Assembly: GCA_902778105.1 (NCBI GenBank)
Contig: CACYWN010000022.1
Location: 1-55,010, forward strand
DNA from: an uncultured Bacteroidia bacterium
Lineage (GTDB): Bacteria; Bacteroidota; Bacteroidia; Bacteroidales; UBA932
Length of the DNA stretch: 55,010 bases
Direction: 5' to 3'
Under the pieces are notes generated by a model, which was not told the origin of the DNA, made no database searches, and saw only the letters and a program-made list of their open reading frames with translations. A program made the position numbers and the translations under genes. This document shows, piece by piece, positions 1-55,010 of this stretch (within the stretch, counting starts at the first letter, position 1; every line of letters begins with the position of its first letter).

Positions 1-286
1 CAAACTCAAGTCGTACGACCACATGCTCGTGGACAAGTCCGCCAGCAAGATCGTCGATACAGTGAAGGCTACCGGTGCAAAGGTCAATGGTCCCATTCCC
101 CTTCCTACCCACAAGAAGATCTTCACTGTGAACCGCTCGACCTTCGTGAACAAGAAGTCCCGCGAGCAGTTCGAACTCGACTCCTATGTCCGTCTTCTGG
201 ACATCGACGATTCCAACGCGAAGACCGTCGACGCCCTCATGAAGCTCGAACTCCCTTCCGGTGTCGAGGTCGAGATCAAGGTCTGA
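1..286 (+). CDS. rpsJ: 30S ribosomal protein S10, 3' part
   Basis: The gene is cut by the left edge of the window. The open frame begins at base 2 with K-L-K-S-Y-D-H, the usual S10 N-terminal stretch, so only the first few residues are missing. The S10 hallmarks 'GPIPLPTHK', '[18 protein letters not shown]' and the C-terminal '[20 protein letters not shown]' are all present. S10 is a small-subunit head protein and also a NusA/NusB/NusE antitermination factor (NusE). In most bacteria rplC follows rpsJ directly; here a glutamine synthetase follows after 98 bases, so rpsJ is the last gene of its ribosomal operon. The Met at base 23 is internal and is not the real start. Confidence 0.97.
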
Positions 287-353
287 GGTCGATAAAATCG
301 ACCCAACGAGGCAAAATGGTCTGGGATGCGTTGCATTCCGGACCATTTTTGCT

Positions 354-361
354 TATCTTTG
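354..361 (+). promoter_or_regulatory. Promoter -7 box for glutamine synthetase
   Basis: TATCTTTG matches the Bacteroidota -7 consensus TAnnTTTG. A TTG at 331-333 lies 20 bases upstream, as expected for the -33 element. It supports translation from the ATG at 385 rather than from the ATG at 316, which lies upstream of this promoter. Confidence 0.7.
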
Positions 362-384
362 ACACTTCGAAAAACGGACTTATC

Positions 385-2559
385 ATGGACAGATTCAACC
401 TGGTGCGGGAATCCTTCATGAAGAAGGCACGTCCCGTGGAGATGCCCGAGGAACTCCCGTCGGAGTATTTCGGCGAATTGGTCTTCGACCGGAAAAAGAT
501 GCAGAAGTACCTGGATGTCAAAACGTTCTATGCGCTTCTGGAATGCATCGAGGGTGGAAAGCCGCTCGACCGCAAGACCGCTGACGGCGTTGCCCGCGGC
601 ATGAAAGAGTGGGCTTTGGAGCACCACGTCACGCACGTGACGCACTGGTTCCAGCCCCTGACCGAGGGCACGGCGGAAAAGCACGACTCCCTCATCGACT
701 ATGACGGAAAGGGCGGCGTCATCGAGAAGTTTGACGGCTCGATGCTCGCCCAGCAGGAACCGGACGCCTCCTCGTTCCCCAGCGGCGGTCTCCGGGCGAC
801 CTTCGAAGCCCGCGGCTATACGGCCTGGGACCCCACCTCCCCGGTGTTCATCCAGTATGACACGCTTTGCATCCCCACGGTGTTCATTTCCTACACCGGC
901 GAAGCCCTGGACTACAAAACCCCTTTGAAGAAGGCCCTGAAGGCGGTTTCGGATGCGGCGCTCCCCATCTGCCGCCTGTTCGACCCGGCCGTGAACAAGG
1001 TCTACTCCTATCTGGGCTGGGAGCAGGAGTATTTCCTCGTGGACGAAGAGCTGTTTGCCGCCCGTACGGACCTGATGATTACCGGCCGGACGCTGTTCGG
1101 TCACAATTCCTCCAAGGACCAGCAGCTGGACGACCATTATTTCGGCGCCATCCCGCTCCGGGTCGCCGCCTTCATGCGTGACCTGGAACTGGCCGGACAC
1201 CGCCTGGGCATCCCCATCAAGACGCGGCATAACGAAGTGGCTCCCAATCAGTTCGAATTGGCCCCCATCTACGGGGAGACGAATCTCGCGAACGACCAGA
1301 ACCAGCTGCTCATGAATGTCATGCATTCCACGGCCCGCCGGCACGGGTTCGTGGTGCTGCTGCACGAGAAGCCCTTCGACGGGGTGAACGGATCGGGCAA
1401 GCACAACAACTGGTCGCTCGGGACCGATACCGGCGTTCCGCTCATGGCGCCCGGCAAGGACGCTCTGGGGAATCTGCAGTTCATCACGTTCTTCGTCAAC
1501 GTCCTCGCGGCGGTCCAGAAGCACAATGCCCTGCTGAAGGCCACCATCGCCAGCGCGACCAATGCGCACCGGCTCGGCGCCCACGAGGCGCCGCCCGCCA
1601 TCGTCTCCGCCTTCCTGGGCCGTACGATGACGGAGGTGCTGCACAAGCTGCTGGAAGTCCCCTCCGACACGCCCATCGAAATCGCCGGCAAGAAGGGCTC
1701 CCGGATGGGCCTGGTGGAGATCCCGGAGATCTTCCTGGACAACACCGACCGCAACCGGACCTCCCCCTTCGCCTTCACCGGCAACCGCTTCGAGTTCCGT
1801 GCCGTAGGCTCCAGTGCCAACTGCGCCGGCGCGATGACGACCCTGAATGCCGCCGTGGCCGAGCAGCTGCTGGACTTCAAGACCGCTGTCGATGTAGAGC
1901 TTGCGGCCGGCAAGTCCCTGCAGGTGGCTGTGATGGACACGCTGAAACCCATCATCGCCTCCATCATCGACACGGTGTGTTTCGACGGCAACGGCTATAC
2001 GGACGAGTGGAAGGCCGAAGCCGCCCGCCGGGGACTGGACACCGAGAGCTGCGTCCCCGATATGTTCCTGGAGTTCCTGAAGCCCGCCTCGGTGGAAATG
2101 TTCGCCCGCACCGGTGTCTATACCGAGAAGGAACTGGAAGCCCGCAACGAGGTCAAATGGGAGACCTACGCCAAGAAGGTCCAGATCGAGGCCCGCGTGA
2201 TGGTGCGCATGTCCATCAACCACATCATCCCCGCCGCCGTCGCCTACAAGTCGTCGCTCCTGAAGGAAGTCTCCCTGTATGAAAAGGTTTACGGCGACAC
2301 GGAAGGCTGCGCCAGCGAACTGGCCATCCTGGACGACATCTCCCGCTATGTGGAGGAAGTCCGCCAGCGCGCCCGTCAGGTCGAGGACGCCCGGGTGGAG
2401 GCCGATACCATCGAGGATGCCTACGCCCGCGCTAAGGCCTTCTCCGAGATTGCGAACATGCTCTTTGCCCTCCGCAAGCCCATCGATGCGCTGGAGGAAG
2501 TCGTGGACGACAAACTCTGGCCGCTCCCGAAGTACCGCGAGCTCCTGTTCATTTCGTAA
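385..2559 (+). CDS. glnN: Type III glutamine synthetase
   Basis: A 724-residue enzyme of the GSIII family, which makes glutamine from glutamate, ammonia and ATP in the cytoplasm. Its length fits GSIII (about 720-730) and not GSI (about 470). Visible GS signatures include 'RHNEVAPNQFELAP' (about residues 280-294), the ATP-site region with 'NGSGKHNNWSLGTD', and 'DRNRTSPFAFTGNRFEFRAVG' (about 455-475). The C-terminal part is helical and charged, as in other GSIII proteins. I chose the ATG at 385 because the TATCTTTG promoter box at 354-361 lies between it and the upstream ATG at 316. The gene stands alone, with rpsJ upstream and a tRNA downstream, and no glnK/amtB neighbour is visible. Confidence 0.95.
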   Translation: MDRFNLVRESFMKKARPVEMPEELPSEYFGELVFDRKKMQKYLDVKTFYALLECIEGGKPLDRKTADGVARGMKEWALEHHVTHVTHWFQPLTEGTAEKHDSLIDYDGKGGVIEKFDGSMLAQQEPDASSFPSGGLRATFEARGYTAWDPTSPVFIQYDTLCIPTVFISYTGEALDYKTPLKKALKAVSDAALPICRLFDPAVNKVYSYLGWEQEYFLVDEELFAARTDLMITGRTLFGHNSSKDQQLDDHYFGAIPLRVAAFMRDLELAGHRLGIPIKTRHNEVAPNQFELAPIYGETNLANDQNQLLMNVMHSTARRHGFVVLLHEKPFDGVNGSGKHNNWSLGTDTGVPLMAPGKDALGNLQFITFFVNVLAAVQKHNALLKATIASATNAHRLGAHEAPPAIVSAFLGRTMTEVLHKLLEVPSDTPIEIAGKKGSRMGLVEIPEIFLDNTDRNRTSPFAFTGNRFEFRAVGSSANCAGAMTTLNAAVAEQLLDFKTAVDVELAAGKSLQVAVMDTLKPIIASIIDTVCFDGNGYTDEWKAEAARRGLDTESCVPDMFLEFLKPASVEMFARTGVYTEKELEARNEVKWETYAKKVQIEARVMVRMSINHIIPAAVAYKSSLLKEVSLYEKVYGDTEGCASELAILDDISRYVEEVRQRARQVEDARVEADTIEDAYARAKAFSEIANMLFALRKPIDALEEVVDDKLWPLPKYRELLFIS

Positions 2560-2575
2560 TTTGACGAAAGTTTGC

Positions 2576-2583
2576 TAATTTTG
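2576..2583 (+). promoter_or_regulatory. Promoter -7 box ahead of the tRNA
   Basis: TAATTTTG fits TAnnTTTG and lies about 17 bases after the glutamine synthetase stop. Transcription from here would read through the 2591-2623 hairpin into the tRNA at 2628. A TTCG about 19 bases upstream is a weak -33 element. Confidence 0.5.
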
Positions 2584-2590
2584 TATCCGC

Positions 2591-2623
2591 AAATGCGCGG
2601 GGGACCTTTCCCGCCGCGCATTT
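2591..2623 (+). terminator. Strong hairpin between glnN and the tRNA
   Basis: The arms AAATGCGCGG (2591-2600) and CCGCGCATTT (2614-2623) pair perfectly, and GGGA/TCCC extends the stem inward after a one-base bulge, giving about 14 base pairs around a 4-base loop. It may be the terminator of glutamine synthetase, although no long T-run follows. It also lies downstream of the candidate tRNA promoter and ends 4 bases before the tRNA, so it could equally be a leader structure removed during tRNA maturation. Confidence 0.55.
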
Positions 2624-2627
2624 CACC

Positions 2628-2701
<74 letters not shown>

Positions 2702-2710
2702 CAAGAAAAA

Positions 2711-2738
2711 GAGGCAGCCGATTTCGGCCGCCTCTTTT
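2711..2738 (+). terminator. Rho-independent terminator after the tRNA
   Basis: GAGGCAGCCG (2711-2720) and CGGCCGCCTC (2725-2734) form a 10-bp stem with one mismatch, a 4-base loop, and TTTT directly after. An A-rich run precedes it, so it may also work from the other strand. Confidence 0.8.
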
Positions 2739-2761
2739 CTGTGGCCCCGTCTTCCCCCTCA

Positions 2762-2830
2762 GGCGGCTTCGCCGCCAGCTCCCCCAAGGGAGCGCCACCC
2801 TCCTTCCGTCCTCCCTCGCCGGGAGGAAAC
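2762..2830. repeat. Three stacked GC-rich hairpins
   Basis: GGCGGC-TTC-GCCGCC (about 2762-2776), GCTCCC-GGGAGC (about 2778-2793) and CCTCCC-GGGAGG (about 2809-2826) follow each other with almost no gap. No reading frame here looks like a protein. The layout resembles dispersed intergenic repeat elements of gut bacteria, but I cannot test copy number. Confidence 0.5.
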
Positions 2831-2863
2831 TGTCGCTTCGCTCCGGATGGCATTCCTCCGCTG

Positions 2864-3085
2864 CTGGCGCAGGTGTGGCCGGTGGCTGGCGCAGGTGGGT
2901 TTTTAGCATGGACACCGGCGCCGTGAATCGGGCTCCTACGCTTTCTAGCGGCGCTGGTCCCCCACCCAAAAACCCACCTGCGCCAAGAACCCCGTGCACC
3001 TGCACCAAGAACCCTTTACACCTGCGCCAAGAATCCCGTATACCTGCGCCAAGGAATTCCACCCACCTGCATCAGCAGCTTTTTG
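2864..3085. repeat. Inverted array of a 22-bp repeat
   Basis: The right arm has units starting at 2975, 2997, 3019, 3041 and 3064, each beginning (C/T)ACCTGC and mostly running CACCTGCGCCAAGAA. The period is 22, with 23 for the last step. The left arm has two units of the same motif on the opposite strand, CTGGCGCAGGTG at 2864 and 2886, also 22 apart. An 18-base stretch at 2887-2904 is the exact reverse complement of 2968-2985. An inner stem, 2914-2923 with 2949-2958, extends the hairpin. Together with the hairpins at 2762-2830 this fills the gene-free 2742-3146 stretch. The units are adjacent with no unique spacers, so this is not CRISPR, and 22 is not a multiple of 3, which argues against coding. 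Confidence 0.75.
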
Positions 3086-3129
3086 CCTGCCCAGAGGTCC
3101 GTCCGGAGCGGACAAACCAAATAATTGCT

Positions 3130-3137
3130 TATTTTTG
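3130..3137 (+). promoter_or_regulatory. Promoter -7 box for the SDF symporter
   Basis: TATTTTTG fits TAnnTTTG. It ends 9 bases before the chosen ATG at 3147, so the transcript would have almost no leader. Confidence 0.6.
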
Positions 3138-3146
3138 TACGTCAGA

Positions 3147-4355
3147 ATGAACAGAAAGGACAACGCCTTTTTCAAGAACTACGGAGCGACGCTCCTCCTG
3201 CTGCTGGGATTGCTCCTCGGCGGCGTGTTGGGCGCGGTCCTGGGGGAGAGCGCCCGGGTCCTGCGTCCCGTCGGGATGCTGTTCCTGAACCTGGTCTTCG
3301 TGCTGGTCGTCCCGCTGGTCTTTTTCTCCGTAGCCCGCTCCCTCGTGGTGATGCACGAGAGCGGCGTCATCGGGAAGGTGCTGGGGACGGCCCTGGGCGT
3401 ATTCCTGTTCATGTCGCTGGTGGCGGGTGTTTTCTCCTACGGGCTGATGTCCGTCTGGAATCCCTTCGCCCGGATGACCGTCGATGCGGGAAGTGCGGAC
3501 CTTGCCGGCGCGGAGGCCTTGAACCTGGGCGACGCCATCGTCGCCGCCTTGACGGTGGACGATTTCCCGCTGCTGTTCTCCCGTGAGCACCTGCTTCCGC
3601 TCATCCTTTTCGCGGCGCTTTTCGGCCTGGCCGTCGCCCTGCTCGGGCAGCGGGCCGCCCTGGTCCGGCAAGGCGTCGAAGAAGGGGAATCCGTCGTCAT
3701 GAAGATGATGGAACTGGTCATGAAACTGGCTCCCGTGGGCATCGGCTGCTATTTTGCCGATACCGTCGGGCAGCTGGGCGGGCAGATCGTCGGGGACTAT
3801 CTGGAGATCTTCCTGGTGGTCTGTGCGGCCAGCGCCGTCTGCTACGGACTCTTCTATACCCTTTATGCCCTGTTCTGCCATATTCCGCCGGGCCGGTTCT
3901 GGAAAGCGATGATTCCGACTTCCGCCACGGCCGTGGGTACCAGCTCGTCAGCGGCCTGTCTCCCGGTGAATCTGGCCGCAGCCAGGGAGCTCGGCGTAAG
4001 CGACAAAATCGCGGACGGGGTCATTCCGCTGGGCACGAACCTGCACAAGGACGGATCCGTCATTACCTCCGTCGCCAAGGTTCTCTTTGCGTTGTATTTC
4101 TTCCATATGATGCCGGAGGGCGCCGGAACTGCGGCGCTTGTCATCCTGCTGGCAATCCTGGAAAGCGTCGTCGTGGGTGCCATCCCCGTGGGCGGCATGA
4201 CGGGGGAGATTTTCCTCTGCGCCGTGCTCGGGCTGGATCCTTCCTTTGCTGCAACGCTCCTGATCATCGGCACCATCTGCGACATCCCCGCCACGCTTCT
4301 CAACGCAACGGGGAATCTGGTCGCTTCTCTTTTGGTCCACCGGTTGGTGAAATGA
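3147..4355 (+). CDS. Sodium:dicarboxylate symporter (SDF) family transporter
   Basis: A 402-residue inner-membrane protein of the SDF/DAACS family (GltP, DctA and SstT relatives). These import dicarboxylates, glutamate/aspartate or serine/threonine with Na+ or H+. Hydrophobic helices run throughout. The family's re-entrant serine-rich loop is seen as 'GTSSSAACLPV' (about residues 264-274), and the second substrate/ion-binding signature as 'GTNLHKDGS' (about 296-304), where GltPh-type proteins have NMDGT. The Asn-to-His/Lys differences there suggest a divergent substrate subgroup, so I do not assign a substrate. The start at 3147 is chosen from the promoter box; the longer upstream frame runs through the 22-bp repeat array. 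The gene is convergent with the acyltransferase, with 3 bases between stops. Confidence 0.9.
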   Translation: MNRKDNAFFKNYGATLLLLLGLLLGGVLGAVLGESARVLRPVGMLFLNLVFVLVVPLVFFSVARSLVVMHESGVIGKVLGTALGVFLFMSLVAGVFSYGLMSVWNPFARMTVDAGSADLAGAEALNLGDAIVAALTVDDFPLLFSREHLLPLILFAALFGLAVALLGQRAALVRQGVEEGESVVMKMMELVMKLAPVGIGCYFADTVGQLGGQIVGDYLEIFLVVCAASAVCYGLFYTLYALFCHIPPGRFWKAMIPTSATAVGTSSSAACLPVNLAAARELGVSDKIADGVIPLGTNLHKDGSVITSVAKVLFALYFFHMMPEGAGTAALVILLAILESVVVGAIPVGGMTGEIFLCAVLGLDPSFAATLLIIGTICDIPATLLNATGNLVASLLVHRLVK

Positions 4356-4358
4356 TCT

Positions 4359-5540
4359 TTATTTACTTCGTTTGAGCCAGTGTTCCGTGAGCCATGCGCG
4401 GACGGGCAGGTCGTATGCCTTGAAGACGCAGCGTGCCAGGAGGATGGACAGGAAAAGGATGCCCGCGGACACGGCGATATGCTGCCAGAGCGGGGCGTTG
4501 CCGTGTTCGGCCGCCCAGTTCATCTGCATGTACATCAGGGGGTAATGCGTGATGTAGATTGGGTAGGAGATCTCTCCCAGCCACTTGCAGACGGCTGTGC
4601 TCCGCTTGCCGGTGGTCGTGGAACCCGCTCCCGCGAGCACGATGAGCGGGAAGAGCAGCAGGATGGTGACGGCCTGGAAAAGCCCGTCGGAAACCCCTTG
4701 TTTTCCGCCGATGCAGGGGATGGACAGGAGGACGACGATGGCCAGGCTGCACCACCAGAAACCGCCTTTCAGGCGGATGGGCGAGCCGCTGGGATTGCCT
4801 TCGGTGCGGTGCGCCGGCAGGATCCGGGAGATGAGCAGGCCGCACAGGAACGGATACAGCAGCCGGGTGAAGCCGATATAAAGCTGGTCCGGTGTCAGGG
4901 ACCAGCCGCCGATGACGTTGTACTGCGCCCGGGGCAGCAGGCCGAAGACATTCCAGCCCAAGGTCAGATCCAGGGTGAAGAAGGCGCAGACTAGGCACAG
5001 GACGGCCAGGGCCGCCTTCGGTAAATGCCTGAGGATGAATGCGTACAGGATATTGCCGATATATTCGAAGGTCAGGGTCCACTGGGGGCCGTTGAAGGAG
5101 TTGAATTCTCCCCATCCCCGGATGTCCAGGCTGTTGGGGCAGGGAAGGATGAACAGGCCCATCACCAGGCAAAGGAGGAACTTCCAGAGCGGGGTCTTCA
5201 GCGTTTCGGGGAACGCCGTCCCGGAGAAGAGGAACAGCGCCGCGCCGATGAGCGTGCCCATGACCACCATCGGGTGCAGGCGGGTCAGGCGCCGCTTGAA
5301 GAAGCCCCAGGTGGTCATCCTGTCCCAGCGGTCGTCGTAGGCGTAGCCGATGACGAAGCCGCTCAGCACGAAGAAGAAATCCACCGCCAGGTAACCGTGG
5401 TTGATGATCTGGTACGCCGGTCCCTTGCTGTAGGTTTCGAACAGGTGGAACAGCACCACCATCAGCGCGGCGACGCCGCGGAGCCCGTCCAGGATCTCAT
5501 AACGGGGCTTGGATGCCAGGTAGACGTTTTCCTTTGCCAT
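4359..5540 (-). CDS. Acyltransferase family 3 membrane protein (OafA/YrhL-like)
   Basis: A 393-residue polytopic membrane protein with the acyltransferase-3 N-terminal signature 'ILDGLRGVAALMVVLFHLF' (about residues 15-33), followed by about ten hydrophobic helices. The family moves acetyl or other acyl groups from the cytoplasm onto surface glycans, O-antigen, peptidoglycan or exported small molecules. No C-terminal SGNH domain is attached. The start at 5540 gives M-A-K-E-N-V; the open frame continues far upstream to 6668, but that part is antisense to DUF554 and is rejected. It shares a 66-base intergenic region with the divergent DUF554 gene. The acceptor cannot be predicted. Confidence 0.9.
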   Translation of the reverse strand: MAKENVYLASKPRYEILDGLRGVAALMVVLFHLFETYSKGPAYQIINHGYLAVDFFFVLSGFVIGYAYDDRWDRMTTWGFFKRRLTRLHPMVVMGTLIGAALFLFSGTAFPETLKTPLWKFLLCLVMGLFILPCPNSLDIRGWGEFNSFNGPQWTLTFEYIGNILYAFILRHLPKAALAVLCLVCAFFTLDLTLGWNVFGLLPRAQYNVIGGWSLTPDQLYIGFTRLLYPFLCGLLISRILPAHRTEGNPSGSPIRLKGGFWWCSLAIVVLLSIPCIGGKQGVSDGLFQAVTILLLFPLIVLAGAGSTTTGKRSTAVCKWLGEISYPIYITHYPLMYMQMNWAAEHGNAPLWQHIAVSAGILFLSILLARCVFKAYDLPVRAWLTEHWLKRSK

Positions 5541-5589
5541 AAAATGCCATTGTATCTCGTTGAGGATTACGAAGGTAGAGAAATCTTTG

Positions 5590-5597
5590 TATCTTTG
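5590..5597 (+). promoter_or_regulatory. Promoter -7 box for the DUF554 gene
   Basis: TATCTTTG is a perfect TAnnTTTG match, 9 bases before the ATG at 5607. A leaderless or nearly leaderless mRNA is implied. Confidence 0.65.
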
Positions 5598-5606
5598 CAA
5601 GGCCAA

Positions 5607-6290
5607 ATGCTCGGAACCCTCGTCAATACCGCCTGCATCGTTGCCGGCACCCTCATCGGGACTTTTTTCAAAAAGGGCCTCGGGGAGAAATATACGAAGA
5701 CGCTGTTCAATGCGATGGGCCTGGCATCCCTCGCCCTGGGCGCCCATTCCTTCGTGCAGAACATGCCCAAGAGCGAGTTCCCCGTGCTGTTCATCCTGTC
5801 GCTCGCCCTCGGCGGCCTCCTCGGCACGGCCCTGGACCTGGACGGAAAGGTGAAGCGTCTCCTGGCGAAAAAGGGCGGAGACAGCTTCGCGAAAGGCCTC
5901 ATTTCGGCCTGCCTGCTCTACTGCATCGGCACTTTCTCCATCGTCGGCCCGGTCCTCAGCGCCCTGCAGGGGGACAATACCTTCCTGTACACGAATTCCA
6001 CGCTGGACCTGGTGACCTCGACCGTCTTTGCGACCACCTACGGCATCGGGATGATCCTCGCGGCACCCATCCTGTTCTGCTGGCAGGGCGCTATCTGGCT
6101 CGCCGCCACCCTGGCCTCGTCCAGCCCCATTTTCCAGGGCGCCCTGGTCAATGAACTCGCCATCGTGGGCGGGATCCTCATCATCTCCTCCGGCCTTTCC
6201 ATCCTGGATATCAAGGACTGCAAGACACTGAATTACATTCCCTCCCTGCTGGTTCCCATCGTCTGGTTCCTGGTGAAGGGCCTGTTCTGA
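5607..6290 (+). CDS. DUF554 family membrane protein
   Basis: A 227-residue protein starting 'MLGTLVNTACIVAGTLIGTFFKKGL', the typical beginning of DUF554 (YdfK/YqgA-type) integral membrane proteins. About six hydrophobic helices are visible, with the conserved 'GLISACLLYCIGTFSIVGP' segment near residues 98-116 and 'NELAIVGGILIISSGLSIL' near 180-198. The family's function is unknown; a transport role is often guessed. The start is fixed by the promoter box at 5590-5597, since the upstream part of the frame runs antisense through the acyltransferase. Its stop is 2 bases from the convergent stop of the GH99-like gene. Confidence 0.9.
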   Translation: MLGTLVNTACIVAGTLIGTFFKKGLGEKYTKTLFNAMGLASLALGAHSFVQNMPKSEFPVLFILSLALGGLLGTALDLDGKVKRLLAKKGGDSFAKGLISACLLYCIGTFSIVGPVLSALQGDNTFLYTNSTLDLVTSTVFATTYGIGMILAAPILFCWQGAIWLAATLASSSPIFQGALVNELAIVGGILIISSGLSILDIKDCKTLNYIPSLLVPIVWFLVKGLF

Positions 6291-6292
6291 TC

Positions 6293-8287
6293 CTATTTCC
6301 TGTCCAGGAACTCCACGATCGGATCGCACGGATTCAGCGAATGCGGATGATGGGCGCAGCCTGTCTTGCCGATCAGCGAAAGCCGCCGGCAGCCGGCCAG
6401 GTCGAAGGTTCCGAACTGCTGCTCGAAAGGAACGACCGGGTCCGCCGCACCATAGACGACGATGATGGGAATCTTCTTGATCCGGTCGAAATGGTCCCGG
6501 GCATAGGTGTAGAAGGCCTCCGGGATAACGCCCTGGGCCTCCCACGCCCGGGCGGCAGCCTGGACATAGGGATTGTGCGTGAACTTGGTGAGGTCGCACA
6601 ACGGGGCGTCCAGATAGAGTTTTTCCACCCGGTCGGGATGGTTTTCTGCATAGAGCAGGGAGAACCATCCGCCCCGGCTCAGACCCTCCAGGACCACTTT
6701 TTTCGACAGGCCGTGCTTCTTGCGCGCGTAGTCGGCGAATTCCGTAAAGGCATCCTGCGCGTCCGGAGAGGCATATTCGTCCATCAGGTCCAGCAGACCG
6801 AAGGACCAGCCTCGCGCGAGGAGGGCGTCATCCACCTGGGCGAAGGCGCCGATGAAGGCCGGCCGGGCGATCCAGCGCCCGTTCGCTCCCGGGGGGACGA
6901 TGAAGACGGCACGTCGGCCGCGGATAAGGGTTTCCTCCACGGTGAACCCTTTGTCGGCATAAATCTGCTCCCAGGGTTTGTAGGACTGGTTTTCGACCGC
7001 CCTTTCCGGCATCTTCGGGTCCAGCGGCCTTTCGCCGCGGAGCATCCGGGCGCCTTCCCCGGTCAGGAACAGGTAGTGGTCGGACGGCTTCCCGTCCATT
7101 CCCACGAACTTGGCGACGGTGCTCACAGGCGGATTGTCGGTCACCTTGAAGATGGCCGTGCCCTCGTTGACCTCGTCGAACATCGCCACATACAGCATCT
7201 CGGCGCCAGCCTTGACCGCCGTGTAAATCTGTGACCAGTAGAACTTTCCGCCCTGACGGGGAATGCTCGCGAGCGGCTTTTCGCCCCCGATGTCGTTCAT
7301 GTCGTCCCCGCCCCGGCTCAGGTTGTACCAGCTGAAGCCGGGATACACCAGCGGAACATACTCCACCCCGTTCGCCGCACACCATTCCATGTCCTTGCGG
7401 ATCATGTCGGCATAGCGGTTCATTTCGAAATGCAGCAGCGGCGTGAAGCGCTGGACCATCCAGGGAAGGACCAGGTCGGCCATCCGGATCAGATCGTGCA
7501 GATACGGGTCCTGGACACAGTCGCTGAAGAGTTCCCGCCAATAAGTGGGCACGCCCAGCATCACGCTGCAGCCGCCGTATTCGGGGTCGTTGTGGAGAAA
7601 GTCGATGAGCTCCGCCAACTTGATGTCCCGGATATTATACGGACGGTCCGGAAAACCGACGCCCCAGATGACCACGAGCGGTTTCCCGTTATGGTACAGA
7701 TACTGGTTGGGCTTGCTGTACGACGTGACTTTCAGGCTGTCTACCAGGAACTTCCAGTCGTCGATGAGCAGCGTGCAGTCCTCGCTCCGGTTCGGGTCCA
7801 GGCCCGAAAGGTCATACATCACCGAAATGGCGCGGCCGTTTTCGCCGGCGTACTTCAACGCATGGCGGAGTACCGTCACGGAATGCTGACGCGAATCGTG
7901 CCGGGGCCGGCAGCTTCCGTAGAAACGCTGCAGGAACACGCCGTCCAGTCCATACTCCCGCATCCAGCGGAAGTGCGTCGCTACCGTCTGCCCGTCATCG
8001 GAGCAGAAGAACCGCGCCGTGGAACCGTCGGCCATCTTGAGTCCCGTCGGATACGTGTGCTCGTACTCGCTCACGTCCGGCCACATGTCGATATGGATCC
8101 GGTTCTCGTCGGGGTACATCACCCCTTTGCCGTCATTGTGGAACCAGCCCTGATACCCGGCCATCACCAGTCCCTTGTAGGACGGATGGGCCGATTCCGG
8201 GTCGTGCCGGAAACCGGTGCCCTGGGCCCGGGCGCCGAGTGCAGCTGCCATGCCAAGCAGCAAAACCAGAGTACGGAGAGCTTTCAT
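6293..8287 (-). CDS. GH99/GH71-like glycosidase fused to an alpha/beta-hydrolase
   Basis: A 664-residue secreted protein with a signal peptide ending near 'GARAQG'. Residues about 25-395 resemble the GH99/GH71-like TIM-barrel proteins of Bacteroidota ('KGLVMAGYQGWFHNDGKG', 'DGVFLQRFYGS', 'PLVYPGFSWYNLSRGG', 'AMFDEVNEGTAIF'). True GH99 enzymes are endo-alpha-mannanases/mannosidases, but this subgroup is uncharacterised. The C-terminal part (about 420-664) has a serine-hydrolase triad pattern: nucleophile elbow 'GLSRGG' (Ser near 536), 'YGAADPVV' (Asp near 616) and 'CAHHPHSL' (His near 646). A deacylating esterase joined to a glycosidase suits an acylated glycan. The start at 8287 is chosen for the signal peptide; the frame is open to 8317, but the promoter lies at 8303-8310. 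No SusCD is adjacent. Confidence 0.85.
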   Translation of the reverse strand: MKALRTLVLLLGMAAALGARAQGTGFRHDPESAHPSYKGLVMAGYQGWFHNDGKGVMYPDENRIHIDMWPDVSEYEHTYPTGLKMADGSTARFFCSDDGQTVATHFRWMREYGLDGVFLQRFYGSCRPRHDSRQHSVTVLRHALKYAGENGRAISVMYDLSGLDPNRSEDCTLLIDDWKFLVDSLKVTSYSKPNQYLYHNGKPLVVIWGVGFPDRPYNIRDIKLAELIDFLHNDPEYGGCSVMLGVPTYWRELFSDCVQDPYLHDLIRMADLVLPWMVQRFTPLLHFEMNRYADMIRKDMEWCAANGVEYVPLVYPGFSWYNLSRGGDDMNDIGGEKPLASIPRQGGKFYWSQIYTAVKAGAEMLYVAMFDEVNEGTAIFKVTDNPPVSTVAKFVGMDGKPSDHYLFLTGEGARMLRGERPLDPKMPERAVENQSYKPWEQIYADKGFTVEETLIRGRRAVFIVPPGANGRWIARPAFIGAFAQVDDALLARGWSFGLLDLMDEYASPDAQDAFTEFADYARKKHGLSKKVVLEGLSRGGWFSLLYAENHPDRVEKLYLDAPLCDLTKFTHNPYVQAAARAWEAQGVIPEAFYTYARDHFDRIKKIPIIVVYGAADPVVPFEQQFGTFDLAGCRRLSLIGKTGCAHHPHSLNPCDPIVEFLDRK

Positions 8288-8302
8288 GTCGCCTTTTTTT
8301 GC

Positions 8303-8310
8303 CAAAGATA
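8303..8310 (-). promoter_or_regulatory. Promoter -7 box for the GH99-like gene
   Basis: The minus strand reads TATCTTTG here, 15 bases before the ATG at 8287. It supports that start over the upstream Met at 8317. Confidence 0.6.
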
Positions 8311-8469
8311 AAGGCATCCCCTTTCCAAATGCCTTAACCCATCCTTAAAAAAGGCTTAAATGGAAGCGCTGTTCCCACACTTTGTAGAGATTATCCTCTG
8401 CGAGGTCCGGACCACGGTCTTCCGCCCGTCCTGTTGATAACTTTTTTCGGAGAATTCGGGACTGTGTGC

Positions 8470-8477
8470 TATCTTTG
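8470..8477 (+). promoter_or_regulatory. Promoter -7 box for dnaE
   Basis: TATCTTTG, a perfect TAnnTTTG match, lies 20 bases before the dnaE ATG. The rest of the 210-base divergent region (8288-8497) holds no gene that I can support. Confidence 0.65.
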
Positions 8478-8497
8478 CTATCCTAACCGATCGCACC

Positions 8498-11400
8498 ATG
8501 TCCTTCGTACACCTGCACGTACATACCCAATATTCCATCCTGGACGGACAGTCGTCCATCGAGAATCTGTTCAACCGGGCAGAGGAGCTCGGGATGCCCG
8601 GTCTCGCGATCACGGACCACGGCAACATGTACGGGGTGAAGGAGTTCTTCAAGTACGCGAAGAAGCATCCGAGCGTGAAACCCGTCATCGGATGCGAGAT
8701 CTACGTGTCCAAGGGCGACCACCGCGTAAAGGAGAAGGGGTACTACCACCTGATCCTCCTGGCGAAGAACTACAACGGTTACAAGAACCTGGTGAAGATT
8801 GTGTCCGCGGCGCACATCGAGGGGATGTACTACCGTCCCCGCGTGAGCCATGAGGTGCTGGAGCAGTACCACGAGGACCTAATCTGCAGCTCCGCCTGCA
8901 TGGCGGGCGAGGTGCCCCGCGCCATCCTTGCGGGGGACATGAAGAAGGTGGACGAGGTCATCCAGTGGCACAAGCGCGTGTTCGGCGACGACTACTACCT
9001 GGAGGTGATGCTCCACAAGACGGAGGTCCCGGGCCAGTCGCGGGAGGTCTACGACAACCAGATGGTCTACAACAAGGTCATCTTCGAACTGGCGCAGAAG
9101 CATCAAGTGAAGGTCATCGCGACCAATGACGTGCATTTCGTCCGGAAGGAGGACGGCCCGGTCCACGACCGGCTCATCTGCCTGACCACCAATTCCTACG
9201 TGGACGATCCGGACCGCCTCCGCTACACCCAGCAGGAGTTCCTCAAGAGCGAGGAGGAGATGCTGGCCCTGTTCCCGGACCATCCGGAGGCCATTGCCAA
9301 TACGCAGGAAGTCCTGGACAAGGTGGAGTCCTATTCCATCGACTGCGACCCCATCCTGCCGGTGTTTGAGATCGCCCCGGCGTTCATGGCGGACATCGAC
9401 GCGCAGATGGAGAAGTACAAGGACGTCATCGATGCGGGCCGGTGCGACAAGAAGGGGAATTACCGCGGCGACGGCTTCTGCCATTCGGTCGCCTACCTGT
9501 GCCACCTGACCTACGAGGGCGCGCGCCAGCGCTATGGCGACACCCTTACGGAGGAGCAGGCCGAGCGTATCGACTTCGAGCTCAAGACCATCTCCCGCAT
9601 GGGCTTCCCGGACTACTTCCTCATTGTCCAGGACTATATCGCGGCATCCCGTGCCATGGGGTCCATGGTGGGACCGGGACGTGGTTCCGCGGCTGGTTCC
9701 GTCGTGGCTTACTGCCTGAAAATCACGAACCTGGACCCGATCCGGTACCAACTCCTGTTCGAGCGTTTCCTGAATCCGGACCGTATCTCCATGCCGGATA
9801 TCGACGTGGACTTCGAAGACCTGACGAAGGCCCACAGCTATGTGGAGCAGAAGTACGGGGCCGACCATGTGTCCCGTGTCATCACCTTCGGTACGATGGC
9901 GGCGAAGAGCGCAATCAAGGACGTCGCCCGCATCAGCCATGTGTCCATCGACGAGTCCAACCGCCTCACGAAGATGGTTCCGGACCGCCTCTCCGAGAAG
10001 AAGGAGAAGGAATACCCCTTCAATCCCAAGCTGGACCAGCTGAAGCCCGGCTTCAAGATGGTGGAGAAGGAGGTCGAGGAGGACGATCCCGAGCATGAGG
10101 GACAGAAGCGCTTGGTGAAGAAGACCTTCCAGAAGGGCATGGAGGACGTGGACGTGAAGGTCACCCTCAAGAACTGCTACCGGCTGGTCCCGGAGTTCAT
10201 CGAGGAACTCAAAAGCGGCCCGGAGCTGAACAAGGAGGTCCTGAAATATGCCCAGGCCCTGGAGGGCAGTGTGCGCCAGACGGGCATGCACGCCTGCGCC
10301 ACCATCATCGGCCGGGGCGACCTCACGAACTTCCTGCCCATGTGCCTGTCCAAGGACAAGGAGACGGGCGAGGACGTGCGCACTTCCCAGTATGACGGCC
10401 ATTACATTGAGGACGTGGGCATGCTCAAGATGGACTTCCTGGGCCTGATTACCCTTTCGATCATCCATAACTGCCTGGATCTCATCAAGGAACGCTTCGG
10501 GGAGGACATCGACATCGAGGCGATTCCCATCGACGACAAGCCTACCTATGAACTGTATGGCCGCGGCGACACCGTTTCCGTGTTCCAGTTCGAATCCGAG
10601 GGCATGCAGACCTGGCTGCGGCAGCTGCACCCCGAACGGTTCGAGGACCTCATCGCCATGAACGCCCTCTACCGGCCGGGGCCGATGGACTACATCCCCG
10701 ATTTCGTGGCCCGAAAACTGGGCGAGCAGAAGATCGAGTACGATCTCCCCGAGATGGAGGAGTACCTGAACGACACCTACGGCGTCACGGTGTACCAGGA
10801 GCAGGTGATGCTGCTTTCCCAGAAACTTGCGAACTTCACCAAGGGCGAGGCGGACAAGCTCCGCAAGGCCATGGGCAAGAAGCAGATCGATATCCTGAAC
10901 TCCCTGAAGGAAAAATTCATGAAGGGAGGCCTTGCGAACGGCCATCCGGAGAAAGTCCTGGACAAGATCTGGAAGGACTGGGAAAAATTCGCCCAATACG
11001 CCTTCAACAAGTCCCACGCCACCTGTTATGCCTGGGTGAGCTACCAGACGGGCTGGCTCAAGTGCCACTATCCGTCCGAATTCTTCGCCTCCTGCCTGAC
11101 GGCCGCCAAGAGCATGGAGGAAATCAAGAAGATCATGGACGACTGCCGGAGCCACGGCATCCGGATCCTGAACCCGGACGTGAACGAAAGTGCGGCGAAC
11201 TTCACCGTGAACAAGGACGGGGACGTGCGCTTCGCCCTCAGCGGCATGAAGGGTTTCGGCGCGAACATCGTGGAGGCGATTCTCAAGGACCGGGACGAAA
11301 ACGGCCTGTACGCGGACATCTACGATTTCGTGGAGCGGATGGCCGGGACGGTGAACCGCAAGGCGTTCGAGACGCTGCTGTATGCCGGCGCTTTCGACAG

Positions 11401-12280
11401 CCTGGGCGTGCAGCGTTGCCAGTTCGAGCTGCCGGGCCGCAGCGGCCAGCCCTTTATCGACGAAATCGTCCGCTACGGGGAGCTCTTCCGGGCCGACACC
11501 GTGGATGCAGCCGCCTCCCTGTTCGGTGACATCGAGGAAATGAAGCCCGAGCGTCCCGCCATTCCGGAAATGGCGGGCGATCCCGACCTCCTGGTCCAGC
11601 TGCAGCGGGAAAAGGAACTGGTGGGCATGTACCTGTCCTCCCACCCGCTGGACCGGTTCGGCTTCGAGATCGACCATTTCACCACCTGCAAGATGGCGGA
11701 GCTGGAAGGGGTCGTCGCGGAATGCGAGAAGGCGAAAAAGACGGCCAAGGTGTGCGTGGCCGGCCTCGTGACGGAGTACAAGCCGCTGCTGACCAAGAAG
11801 GGGCAGCCTTATTCCAAGACCTCGCTGGAAGACTACTCCGGCAGCTATGAACTGACCCTGTTCGGCAAGGACCACGAAGCGTTCTTCAAGTATATGGTTC
11901 CGCATGACGCCCTGTTCCTGGAGGGCGTCGTCGAGGAAAAGTACTTCCTCAAGCCCGAAGAACGGGCCGAGGGCAAGACCGCCCCGTATGTGTTCAAGCT
12001 CCGGAAAGTGATGATGCTGGGAAACGTCTCGGAGGAATTCCTGAAAGGGTTCATCCTGAATATCGACACCCCGATGCTTACCCCTTCTTTCCGGGAAGAC
12101 CTCGTGAAGGTGATCCGGAAGCACAAGGGAAGCACCCCCCTGGAGATGTTCCTCTACGATCCCCAGACCCGCTACCGGATCCAGTTCAAGTCCAACAAGT
12201 ATCAGGTCCGGGTGTCCACGGAACTGATCTCCGACCTCCGCCGCATCGGCGTGGACCGCTGCGAGCCCTTGCGGAAGTAA
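8498..12280 (+). CDS. dnaE: DNA polymerase III alpha subunit
   Basis: A 1260-residue replicative polymerase subunit of the DnaE1 type. The N-terminal PHP domain begins at once ('FVHLHVHTQYSILDG', 'ITDHGNMYG'). The family signature 'GPGRGSAAGS' precedes the catalytic aspartate cluster 'PDIDVDF' (D434, D436, D438). The fingers and beta-binding regions follow ('YRPGPMDYIPDFV', 'AYGVT'-like 'DTYGVTVYQEQVM'). A helix-hairpin-helix region and an OB-fold segment (about residues 1080-1130, 'KVCVAGLVTEYKPLLTKKG') complete the order. The length is about 100 residues above E. coli DnaE and normal for Bacteroidota. No frameshift is seen. A strong terminator follows. Confidence 0.98.
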   Translation: MSFVHLHVHTQYSILDGQSSIENLFNRAEELGMPGLAITDHGNMYGVKEFFKYAKKHPSVKPVIGCEIYVSKGDHRVKEKGYYHLILLAKNYNGYKNLVKIVSAAHIEGMYYRPRVSHEVLEQYHEDLICSSACMAGEVPRAILAGDMKKVDEVIQWHKRVFGDDYYLEVMLHKTEVPGQSREVYDNQMVYNKVIFELAQKHQVKVIATNDVHFVRKEDGPVHDRLICLTTNSYVDDPDRLRYTQQEFLKSEEEMLALFPDHPEAIANTQEVLDKVESYSIDCDPILPVFEIAPAFMADIDAQMEKYKDVIDAGRCDKKGNYRGDGFCHSVAYLCHLTYEGARQRYGDTLTEEQAERIDFELKTISRMGFPDYFLIVQDYIAASRAMGSMVGPGRGSAAGSVVAYCLKITNLDPIRYQLLFERFLNPDRISMPDIDVDFEDLTKAHSYVEQKYGADHVSRVITFGTMAAKSAIKDVARISHVSIDESNRLTKMVPDRLSEKKEKEYPFNPKLDQLKPGFKMVEKEVEEDDPEHEGQKRLVKKTFQKGMEDVDVKVTLKNCYRLVPEFIEELKSGPELNKEVLKYAQALEGSVRQTGMHACATIIGRGDLTNFLPMCLSKDKETGEDVRTSQYDGHYIEDVGMLKMDFLGLITLSIIHNCLDLIKERFGEDIDIEAIPIDDKPTYELYGRGDTVSVFQFESEGMQTWLRQLHPERFEDLIAMNALYRPGPMDYIPDFVARKLGEQKIEYDLPEMEEYLNDTYGVTVYQEQVMLLSQKLANFTKGEADKLRKAMGKKQIDILNSLKEKFMKGGLANGHPEKVLDKIWKDWEKFAQYAFNKSHATCYAWVSYQTGWLKCHYPSEFFASCLTAAKSMEEIKKIMDDCRSHGIRILNPDVNESAANFTVNKDGDVRFALSGMKGFGANIVEAILKDRDENGLYADIYDFVERMAGTVNRKAFETLLYAGAFDSLGVQRCQFELPGRSGQPFIDEIVRYGELFRADTVDAAASLFGDIEEMKPERPAIPEMAGDPDLLVQLQREKELVGMYLSSHPLDRFGFEIDHFTTCKMAELEGVVAECEKAKKTAKVCVAGLVTEYKPLLTKKGQPYSKTSLEDYSGSYELTLFGKDHEAFFKYMVPHDALFLEGVVEEKYFLKPEERAEGKTAPYVFKLRKVMMLGNVSEEFLKGFILNIDTPMLTPSFREDLVKVIRKHKGSTPLEMFLYDPQTRYRIQFKSNKYQVRVSTELISDLRRIGVDRCEPLRK

Positions 12281-12294
12281 CTTGCATCCTGAGA

Positions 12295-12360
12295 CAGAGA
12301 GCGGTACAGGGTCCGGGCGACTTTTTTCGGAGCCCGGGCCCTGTACCGTTCTCTATTTTT
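12295..12360 (+). terminator. Long rho-independent terminator after dnaE
   Basis: 12296-12318 pairs with 12332-12354 over 23 positions with only two G-U pairs (core CGGTACAGGG with CCCTGTACCG). A 13-base T-rich loop and an ATTTTT tail complete it. Its stem is much longer than the other terminators in the window. Confidence 0.85.
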
Positions 12361-12363
12361 CAT

Positions 12364-12371
12364 TATCTTTG
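12364..12371 (+). promoter_or_regulatory. Promoter -7 box for the membrane-bound regulator
   Basis: TATCTTTG directly follows the dnaE terminator and lies 10 bases before the ATG at 12382. Confidence 0.6.
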
Positions 12372-12381
12372 TAAGGTGAAG

Positions 12382-13359
12382 ATGCGTTTTGCATACTTGG
12401 TTTTGCTGCTTCTCGCCTTTTCCTGCGGACGGGGCGACCCGGCACTGCGCACGGCGGAGCGGGTCGTGGAAGACCATCCGGACAGTGCCCTGTATATCCT
12501 GGACGGCATTTCAAGGGTCGACCTGAAGACGGACCGCGAGAAAGCGGAGTATGATTATCTGTCTGCGGAAGCCTTCTACAGGACTTATTTCTTCCTGGAC
12601 GATCCCACCGAGGCGGCGCTGGAGCGGGCCTGTTTCTGGTTCGACGAGAATGGTCCCGCAATGGAACGGATGCGTGCCTGGGAGCTGATGGGTACGGTCC
12701 AGACGGCCGTGGGGCGGTATGGAAGCGGGATGGTTTCCTTCCGGAAGGCCGGAGCCGTCGCGCGGGAGATCGAACGCTCGCGGAACCGGATTGGCATGCT
12801 GGCCCTGCTGATCCTGGCCGTCCTGTCCACCCTGGTCCTGTATTCCTGGGCCCGGAAGATCCAGACAGAGCGGCTGTTGGAAGAGAAGCAGGCGGAGAAT
12901 GAGCGGTACATGTCCGCCGCGGAAGACCTTCAGTCCAAACTTGCGGCGATGAAAGCCGACCGGCCGAAAATCGGTGGCCTGGATACCCTGGACCGCCTGT
13001 GCGAACAGTATTATGTCTTTGAGGGAACATCCAACCTGCAGCCCCGCATTCTCGGCGAGGTGAAGTCCATCGTGGAGGGGCTCCGGAGTGATGCCAAGGT
13101 CCAGAAGAACCTGGAGCAGGCCCTTGACGAGCGCTCCGGCGGCGTGATGAAGCGCCTCCGCGCCGCCTTCCCCAAATGGAAGGATGAGGATTTCCTCCTG
13201 TACCTGTTCACCGCGTCCGGCTTCTCCGCCACTACCATCTCCACGCTGCTGGAGAAAGACAAACCCTACGTCTACAATCGCCTTTACCGTCTCAAGGAGC
13301 GCATCAAAGCCTCCTCATCGCCTGACAGCGGGGATTTCCTGGCGTGTCTGGAGAAATAA
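12382..13359 (+). CDS. Membrane-spanning regulator with C-terminal HTH-like domain
   Basis: A 325-residue protein. The N-terminus has a hydrophobic stretch ending in a lipobox-like 'LLLLAFSCG', followed by a helical, probably TPR-like segment ('HPDSALYILDGI', 'AEYDYLSAEAFYRT'). One transmembrane helix lies near residues 136-158 ('GMLALLILAVLSTLVLYSW'), then a coiled coil ('QTERLLEEKQAENERYMSAAEDLQSKL'). The C-terminus, about 269-308, reads 'FLLYLFTASGFSATTISTLLEKDKPYVYNRLYRLKERI'-like and resembles the HTH found at the end of many Bacteroidales TPR/TM proteins (inference). It is thus a candidate one-component transcription factor sensing across the membrane. GTG at 12376 is an alternative start; I prefer the ATG at 12382. 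It is convergent with the fimbrillin gene and may control it. Confidence 0.7.
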   Translation: MRFAYLVLLLLAFSCGRGDPALRTAERVVEDHPDSALYILDGISRVDLKTDREKAEYDYLSAEAFYRTYFFLDDPTEAALERACFWFDENGPAMERMRAWELMGTVQTAVGRYGSGMVSFRKAGAVAREIERSRNRIGMLALLILAVLSTLVLYSWARKIQTERLLEEKQAENERYMSAAEDLQSKLAAMKADRPKIGGLDTLDRLCEQYYVFEGTSNLQPRILGEVKSIVEGLRSDAKVQKNLEQALDERSGGVMKRLRAAFPKWKDEDFLLYLFTASGFSATTISTLLEKDKPYVYNRLYRLKERIKASSSPDSGDFLACLEK

Positions 13360-13423
13360 GGGGGCTCTATTCGACGGGTCTATTGCACCCCCCGGAAGCT
13401 CTCAGGTATCCTGGTCGTTCCCG

Positions 13424-14497
13424 CTAAAAAGAGAGCGTGTACAATTTTCCGCGTTCATTCATCAAGCCTGAAGAGATCTCTTTCTCTGCAATCTGATAAT
13501 ACCCATAGCCGTGTTCCTCGTCCCGGCCATAAAGACTTACCGATGTTTGAGGGAAAAGCGCTTTATCCCGGGGGGCCAGATAGGGGTAAAAGAGGATCAT
13601 GTCATTCCCGTAAGCATCGACATCATATCCGGCAGGCTCGACCGGTGAGTAATCGGCGATCCAATGACCTCCGATGTAAAGGATCGGTCCTTGTTCCTTA
13701 TAACCTTGTGTCGAGGACCAAAGCCCTGCATATTGGCCGTCTTTCCCTAATTTCCAAAACAAATGATCGGCAAACGGAGCCTGGTCCGTAGAAGCGGTTG
13801 TCCAGTTCAAATAAACCGCATACAACATCTTGGCATTCCAAAAACTCGGCAAGGTATACTTCAATTTTATAACGGAGCACTCATGCTCCAGCACCGTCGA
13901 AGACAGGGCAATGCCGTCATGGATGGTGCCCCGACCGATCATGGGACAGTTGCTGAGGTGTCTGACGTTCGTTTTAGAGCCTTGCGCCTTCAGGACGCCA
14001 ACATTCATGATGAGCGCCAGATAATCATCTTCCTGTTCGATGGCAATGACTTGCCCACGTGACTGCGATTGGGGGACGTCTTTCGGTACTTGTTCCGACT
14101 GGTATGGAGGAGCCTGGGTCTGTGTTACTGCCGGATAAACCAAGAGATAATAAGCGCCAGGAGTGCCCGTGACCGTTCCCTTGAATGTAGCACTTGCCTT
14201 TCCGGCTCCGCTGTCCAGGGTTAAATTGTCGATCGTGGCCAATGTGCTGGAGTGATCGTCTGCATTGTAGGTGACAAGCGTCATCTGGTCTCCCTCAACC
14301 CACGTGCACTTAAGGCCGGAGTTCTTTGCCGTGTAACTCACCCTCGTGTCGGAATCGGACCGGATCGTCGCATCCAGGGTCACTTCATGCGTTTCAGGAT
14401 TGATATGGGTCTCGGTTTCCTGGACTTCAGCCTCAAACTTGTTGCAAGCCATCAGGCAAGACGACAGCAAGGCAATAAATAACAGTATTTTCTTCAT
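13424..14497 (-). CDS. Fimbrillin-family surface lipoprotein
   Basis: A 357-residue lipoprotein with signal peptide and lipobox 'SSCLMACN'. After that come fimbrillin-family features: 'DATIRSDSDTRVSYT', 'CTWVEGDQMTLVTYNADD', and an 'ATFKGTV...GAYYLLVYPA' segment. This is typical of FimA/Mfa1-like anchored fimbrial subunits and of related surface lipoproteins in Bacteroidales. Such proteins are lipidated, exported and, in true pilins, processed by an Arg-specific protease during polymerisation. I see no clear assembly partner genes. It lies 12 bases downstream of a 46-codon gene on the same strand, so both probably form one transcript. Two membrane regulators flank it on the opposite strand. 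Confidence 0.75.
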   Translation of the reverse strand: MKKILLFIALLSSCLMACNKFEAEVQETETHINPETHEVTLDATIRSDSDTRVSYTAKNSGLKCTWVEGDQMTLVTYNADDHSSTLATIDNLTLDSGAGKASATFKGTVTGTPGAYYLLVYPAVTQTQAPPYQSEQVPKDVPQSQSRGQVIAIEQEDDYLALIMNVGVLKAQGSKTNVRHLSNCPMIGRGTIHDGIALSSTVLEHECSVIKLKYTLPSFWNAKMLYAVYLNWTTASTDQAPFADHLFWKLGKDGQYAGLWSSTQGYKEQGPILYIGGHWIADYSPVEPAGYDVDAYGNDMILFYPYLAPRDKALFPQTSVSLYGRDEEHGYGYYQIAEKEISSGLMNERGKLYTLSF

Positions 14498-14509
14498 GAT
14501 TCTTTTCTG

Positions 14510-14650
14510 TTAAAGTTCACCACCATCTTCAAATTCCGGCAGGTCCATCGGATCCTGAAGCGGGTTCCCGCTGGCGCAGAAGGCGCCTTCGAAGATCAAA
14601 TCCAGTATCCTGGAGGCGGGTGCAGTGTACAATTCTTTTCCCTTCTTCAT
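14510..14650 (-). CDS. 46-residue peptide upstream of the fimbrillin gene
   Basis: A short frame starting MKKGKELYTAP and containing 'LIFEGAFCASGNP', then an acidic proline-containing tail 'DLPEFEDGGEL'. Small Bacteroidales peptides of this layout (basic MKK start, Tyr-x-x-Pro-type motif, acidic stretch, then Cys-Ala-Ser) recur beside surface-protein genes; that family link is from memory and unverified. It has no transmembrane segment and one cysteine. The stop is 12 bases before the fimbrillin ATG, which suggests co-transcription. It has a plausible initiation context and no better competing frame. Confidence 0.6.
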   Translation of the reverse strand: MKKGKELYTAPASRILDLIFEGAFCASGNPLQDPMDLPEFEDGGEL

Positions 14651-14693
14651 AATTGTATGCTGTTTGGTTTGTAATCCGGAGGAGACTTACCCG

Positions 14694-14701
14694 CTAAATT
14701 A
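14694..14701 (-). promoter_or_regulatory. Possible -7 box for the peptide-fimbrillin unit
   Basis: The minus strand reads TAATTTAG, one base off TAnnTTTG, about 43 bases upstream of the peptide ATG. Weak evidence. Confidence 0.3.
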
Positions 14702-14809
14702 CGAATCCGGGCCCTTTTTTGCGTAATGATTTTTCAGTATTCTGGCCTTGCAGGCGTACTGAAATGTGTTTTTTTTGCATTTGCGGCGCAATCTTCCCAA
14801 CTTTGTGAC

Positions 14810-16264
14810 ATGAGAAAAGCCTGTCGTTTCCTATTGCTTGCCGCTCTCCTATGCACGGGCGTTTCCTGTAAAAGACACGTCAATGACGCGGTGGGAAATC
14901 CATCTGAAGCCGCGACTTTGATTGCCGAGTCCGAGCTGCTCCTGGCGTCGCAGGATTTCAATGGTGCGATGGAGAAGTCGTTCCGGGCGCTGGATCTGTC
15001 AGCGGAGAACCCGCTGATGCAGGTGCAGTCCCTGCTGTCCATCATAGGTGTCGACATTATGGTGAGTCGGGATGCCGATGCATGGGACAAGGCCGTGGAA
15101 GCGGAGGCGATCGCCCGCGAGAACGGTTTTGACAAGGAATTGTCGAGCGTCTTGATTGCGAAAGCGAAGCTCTGCTCTTATGCTGAGATTTCGCCGGAGA
15201 CCGGCCGGAACGACGAGGGCCTGGCGTATGCCAGGGAAGCGCTGGCGCTTGCGGAAAAGGTCGATGCGCCCGAGCTGCAGTGCGAGGCGTGCTACGTGAT
15301 CGGCTCCTTGTATATCAACAAGAATCGGTGGAACGATCCCATCGATCCGGATCTTTACCGGACCGCCGGGGAGTGGCTGGACAAGGGACAGGCCTTGGCC
15401 GACACTTATGACCTGCCGCGCCTCCGCCGGAACGGCATCCTGTTCCGCTCCCGCTGGTTCCAGCAGGGCGACCGCAACGAAGAGGCGATCCGGTATTTCG
15501 AGCAGGTGCTGTCGACCTTGAAGGAAACGGATTATCTCACGGCATCCAGCCTGGATGACCGCCTTGTGCGGCTCTACACCCGCACCGGGGCTTATGAAAA
15601 GGCCCTGGATACGCATGACGACTATGTTTTCCATATCCAGAAGTATCTCCAGCAGAAGCAGGACGAGACCCTCCAGGAAATGGAGACGCGCTTCCAGGTG
15701 CAGGAGAAGGAACGGGAGATCGAGCGGAGCCGTTTCCGGACTTGGCTGCTTGTGCTGGCCCTGCTGCTGGCATCGGCCATCATCCTGCTGGGCGTCGGCT
15801 ACATCCGCAAGATCAGGCGGCGCAACGCCGAACTGAAGCGCGTCAGCGACGCCAGGGAGCAGATCATCCAGCTGCTTTCCAAGGATCTCCGGAACCCGGC
15901 CAATGCCTTGGCCCATGAGATTGCCGCCCTTTCTGCATCGGCGGCAACGCTCTCGTCGGAGCAAATCCGGGAAAAGTGCGGAGAACTGACGAAAGGGATG
16001 GAATCCATCAATACGGAAGTCGCCACCTACGTGGAAGACCTCCTGGTCGACCGAAGCCGGCGGATTGCCGACATCGGCCTTTCCTCGCGCGAAATCGAAA
16101 TCATCCGCCTGAGCGCCGAAGGCCTGAAGGCTGCCGAAATCGCCCAGCGCACCTACCTTTCCGTCCACACGGTAAACACCCACCGCCAACATATCTACGC
16201 CAAGATGGGAGTCAAGAACGTCGCTGACATGCTCCGCAAGGCCGGCGAACTGGGAATTCTCTGA
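14810..16264 (+). CDS. TPR/transmembrane regulator with LuxR-type HTH
   Basis: A 484-residue protein. The N-terminus is a signal or lipoprotein-like stretch ('LLCTGVSCK'). Helical TPR-type repeats follow to about residue 290 ('EASTLIAESELLL'-like, 'ALALAEKVDAPELQCEACYVIGSLYI', 'AIRYFEQVLSTLKETDYL'). A transmembrane helix lies near 309-332 ('WLLVLALLLASAIILLGVGYI'). A segment near 350-375 reads 'REQIIQLLSKDLRNPANAL', which resembles a histidine-kinase H-box with the His replaced by Lys. The end (about 424-484) is a clear LuxR/GerE HTH: 'LSSREIEIIRLSAEGLKAAEIA', 'LSVHTVNTHRQHIYAKMGV'. It probably senses a periplasmic signal and binds DNA while membrane-bound. The ATG at 14810 is chosen over 14726 because the signal sequence starts there. 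It is divergent from the peptide-fimbrillin pair. Confidence 0.8.
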   Translation: MRKACRFLLLAALLCTGVSCKRHVNDAVGNPSEAATLIAESELLLASQDFNGAMEKSFRALDLSAENPLMQVQSLLSIIGVDIMVSRDADAWDKAVEAEAIARENGFDKELSSVLIAKAKLCSYAEISPETGRNDEGLAYAREALALAEKVDAPELQCEACYVIGSLYINKNRWNDPIDPDLYRTAGEWLDKGQALADTYDLPRLRRNGILFRSRWFQQGDRNEEAIRYFEQVLSTLKETDYLTASSLDDRLVRLYTRTGAYEKALDTHDDYVFHIQKYLQQKQDETLQEMETRFQVQEKEREIERSRFRTWLLVLALLLASAIILLGVGYIRKIRRRNAELKRVSDAREQIIQLLSKDLRNPANALAHEIAALSASAATLSSEQIREKCGELTKGMESINTEVATYVEDLLVDRSRRIADIGLSSREIEIIRLSAEGLKAAEIAQRTYLSVHTVNTHRQHIYAKMGVKNVADMLRKAGELGIL

Positions 16265-16280
16265 TAAGCAGCGAGATAAC

Positions 16281-16319
16281 GTGGGAGAGGTGCTCTTTTT
16301 TGTGCATCTCTCACTTTTT
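16281..16319 (+). terminator. Terminator after the LuxR-type regulator
   Basis: GTGGGAGAGGTGC (16281-16293) pairs with GTGCATCTCTCAC (16302-16314) with three G-U pairs and one mismatch, followed by TTTTTAT. Confidence 0.7.
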
Positions 16320-16403
16320 ATATGGCTGAGTGTCAGCACTTTGCGGTTTTATGCCGCGAGTTCGCAACGGCTTCCTGTCATTGATTTCGCGCATTTCCGG
16401 GGG

Positions 16404-16411
16404 TAACTTTG
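16404..16411 (+). promoter_or_regulatory. Promoter -7 box for tonB
   Basis: TAACTTTG matches TAnnTTTG. TTG at 16381-16383 sits 20 bases upstream as the -33 element. The ATG follows 30 bases after the box. Confidence 0.65.
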
Positions 16412-16441
16412 CACCAAGTCAAACCCTTAACACATTGCGCC

Positions 16442-17131
16442 ATGGAAATCAAGAAAACTGAAAAGGCCAGCCTCGAAAACAAGCGGTTGATCTTTGCCGA
16501 GCTGGGGCTCATCGCGGCCCTCCTCGTGGTCTTCGCGGGATTTGAACGCTCCACCCGCGCGAAAGAAGTCGCTCTTCTGCAGGAGAATACCAAAATCGAA
16601 GACCCGTACGACATCGTGGCTATCCCGCTGGATACGCCGCCTCCCGCACCGGAAGCGCCGGCCCTGCCGATGCTGTCGGACGAGCTGGAGATTGTCGACG
16701 ACGACGTTACCGTGGACCTGGACTTCCAGAGCCTGGACGATACCGATATCCCGGTGGATATCCAGGCCTACCGGAGCCAGGAAGTCGTTGAGCAGGAAGT
16801 GGAGGAAGAGGTGCTGCCGTTTGTCGCCGTCGAACAGAAGCCCTCCTTCCAGGGCGGCGATGCCAATGATTTCTCCCGTTGGGTGAATGCCCGGCTTCAG
16901 TATCCGGAGATTGCCAAGGAGAACGGCGTGGACGGGACGGTCTACCTCCAGTTCACGATCGGCTCCGACGGCAGGATGCAGGACGTGAAGGTCCTTCGTT
17001 CGCCGGACGAGTCCCTCGCCCGCGAAGCGGTCCGGGTGGTGGCGAGTTCTCCGAAATGGGAACCGGGGCGCCAGCGGGACCGGGCCGTAAAGGTCTCCTA
17101 TACCTTCCCGGTCGTGTATCGGCTTCGCTAG
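16442..17131 (+). CDS. tonB: TonB-family energy transducer
   Basis: A 229-residue protein with the Bacteroidota TonB layout. It has a cytoplasmic 'MEIKKTEKASLENKR' start, one transmembrane anchor (about residues 19-35), a proline-rich periplasmic stretch ('DTPPPAPEAPALP'), an acidic linker, and the TonB C-terminal domain ('WVNARLQYPEIAKENGVDGTVYLQFTI', 'PKWEPGRQRDRAVKVSYTFPVVY'). It couples proton motive force from ExbBD to outer-membrane receptors such as the two SusC proteins further along. exbB/exbD are not in the window. Start ATG 16442; an upstream in-frame Met at 16409 lies inside the promoter. The next gene is a damaged tandem paralogue. Confidence 0.92.
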   Translation: MEIKKTEKASLENKRLIFAELGLIAALLVVFAGFERSTRAKEVALLQENTKIEDPYDIVAIPLDTPPPAPEAPALPMLSDELEIVDDDVTVDLDFQSLDDTDIPVDIQAYRSQEVVEQEVEEEVLPFVAVEQKPSFQGGDANDFSRWVNARLQYPEIAKENGVDGTVYLQFTIGSDGRMQDVKVLRSPDESLAREAVRVVASSPKWEPGRQRDRAVKVSYTFPVVYRLR

Positions 17132-17167
17132 TGAACGACCGGATTTTAATGGTTAACGACATGTAAT

Positions 17168-17214
17168 CGGCGGGTTGCGAGAATTGTTAGAAATGCATTT
17201 CTTGTAACCTGCTG
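17168..17214 (+). terminator. G-U-rich RNA hairpin between the two tonB copies
   Basis: 17168-17183 pairs with 17199-17214 over 16 positions with no mismatch if four G-U pairs are allowed; on the other strand these would be C-A mismatches. That favours a structure in plus-strand RNA. There is no T-run after it, so it may stabilise the tonB 3' end or act as an attenuator rather than a simple terminator. The rest of 17132-17327 has no gene that I can support. Confidence 0.45.
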
Positions 17215-17327
17215 ATTATCAATACTATTATTGCGCGCCCCTGCGAGAAAGAAAAAAGAGGTATTCTTGCACCCTTGCTTGGGAATTCCGAACTTTGCAT
17301 CAGTGAAAAACCACAAAATCCAAAGAT

Positions 17328-17907
17328 ATGGAAATCAAGAAATCTGAAAAAGCCAGCTTGGAGAACAAGAAGCTTCTCTTTACGGAGATCGGTCTTGTCA
17401 CCGCCCTCGCCATTGTGTGGGGAGCCTTCGAGTATTCCTCCAAGGAACAGCAGGTGGCTGTCCTCGAGGACACCACCCAGGTCCTCGTGGAAGAGGAAAT
17501 GGTCGCCATCCAGAACGAGACCCCTCCGCCGCCGCCCGAGGCCCCGAACATCCCCGTCCTTTCCGACCAGATCGACATCGTGGACGATGACATCAAGCTC
17601 GATGACGACATGTTCATGAACCTCGAAGACGACTGATGCGAACGAGTTCTCGAAGTGGGTGAACTCCAAGCTCGTCTATCCTGAAATCGCGAAGGAGAAC
17701 GGTGTGCAGGGTCGTGTCACCCTCCAGTTCACCGTGGAAGCCGACGGCCGCGTGACCAACGTGAAGGTCCTCCGTGGTGTGGATGAGTCCCTGGACAAGG
17801 AAGCTGTCCGCGTCGTTTCCAGCTCCCCGAAGTGGAAGCCCGGCAAGCAGCGTGACCGCGCCGTCAAGGTGACCTACACCTTCCCGGTGATCTTCCAGCT
17901 CCGCTAA
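17328..17907 (+). pseudogene. Second tonB, broken by an internal deletion and frameshift
   Basis: The first half (17328-17636, 102 codons) encodes 'MEIKKSEKASLENKK', a transmembrane helix, the 'NETPPPPPEAPNIPVL' proline stretch and an acidic linker, then stops at TGA. In another frame, starting just before 17638, the C-terminal TonB domain resumes: 'DANEFSKWVNSKLVYPEIAKENG' to 'AVKVTYTFPVIFQLR'. Compared with the intact neighbour, about 39 codons between the acidic linker and 'GGDAN' are missing, and the frame changes at the same spot. The product would lack its receptor-contacting domain. The C-terminal frame is well preserved, so the damage is recent or is an assembly error. GTG at 17659 could start the C-terminal piece, but that piece would have no anchor. 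Confidence 0.75.
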
Positions 17908-17909
17908 CG

Positions 17910-18908
17910 ATGGCCGAACGCTTTTCGGATATCGGAAAAGTAGAGGCGATAGACCAGCTCTATCGCCTCTCTGCTTATCATCCCGTCCCGGGTCTCACCT
18001 ACACCGCCGACAGGGGAGGCAAGGTGCACACCGCAGCACGGATGTACCTGGAAGGCATCGACTTCAACCTCGTGTACTTCCCGCTCAAGCATTTGGGATA
18101 TAAGTGTGTTGTGGGCGTCGTGGGCGAACTCTACGCCACCCTCGCACACCCGAAGCTCCTGAACGTGATCCTGGGCCTGTCGGCGAAACTGGACCTGGAC
18201 CAGGTCAAGGAGCTGTGGACGGGTGTCACGGTCGCGGCGAAGGAGCACGGCTTCGAAGCGGTGAACCTGGACCTGCAGCCTTCGAACAATGGGCTGTATA
18301 TCAGTCTGGCCGCTACGGGCGAAACCGCTCTCCTGACCGACAAACGGCGGATGGCGGCCAAGTCCAGGGACCTCCTGTGCCTGTCCGGCAACCTCGGCGC
18401 TGCCTACCTGGGCCTGCAGGTGCTGGAGCGGGGCCGGAAGGAGTTCGAAAAAACCGGCGACCAGCCCGACATGACCCCCTGGCGGATGCTGGTGGGCGAT
18501 TATCTGCGTCCGGAACTGGACGCGGGTGTGGTCTCGAAGCTGGAGGATGCCGAAATCTATCCATCCTACGGCTATTTCATCACGCGCGGGCTTTCCGATG
18601 CGCTCAAGCGCCTCACGCGCGACAGCGGCCTTGGCGCCAAGGTCTATGCCGACCGCATCCCCTTCGAAGGCAACTCCTTCCAGTTGGGCAAGGAGCTGGA
18701 CATCGACCCCATCTCGGCGGCGATGAACGGCGGCGACGACATGCGTCTCCTCTTCACGGTCCCCATCCTCCAGATGGAGAAGTTCCGCCGGGACTTCCAG
18801 ACTTTCGACATCATCGGCCACCTGGCCCAGCCCGAAGTAGGCGCCGTCCTCGTCACCCCCGAGGGTGTCGAGTTCCCGGTTAAGGCACAAGGCTGGAAAG
18901 AATCCTGA
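17910..18908 (+). CDS. ThiL-like protein that has lost metal-binding residues
   Basis: A 332-residue homologue of thiamine-monophosphate kinase (AIR-synthase fold), starting 2 bases after the broken tonB. The fold signatures are clear: 'LEGIDFNLVYFPLKHLGYK' matches the ThiL 'LLEGVHFD...PLKHLGYK' region, 'DLLCLSGNLGAAYLGLQVLER' matches the ATP-domain GDLGAAYMGLQLLER, and 'AAMNGGDDMRLLFTVP' matches ALNGGEDYELLFTVP. Residues that hold Mg-ATP in ThiL are missing: the N-terminal GDDAA is absent ('YTADRGG'), the Asp before 'MLLEG' is Arg, 'SDIYAM' is 'GELYAT', and 'DVSDGL' is 'ITRGL'. Only the Asp of the GGDTT-like loop remains ('NLDLQ'). It is probably not a kinase. Possible roles are binding or scaffolding. 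It is full length with an intact frame, so it seems to be under selection. Confidence 0.8.
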   Translation: MAERFSDIGKVEAIDQLYRLSAYHPVPGLTYTADRGGKVHTAARMYLEGIDFNLVYFPLKHLGYKCVVGVVGELYATLAHPKLLNVILGLSAKLDLDQVKELWTGVTVAAKEHGFEAVNLDLQPSNNGLYISLAATGETALLTDKRRMAAKSRDLLCLSGNLGAAYLGLQVLERGRKEFEKTGDQPDMTPWRMLVGDYLRPELDAGVVSKLEDAEIYPSYGYFITRGLSDALKRLTRDSGLGAKVYADRIPFEGNSFQLGKELDIDPISAAMNGGDDMRLLFTVPILQMEKFRRDFQTFDIIGHLAQPEVGAVLVTPEGVEFPVKAQGWKES

Positions 18909-20156
18909 CTACCTCCCGTAACGGGCCTTGAAGGCGTCCCAGGAGTAGTATGGCCAGATTTCCGTGGCCAGGGGGAGATGTGCTTCTTCGCCGTTGAGGA
19001 GGACCTTGAAGAGGATTTCCGGATAGCGCCTGGAACGGTAGAAGACCAGCTGGAGGTTCGCGCCCATCGGGACGCGGTAAGTCTGGCACCAGGAGGGGAT
19101 GTCGTCGGGGTTGTCCACGTCGTGACCGAAACCGTCCACGTCCAGGATCATCAACAGGGGAAGGAGCGTATAGTCGTGGCCGAAGCGGAGGTCGGCGCCC
19201 ACGCGGCCTGCGGCGATGCGGTCGTCGGCCTTGGCAATGATGTCGTCCACGATGGGCTGATAGCCCAGGTGGGTGTTCCAGGCTTCGGCATAGAACTGGA
19301 AATCATCGACTTTCCAGAGCGCCAGCAGTTCGTCGGCGGTGAACAGGTCCCGGAAATCCAGCGACGTCTCCAGGCTGTTCATGCCCGCGGCGAAGAACCA
19401 GAGATAGGAGACCAGCCCCCACTGCTTGTCCGCGGGAACGGCCTTGTCCACGTCCTTGAACAGCCGCGCGAGGATGGCCTTGCTGTCCACGGTCCGCTGG
19501 ATGAACTGCGCCCAGGTCTCGTCAAACTTGACCGGTGTCTGCCGGAAGTTCTTATCCCTGAACGGATTGCCGCTGTCCTGTGGCAGGATGGCCGGCAGGA
19601 ACACCTTGCCGAAATTCTCGAACAGGTCGATGTCCGGGTTCATCCCCTTGAGCCCCTGGCAGAAAGCTGACATCGTCATGACGCAGCGGGTGGAGGTCGA
19701 AGTCCAGGCCCGGACCTCGGCCCCGTCCGGGAATATTTTCGGGAAGTTCAGGTACATCCGTTCTGCCAGTTTCTCCTGCTGCTTCCAGCCGCGGTAGGAC
19801 AGGTCGCCCACCCGGTAGCGGACCTCCGGATACAGGCTGTCGAAGCGGCGCTTGTAATCGGCTCCCAGTTCCGTCAGGTTGCTCTCGGCGGCGGCAGCGG
19901 ACAAGGCGTCATGGATTCTTTCATACAGGTCGCTCTGCCAGGCATAGCGGGCGCCGTGACGTCCGTAGTGGCTGATATAGAAGGGTTTGTATCCCTTCGG
20001 GGCCTTGGTGAGCGCGACCGGACCGGTGGGACAGAGGTAGTCGGTACCGGCCAGCAGTTCGGGGTGTGCCCTCAGGTGGGCGTCGATGTCCGGCTGCTGG
20101 GCCTGGGCCATCAGGACGGCCGCTGCGAAAAGGACGGAAAGGAGGATTCTTTTCAT
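18909..20156 (-). CDS. Histidine-type phosphatase (acid phosphatase/MINPP-like)
   Basis: A 415-residue secreted enzyme with a signal peptide ending 'LMAQAQ'. The histidine acid phosphatase core is present: 'YGRHGARYAW' (nucleophile His near 67) and the distal 'FGHDYTLLPLL' (His near 327). The family removes phosphate from phytate and other inositol phosphates, sugar phosphates or proteins; the HD rather than HAE end and the overall layout resemble MINPP-like phosphatases. It is the last gene of the leftward GH20-regulator-phosphatase operon. Its ATG overlaps the regulator stop (ATGA), so translation is probably coupled. The plus-strand ThiL-like gene ends right next to it. Substrate is unknown, but operon membership ties it to the glycan locus. 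Confidence 0.85.
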   Translation of the reverse strand: MKRILLSVLFAAAVLMAQAQQPDIDAHLRAHPELLAGTDYLCPTGPVALTKAPKGYKPFYISHYGRHGARYAWQSDLYERIHDALSAAAAESNLTELGADYKRRFDSLYPEVRYRVGDLSYRGWKQQEKLAERMYLNFPKIFPDGAEVRAWTSTSTRCVMTMSAFCQGLKGMNPDIDLFENFGKVFLPAILPQDSGNPFRDKNFRQTPVKFDETWAQFIQRTVDSKAILARLFKDVDKAVPADKQWGLVSYLWFFAAGMNSLETSLDFRDLFTADELLALWKVDDFQFYAEAWNTHLGYQPIVDDIIAKADDRIAAGRVGADLRFGHDYTLLPLLMILDVDGFGHDVDNPDDIPSWCQTYRVPMGANLQLVFYRSRRYPEILFKVLLNGEEAHLPLATEIWPYYSWDAFKARYGR

Positions 20157-21322
20157 GGGGTATGCGGTTTTCGTTGTTGTTCTCTCCACTGGAGCGGCGT
20201 GCAGCCGTAGATCTGCTTGAAACGGCGGGCGATGCTTTTGGTGTCGTTCTCTCCCATGGACAGGGCGATGCTCATCACCTGTTCGTCCGTTTCCTGTAAC
20301 TGTTCGGCGAAGTACTTGAGTTTCAGTTCGGTGATATACTCATACAGGGTTTTCCCCGTCACATCCTTGAAGCGCCGCTCCAGGAGCCGGCGGGACAAGG
20401 CGGCTTCGGTCATCACGTCCCGGACGGAAATCTTTCTTTTCACATTCCGGTGGATGAACAGGATGGCCTTCAGGATCTGCTGGTCATCCGTGGCGAAGGC
20501 CGCCGTGGACATCCTTCCCACGATCTTGACCGGCTGCAGGACGACGTCCTGCGCCGGAAGGGACGGGTCCGCGACCATGCGCTCGAGGAGGGCCGCCGTC
20601 TGCCGTCCCCCCTCCTCGATGTCCACGAGGATGCTGGACAGCGTGGCGCTTCCCAGGCTGCACAGCGTCTCGTCGTTGTCTACGCCCATGACGGACACTT
20701 CCGAGGGAATCCGGATGCCCGCCGAATGGCACGCCTCGATGAGATTCGCCCCCTGGTTGTCGTCGCAGGCCATGATGGCAATGGGTTTGGGAATCATCTG
20801 CAGCCATTCCCGCAGCCGGTTCCGCTGGTAGTACCAGACCATCTCGATTTCCTGCATCCGGTAGGTATAGAAACTGTCGCCGTAACCGGCCGCCTCCACT
20901 TCCCGCCGGAATCCGTCGCATCGTTCGTCGGACCAGCAGACATCGTTGAATCCGAAGAACCCGAAATTCCGGAACCCCCTGTCCAGGAAGAACCGGGCCG
21001 CCATCCTGCCGGTTCCCAGGTAATCGCCCGTGACGTTGGGAACCGACGGGAAGCGCTGCTTATAGTCCTGGGCCAGGACGAGGATCCCGTTTTCGTGGAA
21101 CAGGTCCAGGTCGTCCGTCGGTTCGAACTGGCCGACGACGGCGTCCACCTCCCATTCCTTTGCAATGCGGATGACTCCGGGTATGCCGATCTTTTCCTTA
21201 TAGGAGGTGGGCATCCGCCGGACAATCCACTGCTCCTGGCGGCGGGAGTAGTCCACGATTCCCGCCAGGAACTTGTGGGCAAAGGACTCCGTGAAGTCGG
21301 AAATGATAAGGATCCGGATCAT
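20153..21322 (-). CDS. XylR-type AraC family transcriptional regulator
   Basis: A 389-residue cytoplasmic regulator. Residues about 1-270 form a LacI/periplasmic-binding-protein-like sugar sensor ('DYLGTGRMAARFFLDRGFRNFGFFG', 'IMACDDNQGANLIEACHSAGIRIPSEVSVMGVDNDE'). Residues about 280-384 are a double-HTH AraC domain ('SVRDVMTEAALSRRLLERRFKDVTG', 'IARRFKQIYGCTPLQWR'). This is the architecture of E. coli XylR, which binds sugar and activates transcription. It lies 6 bases downstream of the GH20 gene and overlaps the phosphatase start by 4 bases. It probably controls both this operon and the divergent 24-kb operon through the shared region 23432-23645, where 21-bp-spaced direct repeats are present. 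The likely inducer is an amino sugar or a product of the target glycan. Confidence 0.9.
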   Translation of the reverse strand: MIRILIISDFTESFAHKFLAGIVDYSRRQEQWIVRRMPTSYKEKIGIPGVIRIAKEWEVDAVVGQFEPTDDLDLFHENGILVLAQDYKQRFPSVPNVTGDYLGTGRMAARFFLDRGFRNFGFFGFNDVCWSDERCDGFRREVEAAGYGDSFYTYRMQEIEMVWYYQRNRLREWLQMIPKPIAIMACDDNQGANLIEACHSAGIRIPSEVSVMGVDNDETLCSLGSATLSSILVDIEEGGRQTAALLERMVADPSLPAQDVVLQPVKIVGRMSTAAFATDDQQILKAILFIHRNVKRKISVRDVMTEAALSRRLLERRFKDVTGKTLYEYITELKLKYFAEQLQETDEQVMSIALSMGENDTKSIARRFKQIYGCTPLQWREQQRKPHTP

Positions 21323-21328
21323 GTGCGG

Positions 21329-23431
21329 TCAATGGCGGTGATAGGAAATGCCGAGGGAGTCGTAATACGGATATTCCCGTTCCACGACGGTCGTGAAAAA
21401 GCGGTTGAAGTCCTCCACGAAGGCGGGATCATCCGGCCGGGTGGTCTCCGCCCATGCCGGGGAGGCGTTCCAGCCCCGCTCGAACAGGCCGAGCGCCTTG
21501 GGGAACAGGTAATAGGTCACATGGTCGAAGTTGCGGAGGGTTTCCGCCCAGAGCTGACCCTGTACGCCGATGATGAAAGGCTTTCCTTCCGCGCTGAGGA
21601 CCGGTTTCCCTTCACCGGCCTTTTCCAGTTTCGCCGGCCGTCCCTTGTCGTCCCAGCGGACGCTCCGGTAGATGTCGTATGGGAGGAAGGAGAAGGAGCG
21701 CCGCTCGTCCACATACCCGCCCCAGTTATGGCCGCGCTCGGTCTTGGACGGGTTGTAGGCAAAGTCGAAATAGGCGTTGGAAGAGTTGGACAGGACCACG
21801 GGAACCCCTTCGTTCGCATAGGTGTAGGCGAGCTGGTCCCGGCCGCGGGAAACGGCCCACAGGTTCGTGAACGAGAGGTTCTTCCGCAGCCGGTCGAAGG
21901 TGGCGGGCTCCAGGTGCTGGCCCACTTCCTGCCAGCCGGCGAGTTTGACGCCCCTGGCCTCGGCGATGTCCAGCACGCGGTTGATATAGTAGTCCTTGAG
22001 CCAGCCGATGTCCGTCTTTCCATTGGCTTCCAGCAGCTTCCGGCAGGCGGGGGAACCTTCCCAGGCGCCTTCCGGCACCTCGTCCCCGCCCACGTGGATG
22101 GCCTCCAGCGGAACGCCGGCCTCGGCATAGAGGGCGATGAGACCGTCAAAGACCTTCCCGATGAAGGCATAGGTGGACGGCAGCGCCACGTTGATGGCAT
22201 TGTCGGTATAGTCCTGTACGGACACATACCGGGAAGTGTCCTCCGGTTCGGAGAGCAGACAGGTCGTGTCGCCGGTGGTCCGGGCCCGGTATTCCATCGC
22301 CTTGACCGCGGCGCGGGAATGTCCCGGTGTGTCGAATTCCGGGATGACCCGGATGTGGCGGGCGTCGGCGTAGCGGAGGATGTCCACGAAATCGGCGTGG
22401 GAGTAGTATCCGTTGCCCGTCGTCTCCGTGTCGTTGCGGTCCGGCGTCATGCAGTAGGTGGGCATCAGGGCATCGGGTTCCTCGATGGTGCCGTCCTCTT
22501 TCAGGACCGGAATGCCGCGGAAGGCGCCATAGGAAGTGAGTTCGGGAAGACCGTCGATCTCCACCCGCCAGCCTTCGTCGTCTCCCATGTGCAGGTGCAG
22601 GCGGTTGACTTTGTAATGGGCCAGGAGGTCGATGAGTTTCAGGAGGTTGTCCTTCTTTGTGAAGTTCCGGCTGATGTCCAGCATGATGCCGCGGTACGGG
22701 AGGTCCGGCCAGTCTTCCACGACGGCGGAGGGTACGGCGGTTGCCGGGCTGCCGGTTGCTGAGCTTGTCGAAGCACGGCGCAGGTTGTCCAGGGTGACGG
22801 AGGCGTAGTAAGCCCCGTCGGAATCGGCCGCTTCGACCTTCACTTCGCCGTTCAGGGTGATCCGGTACCAGCCGGGACGCTGTCCTTCGACGTAGGAGAC
22901 GGGAACATCGTCGGGAATCACCGTGGCGGCTGGACCTGCCGGGTCCACCACGACCTTCTTCAGGCGGGGGACCATGTCAAAGACACTCAGGTCCGCGCGG
23001 CTCCAGGCGAATCCGGCCATCGGCTCCGCAGGCAGGAAGACATATTCCGCCTCCACGGGAACGGGTTTCTTTCCCTTCCGCTGCAGATAGAACCCTTCCG
23101 GTGCCCGGCATTGGTTCGCCAGGGGCCGGGCCTCGTACCGCAGAACCATGTCACCTTTCTCCCGGTCCTTCCGGGGCGCGAGCCGGTAGAGCGTTCCGCC
23201 CAGGTGTTCGATGGTCCCATCACCTTCCAGGACTTGGACCGGGGTCCGGAACTGGCTGAACCAGAGGGTCCAATCCCCGCCGGCGGGCGGATTGACAAGC
23301 GTGAGTGCGTGGACGGCCTTGCCGGAACCGGGGTCGGTGGTCCCTTCCGTCCAGACGACGCGGGAGGGCGTGGAACAGGCCGCACCCAGGAGCGTGGCCA
23401 GGAACAGGCAGAAAAAGGATTTCTTGCGCAT
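21329..23431 (-). CDS. Beta-N-acetylhexosaminidase, GH20
   Basis: A 700-residue lipoprotein (signal peptide with 'TLLGAACS'). The N-terminal GH20b-type domain leads into a TIM barrel starting near 'PDLPYRGIMLDISRNF'. The catalytic Asp-Glu pair is in 'HVGGDEVPEGAW' (D450, E451), as in other GH20 enzymes that use the substrate acetamido group. It releases terminal beta-GlcNAc or GalNAc from chitooligosaccharides or host glycans in the periplasm or at the outer membrane. It is the first gene of the leftward operon, followed at once by the regulator. A -7-like box lies at 23458-23465. Further barrel motifs such as 'RVIPEFDTPGHSRA' and 'YANEGVPVVLSNS' are intact. Confidence 0.93.
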   Translation of the reverse strand: MRKKSFFCLFLATLLGAACSTPSRVVWTEGTTDPGSGKAVHALTLVNPPAGGDWTLWFSQFRTPVQVLEGDGTIEHLGGTLYRLAPRKDREKGDMVLRYEARPLANQCRAPEGFYLQRKGKKPVPVEAEYVFLPAEPMAGFAWSRADLSVFDMVPRLKKVVVDPAGPAATVIPDDVPVSYVEGQRPGWYRITLNGEVKVEAADSDGAYYASVTLDNLRRASTSSATGSPATAVPSAVVEDWPDLPYRGIMLDISRNFTKKDNLLKLIDLLAHYKVNRLHLHMGDDEGWRVEIDGLPELTSYGAFRGIPVLKEDGTIEEPDALMPTYCMTPDRNDTETTGNGYYSHADFVDILRYADARHIRVIPEFDTPGHSRAAVKAMEYRARTTGDTTCLLSEPEDTSRYVSVQDYTDNAINVALPSTYAFIGKVFDGLIALYAEAGVPLEAIHVGGDEVPEGAWEGSPACRKLLEANGKTDIGWLKDYYINRVLDIAEARGVKLAGWQEVGQHLEPATFDRLRKNLSFTNLWAVSRGRDQLAYTYANEGVPVVLSNSSNAYFDFAYNPSKTERGHNWGGYVDERRSFSFLPYDIYRSVRWDDKGRPAKLEKAGEGKPVLSAEGKPFIIGVQGQLWAETLRNFDHVTYYLFPKALGLFERGWNASPAWAETTRPDDPAFVEDFNRFFTTVVEREYPYYDSLGISYHRH

Positions 23432-23457
23432 GGTCAGTCTGTTTTGGTTTCCACAGC

Positions 23458-23465
23458 CAAAGATG
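23458..23465 (-). promoter_or_regulatory. -7-like box for the GH20 operon
   Basis: The minus strand reads CATCTTTG, one base off TAnnTTTG, 26 bases before the GH20 ATG. Confidence 0.45.
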
Positions 23466-23495
23466 GGAAAAAATATCTTGCAATAAAACGATTTG

Positions 23496-23526
23496 ACGCG
23501 AAATGTGTACTCAAATACGCAAATAT
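23496..23526. promoter_or_regulatory. 21-bp-spaced direct repeats, candidate regulator operator
   Basis: ACGCGAAAT at 23496 and ACGCAAAT at 23517 are direct repeats 21 bases (two helical turns) apart, in the region between the two divergent operons and just upstream of the rightward promoter. AraC-family activators typically bind such same-face direct repeats. The link to the XylR-type regulator is inference. Confidence 0.4.
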
Positions 23527-23551
23527 TCGTTCAAAGAGTGGTAATCGTTTC

Positions 23552-23559
23552 TATTTTTG
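23552..23559 (+). promoter_or_regulatory. Promoter -7 box for the 24-kb PUL operon
   Basis: TATTTTTG matches TAnnTTTG. It lies 26 bases beyond the direct repeats and 86 bases before the ROK kinase ATG, giving an unusually long leader for this window. Confidence 0.6.
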
Positions 23560-23580
23560 CAAAAAACGAGGACGCGTGTG

Positions 23581-23600
23581 AAAAGATTTTAAAATCTTTT
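23581..23600. promoter_or_regulatory. Perfect 20-bp AT-rich palindrome in the PUL operon leader
   Basis: AAAAGATTTT is followed immediately by its exact reverse complement, with no spacer. It sits about 15 bases after the predicted transcription start and 45 bases before the first ATG. It is 90% A+T within a GC-rich genome. It may be a dimeric-repressor operator or a leader hairpin. Confidence 0.5.
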
Positions 23601-23645
23601 ATAAAGTCGCGCCCGCTATACCTTAATTATAACACCGAAAAAACT

Positions 23646-24473
23646 ATGATCCTGGGTATCGATATCGGAGGCACGAACCTCAGCTTCGGTCTGGTCGAAG
23701 GAGGAAAAGTCACGAAGGGCTTTTCCACACCTTCGTTTCCGTCCGAGGCAACCATGGAACAGACATTGGACGACCTGTCCTCCCATATCCGCCGGATCCT
23801 GCATCCGGGCACGTCCAAAATCGGCATCGGCGTCCCTTCGGTCGTAGACGTCAAGCGCGGCATCGTCTACGACACCCAGAACATCCCGTCCTGGAAGGAA
23901 GTTCCCCTCAAGGAGTATCTGGAAGACTGTTTCCGCATCCCGGTCGCCGTGAACAATGACGCGAACTGCTACGCGATGGGTGTCTACGGATCCTATCCGG
24001 CCGCGGCCAAACCCGAGACGCTGGTCGCCGTCACGCTCGGAACCGGCGTGGGATTCGGCATCGTGAACGAGGGCCGGCTCTTCTGCGGGGCCAACTGCGG
24101 CGCCGGCGAACTGGGCTGCCTGCCTTACGGGGATTCGATCCTGGAGGATTATTGCAGCAAGAAATTCTTCACCGGTGCCGGCTGGAGCAGCCTGGACGCC
24201 TTCAAGGCCGCCGAGGCGGGAGATCCCGCCGCCCTGCTGCTGTTCGAGGAGTTCGGCCGCCACCTCGGCGCCCTCGTCACCACGGTGATGTACGCCTACG
24301 ACCCCGACCGGATCGCCCTGTCGGGCGGCATCGCCAACAACTATCCGTTCTTCTGCCAGGCAATGGAGGGCTACGTCCGGGAGCACTACCCGTACCGGAA
24401 ATCCCTCGAACGCCTGGAAATCGACATCTGTACCGACCATAACCTGCCGGTCCTCGGCGCAGCTCTGATCTAG
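23646..24473 (+). CDS. ROK family sugar kinase
   Basis: A 275-residue cytoplasmic kinase with the ROK ATP phosphate loop 'LGIDIGGTNLSFGLVEGG' at the N-terminus, 'VNNDANCYAMG' with the catalytic-base Asp (about residue 105), and 'LGTGVGFGIVNEGRL'. The Cys-rich zinc motif of many ROK members (CxCGxxGCxE) is largely missing: 'GANCGAGELG' is seen instead. ROK kinases phosphorylate glucose, GlcNAc, ManNAc or fructose. The surrounding hexosaminidase and glucosaminidase genes suggest GlcNAc or GlcN as substrate (inference). It is the first gene of the large rightward operon, with the GH2 gene 3 bases downstream. The start at 23646 is fixed by the ROK N-terminus; the longer upstream frame covers the promoter. 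Confidence 0.88.
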   Translation: MILGIDIGGTNLSFGLVEGGKVTKGFSTPSFPSEATMEQTLDDLSSHIRRILHPGTSKIGIGVPSVVDVKRGIVYDTQNIPSWKEVPLKEYLEDCFRIPVAVNNDANCYAMGVYGSYPAAAKPETLVAVTLGTGVGFGIVNEGRLFCGANCGAGELGCLPYGDSILEDYCSKKFFTGAGWSSLDAFKAAEAGDPAALLLFEEFGRHLGALVTTVMYAYDPDRIALSGGIANNYPFFCQAMEGYVREHYPYRKSLERLEIDICTDHNLPVLGAALI

Positions 24474-24476
24474 CCT

Positions 24477-26975
24477 ATGAACAAGCTTTGCCATGTACTT
24501 TCCCTCGCCGTCGTTACGGCCGCTTGCGCCGGGAACGCCGCCCCTTCCGGAAACCGCCAGGTCCTGACCGACGGCTGGACGCTCACGCGCGAAGGCGCTG
24601 CGGAGAAATTCGCCGCCCGGGTTCCCTCCACCGTCGCCGGCACCCTGTACGAAGCCGGTTATTTCGGCGAAGGCCTCCTGGAGGGGCGCGCGTACGAAAA
24701 AGTGGACAAATCGATTTTTGACGATACCTGGACCTACACCACCACCTTTGCCGGCAAGCCCGCCAAGGGGCAGCACGCCGAACTTGTGTTCGACGGGCTG
24801 AACTACTATGCCGACGTATTCCTGAACGGGAAGCAGATTGCTTTATCCGACACGACTTTCGGACCCTTCATCCAGCGGAAATATGATGTCACGAAGCTTC
24901 TGAAAAAGCGCAACAAACTGGAAGTCAAGCTCCGCCGGGCGCAGAAGGGAGACCTGAACCACGGTTTCGTGGACTGGAATCCCCGTCCGTTGGACGAAAG
25001 CATGGGTATCGTCCGCCCGGTCACCCTCCGGACGACGGGCCCCGTGTCCGTGGAGGACGTGTACGTGATTCCTGACCTGGACGTGGAATCGTTCGCGACG
25101 GCGGACCTGACCGTCCGCGTCACGCTTTCCAACAAGGAGGACCGGCCGGTGGACGCCGTCCTGGCGCTGGATCTCGGTGGGGGCAACGCAACCGTGCCGG
25201 TCGCCCTCGCCCCCTGCGAGACCAGGGAAATCACCCTGACTCCCGCCGAGGCCGCCCTCCTGCACCTGGACAACCCGCGTGTCTGGTGGACCTATGACCT
25301 TGGCAAGCCCGAGATGTACTGCCTGGCCGTCCGCGTGGATGCGGCCGGTGCCCTCTCGGATACGAAGGAGGTCGCTTTCGGCGTCCGCAAGGTCGAGAGC
25401 CGCCTGACCGAAAACAATGACCGCCAGTTCACCCTCAACGGGAAGGACATCCTCCTCAAGGGGGCCGGCTGGACGGACGACATTTTCCTGTGCGACACGC
25501 CCGAAACCATCGAAAGGCAGGTCCGCTACGTGAAGGACATGAACCTGAACCTCATCCGCTTCGAGAACATCTGGGGCAAGGACGACACCGTCTACGACCT
25601 GTGCGACCGGCTGGGCGTGCTCGCCCTCGTGGGCTTCAGCTGCCAGTGGGAGTGGGAGGATTACTGCGGGCTTCCGGAGGTCAAAGGCTACGGCTGTATC
25701 AACGGCCGGGAGGTCGAGGACCTCGCCGTCCGCTATTTCCACGACCAGGTGGTGCGCCTGCACAACCATCCGTCGGTCATCGCCTGGCTCACCGGCAGCG
25801 ACCGCATCCCGAATCCAGGCCTGGAGGAGCGCTATCTGGCCATTTTCGGGAAGGAAGACTACCGTCCCTACGTGTGCTCGGCGAAGCGCATCAGGAGCCT
25901 CGCCGGCTGGTCCGGCGCCAAGATGGAGGGCCCGTACGAATGGGTGGGTCCGGACTACTGGTACAAGGATACGGAAGCGGGCGGCGCCTTCGGCTGGAAT
26001 ACGGAAACCGGCATCGGCGCGAACCTGCCGCAGCTGGAATCCCTGAAGCGGATGATTCCGGAGGAAGCCCTCTGGCCGCTGTCCGACGTGTGGGACTACC
26101 ACTGCACCGCCTCCTCGTCCGCCATGAACACGACGAAGGTGCTGCAGGAGACCGTGAACGGCCTGTACGGCGGATTCGACTCCCTGGAGGACTTCGTCCG
26201 CAAGGCCCATGCCGTGGATTACGACGCTACCCGCGCCATGTTCGAGGCGTTCCGTGTCCGCGTCCCCCAGTCCACCGGGATCGTCCAGTGGATGCTGAAT
26301 TCCGCCTGGCCGTCCCTGTACTGGCAGCTCTATGACTGGTATGGAGTCCCGACGGCCGGCTATTACGGCACCAAGAAGGCCTGCGAGCCCATCCAGCTCC
26401 TGTTCGACTACGCCACGCGGAAGGTCTATGCGGTGAACGAGAGCGGCGATGCCGCCCCGCATGCCTTGCAGGCGACACTGCAGGTCTTCGATGCGAACTC
26501 GAAGCCTGTCGGGCAGGAGACCAAGGCCATCCGGGTGGGTTATCGCGAAGTGCTTCCCGTCTTCGACCTTACGCGTTACGACGGCAAGCCGCATTTCGTC
26601 GCCCTGGACCTGAAGGATGAAAACGGTCCGGTGGCGGACAACTTCTACTGCCTGCCCGCGAAGGACAACGAGTACAACTGGAAGAAGACCAACTGGTACA
26701 TAACCCCCGTCACCGCCTATGCCGACCTCGCCTTTGTTTTCAAACAGCCCGCGGCCGATGTGGAGATGACCGTGGAGGGGAACAGGGTCACCCTGACGAA
26801 CAAGTCGGGCGTCATCGCCTGCCAGAACATCCTCAAGGCGAAGGATGCCGACGGCAACCTGGTGGTTCCGGCGTACTGGAGCGACAATTTCTTCCCGCTT
26901 CTTCCGGGCGAGACCCGGACGGTCACCTGCGAAACCGGGGCTGCCGACGTGCATTATGAATTGGATAAGAGATAG
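24477..26975 (+). CDS. GH2 exo-beta-glucosaminidase-like glycosidase
   Basis: An 832-residue secreted GH2 enzyme. The N-terminus 'LSLAVVTAACAG' looks like a lipoprotein signal. Next come the jelly-roll sugar-binding domain ('YADVFLNGKQI', 'FGPFIQRKYDVTKLL') and Ig-like domain, then a TIM barrel. Two catalytic motifs match exo-beta-D-glucosaminidases of the CsxA type better than beta-galactosidases: acid/base 'WLTGSD' (D442) and nucleophile 'GWNTETGIG' (E510). Those enzymes take GlcN from the non-reducing end of chitosan oligomers; beta-mannosidase is the main alternative within GH2. Its position between an amino-sugar kinase and the SusCD genes supports the amino-sugar call. The alkaline phosphatase gene follows after 5 bases. 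Confidence 0.85.
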   Translation: MNKLCHVLSLAVVTAACAGNAAPSGNRQVLTDGWTLTREGAAEKFAARVPSTVAGTLYEAGYFGEGLLEGRAYEKVDKSIFDDTWTYTTTFAGKPAKGQHAELVFDGLNYYADVFLNGKQIALSDTTFGPFIQRKYDVTKLLKKRNKLEVKLRRAQKGDLNHGFVDWNPRPLDESMGIVRPVTLRTTGPVSVEDVYVIPDLDVESFATADLTVRVTLSNKEDRPVDAVLALDLGGGNATVPVALAPCETREITLTPAEAALLHLDNPRVWWTYDLGKPEMYCLAVRVDAAGALSDTKEVAFGVRKVESRLTENNDRQFTLNGKDILLKGAGWTDDIFLCDTPETIERQVRYVKDMNLNLIRFENIWGKDDTVYDLCDRLGVLALVGFSCQWEWEDYCGLPEVKGYGCINGREVEDLAVRYFHDQVVRLHNHPSVIAWLTGSDRIPNPGLEERYLAIFGKEDYRPYVCSAKRIRSLAGWSGAKMEGPYEWVGPDYWYKDTEAGGAFGWNTETGIGANLPQLESLKRMIPEEALWPLSDVWDYHCTASSSAMNTTKVLQETVNGLYGGFDSLEDFVRKAHAVDYDATRAMFEAFRVRVPQSTGIVQWMLNSAWPSLYWQLYDWYGVPTAGYYGTKKACEPIQLLFDYATRKVYAVNESGDAAPHALQATLQVFDANSKPVGQETKAIRVGYREVLPVFDLTRYDGKPHFVALDLKDENGPVADNFYCLPAKDNEYNWKKTNWYITPVTAYADLAFVFKQPAADVEMTVEGNRVTLTNKSGVIACQNILKAKDADGNLVVPAYWSDNFFPLLPGETRTVTCETGAADVHYELDKR

Positions 26976-26980
26976 ATACG

Positions 26981-28141
26981 ATGAATAAAACAGTATTGTT
27001 GGTATGGTTGGTCCTTGGCTGGTCCGTCTGCGCCCTTGCGCAGACGGATCCCGGCCGGGATCTGTCCAGGTATGCGGACGACAAGTTCGGCGATGATGAC
27101 AAGTACACTGTCGAAACCCCTTATGAGACCGTGACGGTGAAGCAGCCCCGGTCCAGGAAGGTCAAGAACGTGATCGTGATGATCGGTGACGGCATGTGCA
27201 TGGAGACCGTGACCATCGGCTGGACCCTCAACGGGGGCCATCTGAACCTGGACAATTTCCCGGTGGCCGGCTATTCCCGCACGTACTGCACGGACCGGCT
27301 CATCACCGACTCCTGCGCCGGCGGCACCGCCATCTCTTCCGGCGCGAAGACCAAATACGGCTACATCGGCCAGGATGTGGACGGCAAACCCTTCGAAACG
27401 CTGCTGCACCACGCCCAGAAGAAGGGCATGCGGACCGGCCTTGCCGTGACCTGCCGCATCAACGACGCCACGCCGGCGGACTTCGTCTGCCACGCTCCCG
27501 ACCGCCATATGGAAGCGGAGATCGCCGCCCAGTACGTGGACAGCGGCGTCGACTTCATCGTCGGCGGCGGACGCAAGTTCTGGGACCAGCGCGAGGACGG
27601 CCGGAACCTCATCGAGGAGATGAAGGCGAAGGGATACAACTTCGTGGAGAAGCGCGAGGACATGGCCGGCATCCATGACGGCAAGCTCCTCGGCCTGTTC
27701 GCGCCGCTGGACATGGACCCGTGCCTGGACCGCGGTCCCGTGCTGGAAGACAGCGCGGAGAAGGCCCTCGAACTGCTGGACAACAAAAAAGGCTTCTTCC
27801 TGATGATCGAAGGTTCCCAGATCGACGACTGGGCACACCGCAACAAGGTGGGCTACATGGCCGAAGAGATGTTCGACTTCGACAAGACCATCGGCAAGGT
27901 CCTGCAGTGGGCGGAGAAAGACGGGCACACCCTCGTCATCGTGACGGCGGACCACGGCACCGGCGGCGTCACCCTCGTGGGAGGCAGCCTCGAGGACCGG
28001 TCCGTGAAAGTGCATTATTCCACGAAGGGTCACCACGGCATCGTGGTTCCGGTTTTCGCCTACGGCCCGCACGCCGAGGACTTCGTGGGCGTCTATGAGA
28101 ACGCGGAACTTTCGCAGAAAATATTCAAGCTTCTGAAATAA
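26981..28141 (+). CDS. Alkaline phosphatase (PhoA superfamily)
   Basis: A 386-residue secreted metalloenzyme with signal peptide ('WSVCALAQT'). Family landmarks are in order: 'VIVMIGDGMCMETVT' (metal Asp), 'TDSCAGGTAISSGAKTKYG' with the nucleophile Ser111 (DSxAG-TA, as DSAA in E. coli PhoA), 'MIEGSQIDDWAHRN' (metal site), and 'VTADHGTGGVT' plus 'KGHHGIVVPVF' (metal ligands). It hydrolyses phosphomonoesters in the periplasm. Alkaline phosphatases inside SusCD operons are unusual; it sits between the GH2 enzyme and the first SusC, so its substrate is probably part of or linked to the imported glycan. No Pho box is seen before it, and it seems to have no promoter of its own. Confidence 0.9.
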   Translation: MNKTVLLVWLVLGWSVCALAQTDPGRDLSRYADDKFGDDDKYTVETPYETVTVKQPRSRKVKNVIVMIGDGMCMETVTIGWTLNGGHLNLDNFPVAGYSRTYCTDRLITDSCAGGTAISSGAKTKYGYIGQDVDGKPFETLLHHAQKKGMRTGLAVTCRINDATPADFVCHAPDRHMEAEIAAQYVDSGVDFIVGGGRKFWDQREDGRNLIEEMKAKGYNFVEKREDMAGIHDGKLLGLFAPLDMDPCLDRGPVLEDSAEKALELLDNKKGFFLMIEGSQIDDWAHRNKVGYMAEEMFDFDKTIGKVLQWAEKDGHTLVIVTADHGTGGVTLVGGSLEDRSVKVHYSTKGHHGIVVPVFAYGPHAEDFVGVYENAELSQKIFKLLK

Positions 28142-28159
28142 CCCTATAAACAAAAACCG

Positions 28160-31100
28160 ATGAAACACAAAGTAGTCCATTTCGCAAGACTGGCTGCTGT
28201 CCTGTGCCTGCTGGGACTGTCGGGGGCCCTTGCCTCCGCGCAGAACCGGGGCATTACCATCAAAGGTAGTGTGGTGGACGGAGACGGCTTGCCGGTGATC
28301 GGTGCGGGCGTCACCCTGAAGGGGACGACCACCGGCGTGGCTGCCGACGTGGACGGAAGCTTTACCCTCACGGTACCCGGTGAGGAATCCGTCCTCGAAG
28401 TGCAGGCCCTGGGCTATGTCACCCAGGAGGTGACGGTGGGGAAACAGCGCACGCTGACCGTGGTGCTCCGCGACGACACGCAGTCCATCGAGGCGACGGT
28501 CGTGGTGGCGTACGGTACGCAGACCAAGGCGACCGTCACCGGTGCGCTCACTTCCATCGACAACAAGGCCCTCATCAAGGCCCCGGTTGCCGACGTCACC
28601 AACATCCTCGCCGGCCAGATGCCCGGCGTGACCACCGTCCAGGAAACCGGACAGCCGGGTGAAGACTATGCCCGGATCTACATCCGAGGCGTAGGTTCCC
28701 TGTCCGACTCCAACGCTTCCCCGCTCATCCTCGTGGACGGCGTGGAAAGACCGATGAACACCGTGGACCCGAACGAGATCGAGAGCCTCTCGATCCTCAA
28801 GGACGCGGCTTCCACGGCGGTTTTCGGCGTCCGCGGCGCGAACGGCGTCGTCATCATCACCACCAAGCGCGGCGATGCGGGGAAACCCAAGATCTCCGTG
28901 AGCTCCATCACGGGCGCGCAGGTTCCGATGTCCTACATCACGCAGTGCTCCAGCTATGATTTCGCCCGGTACTACAACGTGTACCAGTGGAACGACGGCA
29001 AGACCGACCCGGGCCTGTACTTCACGCCGGAGGCCATCGAGGCCTACCGCACGGGCAGCGACCCCATCATGTTCCCGAACACGCAGTGGCACGAGCTGAT
29101 GTTCCGCAAGGCCTTCCTCCAGACCAAGAACAACATCAACATCTCGGGCGGCTCGGACAAGGTCCGCTACTTCGTGTCGATGGGCTACATGTTCCAGAAC
29201 GGTCTGCTGAAGCAGATCCCGGACGTCACCTACGACAACAACTACTCCTACAACCGGTACAACTACCGCGCGAACCTGGACTTCAAACTCACCGAGACGA
29301 CGGACATGAAGTTCAACATCAGCGGCGTGATCGGCAACACCCGCGAGCCGCTGGACAGCGACCGCGGCAACATCTGGATGCTCACCATGCTGTGGGCCCA
29401 TCCGACGGCCTCGCCGGGCATCGTGAACGGCATGCCGGTGACGGTGGTCTCCTACGACGCCCTTCCGGACGGCCTCACGAAATGGAACGGCTGGGAGTAC
29501 TACTACTGGTCCGGCTACCAGGCCAAGTACAAGACCTCCCTCGGGATGGACATGACCATCACCCAGCGGCTGGACTTCATCACCCAGGGCCTCAGCGCCT
29601 CGGTGAAAGGCAGTTACGACACCGACATGGCGCTCACCAAGAAGCGCACCGGTTCCGGCGGCTACCACCAGACCATCGAGTACGCCTCCTGGGCCGACGG
29701 CTCGGGCCTGAACATGTCCGACCCGGCTTTCGACCGCACCTACGTCCCGGTGATCAGCGGCAGCCAGCCCACGCTGAGCTACGGCGAATCCACGGATGAC
29801 GACAAGAACTGGTACCTCGAGGCCCGCCTTGATTACAGCCGGAAATTCGCCGGCAAGCACGCGGTCAGCGGCCTGCTGCTGTACAACCAGTCCCGCGACT
29901 ACTATCCGAAGAAGGACGGCAGCTCCATGGCTTACCAGTGGCTGCCCCGCGGCTATGTGGGCTGGGTGGCCCGCGCTACCTACGGCTATGCCGACAAGTA
30001 TCTCGTGGATGTCTCCGCCGGTTACAACGGCTCCGAGAACTTCGCCCCGGGCAAGACCCGGTACGGCCTGTTCCCGTCGGCCTCCCTGGGCTGGGTGATC
30101 TCCGAGGAGAAATTCATGAAGAAACTCCGCTGGGTGGACTTCCTGAAGGTTCGGGCTTCCATCGGAAAGGTGGGTAACGACTTGAGCAACACCGTCCGTT
30201 TCATGTATATGGACGGTGTCTGGAACGATGCCGGCGTCTATTATTTCGGTACCGGCAAGAGCGACGGCGTGCCGCGCTACGAACTGGGTACCCCGGGCAA
30301 CAAGGGTGTGACCTGGGAAACGGCGCTCAAGGCCAATGTGGGCCTGGATTTCGACCTGTTCAACTACCGCCTGCATTTCTCCGGCGATATCTTCCAGGAG
30401 CACCGCACGGGCATCCTCATCGCCCCGCGCTCGTTGCCCTCGATCATCGCGACCTCCCTCCCGAACATGAACCTCGGCGAGGTGGACAACCGGGGCTATG
30501 AACTGGAACTGGGCTGGAAGGACCATATCGGCAATTTCACCTATGACCTTTCCGGCAACGTCACCTTCGCCCGCAACACGATCGTGTTCGAGGACGAGGT
30601 GGAACCCGAATTCGAGTACCAGCGGGAGACCGGCGGCCCCACCGGCCGGTACATGCTGTACCAGTTCGAGCGCCTGTACCAGAAGAGCGACTTCTATACC
30701 GATGCCGACGGGAACATGCGCCTGAATCCGGACCTCCCGCAGCCCTCCAACGCCGTATATCCCGGCGACTGCATGTACAAGGACCTCAGCGGCGACGGCA
30801 TCATCGACGGCCGCGACCGCATGTACGACGGCTATCCGAACCGTCCGGAATACCTGTTCGGTTCCAACTGGAAGTTCGGCTACAAGGGCTTCAACCTCTC
30901 CCTCAACTGGATCGCCGCGACGAACGTAAGCCGTGTCTGGAATGCCGACTACCGGATCCCGTTCACGAACTCCGGCCACCGCGGCCTCTTGAAGATCTTC
31001 GCGGAGAACTCCTGGATCGACAACGACAATCCCTGGGCGCCGGGCCGCGAGGACGGTACCCTGCCGCGCTTCACGAAGACCAACTATCCGTGGAACTCCA

Positions 31101-31351
31101 TGGACTCCACCCTCTGGACCGTGGACGCCTCCTACATCCGTCTCAAAAGCGCGAGCTTCGGCTACACCTTCACCCGCAACAGGTTCTTCGACAAGCTGGG
31201 GATCAGTTCCGTGGGCCTGATGTTCACGGGCTACAACCTCCTCACTTTCTCGCAGATGAAGCTGCAGGACCCGGAGGCCAAGTCCAGCTCTTCCAGCGGC
31301 CAGTACCCGCTGGTGAAGACGTACAACATGGCACTGAGTATCAACTTCTAA
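28160..31351 (+). CDS. susC: SusC-like TonB-dependent outer-membrane receptor 1
   Basis: A 1063-residue outer-membrane protein. It has a signal peptide ('ALASAQN') and an N-terminal carboxypeptidase-regulatory-like domain ('GITIKGSVVDGDGLPVIGAGVTLKG', about residues 35-115). The SusC plug follows ('ILAGQMPGVTT', 'YIRGVGSLSDSNASPLILVDGVERP', 'ASTAVFGVRGANGVVIITTKRG'), and then a 22-strand-type beta barrel ending in 'KTYNMALSINF' with the C-terminal Phe. It imports oligosaccharides with its SusD lid using TonB energy. It is full length and paired with the SusD gene 12 bases downstream. It is the fourth gene of the operon. Confidence 0.96.
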   Translation: MKHKVVHFARLAAVLCLLGLSGALASAQNRGITIKGSVVDGDGLPVIGAGVTLKGTTTGVAADVDGSFTLTVPGEESVLEVQALGYVTQEVTVGKQRTLTVVLRDDTQSIEATVVVAYGTQTKATVTGALTSIDNKALIKAPVADVTNILAGQMPGVTTVQETGQPGEDYARIYIRGVGSLSDSNASPLILVDGVERPMNTVDPNEIESLSILKDAASTAVFGVRGANGVVIITTKRGDAGKPKISVSSITGAQVPMSYITQCSSYDFARYYNVYQWNDGKTDPGLYFTPEAIEAYRTGSDPIMFPNTQWHELMFRKAFLQTKNNINISGGSDKVRYFVSMGYMFQNGLLKQIPDVTYDNNYSYNRYNYRANLDFKLTETTDMKFNISGVIGNTREPLDSDRGNIWMLTMLWAHPTASPGIVNGMPVTVVSYDALPDGLTKWNGWEYYYWSGYQAKYKTSLGMDMTITQRLDFITQGLSASVKGSYDTDMALTKKRTGSGGYHQTIEYASWADGSGLNMSDPAFDRTYVPVISGSQPTLSYGESTDDDKNWYLEARLDYSRKFAGKHAVSGLLLYNQSRDYYPKKDGSSMAYQWLPRGYVGWVARATYGYADKYLVDVSAGYNGSENFAPGKTRYGLFPSASLGWVISEEKFMKKLRWVDFLKVRASIGKVGNDLSNTVRFMYMDGVWNDAGVYYFGTGKSDGVPRYELGTPGNKGVTWETALKANVGLDFDLFNYRLHFSGDIFQEHRTGILIAPRSLPSIIATSLPNMNLGEVDNRGYELELGWKDHIGNFTYDLSGNVTFARNTIVFEDEVEPEFEYQRETGGPTGRYMLYQFERLYQKSDFYTDADGNMRLNPDLPQPSNAVYPGDCMYKDLSGDGIIDGRDRMYDGYPNRPEYLFGSNWKFGYKGFNLSLNWIAATNVSRVWNADYRIPFTNSGHRGLLKIFAENSWIDNDNPWAPGREDGTLPRFTKTNYPWNSMDSTLWTVDASYIRLKSASFGYTFTRNRFFDKLGISSVGLMFTGYNLLTFSQMKLQDPEAKSSSSSGQYPLVKTYNMALSINF

Positions 31352-31363
31352 AACGGGCGTACC

Positions 31364-33193
31364 ATGAAAAGATTCTCTGAAATACTGACGATCGCCCTCG
31401 TGGGCGCCGCACTGGTCGCCTGTGAAAGCCTGAAACTGGGAGACGCCGGCCTTTCCAAGGCTCCGGAGACTTCCGGCGCCACCATCGACACCCTGTTCGC
31501 TTCCCTGAAGGACGCCGACAAGGTGCTGACCTCGGCCTACTACTATCTCCCGTACGGGCTGGTCTCCTCCTTCGATTCCAAGATGGGGTCGGATTTCCTG
31601 GAGTCCATCACCGACCATTTCATCTCCAACAAGCATTCGGACAGCGACGGTCCGAACAACCTCTACTATTCGGGCGGCCTTTCCGCCAACCTGACGGGCT
31701 CCTATGCCGGCGGCGAGAACTACCGCTTCGGCTCCGAGAAGGACTATACGGCCATCCGCTACGCCTGGCTGTTCCTGGAGAACGCCGACCGCATCCCGGA
31801 CGCCGATCCGGCCCTCCTCGCCCAGAAGAAGGCCGAGGCCAAGGTGTGCATGGCCATCGCCTATGCCAACATGCTCCGCTTCCTGGGCGGCGTCCCGATC
31901 CTGGACCACGCCGTGGATCCGGCCGAGGAGATGCACTATCCCCGCAACACCTTCGCGGAGACGGTGGATTTCATCGTCCGGCTCTGTGACGAGGCCGCTC
32001 CGGACCTTCCGTGGGCCGTGAGCGCTGCGGACGACGGCCGCATGACGCGGGCCGCCGCGCTGGGCCTCAAGCTCCGGATCCTCTGCTTTGCCGCCTCGCC
32101 GACCTTCAATTCCGACACCAAATGGCACCCGCAGGCGGATGAGTACACCTGCTACGGCAACTACAGCGCCGCGCGCTGGCAGGCCGCGAAGGCCGCTGCC
32201 GACGAGTTCATGCGGCAGCAGCTGGCGAACGGCCATTATGCCCTGTGCGAGGCCCAGCCCGATCCCGTGACCGGCCTCATCACCCCGCGCGCCTACCGGC
32301 TTGCCTACCGCAAGGGCTACTTCGACCGCGGCAGCTCCGAGTGCATTATTTCCATCCGGAAGTCCAACAGCACCAGCTACCACGACAGCCATTTCGAGAT
32401 CCAGGGTTCCTACGGCAGCGGCTGCTCGCTGAACTGGGTGAACCGTTTCCCGTGGGCCGACGGCACGCCGTTCCCGGAGGACTTCCCCTGGGAGGACAAG
32501 GCCTCCTGGCCCGAGAACCCGTTCTTCAAGCCGGATCCCCTGGGCACGCTCAAGGTGGGCGGCGCCAGCTTCACGGAGACCCGCGACCCGCGGCTCTATG
32601 AGAACGTGGGCGTTCCCGGCGATATCTGGCGGGACGGCACCGTGGGCCGCGCCTACGACAACCACAAGTACCATCAGGACGGCTGTCCGGGCTTCCTCAT
32701 GATGAAGTATGTCCTGCAGCAGAGTTCCGACCGTACCCAGCCCCCGCACTGGTGCATGATGCGCTTCGCGGAGGTGCTTCTGAACTGCGCCGAGGCCTAC
32801 AACGAGGCCGACGGCGGTCCTTCCGACAAGGCATATGCCTGGGTGAACGCCGTGCGTGCCCGCGTGGGCCTGCCGCCGCTCGCCGAGGGAATGACCCAGG
32901 AAGAGTTCCGGAAGGCCCTCATCCTGGAGCGCGACCTGGAGTTCGGCTTCGAGGAAGTGCGCTGGTTCGACATGGTGCGCTGGGGGCTCACCGAGGCCTT
33001 CACCACCCCGCTCCAGGGCCTGATCTCCATGGGTGACAAGGACCGCGAGGCGACCGTATTCACCTTCAAGGTGAAGGAAGCTTATCCGCCCCGCAAGTGG
33101 TACACCGACTTCGACACCAAGTGGTACCTTGCCCCGATCCCGGCCATCGAGATCAACAAGGACTACGGGATGACTCAGAATCCGGGTTGGTAA
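31364..33193 (+). CDS. susD: SusD-like glycan-binding lipoprotein 1
   Basis: A 609-residue surface lipoprotein with signal 'ALVGAALVACES'. The RagB/SusD fold is indicated by TPR-like helices ('RYAWLFLENADRIPDAD', 'AKVCMAIAYANMLRFLGGVPIL') and the conserved C-terminal part ('RFAEVLLNCAEAYNEADGG', 'LILERDLEFGFEEVRWFDMVRWG', 'PIPAIEINKDYGMTQNPGW'). It caps the SusC barrel and delivers glycan to it. It is slightly longer than most SusD proteins (about 500-570), with a large middle insertion around residues 320-450 that may shape its binding site. It is co-transcribed with its SusC. Confidence 0.95.
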   Translation: MKRFSEILTIALVGAALVACESLKLGDAGLSKAPETSGATIDTLFASLKDADKVLTSAYYYLPYGLVSSFDSKMGSDFLESITDHFISNKHSDSDGPNNLYYSGGLSANLTGSYAGGENYRFGSEKDYTAIRYAWLFLENADRIPDADPALLAQKKAEAKVCMAIAYANMLRFLGGVPILDHAVDPAEEMHYPRNTFAETVDFIVRLCDEAAPDLPWAVSAADDGRMTRAAALGLKLRILCFAASPTFNSDTKWHPQADEYTCYGNYSAARWQAAKAAADEFMRQQLANGHYALCEAQPDPVTGLITPRAYRLAYRKGYFDRGSSECIISIRKSNSTSYHDSHFEIQGSYGSGCSLNWVNRFPWADGTPFPEDFPWEDKASWPENPFFKPDPLGTLKVGGASFTETRDPRLYENVGVPGDIWRDGTVGRAYDNHKYHQDGCPGFLMMKYVLQQSSDRTQPPHWCMMRFAEVLLNCAEAYNEADGGPSDKAYAWVNAVRARVGLPPLAEGMTQEEFRKALILERDLEFGFEEVRWFDMVRWGLTEAFTTPLQGLISMGDKDREATVFTFKVKEAYPPRKWYTDFDTKWYLAPIPAIEINKDYGMTQNPGW

Positions 33194-33211
33194 TCTAAAA
33201 AGTGCCCGACT

Positions 33212-35953
33212 ATGATGAAAAGACTGTTTACATACCTGACACTTGCGCTCGTGGCCGTCACGGCTTCCGCCCAGGAAGCCGCCTCGCCGCTGGACTCCGT
33301 GGATCTGGGGAACCTGTTCCGGATCCGCGCCGGCAGCAACGCCGCGGCACCGGGCGCGCTCTTCGAGAAGAGCCCTGAAGTGGATATAGCCAATGCCCTC
33401 TACGGGCAGTTCTCCGGCCTCCTGGTGAGAAACGGCTCCAGCGTCTATGACTCCAACCAGTCCAAGCTGAAGCTGGCCCTCCGCCTCCACGGCCACAGCC
33501 CGCTCGTGCTGGTGGACGGCTTCCCCCGCTCGCTGGATGACATCAACGGGGAGGAGATCGAATCGGTCACCGTCCTCAAGGATGCGGCCGCTTCCGCCAT
33601 CTACGGCGTGAAGGGCGGCAACGGGGTGATCTCCATCACCACCAAGCGCGGCAAGGATGCGAAGCTGCAGGTGACCGCGCGGTACCAGTACGGTTTCCAG
33701 ACGATGTTCCGGGCGCCGGAATTCGCCGATGCGTACACCTACGGATTCCTCGTGAACGAGGCCCGCACCCTGGACGGCCTGCCCGTCAAATACAATGATG
33801 CGGAACTCTTCGCCCTGTACAGCGGCCAGTACCCCTACGCCTATCCGAATGTGGACTGGTGGAACGAGATCTACCGGGACCACGGGGACAACCACCAGGC
33901 CGAGTTCACCTTCCAGGGCGGCAACCGCAACTTCCGGTATTTCGCGGCGGTGGACTACCTGAAGGAGGATTTCCTGTACCGGAAGGCCACCGCGGACGAC
34001 CGCTACAATGCGAACCACTATGACAACCGCCTGGGCATCCGGGCCAATGTGGACGTGAACATCACGAAGTCCACCCTGATGAAGATCGGCGTGAAGGCCC
34101 GCCTGGCGGAATTCAACCGGGGCAACTATTCCGGACGCATCGAGAGGACCCTGTACACCCTTCCTTCCGCCGCCTTCCCCGTGAAGCAGGCCGACGGCGC
34201 CTACGGCGGAACCTCCCTGTACGGGGCCGTGAACCCGGTCGCGCAGATGCAGGAGATGGGCCAGAAGCAGTACTCCCAGACCAAGGTGCTGGCCGACGTG
34301 CTGCTCCGCCAGGACCTCGGGATGCTCGTTCCCGGCCTCAGCGCCGACGTGGACGTAGCCTTCGACTACATCGGCCGCCTGTCCGAGGACGCCACGAAGG
34401 AGTTCCGCTATTCGGAACTTGTCTCGACGGTGGCCGCGGAAGGGGACCGGAGCTATATCCTCAGTGAGCAGAAGTACTACGGAACGGATTCCAAGACCGT
34501 GACCTTCAGCCACTGGTTCTCGAGCCTGGAGATGCGCTTCGAGGGACAGGGCCGCCTCAACTGGGAGCGCGATTTCGACGCGCACCACGTGGAGGCGCAC
34601 GCCGCCTACCGGCAGCGCTCCTGGATCCTCAGCGGCCAGAACAACTCCTCCAAGACACAGGAAATCCTGGGCACGGTGAGCTATAACTGGAAGAAGCGTC
34701 TGTTCGCCGACATCGTCGTGAACTACGCCGGATCGGCCTACATGCCCAAGGGCAAGCGCTTCCACTGGTATCCGGCCGTCACCCTCGGCGCCGTTGTCCT
34801 GGACGGGGATCCGTACCTCAAGGTGTACGGCTCCGCCGGCCTGAGCGGCTCCGACTCCGACCTCGCGCATGAACTCTGGCGCCAGAACTACGTGAGCGGC
34901 AACGGCTACTACTTCGGTGCGAGCGGCGGAACCAGCTACAGCGGCCGTACGGAAGGCTCTATGGCGGCCGTCACCCTGGCCCCCGAGCTGTCCCGCAAGG
35001 CCACCGCCGGCATCGACCTGGGCCTGTTCGGCAAACGCCTCACCATCAATGCGGAAGGCTTCCTGGAGGACCGGCGGAACATCCTGATCTACCCGTCCAA
35101 TGTTTCGGGCGTGATCGGCGTGGGACTGCGTGACCAGAGCCTTGGCGAGCAGACGTACAAGGGTATCGACCTCAGCGTCGCCTGGAACGACCGTCACGGA
35201 GACTTCGACTACGGCCTTTACGCCAACGGCGGATGGCTCTTTACCAAGGTCATCGAGAACGGCCAGGCCTACGAGCTGTACGACTACCTGTACCAGAAGG
35301 GCAACCCGGTGGGACAGCGCTACGGCCTGGAGGTCATCGGCATCTTCCAGAACCAGGTGGAGATCAACAACAGCCCGCAGCAGACCTTCGGGACCGTCCG
35401 GCCCGGCGACCTCAAGTACCGGGACCAGAACGGGGACGGGGTCATCGACCGGCAGGACCGCGTGAAGATGTTCGGCTCCTCGACGCCGCTGCTGCAGTTC
35501 GGCTTCGGCCTGCACGCCGGTTACAAGGGGTTCAAGGTCTATGCTGATTTCCAGGGAGTTACGGGCGTCACCGTCAGCCTGCTGGATTCCCCGCTGTATC
35601 AGCCGCTGGTCTCCAACGGCACCGTCTCCCAGACCTTCCTCAGCCGGGAAATCACCTGGGCGCCGGGCCGCGAGCAGTACGCGACGATGCCCCGCCTGAC
35701 CACGCAGGAGAACCCGAACAACTACCAGGCGAACTCCCTGTGGTACCGCGACGGCTCGTTCATCAAGCTCCGCAACCTGGGTATCTCCTATACCATCCCC
35801 AAGAAGGCCCTGAAGGTGTGTGACGCCACGGTCTCCCTGACCGGGACGAACCTCTTCAGCCTGGACAACATCGGCTTTGCCGATCCCGAGCAGCTGGGGG
35901 CCTACTATCCCTCCACCCGGGTCTTCTGGGCAGGCATCAAGTTCAACTTTTAA
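33212..35953 (+). CDS. Short SusC-like TonB-dependent receptor 2
   Basis: A 913-residue receptor. The signal peptide ('ALVAVTASAQE') is followed almost directly by a plug domain ('ANALYGQFSGLLVRNGSSVYD', 'LVLVDGFPRSLDDINGEEIESVTVLKDAAASAIYGVKGGNGVISITTKRG') and the barrel, ending 'RVFWAGIKFNF'. The carboxypeptidase-like N-terminal domain present in receptor 1 is absent, so this is about 150 residues shorter. It pairs with its own SusD, 15 bases downstream. Two Met codons begin the frame (33212 and 33215); either may start. It probably imports a related or shorter oligosaccharide, or serves another part of the substrate. Confidence 0.93.
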   Translation: MMKRLFTYLTLALVAVTASAQEAASPLDSVDLGNLFRIRAGSNAAAPGALFEKSPEVDIANALYGQFSGLLVRNGSSVYDSNQSKLKLALRLHGHSPLVLVDGFPRSLDDINGEEIESVTVLKDAAASAIYGVKGGNGVISITTKRGKDAKLQVTARYQYGFQTMFRAPEFADAYTYGFLVNEARTLDGLPVKYNDAELFALYSGQYPYAYPNVDWWNEIYRDHGDNHQAEFTFQGGNRNFRYFAAVDYLKEDFLYRKATADDRYNANHYDNRLGIRANVDVNITKSTLMKIGVKARLAEFNRGNYSGRIERTLYTLPSAAFPVKQADGAYGGTSLYGAVNPVAQMQEMGQKQYSQTKVLADVLLRQDLGMLVPGLSADVDVAFDYIGRLSEDATKEFRYSELVSTVAAEGDRSYILSEQKYYGTDSKTVTFSHWFSSLEMRFEGQGRLNWERDFDAHHVEAHAAYRQRSWILSGQNNSSKTQEILGTVSYNWKKRLFADIVVNYAGSAYMPKGKRFHWYPAVTLGAVVLDGDPYLKVYGSAGLSGSDSDLAHELWRQNYVSGNGYYFGASGGTSYSGRTEGSMAAVTLAPELSRKATAGIDLGLFGKRLTINAEGFLEDRRNILIYPSNVSGVIGVGLRDQSLGEQTYKGIDLSVAWNDRHGDFDYGLYANGGWLFTKVIENGQAYELYDYLYQKGNPVGQRYGLEVIGIFQNQVEINNSPQQTFGTVRPGDLKYRDQNGDGVIDRQDRVKMFGSSTPLLQFGFGLHAGYKGFKVYADFQGVTGVTVSLLDSPLYQPLVSNGTVSQTFLSREITWAPGREQYATMPRLTTQENPNNYQANSLWYRDGSFIKLRNLGISYTIPKKALKVCDATVSLTGTNLFSLDNIGFADPEQLGAYYPSTRVFWAGIKFNF

Positions 35954-35968
35954 ACCGGGAAACGAGAT

Positions 35969-37648
35969 ATGAAAAAAATCCTCTATATCCTCACGGCAGC
36001 GCTCCTTGCAGCGGGCTGCAATTTCCTGGACTTTGACGAATCTTCCTCCGACTACACCCGGGAGGACATGTACAAGACGTACAGCAACATCCAGCGGATG
36101 CTCACCAACATCTACGGATACCTCCCGAACAAGGATATCGCCGACGTGGGCAGCGCGATGCGCGAGTGCGGCTCCGACGACGCCGAGTATGCCGATCCGG
36201 ATGCCGGCGTGCAGCGTTTCGGGAACGGCAACTGGAGCGCCCTGAACACGGTGGATGACAAATGGAGCCTCTATAACGGCATCCGCTCCGCCAACGAGTT
36301 CCTGGAGTCCATGGAGACCGTGGACCTGTCCATGTACAAGTATGACACCAACTACCAGCGCTGGCTGGACCACCTGGCCTACTATCCGTACCAGGCGAGG
36401 GTCCTCCGCGCCATGTTCTTCTTCGAACTGGCCCGCCGTTACGGCGACATTCCGATGCCGCTGACGATGCTCACGGCCGAGGAGGCCAACGAGATAGGGA
36501 AGACTCCCTTCGACGAGGTCATCGACTTCATTGTGAATGAGTGCACAGAGTCCGCCGCGCATCTGCCGGACACCTATGTGGGCATGCTCAACGACGAGAT
36601 TGGCCGCGTCACGCGGGGCGTCGCCCTCGCCGTGAAGGCCAAGGCGCTCCTGTACGCCGCCTCCCCGCTGCACAACCCTTCGGGCGACCGGAGCAAGTGG
36701 CAGAAAGCGGCCGCTGCGGCGAAGGAACTCATGGACCTGAACCTGTACCGGCTGGATCCGGCGGAGAAGGCGAACAACTACACCTCCCCGGAGGTCATCT
36801 TCGCCATCATGCGCTCCGAGAGCCAGAGCTTCGAACGGTACAACTTCCCGGTGCGGTTCACCGAAGGCCAGCGCACGTCCATCGCCGGAACCTATCCCAC
36901 CCAGAACCTGGTGGATGCGTTCCAGACGGCCGGCGGCTATGACATCACCCTGACCTCGAACGGCTGGCAGACGGCCGATCCGGATTTCGACCTGACGAAG
37001 CCCTACGAGGGCCGCGACCCGCGCTTTGCGCGCACGATCCTGGCCAACGGAATGAGCTTCAAGGGTGCCACGATCGAGACGTTCGTAGGCGGCCGCGATT
37101 ATTCCGCGACCCGCAGCGACCTGGGCACCATGACGGGATACTACCTCCGCCGCTACATCCAGGAAACCACCAGTTTCACCCCGGAGAACACGGTGACGAA
37201 CAAGCACCAGTGGATTGTGTTCCGCTATGCGGAGACCCTCCTCACCTACGCGGAGGCGCTCAACGAGTACCTGGGGAATCCGACGGCGACGGAAGGGAAC
37301 TTCTCCCTGAGCGCCCAGGACGCCCTGAACCTGGTCCGGGCCAATGCCGGGATGCCGGAGGTCCGGGTCACTTCCCAGAGCGATTTCCGGGAGGCGGTGC
37401 GCCGCGAATGGCGGGTGGAATTCGCCTTTGAGGACCACCGTTTCTGGGACGTGCGCCGCTGGGACATCGGAGCCGCCACGCAGGGGCAGATCGACGGTGT
37501 GGAAATCACCCGCACCGGCAGCCAGTTCAGCTACAGGCGGATTACGGTCGAAAACCGCACCTGGACCGCCCGGCAGAACCTGTTCCCGATCCCGCAGAGC
37601 GAGCTCTTCTGCAATCCCAACCTCAATCCCCAGAATACCGGATGGTAG
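35969..37648 (+). CDS. SusD-like glycan-binding lipoprotein 2
   Basis: A 559-residue RagB/SusD family lipoprotein with signal 'TAALLAAGCN' and the typical N-terminal 'FLDFDESSSDYTREDMYKTYSNIQRMLTNIYGYLP'. TPR helices and the C-terminal motif 'REAVRREWRVEFAFEDHRFWDVRRWDIG', ending 'FCNPNLNPQNTGW', are intact. It is the partner of the short SusC upstream. Its similarity to the first SusD is low at the level visible by eye, which suggests that the two pairs bind different ligands rather than being a recent duplication. Confidence 0.95.
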   Translation: MKKILYILTAALLAAGCNFLDFDESSSDYTREDMYKTYSNIQRMLTNIYGYLPNKDIADVGSAMRECGSDDAEYADPDAGVQRFGNGNWSALNTVDDKWSLYNGIRSANEFLESMETVDLSMYKYDTNYQRWLDHLAYYPYQARVLRAMFFFELARRYGDIPMPLTMLTAEEANEIGKTPFDEVIDFIVNECTESAAHLPDTYVGMLNDEIGRVTRGVALAVKAKALLYAASPLHNPSGDRSKWQKAAAAAKELMDLNLYRLDPAEKANNYTSPEVIFAIMRSESQSFERYNFPVRFTEGQRTSIAGTYPTQNLVDAFQTAGGYDITLTSNGWQTADPDFDLTKPYEGRDPRFARTILANGMSFKGATIETFVGGRDYSATRSDLGTMTGYYLRRYIQETTSFTPENTVTNKHQWIVFRYAETLLTYAEALNEYLGNPTATEGNFSLSAQDALNLVRANAGMPEVRVTSQSDFREAVRREWRVEFAFEDHRFWDVRRWDIGAATQGQIDGVEITRTGSQFSYRRITVENRTWTARQNLFPIPQSELFCNPNLNPQNTGW

Positions 37649-37681
37649 CCGTCGTCTAACCTTGGATAAAACATACGAGAT

Positions 37682-39379
37682 ATGAAAACGATAGTAAGAT
37701 TCATCGCCTGCCTGTCCTTCACGGCCGCCCTGGCCGCCTGCCAGCAGTTCGAGATCGACACGCAGATGACGCCCGAGAAGGAATATGCCAATCTCCGGCT
37801 GGTCTGCGACGCCGTGGACGCGTACAACTTCGCTGCCACCGGCGCGGAAAGCATCACCTTCAACGTGAGTGCCAACACGCCCTGGACCGTCACCCGTTCC
37901 AGCGGCGCCGACTGGTGCAACGTCACCCCGTCCTCCAGCTCCGCCTCCGCCCTCATTGCCGACGTGGTTGTGAGCGTGGATGACAACACGAGCGGGGAGG
38001 ACCGTTCCGCCACCCTGACCATCAAGGGTGAGCGGATCAGCACCTACTATACCGTCACGATCAACCAGAGCCGGAAAGGAAAACTGTTCGTGACCCCGGT
38101 CGCCAAGGACTACGCGGCGACGGGCGGACCCCTGTCCTTCACCATCAATACGAATCTTCCCTGGGAGGTCCGCACGGACGTTTCCTGGCTCTCCTTCGAC
38201 CGCGAGAACGGCCAGCCCGACCCGGACGGCCGCACCATCACCATCGTCGCCACGGCGGAGCCGAGCGACGTGATGGAGCGCGTGGCCACGGTGACGGTCG
38301 TCGCCGGTGACGACGAGGAGTCCTTCGACGTCACCCAGAAGGGCAACTTCGAGATGACCGAGATTACCGCGCCTTTCCCGGGCAACGGCGGGGCGCAGGA
38401 GCTCAGGCTCCGCACCGACCTTCCCTGGACGGTGAGCGCCGACAAGGACTGGATCTCCTTCGACAAGGAGTCCGGTGCGGGCTCCAACGCCCAGACCGTC
38501 ATCACCGTCACCGCCAAGCCCAATGACGACGTGGCCCGCACGGCCACCATCACCGTGACGGCGGGCGGCGCGTCCCACAGCTTCGAGGTGGCCCAGGGCG
38601 GCGCGTCCTTCGAGATCGTTCCCCCGGCCGACCCGACCCTGCCGCGCACCGGCGGCGAGCTGGTCCTGGAGGTGAAATCCTCCAAGGCCTGGGAGCCGCA
38701 GACCGAAGTCCCCGGCTGGAGCGTGGAAAAAGTCGATGACGCCCACTTCAAGGTCTCCGCGCCGTGGAACAACACCTTCGCCCCGAAGGCCGGCGCCGTG
38801 ACGATCGTCTCCGGTACGACCACGGCCAGCATCGACCTGACGCAGGACACGAACTTCGACGTCCAGAACGGCGAGGTCCTTGCGGACGGCTCCGTGAAAC
38901 TTTCCGGCGACAAGGGCACCCGCGTCTATCTGAAGGACGGCTACCGCCTCATGACGCTCACCCTGACCCTCGGCGAGAAGAACTTCGGTACAGCCGGCCA
39001 ACTCTGGGTCCAGGGGGCCATCGGCGGAGTAAATATCTACAACCAACTGTCCCTGGGCGGCAACACCCGCATCCGCACCGACGGCAACATGGCCGACGCG
39101 GCCGGAACCAGCGCCTACAAGAGCAGTTCCTACTCCATCACGCAGGACGAGCTGAACGCGATGACCACCTACGAGTACGGATTCAAGTCCAACGCCGAAG
39201 ACCCGGCCCAGATGGACATGTGGTTCAAGGTGGACGGTACGGAAAAGAAAGCCCATACCGGCGGCAATCCGTTCTTCTACGACCCGGCCGAAGTGAGCTA
39301 CTACTTCGGATTCTACGGCACGACTTCCGACGGCAGCAACTATGTCGTCAAGACCTGTGACATCACTGTGAACGAATAA
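37682..39379 (+). CDS. Multi-BACON surface lipoprotein, probable glycan-binding protein
   Basis: A 565-residue lipoprotein (signal 'AALAACQQ'). Four BACON-type Ig-like domains follow in tandem at about residues 58-135, 137-222, 223-305 and 306-386; three have the repeated core '(N/D)LPW(E/T)V...W(L/I)SFD' or 'NTPWTV...DWCNV', and the fourth is more diverged. The C-terminal 180 residues are a different, probably beta-sandwich domain ('GTRVYLKDGYRLMTLTLTLGEKNFG') with no family that I recognise. Position just after the second SusD is where surface glycan-binding proteins (SusE/F-like) are normally encoded. The BACON repeats would hold the C-terminal domain away from the cell. Ligand unknown. 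Confidence 0.82.
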   Translation: MKTIVRFIACLSFTAALAACQQFEIDTQMTPEKEYANLRLVCDAVDAYNFAATGAESITFNVSANTPWTVTRSSGADWCNVTPSSSSASALIADVVVSVDDNTSGEDRSATLTIKGERISTYYTVTINQSRKGKLFVTPVAKDYAATGGPLSFTINTNLPWEVRTDVSWLSFDRENGQPDPDGRTITIVATAEPSDVMERVATVTVVAGDDEESFDVTQKGNFEMTEITAPFPGNGGAQELRLRTDLPWTVSADKDWISFDKESGAGSNAQTVITVTAKPNDDVARTATITVTAGGASHSFEVAQGGASFEIVPPADPTLPRTGGELVLEVKSSKAWEPQTEVPGWSVEKVDDAHFKVSAPWNNTFAPKAGAVTIVSGTTTASIDLTQDTNFDVQNGEVLADGSVKLSGDKGTRVYLKDGYRLMTLTLTLGEKNFGTAGQLWVQGAIGGVNIYNQLSLGGNTRIRTDGNMADAAGTSAYKSSSYSITQDELNAMTTYEYGFKSNAEDPAQMDMWFKVDGTEKKAHTGGNPFFYDPAEVSYYFGFYGTTSDGSNYVVKTCDITVNE

Positions 39380-39391
39380 TCCGCGTCAGCC

Positions 39392-40906
39392 ATGACAAAC
39401 AAGATAACCATACTCCTCTGCCTGGCGTCCGCCGCCCTCGTCACGGGGCTGACGGGCTGCCACGAGAAGGCGGAAGAGCCCGTGAAGGTCGTGGACCTGC
39501 GCTACCGTGCGCAGGACTCCTATGACCTCCCGGCCTCCGGGGCCAAGGCGTTCACCATCCTGGTGGCGTCCACCGACCCCTGGACCGTCACGAGCGAGCA
39601 TCCGGACTGGTGCATCATCAGCGAGGAGGAGGGTGCCGCCTCCGACCCGGACGACGTGCACGTGGGCAAGGCGGAAGCCACCACGATCCGGATCCAGTAC
39701 TACGACAATACCTTCCTGGACGACCGTGAGGACAGGATTACGATCAAGAGCGACTACTGGACGGGCAAGGTCATCACCGTGCGCCAGAAGGGAAGCGCCT
39801 TCCTGACCGTCTCCGAGGAAGACCTCGATCAGGACGTCACCAAAGCCGGCGGCGACCACTTCATCCACATCAAGTCCAACCAGGACTGGAGTGCGAAAGT
39901 CACGGACGGTGACTGGGTGACCGTCACCGAGGGTGCCACCGGCAACGGTACGGGCACCGTCACGGTGAACGCCGCCGAGAACTCCGCCGAGCTCCGCTAT
40001 GCGGAAGTGACGGTGTATGACCGGCACGACGAGGCCCAGGCCCTCATCAAGTTCACCCAGGACGGCGTCCAGCTGGTCCCGCTCGCCACCGAGATCCGGG
40101 CCGGCTACGACCAGGCTTCCGCCGAGCTGGACGTCCTTTCCAACTCCAAGTGGACCGTCGTCAAGGAATCCGCGACCGACGACTGGTTCGACATCGTCAC
40201 CCCTTCGGGCGATGGCGACGGCACCATCCAGCTCGCGTTCCGCCAGAACGACGGGGAAGGTCTCCGCAGCGCGACCATCCTTCTCGCGAACGTCGTTGCC
40301 CACGAGGGCGACTTCGGTGTCGTGAAGGAAATCGTCGTGAAGCAGGCCTACAAGATCTCCCCGACCCGGGTGCCCATGACCAATGACGAGTTGGGCCTCT
40401 GGACCTCCGATTGGGCCAACAAGCCCGCGTACATCAAGGATACCGGCCTCGAGTTCGTCTCCAAGGCCCGTCTGAACCGCAGCATGCCGTTCGGCAGCTA
40501 CACCTTCCGCTGGAGTTCCATCGGCGCGGGCGCCCGCGTCCGCCACTGGTTCTGCTTCAGCGAGGGCTGCGAACTCAAGTTCGACATCCGGCCGGCCGAC
40601 GCTAAGGTCAGCTTCGACTTCAACGTGGCCGGCGACGGCAACAAGCCCAGCCTGGACGCCTTCACGGCCGTCGATTTCAGCCAGCCGGTGGAGGTGACCT
40701 ACAAGTTCGACCCGAGCGGCCCCAGCCACTGCCATGTCACCTACTACGTGAACGGCGTGGAGGCCGGCAGCTTCGACACGTCCGAGACCATGCTCCGCAC
40801 CGTCACCTGGGGCGCCAGTGTCAATATGTACATCGGCGTGCAGGATGCCGACAGCGCGATCTGCGAATGGTACGAATACACCCCGCCTATGAATTGGGAC
40901 GAATAA
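39392..40906 (+). CDS. BACON-domain surface lipoprotein
   Basis: A 504-residue lipoprotein (signal 'LVTGLTGCHEK'). It holds about three BACON-like domains ('STDPWTVTSEHPDWCII', 'SNQDWSAKVTDGDWVTVTEGATGNG', 'SNSKWTVVKESATDDWFDIV') and a C-terminal domain of about 160 residues ('SYTFRWSSIGAGARVRHWFCFSEG', 'VTYYVNGVEAGSFDTSE') that looks like a concanavalin/laminin-G-type sandwich. It lies 12 bases after the previous lipoprotein in the same operon. It is likely to be another surface glycan binder; the C-terminal domain is the best candidate for the ligand site. Confidence 0.8.
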   Translation: MTNKITILLCLASAALVTGLTGCHEKAEEPVKVVDLRYRAQDSYDLPASGAKAFTILVASTDPWTVTSEHPDWCIISEEEGAASDPDDVHVGKAEATTIRIQYYDNTFLDDREDRITIKSDYWTGKVITVRQKGSAFLTVSEEDLDQDVTKAGGDHFIHIKSNQDWSAKVTDGDWVTVTEGATGNGTGTVTVNAAENSAELRYAEVTVYDRHDEAQALIKFTQDGVQLVPLATEIRAGYDQASAELDVLSNSKWTVVKESATDDWFDIVTPSGDGDGTIQLAFRQNDGEGLRSATILLANVVAHEGDFGVVKEIVVKQAYKISPTRVPMTNDELGLWTSDWANKPAYIKDTGLEFVSKARLNRSMPFGSYTFRWSSIGAGARVRHWFCFSEGCELKFDIRPADAKVSFDFNVAGDGNKPSLDAFTAVDFSQPVEVTYKFDPSGPSHCHVTYYVNGVEAGSFDTSETMLRTVTWGASVNMYIGVQDADSAICEWYEYTPPMNWDE

Positions 40907-40924
40907 CCTCAAACACGGCAGATT

Positions 40925-42757
40925 ATGGAAACGATTCATAGAATATTCCTGATGGGCGCGGCCCTCGTCATGGCAGCTTCCTGCCACGAAAAACCGACGG
41001 ACCCGGTGGACCCCATCCCCGCGGGTCCGGAACCCCAGACACAGACGCTTACCTTCGTCCTTCCCGACGTCGCGGCCGGGGAGGACGGGGAAATCCCCGC
41101 CGCCCTAAAGACCGCCTGGAAGGCCGGCGACCAGATCGTGATCCACGGCGAATATGCCAAGGACCAGGTGGTCGTGACCCTCGCCGCCGGGGACATTTCC
41201 GGCGACGGGAAATCCGCCACGGTGAAAGTGGACGGCCTCTATCCCTACGAGCGCGACGATTGCTCCAGCACCCTGTACGCCTCCTATCCGGCGTCGGTGG
41301 CCGACAATCTCAAGCACTGTTTCTTCTACAGCAAGTTCTCCACGACCAACGAGCAGCTCATGGCCGCCTGCAACAACGGCGACACCTTCCGGTTCCAGAA
41401 CATCTGCGGCATCCTGTCGATGACCGTGGAGGGGGATTTCGGCGGATACACCGTCTCCACGCCCAAGAAGGAGGCGGTGGGCTATGAGTTCCTGCAGGTG
41501 AAGGTCACCGACAACGAGCAGAACTACCGCCAGTACATCGGCAATCCCGTCCTCCAGCTGGACGGGACCGTCCAGGGCGGCGAGATCCTCGTGTTCGTCC
41601 CGGACGGCACGGCCTTCGCGAACGGCTTCGTCGTCAAGTTCAAGGAAGGGGACGACTACACCCGGATCTACAAATACACCGAGCCTCTGGAGATCGCCCG
41701 CGGCACCGTGGTGAACATCGGTGACATCACGGACGAGGTCCAGCACTACGACAACCCGTTCTCCAGCGACATCATCGACCTGGATGCGAAGGGCAATGCG
41801 AACAGCTACGTCATCACCGCCCCCGGCGGCTACAAGTTCAAGGCCGTCTATGGCAATGAATCCACGAGCTACCTCCAGGACGTGGACGCGGCCGAGGTCC
41901 TCTGGGAGACCTGGAACGATGTGTCCGAGGTTACGCCGGGAAGCGTCGTCGCCTCCGCCTCCTTCGCCGAGGACTACATCATCCTCCATACGCCCGAGAC
42001 CCTGCATCCCGGCAACGCCGTCATCGCGGCGAAGGATGCCGACGGCAAGATCCTCTGGAGCTGGCACATCTGGGTGCCTGCGACGGAAATCGTGACCGCG
42101 AGTTTCGGCGGGATCATGGGGAACGACCTGATGGACCGCAACCTGGGCGCCCTCGTGGCCACCGAGGCGACGGACGCCCCGGTCGATGCCCGTTCCTACG
42201 GCATGGTGTACCAGTGGGGCCGCAAGGACCCGTTCGTGGCCTCCGGCGTCGCCCTGGCGAACACCCTTGCCACGGTGGCCGGCGCGCAGGACGAGGTGGC
42301 GCCCGCCCAGATCACCCTGGAGGAATCCATCGCGAACCCGCGCCTGCTCGGTCACATCAACAACGGTGACTGGCTGCTTGTGCCGGACAACGAGATGTGG
42401 AGCGACACGGACAAGACCCGCTATGATCCCTGCCCGCCCGGATACCGCGTACCACCCATGAATACCACCGTCCCGTTCTGGAACAACATCTCCACCCAGG
42501 CCGGCTGGAGCGTGAATCTCAGTGCGGGATGGCTCACGATCGGCGTTCCCGCCACGGTCCTTCCGATCGCCGGCTACCGGGACGACTATTCCGTGGACGG
42601 CATGGCCAAAGTGGGCCTGAGAACCCTCCTGTGGACGGCGAAGAATTCGACCGACGCGGCCGGCAGCGGCAACGACCTCCGTCCCGACGGCGGCACCTTC
42701 GCGCTCAAGGGCGCGCCCAAGGCCCGCCTGGGCTCCGTCAGATGTGTTGTGGAATAA
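40925..42757 (+). CDS. Surface lipoprotein with one 'DRNLGAL...YDPCPPGYRVP' module
   Basis: A 610-residue lipoprotein (signal 'VMAASCHEK'). The N-terminal half resembles fimbrillin-type beta domains ('GEIPAALKTAWKAGDQIVIHGEY', 'LYPYERDDCSSTLYASYPAS'). The C-terminal half, from about 'KGNANSYVITAPGGYKFKAVYG', is a module that occurs twice more in the next gene. It contains 'GNAVIAAKDADGKILWSWHIWVP', 'MDRNLGALVA', 'YGMVYQWGRKDPF', 'YDPCPPGYRVPP' and ends 'RLGSVRCVVE'. This resembles the FISUMP-type domain of Bacteroidota and Fibrobacter surface proteins. Likely surface glycan-binding or adhesive role; no enzyme motif is seen. Confidence 0.75.
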   Translation: METIHRIFLMGAALVMAASCHEKPTDPVDPIPAGPEPQTQTLTFVLPDVAAGEDGEIPAALKTAWKAGDQIVIHGEYAKDQVVVTLAAGDISGDGKSATVKVDGLYPYERDDCSSTLYASYPASVADNLKHCFFYSKFSTTNEQLMAACNNGDTFRFQNICGILSMTVEGDFGGYTVSTPKKEAVGYEFLQVKVTDNEQNYRQYIGNPVLQLDGTVQGGEILVFVPDGTAFANGFVVKFKEGDDYTRIYKYTEPLEIARGTVVNIGDITDEVQHYDNPFSSDIIDLDAKGNANSYVITAPGGYKFKAVYGNESTSYLQDVDAAEVLWETWNDVSEVTPGSVVASASFAEDYIILHTPETLHPGNAVIAAKDADGKILWSWHIWVPATEIVTASFGGIMGNDLMDRNLGALVATEATDAPVDARSYGMVYQWGRKDPFVASGVALANTLATVAGAQDEVAPAQITLEESIANPRLLGHINNGDWLLVPDNEMWSDTDKTRYDPCPPGYRVPPMNTTVPFWNNISTQAGWSVNLSAGWLTIGVPATVLPIAGYRDDYSVDGMAKVGLRTLLWTAKNSTDAAGSGNDLRPDGGTFALKGAPKARLGSVRCVVE

Positions 42758-42777
42758 CAGAATAAAAACAGAACCAT

Positions 42778-45700
42778 ATGAAAAAGTTTTTCACCCTTGC
42801 AGTGCTGGCGCTCCTTGTGATCGGTTGCGCCAAGGAATATGACGATACGCCCATCCGGGACCTGATCGCCGGCCTGGATGCGCGGATCAGCGAGCTGGAG
42901 ACCTCCATCTCGGCCATCCAGTCCACGGTGGGCGACGGCAAGTTCGTCCGGAAAGTGGAGGAGTACAAGGACCCGGATACGGGCCGTACCACCGGCATCA
43001 CCGTCACTTACACCGACGGTAACGTCGTGCACTTCAACATCGTCCCGGCGGATCCCAGCCAGGGCCCCGTTTTCTCCGTCATCCGGAACGGAGCCGGCGA
43101 ACTGGTCTGGGCCGTGGACGGCGTGACCGTCAAGATGGACGGGGCGGATGTCCCTGTGTATCAGACGCCTGTCTTTACCATTGACGAGGAAGGCAACCTC
43201 CTCGTGGAAGTCGATGGCAAGACGACGAACCTCGGACCGGTCAAGAGCGAAGGCGCCACCCTCCAGGACGGCATCTTCACGAACCTCGCCGTCACCGACG
43301 AGGCCGTGGTCCTGACGCTCGCCGACGGTTCCACGGTGAACATCCCGTTCGCCGAGGCTTTCCGGCTGAACATCGAGAACACCGAGTTCACCTTCAGCGG
43401 CCTGGATCCCATCGAGATCCCCTACACCGTCTCCGCGAAGACCGAAGGCACCGTCGTGGGGGTCGCCGGTTACAGCCCCAAGGAGTTCAGTGTGGCCGTG
43501 GAGGCCGACAAGATCGTCGTCACGCCGCTCAGCGCCAAGTCCTCCGGCGTCCTCCTCGCCTATGCCGATTCCAAGGTGGGCCTGACCTCCCTGGTGAGCA
43601 TCACCGTGGAGGCCGAAGGTTTCGAGGTCACCGACGAGCCGTATGACATCGAAGTGGATTACATGGCTCCGGGCGAGGATGCCGTCGTCACGGTGAATGC
43701 CGTTTCCAACATCGCCTTCGAGGTCAAGCCCGTCGAGGAATGGATCCATGTGGCCAGCGTCAAGAGCTCGGCGTACGTCATCACGCTCAAGCTTGACGAC
43801 AACAAGACCGGTGAAATCCGGACCGGCACCGTGAACATCGTGAAGGCCGGCACCGAGGAGGTCGTCCAGACCATCCGGATCGCCCAGCTTCCCGCCATCG
43901 ACGAACTCGGCCCGAAGAACCTCAGCAAGAAAGGCGCGGCAAACAGCTACATCGTGACCGAGGCCGGCGAGTATAAGTTCTGGGCCGTGAAGGGCAACAG
44001 CGGCATCGAGGTCAATCCTGCTTCCGTGGAGGTCCTCTGGGAAACCTGGAACAACGCCGAGGAAGTCGCCGCGAACAGCGTGGTGGCCAGCGTGAGCCTC
44101 TCCGGCAGCTATGTGGTGTTCTCCACGCCGGAGACCCTCAAGCCCGGCAATGCCGTCATCGCGGCGAAGGATGCCGGCGGGGCCATCCTCTGGAGCTGGC
44201 ACATCTGGGTGCCTGAGACCGAGATCGTGACCGCGGATTACGGCATCTATCCTGCGCCGATGATGGACCGCAACCTGGGTGCCCTCGTGGCCGCCACGGC
44301 GGATGCCGCCGCGCCCGTCGAGTCCTTCGGCCTGACCTACCAGTGGGGCCGCAAGGACCCGTTCCCGGGCCCGAAGGCCGTCAAGAGCGGTGACAACGCC
44401 ACCGTCGCCGGCGTCGCGGTTTCCACGAAGCCCGGCAACGGCACCACCGCCGAATCCTGCATGACCGTCGAGGAAACCATCGCCAACCCGACCGTGCTGG
44501 GCTTCACCCAGAACGGCGACTGGCTCCCGGCCGAACTCGCGGATAACACGCTCTGGCAGAATGAGGTGAAGACCATGTACGACCCGTGCCCTCCGGGCTA
44601 CCGCGTTCCTGCGAGAGACACCGAGTCTGCCTTCCACAGTTCAGACCTCTCCACCGCGACCGGCTGGCAGGACAACGCCGCCAACAACTGGTTCGCCCTC
44701 GGTGACCCGCTGGCCGTCTTCCCGTATGCCGGTTACCGGGATGACTATTCCCCGGGCGGCATGACGCACGCCTACGACCGCGGAGCCTATTGGACCGCCT
44801 ATGCTTCCCAGGCTGCAAAGGCCTACTACGTGAATGTGCGTGCCGGTTCCGCCCACGCCCGGGCCGAGGCCGGCAAGTCCCGCGGCGGTTCCGTCCGCTG
44901 CGTCTCCGCCGATGAAACACCCATCCTTCCTCCGGATGAGCCCACTGAACCTACGGGCGGCGCCATCGACCTGAGCGAAACCGCCAGTGCGAACAGCTAC
45001 CTCGTGACCAAGGCCGGCGACTTCAAGTTCAAGGCCGTCAAGGGCAATTCCGACGAGTCCGTGGGTGCCGTGGCGGAAGCCGTGGTCCTGTGGGAGACCG
45101 AGAATACGGAAACGGCCCCCGAAGCCGGAGCCATCATCGCCAAGGCCGGTTTTGCCGACGGCTATGTCACCTTCTCCACGCCGGCGGCCCTGAAGCCCGG
45201 CAACGCCCTCATCGCGGCGAAGGATGCCGCCGGCGTCGTCCTCTGGAGCTGGCACATCTGGATTCCGGAGACGGAGGTTACCGCGAGCACTTTCGGCGGC
45301 ATTGTGAACAACCCCATGATGGACCGCAACCTGGGTGCCCTCGTGGCGGCCCAGGCCGGCGAAGCCGAGCCGGATGTCCGTTCCCACGGACTGTTCTACA
45401 CCTGGGGCCGCAAGGATCCGTTCCCGGCCCCGAACGTGCAGACCACCGGTGAGGTCAAGTATGACGGCGCGCTGATGACCATCGCGGAGAGCGTCCAGAA
45501 CCCGACCGTGTACGTGAAGACCGGCGGGGACAGCGTGAAGGACTGGACCACCGAGATGTCCAACAGTCTCTGGGGTGCCGAAAAGACGGTGTACGACCCG
45601 TGCCCGGCCGGCTACAAGGTCGCCTACCGCGACAAGAGCGAGCCGTTCTGGGGTGGTATCTCCGGCGCCGTCGGCTATGAGTTCAACACGACGTACAAGT

Positions 45701-45927
45701 GGTTCAAGGCGGGCGACCCGGCCACCGTGTTCCCGGTTCCCGGCTATATCGACCAGGGCTCCCTGGAGCGGGCGGGTGTCCGCGCCTATATCTGGAGTTC
45801 CTATGCCTCCAGCGGCGACCTGAACATCGCCTATCAGATGTATGTCAACAGCGGTTCCATTTCCGTGACCGAGCAGCGCAAGTCCCGCGCGGGCAACATC
45901 CGCTGCGTCGCGGAGCCGGCCGAATAG
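42778..45927 (+). CDS. Large surface lipoprotein with two tandem FISUMP-like modules
   Basis: A 1049-residue lipoprotein (signal 'ALLVIGCAKE'). A short coiled coil 'IRDLIAGLDARISELETSISAIQSTV' opens a DUF4988-like N-terminal domain. A BACON-like region follows (about residues 285-375). Two modules, at about residues 380-710 and 735-1045, each run from '(A)NSYxVTxAGxxKFxAVKGNS' through 'GNAxIAAKDAxGxxLWSWHIWxPETE', 'MMDRNLGALVAA' and 'YDPCPxGYxVxxRD' to 'RCV'. They match the single module of the previous gene closely, down to shared nucleotide runs around the 'LWSWHIW' codons. Probably the largest surface-exposed binding protein of the locus. Confidence 0.78.
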   Translation: MKKFFTLAVLALLVIGCAKEYDDTPIRDLIAGLDARISELETSISAIQSTVGDGKFVRKVEEYKDPDTGRTTGITVTYTDGNVVHFNIVPADPSQGPVFSVIRNGAGELVWAVDGVTVKMDGADVPVYQTPVFTIDEEGNLLVEVDGKTTNLGPVKSEGATLQDGIFTNLAVTDEAVVLTLADGSTVNIPFAEAFRLNIENTEFTFSGLDPIEIPYTVSAKTEGTVVGVAGYSPKEFSVAVEADKIVVTPLSAKSSGVLLAYADSKVGLTSLVSITVEAEGFEVTDEPYDIEVDYMAPGEDAVVTVNAVSNIAFEVKPVEEWIHVASVKSSAYVITLKLDDNKTGEIRTGTVNIVKAGTEEVVQTIRIAQLPAIDELGPKNLSKKGAANSYIVTEAGEYKFWAVKGNSGIEVNPASVEVLWETWNNAEEVAANSVVASVSLSGSYVVFSTPETLKPGNAVIAAKDAGGAILWSWHIWVPETEIVTADYGIYPAPMMDRNLGALVAATADAAAPVESFGLTYQWGRKDPFPGPKAVKSGDNATVAGVAVSTKPGNGTTAESCMTVEETIANPTVLGFTQNGDWLPAELADNTLWQNEVKTMYDPCPPGYRVPARDTESAFHSSDLSTATGWQDNAANNWFALGDPLAVFPYAGYRDDYSPGGMTHAYDRGAYWTAYASQAAKAYYVNVRAGSAHARAEAGKSRGGSVRCVSADETPILPPDEPTEPTGGAIDLSETASANSYLVTKAGDFKFKAVKGNSDESVGAVAEAVVLWETENTETAPEAGAIIAKAGFADGYVTFSTPAALKPGNALIAAKDAAGVVLWSWHIWIPETEVTASTFGGIVNNPMMDRNLGALVAAQAGEAEPDVRSHGLFYTWGRKDPFPAPNVQTTGEVKYDGALMTIAESVQNPTVYVKTGGDSVKDWTTEMSNSLWGAEKTVYDPCPAGYKVAYRDKSEPFWGGISGAVGYEFNTTYKWFKAGDPATVFPVPGYIDQGSLERAGVRAYIWSSYASSGDLNIAYQMYVNSGSISVTEQRKSRAGNIRCVAEPAE

Positions 45928-45937
45928 AACCCGGACC

Positions 45938-47995
45938 ATGAAAATGACATCTCACATATTCCTCGTGCTGCTCCTGGGCCTTCTGACGGCCCAGGGGTGC
46001 ACCGACGACCGTATGGGGATGGCCGTTCCGAACCCCGGTTCCAAGCCCGCGGCGGGGGAGATCCCTACCGGGGACCCCTTCAATCCCGACGCGCCCCCGA
46101 CCCCGGTGGACCCGACAGATCCCACGGACCCCTGGTCGCAGAATCCGGAGCGGCTCGCCCGGCTGGGCAAGACCCCCATCATCGAGGTCTATTATACCGA
46201 GTACACCCGGGCGGATCTGTTCCCGTCCCTGGAAGAGGTGCGTAACTTTACCCACATCAACGTGGGTCACGCCCGTTTCCAGGACAAGGACAACGGGACC
46301 GGCATCGCCATCGACCCCAAGAGCATCCCGCTGATCCAGCGGTTCGTCGCCTACAAGGCGCAGTACCCGGAACTGAAGGTGAAGGTGCAGATGGGCGGCT
46401 GGGGCAAGAATGCCGACGGCTGGTCCCAGATGGCCGGGGACCCGGTGAAGCGCAAGGCGTTCGTGGATGCGTGCGTGGACATGTGCAACACCTATGGCGT
46501 GGACGGGTTCGACATCGACTGGGAGTATCCCACCTATGCGGCCAAGGACGGCGACCATGTGAACGCCGCCAGCCCGGCGGACTGGGAGAATTTCGTCACG
46601 CTCTTCAAGGAGATGCGCGAGGCGATGCCGGACAAGATTCTCTCCTATGCGGCGTCCGACAGCGGCAAGTACACGGACAACTACGGCGTACTTCCGTACA
46701 TCGACTACATCAACGTGATGACCTACGACGAGGGCAACCCGCCGTACCACAACGCTCCGCTGTACCGGAGCTCGATCACGGGCAGCCGCTGCTGCGCGGA
46801 GGCCATCGACGACATCTTCCACGGTCAGCAGAAGATCCCGTACCAGATGATGAACTTCGGCCTCGCGTTCTACGGCCACGGCGACGGATACAAGCTCAAG
46901 ACGGGCAACCGGTATCCTGCGTCGGTGGACTACAGCAAGCTGAATGACATCTTCTTCAAGGGAACCTGCGACGGCTATGACGTCAAGGGCGTGAACTATC
47001 GCATCTGGGACGACGTCGCGAAGGTCCCGTACCTCGCCGACGCCCTGGGCAAGATGTACGCCAGCTATGAGGACATCGAGTCCATCAATGCGAAGGTGGA
47101 ATACCTCAAGTCCCGGAACATGCTTGGCGCGATGATCTGGGAGTACCGGCATGATGACGACGCTGGCACCCTCCGTCATGCGGTGAAGCATGCCATGGAC
47201 GGAACGCCCGATGCACCAGGCAAATACGAGCGTCCGGAGGAGTACCATCCGAAGGAGGTGCCCGTGATGGGCAAGGTCGAATTCTCCAAGAAGCTCCAGA
47301 GCGGCAGCGCCATCGTGGAGGAACTCTCCGGCCTGTGCCTGTCCAAGGACGGCGACTTCCTCTGGGGCGTAGGGGACAACGGCGCCCTGTACAAGATCAA
47401 CTTCGACGGTTCCTTCACGCAGCACTGGACCTATGAGGCCGACATGGAAGGCCTGTGCATGGACCCGGCCACCGGGACGATGTACATGGCCATCGAGCCC
47501 AAGCGCGTGTATAGCCTGGCGGCCCCGTACCAGTCCAAAACGACCCTGTGGGACGTGGCCGAGGCGGAAAGCATGGGCAACTCCGGCATCGAGGGCATCG
47601 CCTGGCACAAGGGCAATCTGTACCTGGGCTCCCAGACCGGCGCCACCCTGTGGGAATACGCCCTGGACGGCACCCGGCTGTGGAAACGGAGTCTCCGCGA
47701 CGTGACGCCCACGATTTCGGAGATCGCCGGCCTGGACTACGATGCGCAGAACGACTGGCTCTGGGTCATCGACTCCAATTCCAACAAGGAAAACCCGCAG
47801 TACCTGGGCTACACGGTGTATCTGTTCAACGGCGACGCGACCGAACTTCTCGCGACCTACTACGTGGGCGACTTCGCCAACTGGAATCCGGAGAGCATCT
47901 GCGTGGACCGCAAGAACGGATGCATCTGGGTGGCTGACGACTGTGGCGACGCCACCCCGTCCATCCTGCACAAGATCCAGTTCTCGGGGCTCTAG
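45938..47995 (+). CDS. GH18 chitinase-type lipoprotein with C-terminal beta-propeller
   Basis: A 685-residue lipoprotein (signal 'LLTAQGCTDD') with a proline/aspartate-rich linker. The GH18 TIM barrel (about residues 65-415) carries the full catalytic motif DGFDIDWEYP, i.e. D189, D192, D194 and the acid E196, and 'VMTYDEGNPPYHN' with the Met-x-Tyr-Asp motif. This points to endo-acting cleavage of beta-1,4-GlcNAc chains (chitin type) or chitobiose cores. The C-terminal part (about 445-685) resembles the SdiA-regulated/YjiK beta-propeller: 'ELSGLCLSKDGDFLWGVGDNGALYKINFDG', 'GIEGIAWHKGNLYLG', 'PESICVDRKNGCIWVADD'. It is the last gene of the operon, with a terminator 16 bases after the stop. The endo-enzyme for the locus is most likely this protein. 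Confidence 0.88.
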   Translation: MKMTSHIFLVLLLGLLTAQGCTDDRMGMAVPNPGSKPAAGEIPTGDPFNPDAPPTPVDPTDPTDPWSQNPERLARLGKTPIIEVYYTEYTRADLFPSLEEVRNFTHINVGHARFQDKDNGTGIAIDPKSIPLIQRFVAYKAQYPELKVKVQMGGWGKNADGWSQMAGDPVKRKAFVDACVDMCNTYGVDGFDIDWEYPTYAAKDGDHVNAASPADWENFVTLFKEMREAMPDKILSYAASDSGKYTDNYGVLPYIDYINVMTYDEGNPPYHNAPLYRSSITGSRCCAEAIDDIFHGQQKIPYQMMNFGLAFYGHGDGYKLKTGNRYPASVDYSKLNDIFFKGTCDGYDVKGVNYRIWDDVAKVPYLADALGKMYASYEDIESINAKVEYLKSRNMLGAMIWEYRHDDDAGTLRHAVKHAMDGTPDAPGKYERPEEYHPKEVPVMGKVEFSKKLQSGSAIVEELSGLCLSKDGDFLWGVGDNGALYKINFDGSFTQHWTYEADMEGLCMDPATGTMYMAIEPKRVYSLAAPYQSKTTLWDVAEAESMGNSGIEGIAWHKGNLYLGSQTGATLWEYALDGTRLWKRSLRDVTPTISEIAGLDYDAQNDWLWVIDSNSNKENPQYLGYTVYLFNGDATELLATYYVGDFANWNPESICVDRKNGCIWVADDCGDATPSILHKIQFSGL

Positions 47996-48014
47996 GCTAT
48001 CTGCCAGGAGCCCC
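47986..48014 (+). promoter_or_regulatory. Hairpin competing with the operon terminator
   Basis: GGGGCTC (47986-47992), spanning the end of the GH18 gene, is the perfect complement of GAGCCCC (48008-48014). Its right arm overlaps the left arm of the terminator at 48011-48031, so the two structures cannot form together. Confidence 0.35.
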
Positions 48015-48031
48015 GGAAGGGCCGGGGTTTT
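48011..48031 (+). terminator. Rho-independent terminator of the 24-kb PUL operon
   Basis: CCCCGG (48011-48016), loop AAGGG, CCGGGG (48022-48027), then TTTT. A perfect stem close to the GH18 stop marks the end of the operon. Confidence 0.8.
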
Positions 48032-48051
48032 GCGGACGGGAATACTTTTCT

Positions 48052-48059
48052 TATCTTTA
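48052..48059 (+). promoter_or_regulatory. -7 box for the GH31 gene
   Basis: TATCTTTA, one base off TAnnTTTG, follows the PUL terminator and lies 28 bases before the ATG at 48088. Confidence 0.5.
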
Positions 48060-48087
48060 CGGGAACTAACCCGTGACCTATCGCAGT

Positions 48088-50484
48088 ATGAGACGCTTTC
48101 TTCTTGCCGCCGGCCTGCTCGTTTCCGGCGCCCTTTTCGCCCGGAACAATCCCGTGGCGCGCCCGGAGGCGCAGGTTGTCGTCGGGAACGCCCGGTTCAC
48201 CGTCCTGACCGACCGGCTGGTCCGGATGGAGTGGGCGGAAAACGGACGGTTCGAGGACCATGCCACCCTCGCCATCGTGAACCGGGACCTCCCCGTTCCG
48301 AAGTTCAGTACGACCCGTACCGGGGAGGGAGTGCGGATCAAGACCTCCTTCTTTGAGCTGACCTATCGGGGCGGCGGGAAGTTCACGGCGGAGAACCTGG
48401 TCGTGAACCTCTGGATGAACAAACGCATCGTCACCTGGCATCCCGGGGACGAGCCCGCGGGCAACCTGATGGGAACGGCCCGTACCCTGGACGGGTGCAG
48501 CGGTCCCGACCATATCAACAACAACGATCCAATGGAGCTTGGCATCCTGTCCCGTGACGGCTGGGCCCTCGTGGACGAGAGCACGCGGCATCTGTTCGTG
48601 CAGGAGGATTCCGACTGGGGCGAATGGGTGGCCGCCCGCCCGGAGGGGGAGGTCCAGGACTGGTATCTGTTCACTTACGGGCACGATTACAAGGGAGCCT
48701 TGGCCGATTTCACGAAGGTGGCGGGGAAGATTCCGATGCCGCCGAAGTTCGTCTTCGGTTACTGGTGGAGCCGCTATTGGGATTATTCCGACGAGGAGTT
48801 CATCGCCCTGGGAAAGGAATTCCGTGACCGGGGACTGCCCATCGACGTGATGATCATCGACATGGACTGGCACCAGACCTGGCCGCGGACGGCGGACCGT
48901 CTCGGGCATCGGGACGAATCCGGCCAGGGCGTGGGCTGGACCGGCTATTCCTGGGACCGGGATCTTTTCAACGATCCGGAGGCCTTCCTCTCCGAAGTCC
49001 ATTCGCAGGGGCTCAAGACCGCGCTCAACCTGCATCCGGCTTCCGGCATCGTCGCACGCGAGGACTGCTATCCGGCCTTCGTGGCGGACTATCTGTCCCG
49101 GACGGACGACTATGACGGCCCGGAAGGCTATGTGTACAAAGGGGGCGAGGAGCAGGCGAACGGCCGCATCGCCAAGGCCGGCTACCATGCGCCTGTCCCG
49201 TTCCGGATGGACCAGGAGGCCTGGGCCGACGCCTACTTCAATTCCGTGATCCATCCCCTGGAGAGACAGGGCGTGGATTTCTGGTGGCTGGACTGGCAGC
49301 AGTACAAGGAAAGCCGCTATGTGAAAGGCCTGTCCAACACATTCTGGCTCAACCACACGTTCTTTAACGACAAAATCCGCAGCAACCGGGGCAAGGCTCC
49401 CGAAGAGGCGGAGCGTCCGCTCATCTACCACCGCTGGGGCGGGCTGGGAAGCCATCGATACCAGCTGGGCTTCTCCGGCGACACCCACATCAAGTGGGAA
49501 GTGCTGGGTTACCTGCCGCTGTTCACCGCGACGGCGTCCAACGTGGGCTATGGCTATTGGGGCCACGACCTGGGCGGCCACATGCAGCGGGAGGACGTCC
49601 CCACCGAGCCGGAACTGTACACCCGCTGGCTGCAGTACGGCGTCTTCTCGCCCATCTTCAAGACCCATTGCACCAAATCGGCCGTGCTCGAGCGCCGTTT
49701 CTGGGCCTTCCCGGACCATTTCCAGTACATGAAGGAAGCGCTGGAGCTCCGGTATGCCCTGTCGCCGTACATCTATAACATGGCCCGGAAGGCCTACGAT
49801 ACCGGCGTCTCCCTGTGCCGCCCGATGTACTACGAATATCCGGAGGAGAACAACGCCTATACGTACAACCAGCAGTACTTCTTCGGGGACCATATCCTCG
49901 CCGCGACGGTGTGCGAACCCGTGGATCCGGCCACGGGCACGGCCCCGCGGAAAGTATGGTTCCCGGCCAAGACCGAGTGGTACGACATGGCGCATCACCG
50001 CCTGGTCAAGGGCGGCTCCGTGGAAACCCTGCAATACGCCATCGGGGAGAACTGCTGGTTCGTCAGGGCCGGTGCCATCATCCCGCTGGCCCCCGAGGGC
50101 ATCCAGAACCTGCAGGAGAATACCAATCAGCTGCGGCTTTACCTCGCCCCGGCGTCCAGCCCTGTCAAGAAGAGCGCCTTCCGGTACTATGAGGACGACG
50201 GCGTGAGCCAGGCCTATCCCACGCGGTATGCCACCACTTGGATTGAGCGTAACGATTCTTCTTCAGGTAGTTCCGTAAGGATACTCGCACGCGAGGGCTC
50301 CTACCGCGGCATGCCCGCCGACCGCCTTTGGACCCTGGTCCTGGGCGGCCTGAATCGCCAGCCTTCCGCCACGCTCGGCGGCACCGCCCTCCCGTGCAGG
50401 TATGATGCAGACAAGAAGGAAGCCGTCATCGAACTTCCTTCGCTTCCGGCTTCCCAGTCTGTTACGATCAATATCAGGTACTAG
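48088..50484 (+). CDS. GH31 family alpha-glycosidase
   Basis: A 798-residue secreted enzyme with a signal peptide (MRRFLLAAGLLVSGALFA). It has the GH31 N-terminal sandwich, then the TIM barrel beginning 'KIPMPPKFVFGYWWSRYWDYSDEEF'. The catalytic nucleophile is in 'FWWLDWQQ' (D402) and the acid/base in 'LGFSGDTHIKWE' (D465). The family includes alpha-glucosidases, alpha-xylosidases, sulfoquinovosidases and alpha-GalNAc-ases; this member has the longer 'MIIDMDWHQTWP' loop and I cannot assign the sugar. It has its own promoter behind the PUL terminator, so it may be regulated separately. GTG at 48073 is an alternative start, but the ATG at 48088 gives a clean signal peptide. Its stop shares the palindrome CTAG with the convergent permease stop. 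Confidence 0.92.
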   Translation: MRRFLLAAGLLVSGALFARNNPVARPEAQVVVGNARFTVLTDRLVRMEWAENGRFEDHATLAIVNRDLPVPKFSTTRTGEGVRIKTSFFELTYRGGGKFTAENLVVNLWMNKRIVTWHPGDEPAGNLMGTARTLDGCSGPDHINNNDPMELGILSRDGWALVDESTRHLFVQEDSDWGEWVAARPEGEVQDWYLFTYGHDYKGALADFTKVAGKIPMPPKFVFGYWWSRYWDYSDEEFIALGKEFRDRGLPIDVMIIDMDWHQTWPRTADRLGHRDESGQGVGWTGYSWDRDLFNDPEAFLSEVHSQGLKTALNLHPASGIVAREDCYPAFVADYLSRTDDYDGPEGYVYKGGEEQANGRIAKAGYHAPVPFRMDQEAWADAYFNSVIHPLERQGVDFWWLDWQQYKESRYVKGLSNTFWLNHTFFNDKIRSNRGKAPEEAERPLIYHRWGGLGSHRYQLGFSGDTHIKWEVLGYLPLFTATASNVGYGYWGHDLGGHMQREDVPTEPELYTRWLQYGVFSPIFKTHCTKSAVLERRFWAFPDHFQYMKEALELRYALSPYIYNMARKAYDTGVSLCRPMYYEYPEENNAYTYNQQYFFGDHILAATVCEPVDPATGTAPRKVWFPAKTEWYDMAHHRLVKGGSVETLQYAIGENCWFVRAGAIIPLAPEGIQNLQENTNQLRLYLAPASSPVKKSAFRYYEDDGVSQAYPTRYATTWIERNDSSSGSSVRILAREGSYRGMPADRLWTLVLGGLNRQPSATLGGTALPCRYDADKKEAVIELPSLPASQSVTINIRY

Positions 50485-51410
50485 GACTGGCCGGGTTTTT
50501 CCCCCGCCCAGATGACGCCGCCCAGGATGGCGGCGCAGCCGACGACGGCGAGGGGAGTCATCCGTTCGCCAAGGAAAGCCATGGCGGTCAGGAGGGTGAA
50601 GATGGGGTTCAGGTACACGTAGTTGGTCGACGTGACATTGCCCAGCTTGTCCATCGCCAGATTCCAGAGGATGAAGCATAGCAGGGAGGCGACAAGGCCC
50701 AGGAACAGGAGGATGCCCGCTACGGTCCATTGACCGAGGATGGCAGGAGAGAAGGATCCGCCGTATCCGCCCAGGAAGGGGAGAATGGTCAGCAGCCCGT
50801 AGAAGAACACTTTCCGGGTGGCGGTGACGGGCCCGTATTCCCGGGTCATCTGTCCCATGTACAGGCTGTACACGGCCCAGCACAGGGCGGCGGCGACGGC
50901 CAGGAGGTCTCCCTTTGGCGACATCCGCAGCTGGGATCCTTCGAAGACAAGCATCGCCATACCCGTCAAGGCAAGTGCCGTTCCGCCCGCAAGCGGCCAT
51001 CCCAGGCGGATGTCTTCCAGTCCGTCCGCGAACCGCTTCGTTCCGAACCGCTTGTAAATCAATGTGAAAATAGCGGTGAACAACGGCGCCGAACACACCA
51101 GGAACGCGACGTTGGTCGCTTGCGTATAGGCCAGGGCCAGATTCTCCGTAAGGAAGTACAGGGATCCGCCGGTAACCCCCAGCAGCAGGAAGACGGCTTC
51201 CTCTTTCCAGCCGTACCAGAGGCGCCGGTCACCCTTTGACAGGAAGATGTATACCCATATTCCCGCGTAGGCCAGCAGAAAGCGGGCGAAAAAGATGGCG
51301 ACCGGGTGCATTCCGGCCTGGATGAGCACCTTCGTGCACACGAAGGTCACACCCCAGACCGCAACGACGGCAAGGGCCAGCAGGTGGAACTGAAGTTTTT
51401 CGAGCTTCAT
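50481..51410 (-). CDS. DMT superfamily permease (EamA type) 1
   Basis: A 309-residue inner-membrane protein with ten predicted helices in two EamA repeats. Repeat 1 starts 'LLALAVVAVWGVTFVCTKVLI' and repeat 2 'GDLLAVAAALCWAVYSLYMGQM'; the end 'NYVYLNPIFTLLTAMAFLGERMTPLAVVGCAAILGGVIWA' is the usual signature. EamA proteins export or exchange small metabolites such as amino acids. The ATG at 51410 is preferred over 51428, because the minus-strand TATCTTTG promoter lies at 51416-51423, inside the longer frame. The mRNA would be practically leaderless. The gene overlaps the GH31 stop by 4 bases. Confidence 0.9.
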   Translation of the reverse strand: MKLEKLQFHLLALAVVAVWGVTFVCTKVLIQAGMHPVAIFFARFLLAYAGIWVYIFLSKGDRRLWYGWKEEAVFLLLGVTGGSLYFLTENLALAYTQATNVAFLVCSAPLFTAIFTLIYKRFGTKRFADGLEDIRLGWPLAGGTALALTGMAMLVFEGSQLRMSPKGDLLAVAAALCWAVYSLYMGQMTREYGPVTATRKVFFYGLLTILPFLGGYGGSFSPAILGQWTVAGILLFLGLVASLLCFILWNLAMDKLGNVTSTNYVYLNPIFTLLTAMAFLGERMTPLAVVGCAAILGGVIWAGEKPGQS

Positions 51411-51415
51411 GGATG

Positions 51416-51423
51416 CAAAGATA
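51416..51423 (-). promoter_or_regulatory. Promoter -7 box for EamA permease 1
   Basis: The minus strand reads TATCTTTG, ending only 5 bases before the ATG at 51410. Transcription would start at or next to the A of the start codon. Confidence 0.6.
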
Positions 51424-51469
51424 GACAAAAACTGTCCGATATAGTCGGTTTTTACCGATCTTTGTCAGC

Positions 51470-51606
51470 ATGAAAAAGATACTCCCCATCCTGGCCGTCC
51501 TTTGCGCCATCGGCTTCCCCTGCGACCAGTTCGGCCACCAGGAGCCCGTTTCGAACCCGTCGTCGCTCCGGAGGAGCTGGAATCGGCTATCGAGGCGCTC
51601 CTGTAA
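51470..51606 (+). pseudogene. Frameshifted remnant of a small lipoprotein gene
   Basis: ATG at 51470 begins 'MKKILPILAVLCAIGFPCDQ', a lipoprotein-type signal, after a GATCTTTG promoter-like box. The frame then becomes basic and unnatural ('RRSWNRLSRRSC'). A one-base frame change near 51548 restores an acidic, normal-looking tail 'FEPVVAPEELESAIEALL' ending at TAA 51604-51606. The whole gene may once have been longer; only a head and a tail seem to remain. It overlaps the end of the convergent HAD gene. A sequencing error could also explain the shift. Confidence 0.45.
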
Positions 51607-52270
51607 GGAGCTGATTCATCAATTCTTCCGCTGAATCCACGACCGTCAGGCCGGGGTAGTCCTTCATGGGCCGATATCCCCAGCTGACGGCGATGGCGGC
51701 GATGCCGCCGTTCGCGGCGGTTTTCATGTCCGTGGGGGAATCGCCCACGAGGACGGCGTCCCCGGGACGCACGCCGGTCCGCCGGAGCACTTCGCCCACG
51801 ATCTCCGGATCCGGCTTCAGCGGATAGCCCGGCCGGTTGCCCAGCACGGCCACGAAGGGGATGCCCGGAAAGAGCTTTTCCACCAGATAATCAGTCCCTT
51901 CCTGGAACTTGTTGGACGCGACGGCCAGGAGGACGCCCGCTTCGTGCAGGCGGCGGACCACCTCCGGCATCCCCGGATAGGGATGCGTGTGCACGTCGAT
52001 ATGGGCGGTGTAATAGGCCTTGAAATCGGCCAGGGCGGCATCGACGACGGCGTCATCGGCCTGCAGGTCAGCCGGAAGGGCCTGCTTGACCAGGTTGCGG
52101 ACGCCGTGCCCGACCATCTTCCTATATTCATCCCTCGAGTGCCCCGGGAGTTCGCGGAGCCGCAGGGCGTGGTTGACGGCCTCGCTCAGGTCGTCCAGCG
52201 TGTCCAGCAGGGTCCCGTCCAGGTCGAAAAGTACCAGTTTGTACAATGCGCTATTCTTCCTCCAGTTCAT
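51587..52270 (-). CDS. gph: HAD hydrolase, phosphoglycolate phosphatase-like
   Basis: A 227-residue soluble HAD phosphatase. Motif I is 'VLFDLDGTLLDT', with the nucleophile Asp (about residue 16) and acid Asp two further on. Motif II Ser/Thr is in 'LLAVASNK', motif III Lys in 'KPDPEIVGEVL', motif IV in 'VLVGDSPTDMKTA'. The cap domain is the small helical type of Gph/PGP enzymes, which clear 2-phosphoglycolate; pyrophosphatase or other phosphosugar activity is possible. The ATG at 52270 lies 20 bases inside the upstream secreted-protein gene, implying translational coupling; a TTG close to 'YKLVLF' would avoid the overlap. Confidence 0.85.
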   Translation of the reverse strand: MNWRKNSALYKLVLFDLDGTLLDTLDDLSEAVNHALRLRELPGHSRDEYRKMVGHGVRNLVKQALPADLQADDAVVDAALADFKAYYTAHIDVHTHPYPGMPEVVRRLHEAGVLLAVASNKFQEGTDYLVEKLFPGIPFVAVLGNRPGYPLKPDPEIVGEVLRRTGVRPGDAVLVGDSPTDMKTAANGGIAAIAVSWGYRPMKDYPGLTVVDSAEELMNQLLTGAPR

Positions 52271-52715
52271 TGGATACCGTGATTACATCATCGATCAGGA
52301 ACGTATTCCCGGACTTGATCAGATATACCCAATTGGTGAACTTCCACCCCATGTCCAGGGCGGTGTAAGCATACCAGTGGTCGTCTTTTGCGACGACGGA
52401 CAGGATCTTGGAGGCGTTCACACCGTTCCCATAATAACTGTACGGGCCATATTTCTCGTCCTGGGCGCCGCTCCTGAACAGCCAGGTGGCATAGCAGGTT
52501 CCGTCACATTCGTAGTCGAAGCTGTCGATCAGTTTCTTCTGCAGCTTCTTGGTACAATGGCTCCTGAGGAAGGAATAGTCCTCATACTGTTTTTGGTTGT
52601 ACATCGTCTTGATGAAGGCGGCCGCCTGCTGGTCGACAGAACGGTTCTGTGCCGAACACACGGGGGCGGACAGGAGGAAAAAGACCCCCAGGAATGCAAT
52701 GGCTAATCTGTGCAT
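52251..52715 (-). CDS. Small secreted protein of unknown function
   Basis: A 154-residue protein with a clear signal peptide ('FFLLSAPVCSAQN'). The mature part is about 130 residues ('AAAFIKTMYNQKQYEDYSFLRSHCTKKLQKKLIDSFDYE', 'GYATWLFRSG'-like 'CYATWLFRSGAQDEKYGPYSYYG', 'DHWYAYTALDMGWKFTNWVYLIKSGNTFLIDDVI') and resembles DUF3828/NTF2-like periplasmic proteins in layout; I do not claim a family. It is the first gene of a two-gene operon with the HAD phosphatase, and has a good promoter at 52742-52749. Confidence 0.8.
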   Translation of the reverse strand: MHRLAIAFLGVFFLLSAPVCSAQNRSVDQQAAAFIKTMYNQKQYEDYSFLRSHCTKKLQKKLIDSFDYECDGTCYATWLFRSGAQDEKYGPYSYYGNGVNASKILSVVAKDDHWYAYTALDMGWKFTNWVYLIKSGNTFLIDDVITVSNELEEE

Positions 52716-52741
52716 GACGGATAAGGATCAGATTTCAGGGA

Positions 52742-52749
52742 CAAAGATA
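52742..52749 (-). promoter_or_regulatory. Promoter -7 box for the secreted protein-gph operon
   Basis: The minus strand reads TATCTTTG, 26 bases before the ATG at 52715. It faces away from the permease promoter at 52801. Confidence 0.6.
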
Positions 52750-52800
52750 AGCATTTTGCGCCTAATTCCTCGGGAGCCGGCAAAAACGGTAAAAAAACCT

Positions 52801-52808
52801 TATCTTTG
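52801..52808 (+). promoter_or_regulatory. Promoter -7 box for EamA permease 2
   Basis: TATCTTTG, 12 bases before the ATG at 52821. It excludes the TTG at 52806 as the start, since that codon lies inside the box. Confidence 0.65.
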
Positions 52809-52820
52809 CGCCCTCAATCT

Positions 52821-53729
52821 ATGCGTAGGGACTTTCATATCGACAAACGACGCCTGGTCGGCTACGCCGCCGGCGTTTTGGCGGGGGTGTCGTACGGGAC
52901 CAATCCGCTTTTCGGCAAGGCGTTGATGGACAGCGGGGTGCCGGTCATGGTCCTGCTGTTTTTCCGTTACGGGATCGCGGCGGTTATCCTGGCGTTTTGG
53001 ATGCTGCTCCGGAAGGAGTCTTTCCGGGCGGAGAGGCGCGGGATCGGGCTGCTGGTCCTGCTGGGGCTGTTGTTTGCGGGGAGCAGTATCACGCTTTTCT
53101 GTTCGTATGACTATATCCCTTCGGGATTGGCGACGACGCTGGTGTATCTGTATCCGGTGTTTGTGGCCCTGATCATGGTGTTCCTGCGGTTCTATCCCAG
53201 TTGGCAGACGTGGCTGTCCATCCTGGCCACTTTCGGCGGGATCATCCTGCTGTCCGCCCCTTCGGATAGCGCGCAGATCCGTATTCCCGGGGTGCTGCTG
53301 GCCGTCGGTGCGGCGCTCTGTTACTCGTTTTATCTGGTCATCGTGAACCGGAGCAAGCGCATCCGGAACGTGTCGGAGCACACGCTTACGCTTTATTCGC
53401 TGCTCGCCGGCACCCTCCTTTTCGCGGTCATCCGGGCTTTTCAGGGCGGGAGCATGTTGGAGGGGGTCGACAGTGCCGCCGATTGGGGAAATCTTATCGG
53501 CCTGGCCCTCGTGCCGACGATGGTCTCGATGCTTACGCTGGCCATGTCCACCCGGTACATCGGCCCCACCAAGACGGCGGTCCTGGGCGTGTTCGAGCCG
53601 CTTACCGCCATCCTGATCGGCACGTTCCTGTTCGGTGAGCCCCTGACGGGCAAGATGGCCGTGGGCATCGCCATCTGCGTGGCCGCCGTCGTCTTCATGA
53701 TCCTGAAGCCGGGGAAGAAGGCGCGATGA
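52821..53729 (+). CDS. DMT superfamily permease (EamA type) 2
   Basis: A 302-residue inner-membrane protein with ten hydrophobic helices in two EamA repeats: 'YAAGVLAGVSYGTNPLFGKALMDSGVPVMVLLFFRYGIAA' opens the first, and 'GVLLAVGAALCYSFYLVIVNRSKRI' the second. The terminal 'MSTRYIGPTKTAVLGVFEPLTAILIGTFLFGEPLTG' is typical. It is not a close copy of the other permease at 50481-51410. Transported compound unknown. Start ATG 52821 is set by the promoter box. It is convergent with the DUF1349-like gene, with 7 bases between stops. Confidence 0.9.
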   Translation: MRRDFHIDKRRLVGYAAGVLAGVSYGTNPLFGKALMDSGVPVMVLLFFRYGIAAVILAFWMLLRKESFRAERRGIGLLVLLGLLFAGSSITLFCSYDYIPSGLATTLVYLYPVFVALIMVFLRFYPSWQTWLSILATFGGIILLSAPSDSAQIRIPGVLLAVGAALCYSFYLVIVNRSKRIRNVSEHTLTLYSLLAGTLLFAVIRAFQGGSMLEGVDSAADWGNLIGLALVPTMVSMLTLAMSTRYIGPTKTAVLGVFEPLTAILIGTFLFGEPLTGKMAVGIAICVAAVVFMILKPGKKAR

Positions 53730-53736
53730 GGGATTC

Positions 53737-54477
53737 CTATTCCGCGTCGGGCTGCTGGCCGTCGTGGGCCTTCCACATGCACTCGGTGACCTTCATGTCC
53801 GTGAATACGGCCGTGAAGGAGGATTCTTCCGGGGAGCAGGCGTATACGCCGAACCGGATGGCATCGGCTCCCGCATACATATGGCAAATGCGCATCTGGC
53901 TGAAGTTGACACCGTCGGTCGAGCACTCGATACAATAGTCGTCGGCCCTTCTGGAGAAGCGGTACCACATCGTTTTGACATCGGCCGGGATGGCTGTCGT
54001 TGCCCAGTCTGAGTAGCCGTTGTTGGTAGCCACGCTGCCCAGGTGCTGGAACTCCTCGTTCTCGAATTCCACGGAACCCTTGAGCCAGTTGTCGCTGTCC
54101 AGGTACATCACGATGCCGCACTGGTCAAAGCGCTGGTGGCTCTGGGTAAAATCGGTTTTCACGACAAAGCTGAAGTATTGCTCCTTTGTCTGGATCTGGA
54201 ACACCGGGGCGTTGTCATTGCGGAAATGATAGTAGGTCCGCTGCCAAAGGTCCGTGTGCGGGGCCGTGGTAACCGTCAGCGTCTGGCCGTCAATGGAAAA
54301 GGCGGCCGGTTCCCGGGTCCATTCAAAAGCGGTCAGGTCGACATTCCCGCCGTTTTGCAGGGCTGTCGTCACCCCGTCGACAAAATCGGTCGGGGAAGAC
54401 GTCGTGGCCGGGTTGCCACAGGCAAACAGGAAAAAGCAGAAGCAAGCGAATGCGAAAGAGTCAGAAAGTTTCATCAT
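53737..54477 (-). CDS. DUF1349-like surface or periplasmic lipoprotein
   Basis: A 246-residue lipoprotein with signal and lipobox 'CFFLFACGNP'. The rest resembles DUF1349 concanavalin-like sandwiches: 'FEWTREPAAFSIDGQTLTVTTAPHTDLWQRTYYHFRND', 'FSFVVKTDFTQSHQRFDQCGIVMYLDSDNWLKGSVEFEN', and 'WYRFSRRADDYCIECSTDGVNFSQMRICHMY'. The DxxNWLK and E...RFGVYACSP segments are the usual conserved pieces. These domains are found in carbohydrate-related proteins, but their function is not established. Two start Met codons (54477 and 54474) are adjacent. No operon partner is seen. Confidence 0.75.
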   Translation of the reverse strand: MMKLSDSFAFACFCFFLFACGNPATTSSPTDFVDGVTTALQNGGNVDLTAFEWTREPAAFSIDGQTLTVTTAPHTDLWQRTYYHFRNDNAPVFQIQTKEQYFSFVVKTDFTQSHQRFDQCGIVMYLDSDNWLKGSVEFENEEFQHLGSVATNNGYSDWATTAIPADVKTMWYRFSRRADDYCIECSTDGVNFSQMRICHMYAGADAIRFGVYACSPEESSFTAVFTDMKVTECMWKAHDGQQPDAE

Positions 54478-54764
54478 ATTTATAGCAGGCTGTTTGATTT
54501 ATCGACGTGAAGATAGGCATATTTCGGCAAGTCTCCAAGACCGACGCCTCATTGTTGATTCCATCAAGGCTACGTCGTTAGCGAAGTTTGATGGGCTTAT
54601 AGAAATTCATGAATAAATATTAGTTGTGGTTGGCGTCGTAGTTTTTTTGTGCGAAGGCGAAGTTTACATAGAGTGTTACGAACGAACACTCTTATGATCA
54701 AATCGCCCTCACAGGCCCTTGTGGGCATGTTTATTGCATATTTTGGATAAAAGGATAAAATGTT
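54478..54764. other. AT-richer intergenic stretch with one hairpin
   Basis: About 287 bases with visibly lower G+C than the rest. An 8-bp hairpin, AGAGTGTT (54670-54677) with AACACTCT (54685-54692), is present, but it has no T-run. Short frames crossing the region do not look like proteins. No RNA gene is recognised. Confidence 0.4.
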
Positions 54765-55010
54765 ATGAAAGCAAAAATGATTCTTATTTGTGTGTTGTTG
54801 GGCCTGTACTGTGATGCTTTCGCCCAAGACATTATCCACATGATCGACGGACGTTCCATCGAGGCGAAGATTCTCGAAATCAATGACGACGACATCCTTT
54901 ATAAGACCTTCGACAACCAGGACGGCCCGGACTACCGGATGTCGGTAGGCCGTGTTGCCCGCATCGTTTTCCAAAACGGAACGGAGAAATCTTTCGCCCC
55001 GTCAACCATT
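54765..55010 (+). CDS. Secreted hypothetical protein, 5' part
   Basis: The window ends after 82 codons. The protein starts MKAKMILICVLLGLYCDAFA, a signal peptide with a likely cut after 'AFA'. The next 60 residues ('IIHMIDGRSIEAKILEINDDDILYKTFDNQDGPDYRMSVGRVARIVFQNGTEK') form a small beta-rich domain common in Bacteroidota secreted proteins, usually of unknown function. The rest of the gene is beyond the window. Confidence 0.75.
   Translation, partial: MKAKMILICVLLGLYCDAFAQDIIHMIDGRSIEAKILEINDDDILYKTFDNQDGPDYRMSVGRVARIVFQNGTEKSFAPSTI

Follow-up and report, generated by a model that had tools for sequence, protein, structure and literature searches.

A Bacteroidales SusCD-type locus linking amino-sugar glycosidases with two unrelated phosphatases may target a phosphate-bearing glycan

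Chitin and chitosan utilization loci, as a class, join GH18, GH20 and glucosaminidase enzymes to SusCD-type uptake proteins. The locus described here has the same enzyme classes and layout, but also encodes two phosphatases that belong to unrelated superfamilies, and its GH18 protein carries a phytase-like propeller. It lies within a 55,010-nt contig stretch (CACYWN010000022.1, assembly GCA_902778105.1) from an uncultured Bacteroidia bacterium of Bacteroidales UBA932, hereafter called the window. Three other systems resemble single components of it. CsxA (GH2_16) matches the GH2 protein of the window over nearly its full length and shares with it the SD motif, a Glu replacing His, the nucleophile Glu and the Ig_GlcNase domain; the GH2 described here differs in usually adjoining an alkaline phosphatase (AP) and in sometimes forming one polypeptide with it, whereas we know of no AP link for CsxA itself. 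BtMinpp, the MINPP of Bacteroides thetaiotaomicron, shares the HP2 family, the RHGxR motif and an export signal with the histidine phosphatase of the window, which differs in having HD rather than HAE, in its amino-sugar operon and in its glycosidase-fused relatives. Finally, APs that broadly group with that of the window (44-47% identity) stand beside GH92 alpha-mannosidases in five loci that we read outside the genus (L154, L160, L272, L273 and L274), of which four contain SusC or SusD, two an Exo_endo_phos protein and one GH125; these loci hold mannan-type enzymes instead of GH18, GH20 and GH2, and their AP frames are of ordinary length, low-GC loci having been read with plain ORFs instead of codon-based gene calls. 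Neither a polysaccharide utilization locus of the same make-up nor a report of AP-GH2 fusions was found in the part of the open-access literature that we searched, where the accessible part of PMC11739564 concerns GH35. The combination described in the earlier note is not the only one to bring phosphatases into SusCD loci, as the GH92 loci and the SusD-cluster count given below indicate.

Two operons stand head to head in the window. The leftward operon (minus strand) comprises a GH20 beta-hexosaminidase (21329..23431; PF00728, E 3e-84; HVGGDE motif), an XylR-type regulator combining a Peripla_BP_3 sugar sensor with an AraC-type HTH (20153..21322; PF13377, PF12833, PF00165) and a branch 2 histidine phosphatase (HP2, His_Phos_2; 18909..20156; PF00328, E 3.7e-14). 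The open reading frame of the latter, on whose 426 aa our motif positions are numbered, begins upstream of 20156 at a GTG; codon scoring favoured an ATG with its first base at 20156, which gives a 4-base overlap with the regulator gene. Beyond a divergent intergenic region of 214 bases between the GH20 and ROK starts (23432..23645), which presumably holds the promoters of both operons, the rightward operon (plus strand) runs through 12 genes. It opens with a ROK-family sugar kinase (23646..24473; PF00480, E 4.9e-36), for which codon scoring made 23646 a likelier start than the TTG at 23493, and proceeds to the GH2 of exo-beta-D-glucosaminidase (GH2_16/CsxA) type (24477..26975; Ig_GlcNase, PF18368) and the AP of the PhoA superfamily (26981..28141; PF00245, E 2.6e-78; PDB 2w5v, E 4e-62). 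There follow two pairs of SusC-like TonB-dependent transporters and SusD-like lipoproteins, namely SusC1 (28160..31351; PF07715, PF13715), SusD1 (31364..33193; PF07980, E 3.6e-42), SusC2 (33212..35953; PF07715 plug, E 2.7e-07) and SusD2 (35969..37648; PF07980, E 1.1e-49). Next come two BACON-domain lipoproteins (37682..39379, PF13004, E 9e-31; 39392..40906, PF13004, E 7e-18) and two further lipoproteins, FIS1 (40925..42757), which gave no Pfam family at E 0.01 and has homologs in relatives' loci, and FIS2 (42778..45927), in which DUF4988 and BACON domains were matched, and FISUMP below threshold. The run ends with a chitinase-like GH18 lipoprotein (45938..47995; PF00704, E 2e-48; PDB 5gzu, E 6e-66).

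Successive gaps in the 12-gene run measure 3, 5, 18, 12, 18, 15, 33, 12, 18, 20 and 10 bases; direct inspection of genes and spacing thereby confirmed the facing operons, the 12-gene content and the 3-33 base gaps that the earlier note had reported. With two SusC-SusD pairs, GH18, GH20, GH2 and an XylR-type regulator, the locus qualifies as a polysaccharide utilization locus, and since the arrangement recurs in relatives it is more than a chance assembly. Judged by eye, N-terminal export signals are present on both phosphatases, in agreement with the earlier claim that both are secreted, and lipoprotein-like signals on GH20, GH2, GH18, both SusDs and the four other lipoproteins. A GH31 gene (48073..50484, plus strand; PF01055, E 1e-56), which, like the GH18 propeller, had been overlooked before, lies 77 bases behind GH18; GH31 is also found in relative G215, no match to it was found behind GH18 in stretch L110 of G293, and it is probably not a constant part of the locus.

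The GH2 protein bears sequence marks of GH2_16 exo-beta-D-glucosaminidases, which upholds its earlier description as exo-glucosaminidase-like. It aligns with the CsxA structure (PDB 2vzs) at E 6e-110 across aa 15-825, and its SD motif (aa 441-442), Glu 363 and Glu 510 are present in all 47 GH2 sequences compared. In this subfamily, SD substitutes for NE and Glu for a conserved His, according to the accessible part of PMC12243196. Both replacements occur in the window protein, where Glu 363 aligns with the RLEGH Glu of CsxA and was equated with the marker Glu by reading the alignment. Known GH2_16 members cut beta-linked glucosamine, whereas the glucosamine of GPI is alpha-linked; a GPI-type substrate, suggested previously, is therefore unlikely for this GH2 and was set aside. 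PADLOC matched the GH2 to a CARF-beta-galactosidase model (E 1e-33), which we ascribe to the common GH2 domain, and returned no match for either phosphatase.

Both phosphatases keep their catalytic motifs. In an alignment of 15 of the 43 AP orthologs, Asp70, Ser111, Glu277, Asp282, His286, Asp324, His325 and His351 are identical throughout, and Arg175, present in the window AP, is retained in 14 of 15 rows, with Val in one; we take these positions to include the Ser nucleophile, the metal ligands and the phosphate-binding Arg, partly from the 2w5v alignment. The histidine phosphatase carries RHGAR (aa 77-81) and HD (aa 338-339), the motifs of non-MINPP HP2 enzymes, the HD motif being that of ordinary phytases. 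Among solved structures it matches 7r5y (E 9.4e-42) and MINPP entries (E ~1e-38). The proton-donor triplet of MINPPs is HAE (PMC3969271, accessible part) and is described as 'frequently' present (PMC7762957, accessible part); with HD where MINPP has HAE, the protein is not a MINPP by motif, and that reading was rejected.

The GH18 protein contains the active-site motif DxxDxDxE as DGFDIDWE (aa 189-196) and appears chitinase-like, though it may also act as an endo-N-acetylglucosaminidase. Its C-terminal phytase-like/SdiA-regulated propeller (47312..47992) scored 35.2 bits with PF13449 (cut-off 27.6) and 22.5 bits with PF06977 (cut-off 21) when isolated, and 28.5 and 18.0 bits, respectively, within the whole protein. 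A single-sequence structure model of the propeller was nearly all strand, at low confidence (pLDDT 50), and a PDB sequence search with it gave no match. The propeller has several fusion partners in relatives' loci, and its homologs include ones fused to histidine phosphatase.

The linkage between AP and GH2 is conserved across relatives. We collected 43 loci with AP orthologs of at least 53% identity, 39 from 151 genomes of the genus and four from named public contigs, counting one copy cut by a contig end (G210). In 40/43 loci a GH2 sharing the strand of the AP is present within 1 kb of it, in one such a GH2 stands 2.2 kb away, and in the other two none was found. In ten of the 43 loci, from ten genomes, GH2 and AP form a single open reading frame, in which the AP half is without the signal peptide seen by eye on stand-alone APs. 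The AP tree places the fused proteins in four groups and requires at least four changes (5-95% range over 200 bootstrap trees, 4-4), with a single clade of fused rows rejected (p-AU 4.2e-9); a tree quickly built from the GH2 parts, all rows included, required five changes, four of them forced by supported branches, and likewise rejected one clade.

An AP ortholog is present in 19 of the 20 genomes with an ortholog of the histidine phosphatase, and was not found in the remaining one, against 19 of 131 other genomes (Fisher p 1e-12, with kinship ignored); in 3/20 carriers the two orthologs are on different contigs. Relative G203 encodes a 1090-aa histidine phosphatase-GH20 fusion whose GH20 part is orthologous to that of the window; its phosphatase part shares only 31% identity with the phosphatase of the window, and an ortholog of the latter is located elsewhere in the same locus. 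Other fusions in the genus, from a list picked mainly for long frames, join histidine phosphatases to NAGPA, GH92, a melibiase-like domain, GDPD and metallophosphoesterase; among NAGPA matches, 5/22 (seven genomes) share a frame with a histidine phosphatase. Adjacency alone was dropped as an indicator after a background count: in three genomes, at least 11 of 61 SusD clusters have a histidine phosphatase within 15 kb, a lower bound in which not every weak match was entered. The earlier note had held that absence of the phosphatases from orthologous loci of relatives would speak against its proposal; we looked for this and found them kept instead. Its assignment of the phosphatases to the amino-sugar system is strengthened by this retention, by the AP-GH2 fusions and by the histidine phosphatase-GH20 fusion in one relative. 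Both phosphatases thus look, from their gene neighbourhoods and fusions, functionally tied to glycosidases.

How this tie arose and what it serves admit several explanations. GH2 and AP could be ancestral operon neighbours that fuse occasionally through stop-codon loss without functional meaning. Since their matches are less than ~110 bases apart in most loci and export seems to apply to both, a fusion faces little mechanical hindrance, and FIS1-GH18, another exported pair lacking a phosphatase, is fused in three of seven cases. However, AP is never fused to its other neighbours in the same loci (GH20, 0/12; GH18, 0/7; SusC1, 0/9), and the GH2-AP fusions have been kept in ten genomes and four tree groups with loss of the second signal peptide, making such an accident of history improbable; SusC1-SusD1 fused in none of 20 adjacent pairs. 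We regard phosphate scavenging as a more serious, albeit still unlikely, account, in which ordinary chitin- or chitosan-like material is degraded and phosphate is taken from accompanying compounds, for example of fungal or bacterial cell walls, rather than from the same molecule. Phosphomonoesters of many kinds are hydrolysed by HP2 enzymes and APs; moreover, the frequency of histidine phosphatases near SusD clusters and their GDPD and metallophosphoesterase fusions suit general phosphate mining. GH2 also occurs without AP in 8/46 determinable loci, including a G226 copy 77-80% identical to the window GH2, and so can serve alone. Scavenging nevertheless leaves unexplained why AP is tied to one glycosidase, being near GH2 in 41/43 loci and fused to it in four tree groups yet unfused with its other neighbours, and a sugar-type regulator accompanies the operons.

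Two further possibilities concern the substrate of a single enzyme or pair. The histidine phosphatase might be a phytase-type inositol phosphate enzyme unrelated to the glycan, given that most of its solved-structure matches are MINPPs, that its HD motif is shared with phytases and that 'Phytase-like' is a Pfam family hit by the GH18 propeller; the missing HAE motif of MINPPs and the fusion of its genus relatives to GH20, GH92, the melibiase-like domain and NAGPA render this rather unlikely. Lipid A consists of beta-linked glucosamine with phosphate at its non-reducing end, a chemistry matching the AP-exo-glucosaminidase pair, such that AP could take the terminal 4'-phosphate from the beta-1,6-glucosamine disaccharide of de-acylated lipid A before GH2 splits it. 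Nonetheless, the presence of GH18, GH20 and two SusCD pairs speaks for a polymer of N-acetylglucosamine, and no Kdo or heptose enzymes were recognised in the operons of the window, so that we hold this substrate to be very improbable.

We favour, with somewhat better than balanced confidence, a SusCD-type uptake locus for a phosphate-bearing beta-linked glucosamine/N-acetylglucosamine glycan, in which dephosphorylation is built into exo-cleavage, although no obvious phosphorylated beta-glucosamine polymer is known to us as a substrate. From the genes and their arrangement we infer the following order of steps. GH18 would cut the chain at the cell surface and the SusCD pairs would import the fragments; in the periplasm, AP would strip phosphate off the non-reducing amino sugar, enabling the GH2 exo-glucosaminidase to release the sugar, while the histidine phosphatase would play the same part in the GH20 arm. 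Free sugar would then be fed into metabolism by the ROK kinase, and the XylR-type regulator would sense a product and control both operons.

More broadly, and more tentatively, the window may exemplify an unrecognised phosphoglycan catabolism of Bacteroidales, here directed at a phosphorylated beta-glucosamine glycan. Two unrelated phosphatase superfamilies would work as modules alongside exo-glycosidases and phosphodiester glycosidases, and repeated fusion with these would have produced bifunctional 'dephosphorylate-then-cleave' enzymes (AP-GH2 and histidine phosphatase-GH20, -GH92 and -NAGPA), with the phytase-like propeller aiding. Because the phosphatases are kept in relatives, sometimes fused to glycosidases, amino-sugar chains with phosphate are suggested to be eaten by this bacterium. 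Thanks to the fusions, a single recombinant protein would suffice for a direct test of the idea. If correct, natural bifunctional phosphatase-glucosaminidase enzymes would exist, phosphatase-glycosidase fusion would provide a sequence signature for phosphoglycan pathways in uncultured bacteria, and phosphate-bearing amino-sugar glycans would be a joint source of carbon and phosphorus for gut-type Bacteroidales.

The gene positions proposed in the earlier note were borne out, with each named gene sitting where it had been placed. A leftward operon (- strand) carries GH20, a XylR-type regulator and a branch-2 histidine phosphatase (18909..20156), and diverges from a rightward operon (+ strand) of 12 genes: ROK kinase, GH2, alkaline phosphatase (AP; 26981..28141), SusC, SusD, SusC, SusD, four lipoproteins and GH18, separated by intergenic gaps of 3 to 33 bases. 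The source genome is 2.66 Mb long and 84% complete, and the window spans all of its contig C22. A GH31 gene starts 77 bases past GH18 and is also present in the neighbour genome G215; no GH31 match was found behind GH18 in the stretch from genome G293 (L110). Opposite the operon runs an antisense open frame of 4100 aa (26954-39256, - strand), which we presume to result from biased codon usage where genes are rich in GC; the sense genes explain this stretch. Of two tandem TonB-like genes, the second is interrupted by a frame break (17328-17907, + strand), for which pseudogene formation and an error in the sequence are both possible reasons; G215 holds an unbroken copy (L089 2299-2991).

GH2 aligned over nearly its full length with the exo-beta-D-glucosaminidase CsxA (2vzs) in a PDB sequence search (E 6e-110). 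The marks given for the GH2_16 glucosaminidase subfamily in a 2025 division of GH2 include an SD motif and Glu for His (PMC12243196), and both, together with the nucleophile Glu, were found in the window and in 47/47 GH2 sequences of this group compared. The Ser nucleophile and metal ligands of AP are kept in 15/15 aligned orthologs. GH18 retains an intact DxxDxDxE motif, its top PDB matches being chitinases, and its C-terminal domain (47312..47992), a feature absent from the earlier note, matches the Phytase-like and SdiA-regulated families of Pfam; we refer to it as the propeller. The histidine phosphatase has RHGxR and HD motifs and lacks HAE, which has been described as a mark of MINPPs (PMC3969271, PMC7762957). 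On this criterion the protein is an HP2 phosphatase other than a MINPP.

Among 151 genomes, sampled evenly from a larger set within the genus, histidine phosphatase orthologs (at least 56% identity) were detected in 20 and AP orthologs (at least 53%) at 39 places in 38 genomes, one of these copies (G210) being truncated where its contig stops. AP was present in 19/20 genomes with the histidine phosphatase versus 19/131 others (Fisher p 1e-12, uncorrected for kinship); the one carrier without AP, G245, has an assembly of 1.2 Mb spread over 210 contigs. The earlier note had named absence of the phosphatases from orthologous loci of relatives as evidence against its proposal; instead, both are kept in one locus in 16 of the 20 genomes. 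The divergent layout of the window recurs in 13 of these 16, with ROK lying behind AP in G279 and G213, and in G151 the same layout is split across two contigs. In G200 (read apart from 47.8-55.0 kb) and G203, 27-30 kb separate AP from the histidine phosphatase ortholog, which is placed toward the far end of the locus; in G195, G216 and G261 the ortholog is on a different contig from AP.

The coupling between AP and GH2 was tight, and asymmetric. Across 43 AP-ortholog loci, comprising those of the genus and four from named contigs (L147, L148, L150, L152), a GH2 of this type lay on the same strand less than 1 kb away in 40 and 2.2 kb away in one (L138), and was not found in two (L141, L152). 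Near the GH2-less AP ortholog of L152, Exo_endo_phos and GDPD domains are joined in one protein (3808-5526, - strand). Conversely, among 48 GH2 loci (at least 51% identity, best piece), 38 had AP, two ended at a contig edge (G245, G273) and eight lacked AP over the part read (G226, G162, G255, G242, G167, G266, G154 and a second copy in G200), so GH2 can serve without AP; AP is hardly ever found without GH2. Because the rows lacking AP scatter on a quick GH2 tree (seven changes, six forced by supported branches), AP has been lost or gained several times. An extra GH18 directly before SusC1, absent from the window, is frequent in relatives (e.g. L089 13470-14489; 16 adjacent GH18-SusC1 pairs), the SusCD-GH18 half (L275) is separate from the GH2-AP half (L124) in G164, and G175 (L278) has several additional GH18 genes, some fused to lipoproteins of the FIS1 type (FIS1 being the window lipoprotein at 40925..42757).

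GH2 and AP share a single continuous frame in 10 of the 43 loci. Nine of these frames measure 1183-1281 aa between stop codons (L094, L122, L123, L124, L132, L133, L135, L136, L137), and the tenth, truncated where its contig stops, reaches 1128 aa (L142). The fused frame opens with the GH2 signal, and its AP half lacks the signal peptide seen in free-standing APs. On an AP tree of 57 sequences, no fewer than four changes account for the fused rows (4-4 at the 5%/95% points of 200 bootstrap trees), which form four groups, L124/L142, L122/L132/L133/L135/L136, L123/L137 and L094, and a single fused clade was rejected (p-AU 4.2e-9). A quick tree of the GH2 part gave five changes, four forced by supported branches, and likewise rejected one clade (p-AU 1.5e-65). 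The changes may be gains or losses of fusion, and we read them as mostly gains, since every fission would require a new signal peptide. We counted fusions between same-strand neighbours at 53 loci of the system: GH2-AP was fused in 10/37 pairs and ROK-GH2 in 0/32, the latter a control of limited value since the kinase appears to be cytosolic. Also unfused were SusC1-SusD1 (0/20), SusD1-SusC2 (0/17), GH18-SusC1 (0/16), AP-GH20 (0/12), AP-SusC1 (0/9), AP-GH18 (0/7) and further pair types. Besides GH2-AP, the propeller was joined to histidine phosphatase (6/6), GH18 (5/5) and FIS1 (2/2), FIS1-GH18 was fused in 3/7 pairs, and histidine phosphatase-GH20 once, so fusion in these loci extends beyond phosphatases.

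The histidine phosphatase has fusion partners of its own. A 1090-aa frame in G203 combines a signal peptide, a histidine phosphatase (31% identical to that of the window) and the orthologous GH20 (63%). We scanned 10 proteins from loci picked mainly for long frames, a biased choice, and found a histidine phosphatase joined to GH20 (L282), a melibiase-like domain (L108; phosphatase part 57% identical to the window's), a metallophosphoesterase (L291), a beta-helix (L295; phosphatase below the Pfam cut-off) and, in the window's own genome, GDPD (glycerophosphodiester phosphodiesterase; L297 7698-9725, - strand, contig C21) and GH92 (L287 10765-14610, - strand, contig C9, 1282 aa). NAGPA phosphodiester glycosidase was a partner in both orders, in L293 (8034-10145; phosphatase below the Pfam cut-off) and, reversed, in L289 (8049-10214; likewise below) and L288 (10714-12936; phosphatase absent from the Pfam matches and recognized by tblastn), which suggests that phosphate may be uncovered and then removed. 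L294 is a single frame with two histidine phosphatase stretches. Six of the 18 listed frames have an ordinary length, at 412-507 aa too short for a partner, and L292 gives no readable frame when taken from the point where its match begins. In a check with less bias, seven genomes picked among carriers of this system gave 22 NAGPA matches, five in frame with a histidine phosphatase and five more within about 3 kb.

In the loci examined, the propeller was attached to GH18 and to orthologs of the histidine phosphatase (L096, L097, L098, L100, L106, L107). Lipoproteins that neighbour AP paralogs carry it too, and the window's own genome has one such case (L046, contig C26), in which the paralogous AP is next to the lipoprotein-propeller protein and a pair of DUF4832/DUF4874 proteins. 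The contig also has a SusD match, and L046 is a second phosphatase-bearing locus of the genome. Binding and phosphoester cleavage are candidate roles for the propeller. A propeller search of 12 genomes, all chosen as phosphatase carriers, gave 19 matches: four shared a protein with histidine phosphatase, five had an AP paralog no more than 6 kb away, four belonged to the GH18 of a GH2-AP locus, and the rest were four elsewhere (three in G164), one at a contig end (G215) and one 28 kb from AP (G175, contig C9). G084, which carries both phosphatases, had no match in this search.

Outside the genus, we surveyed the best 80 of at least 573 AP loci. Seven resembled the window in kind (L147-L153, including three duplicates); these closest named records come from Bacteroidales assemblies, several of which derive from the rumen or omasum of goat and water buffalo. 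No GH2 of this type stood directly beside AP in the other 73, many of which are short and give a partial view; L158 and L180 have a distant GH2 2.5-5.4 kb from AP. GH92 adjoins AP (44-47% identity) in five loci read (L154, L160, L272, L273, L274), with Exo_endo_phos in L154 and L273 and GH125 in L273, and in Tannerella (L155) the AP gene (50% identity) abuts a GH20 gene. Phosphatases thus occur more widely in glycan loci, and the amino-sugar form in which AP and GH2 are coupled is one variant, found, in this partial view, only in this genus and its close named kin. No description of this gene combination was found in the open-access literature searched.

The earlier note had proposed that the substrate carries phosphate, or that phosphate is harvested with the sugar. 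Fusion of a phosphatase to an exo-glycosidase recurs, and its simplest account, which we favor with moderate confidence, has the two domains working on a single molecule. The FIS1-GH18 fusions count against every fusion being meaningful, and a histidine phosphatase near a SusCD locus is not rare in the genus (within 15 kb at 11/61 SusD clusters in three genomes), which counts against specificity. Phosphate scavenging alongside a chitin-like substrate is a possible but less likely explanation in our judgment. Were both domains to act on one molecule, removal of phosphate would render the terminal sugar accessible to the exo-glycosidase. Candidate sources of a phosphorylated glucosamine glycan are fungal walls, modified bacterial polysaccharides and lipid A, and the GH92-histidine phosphatase of L287 suggests that the same organism may also use a phosphorylated mannan-type glycan.
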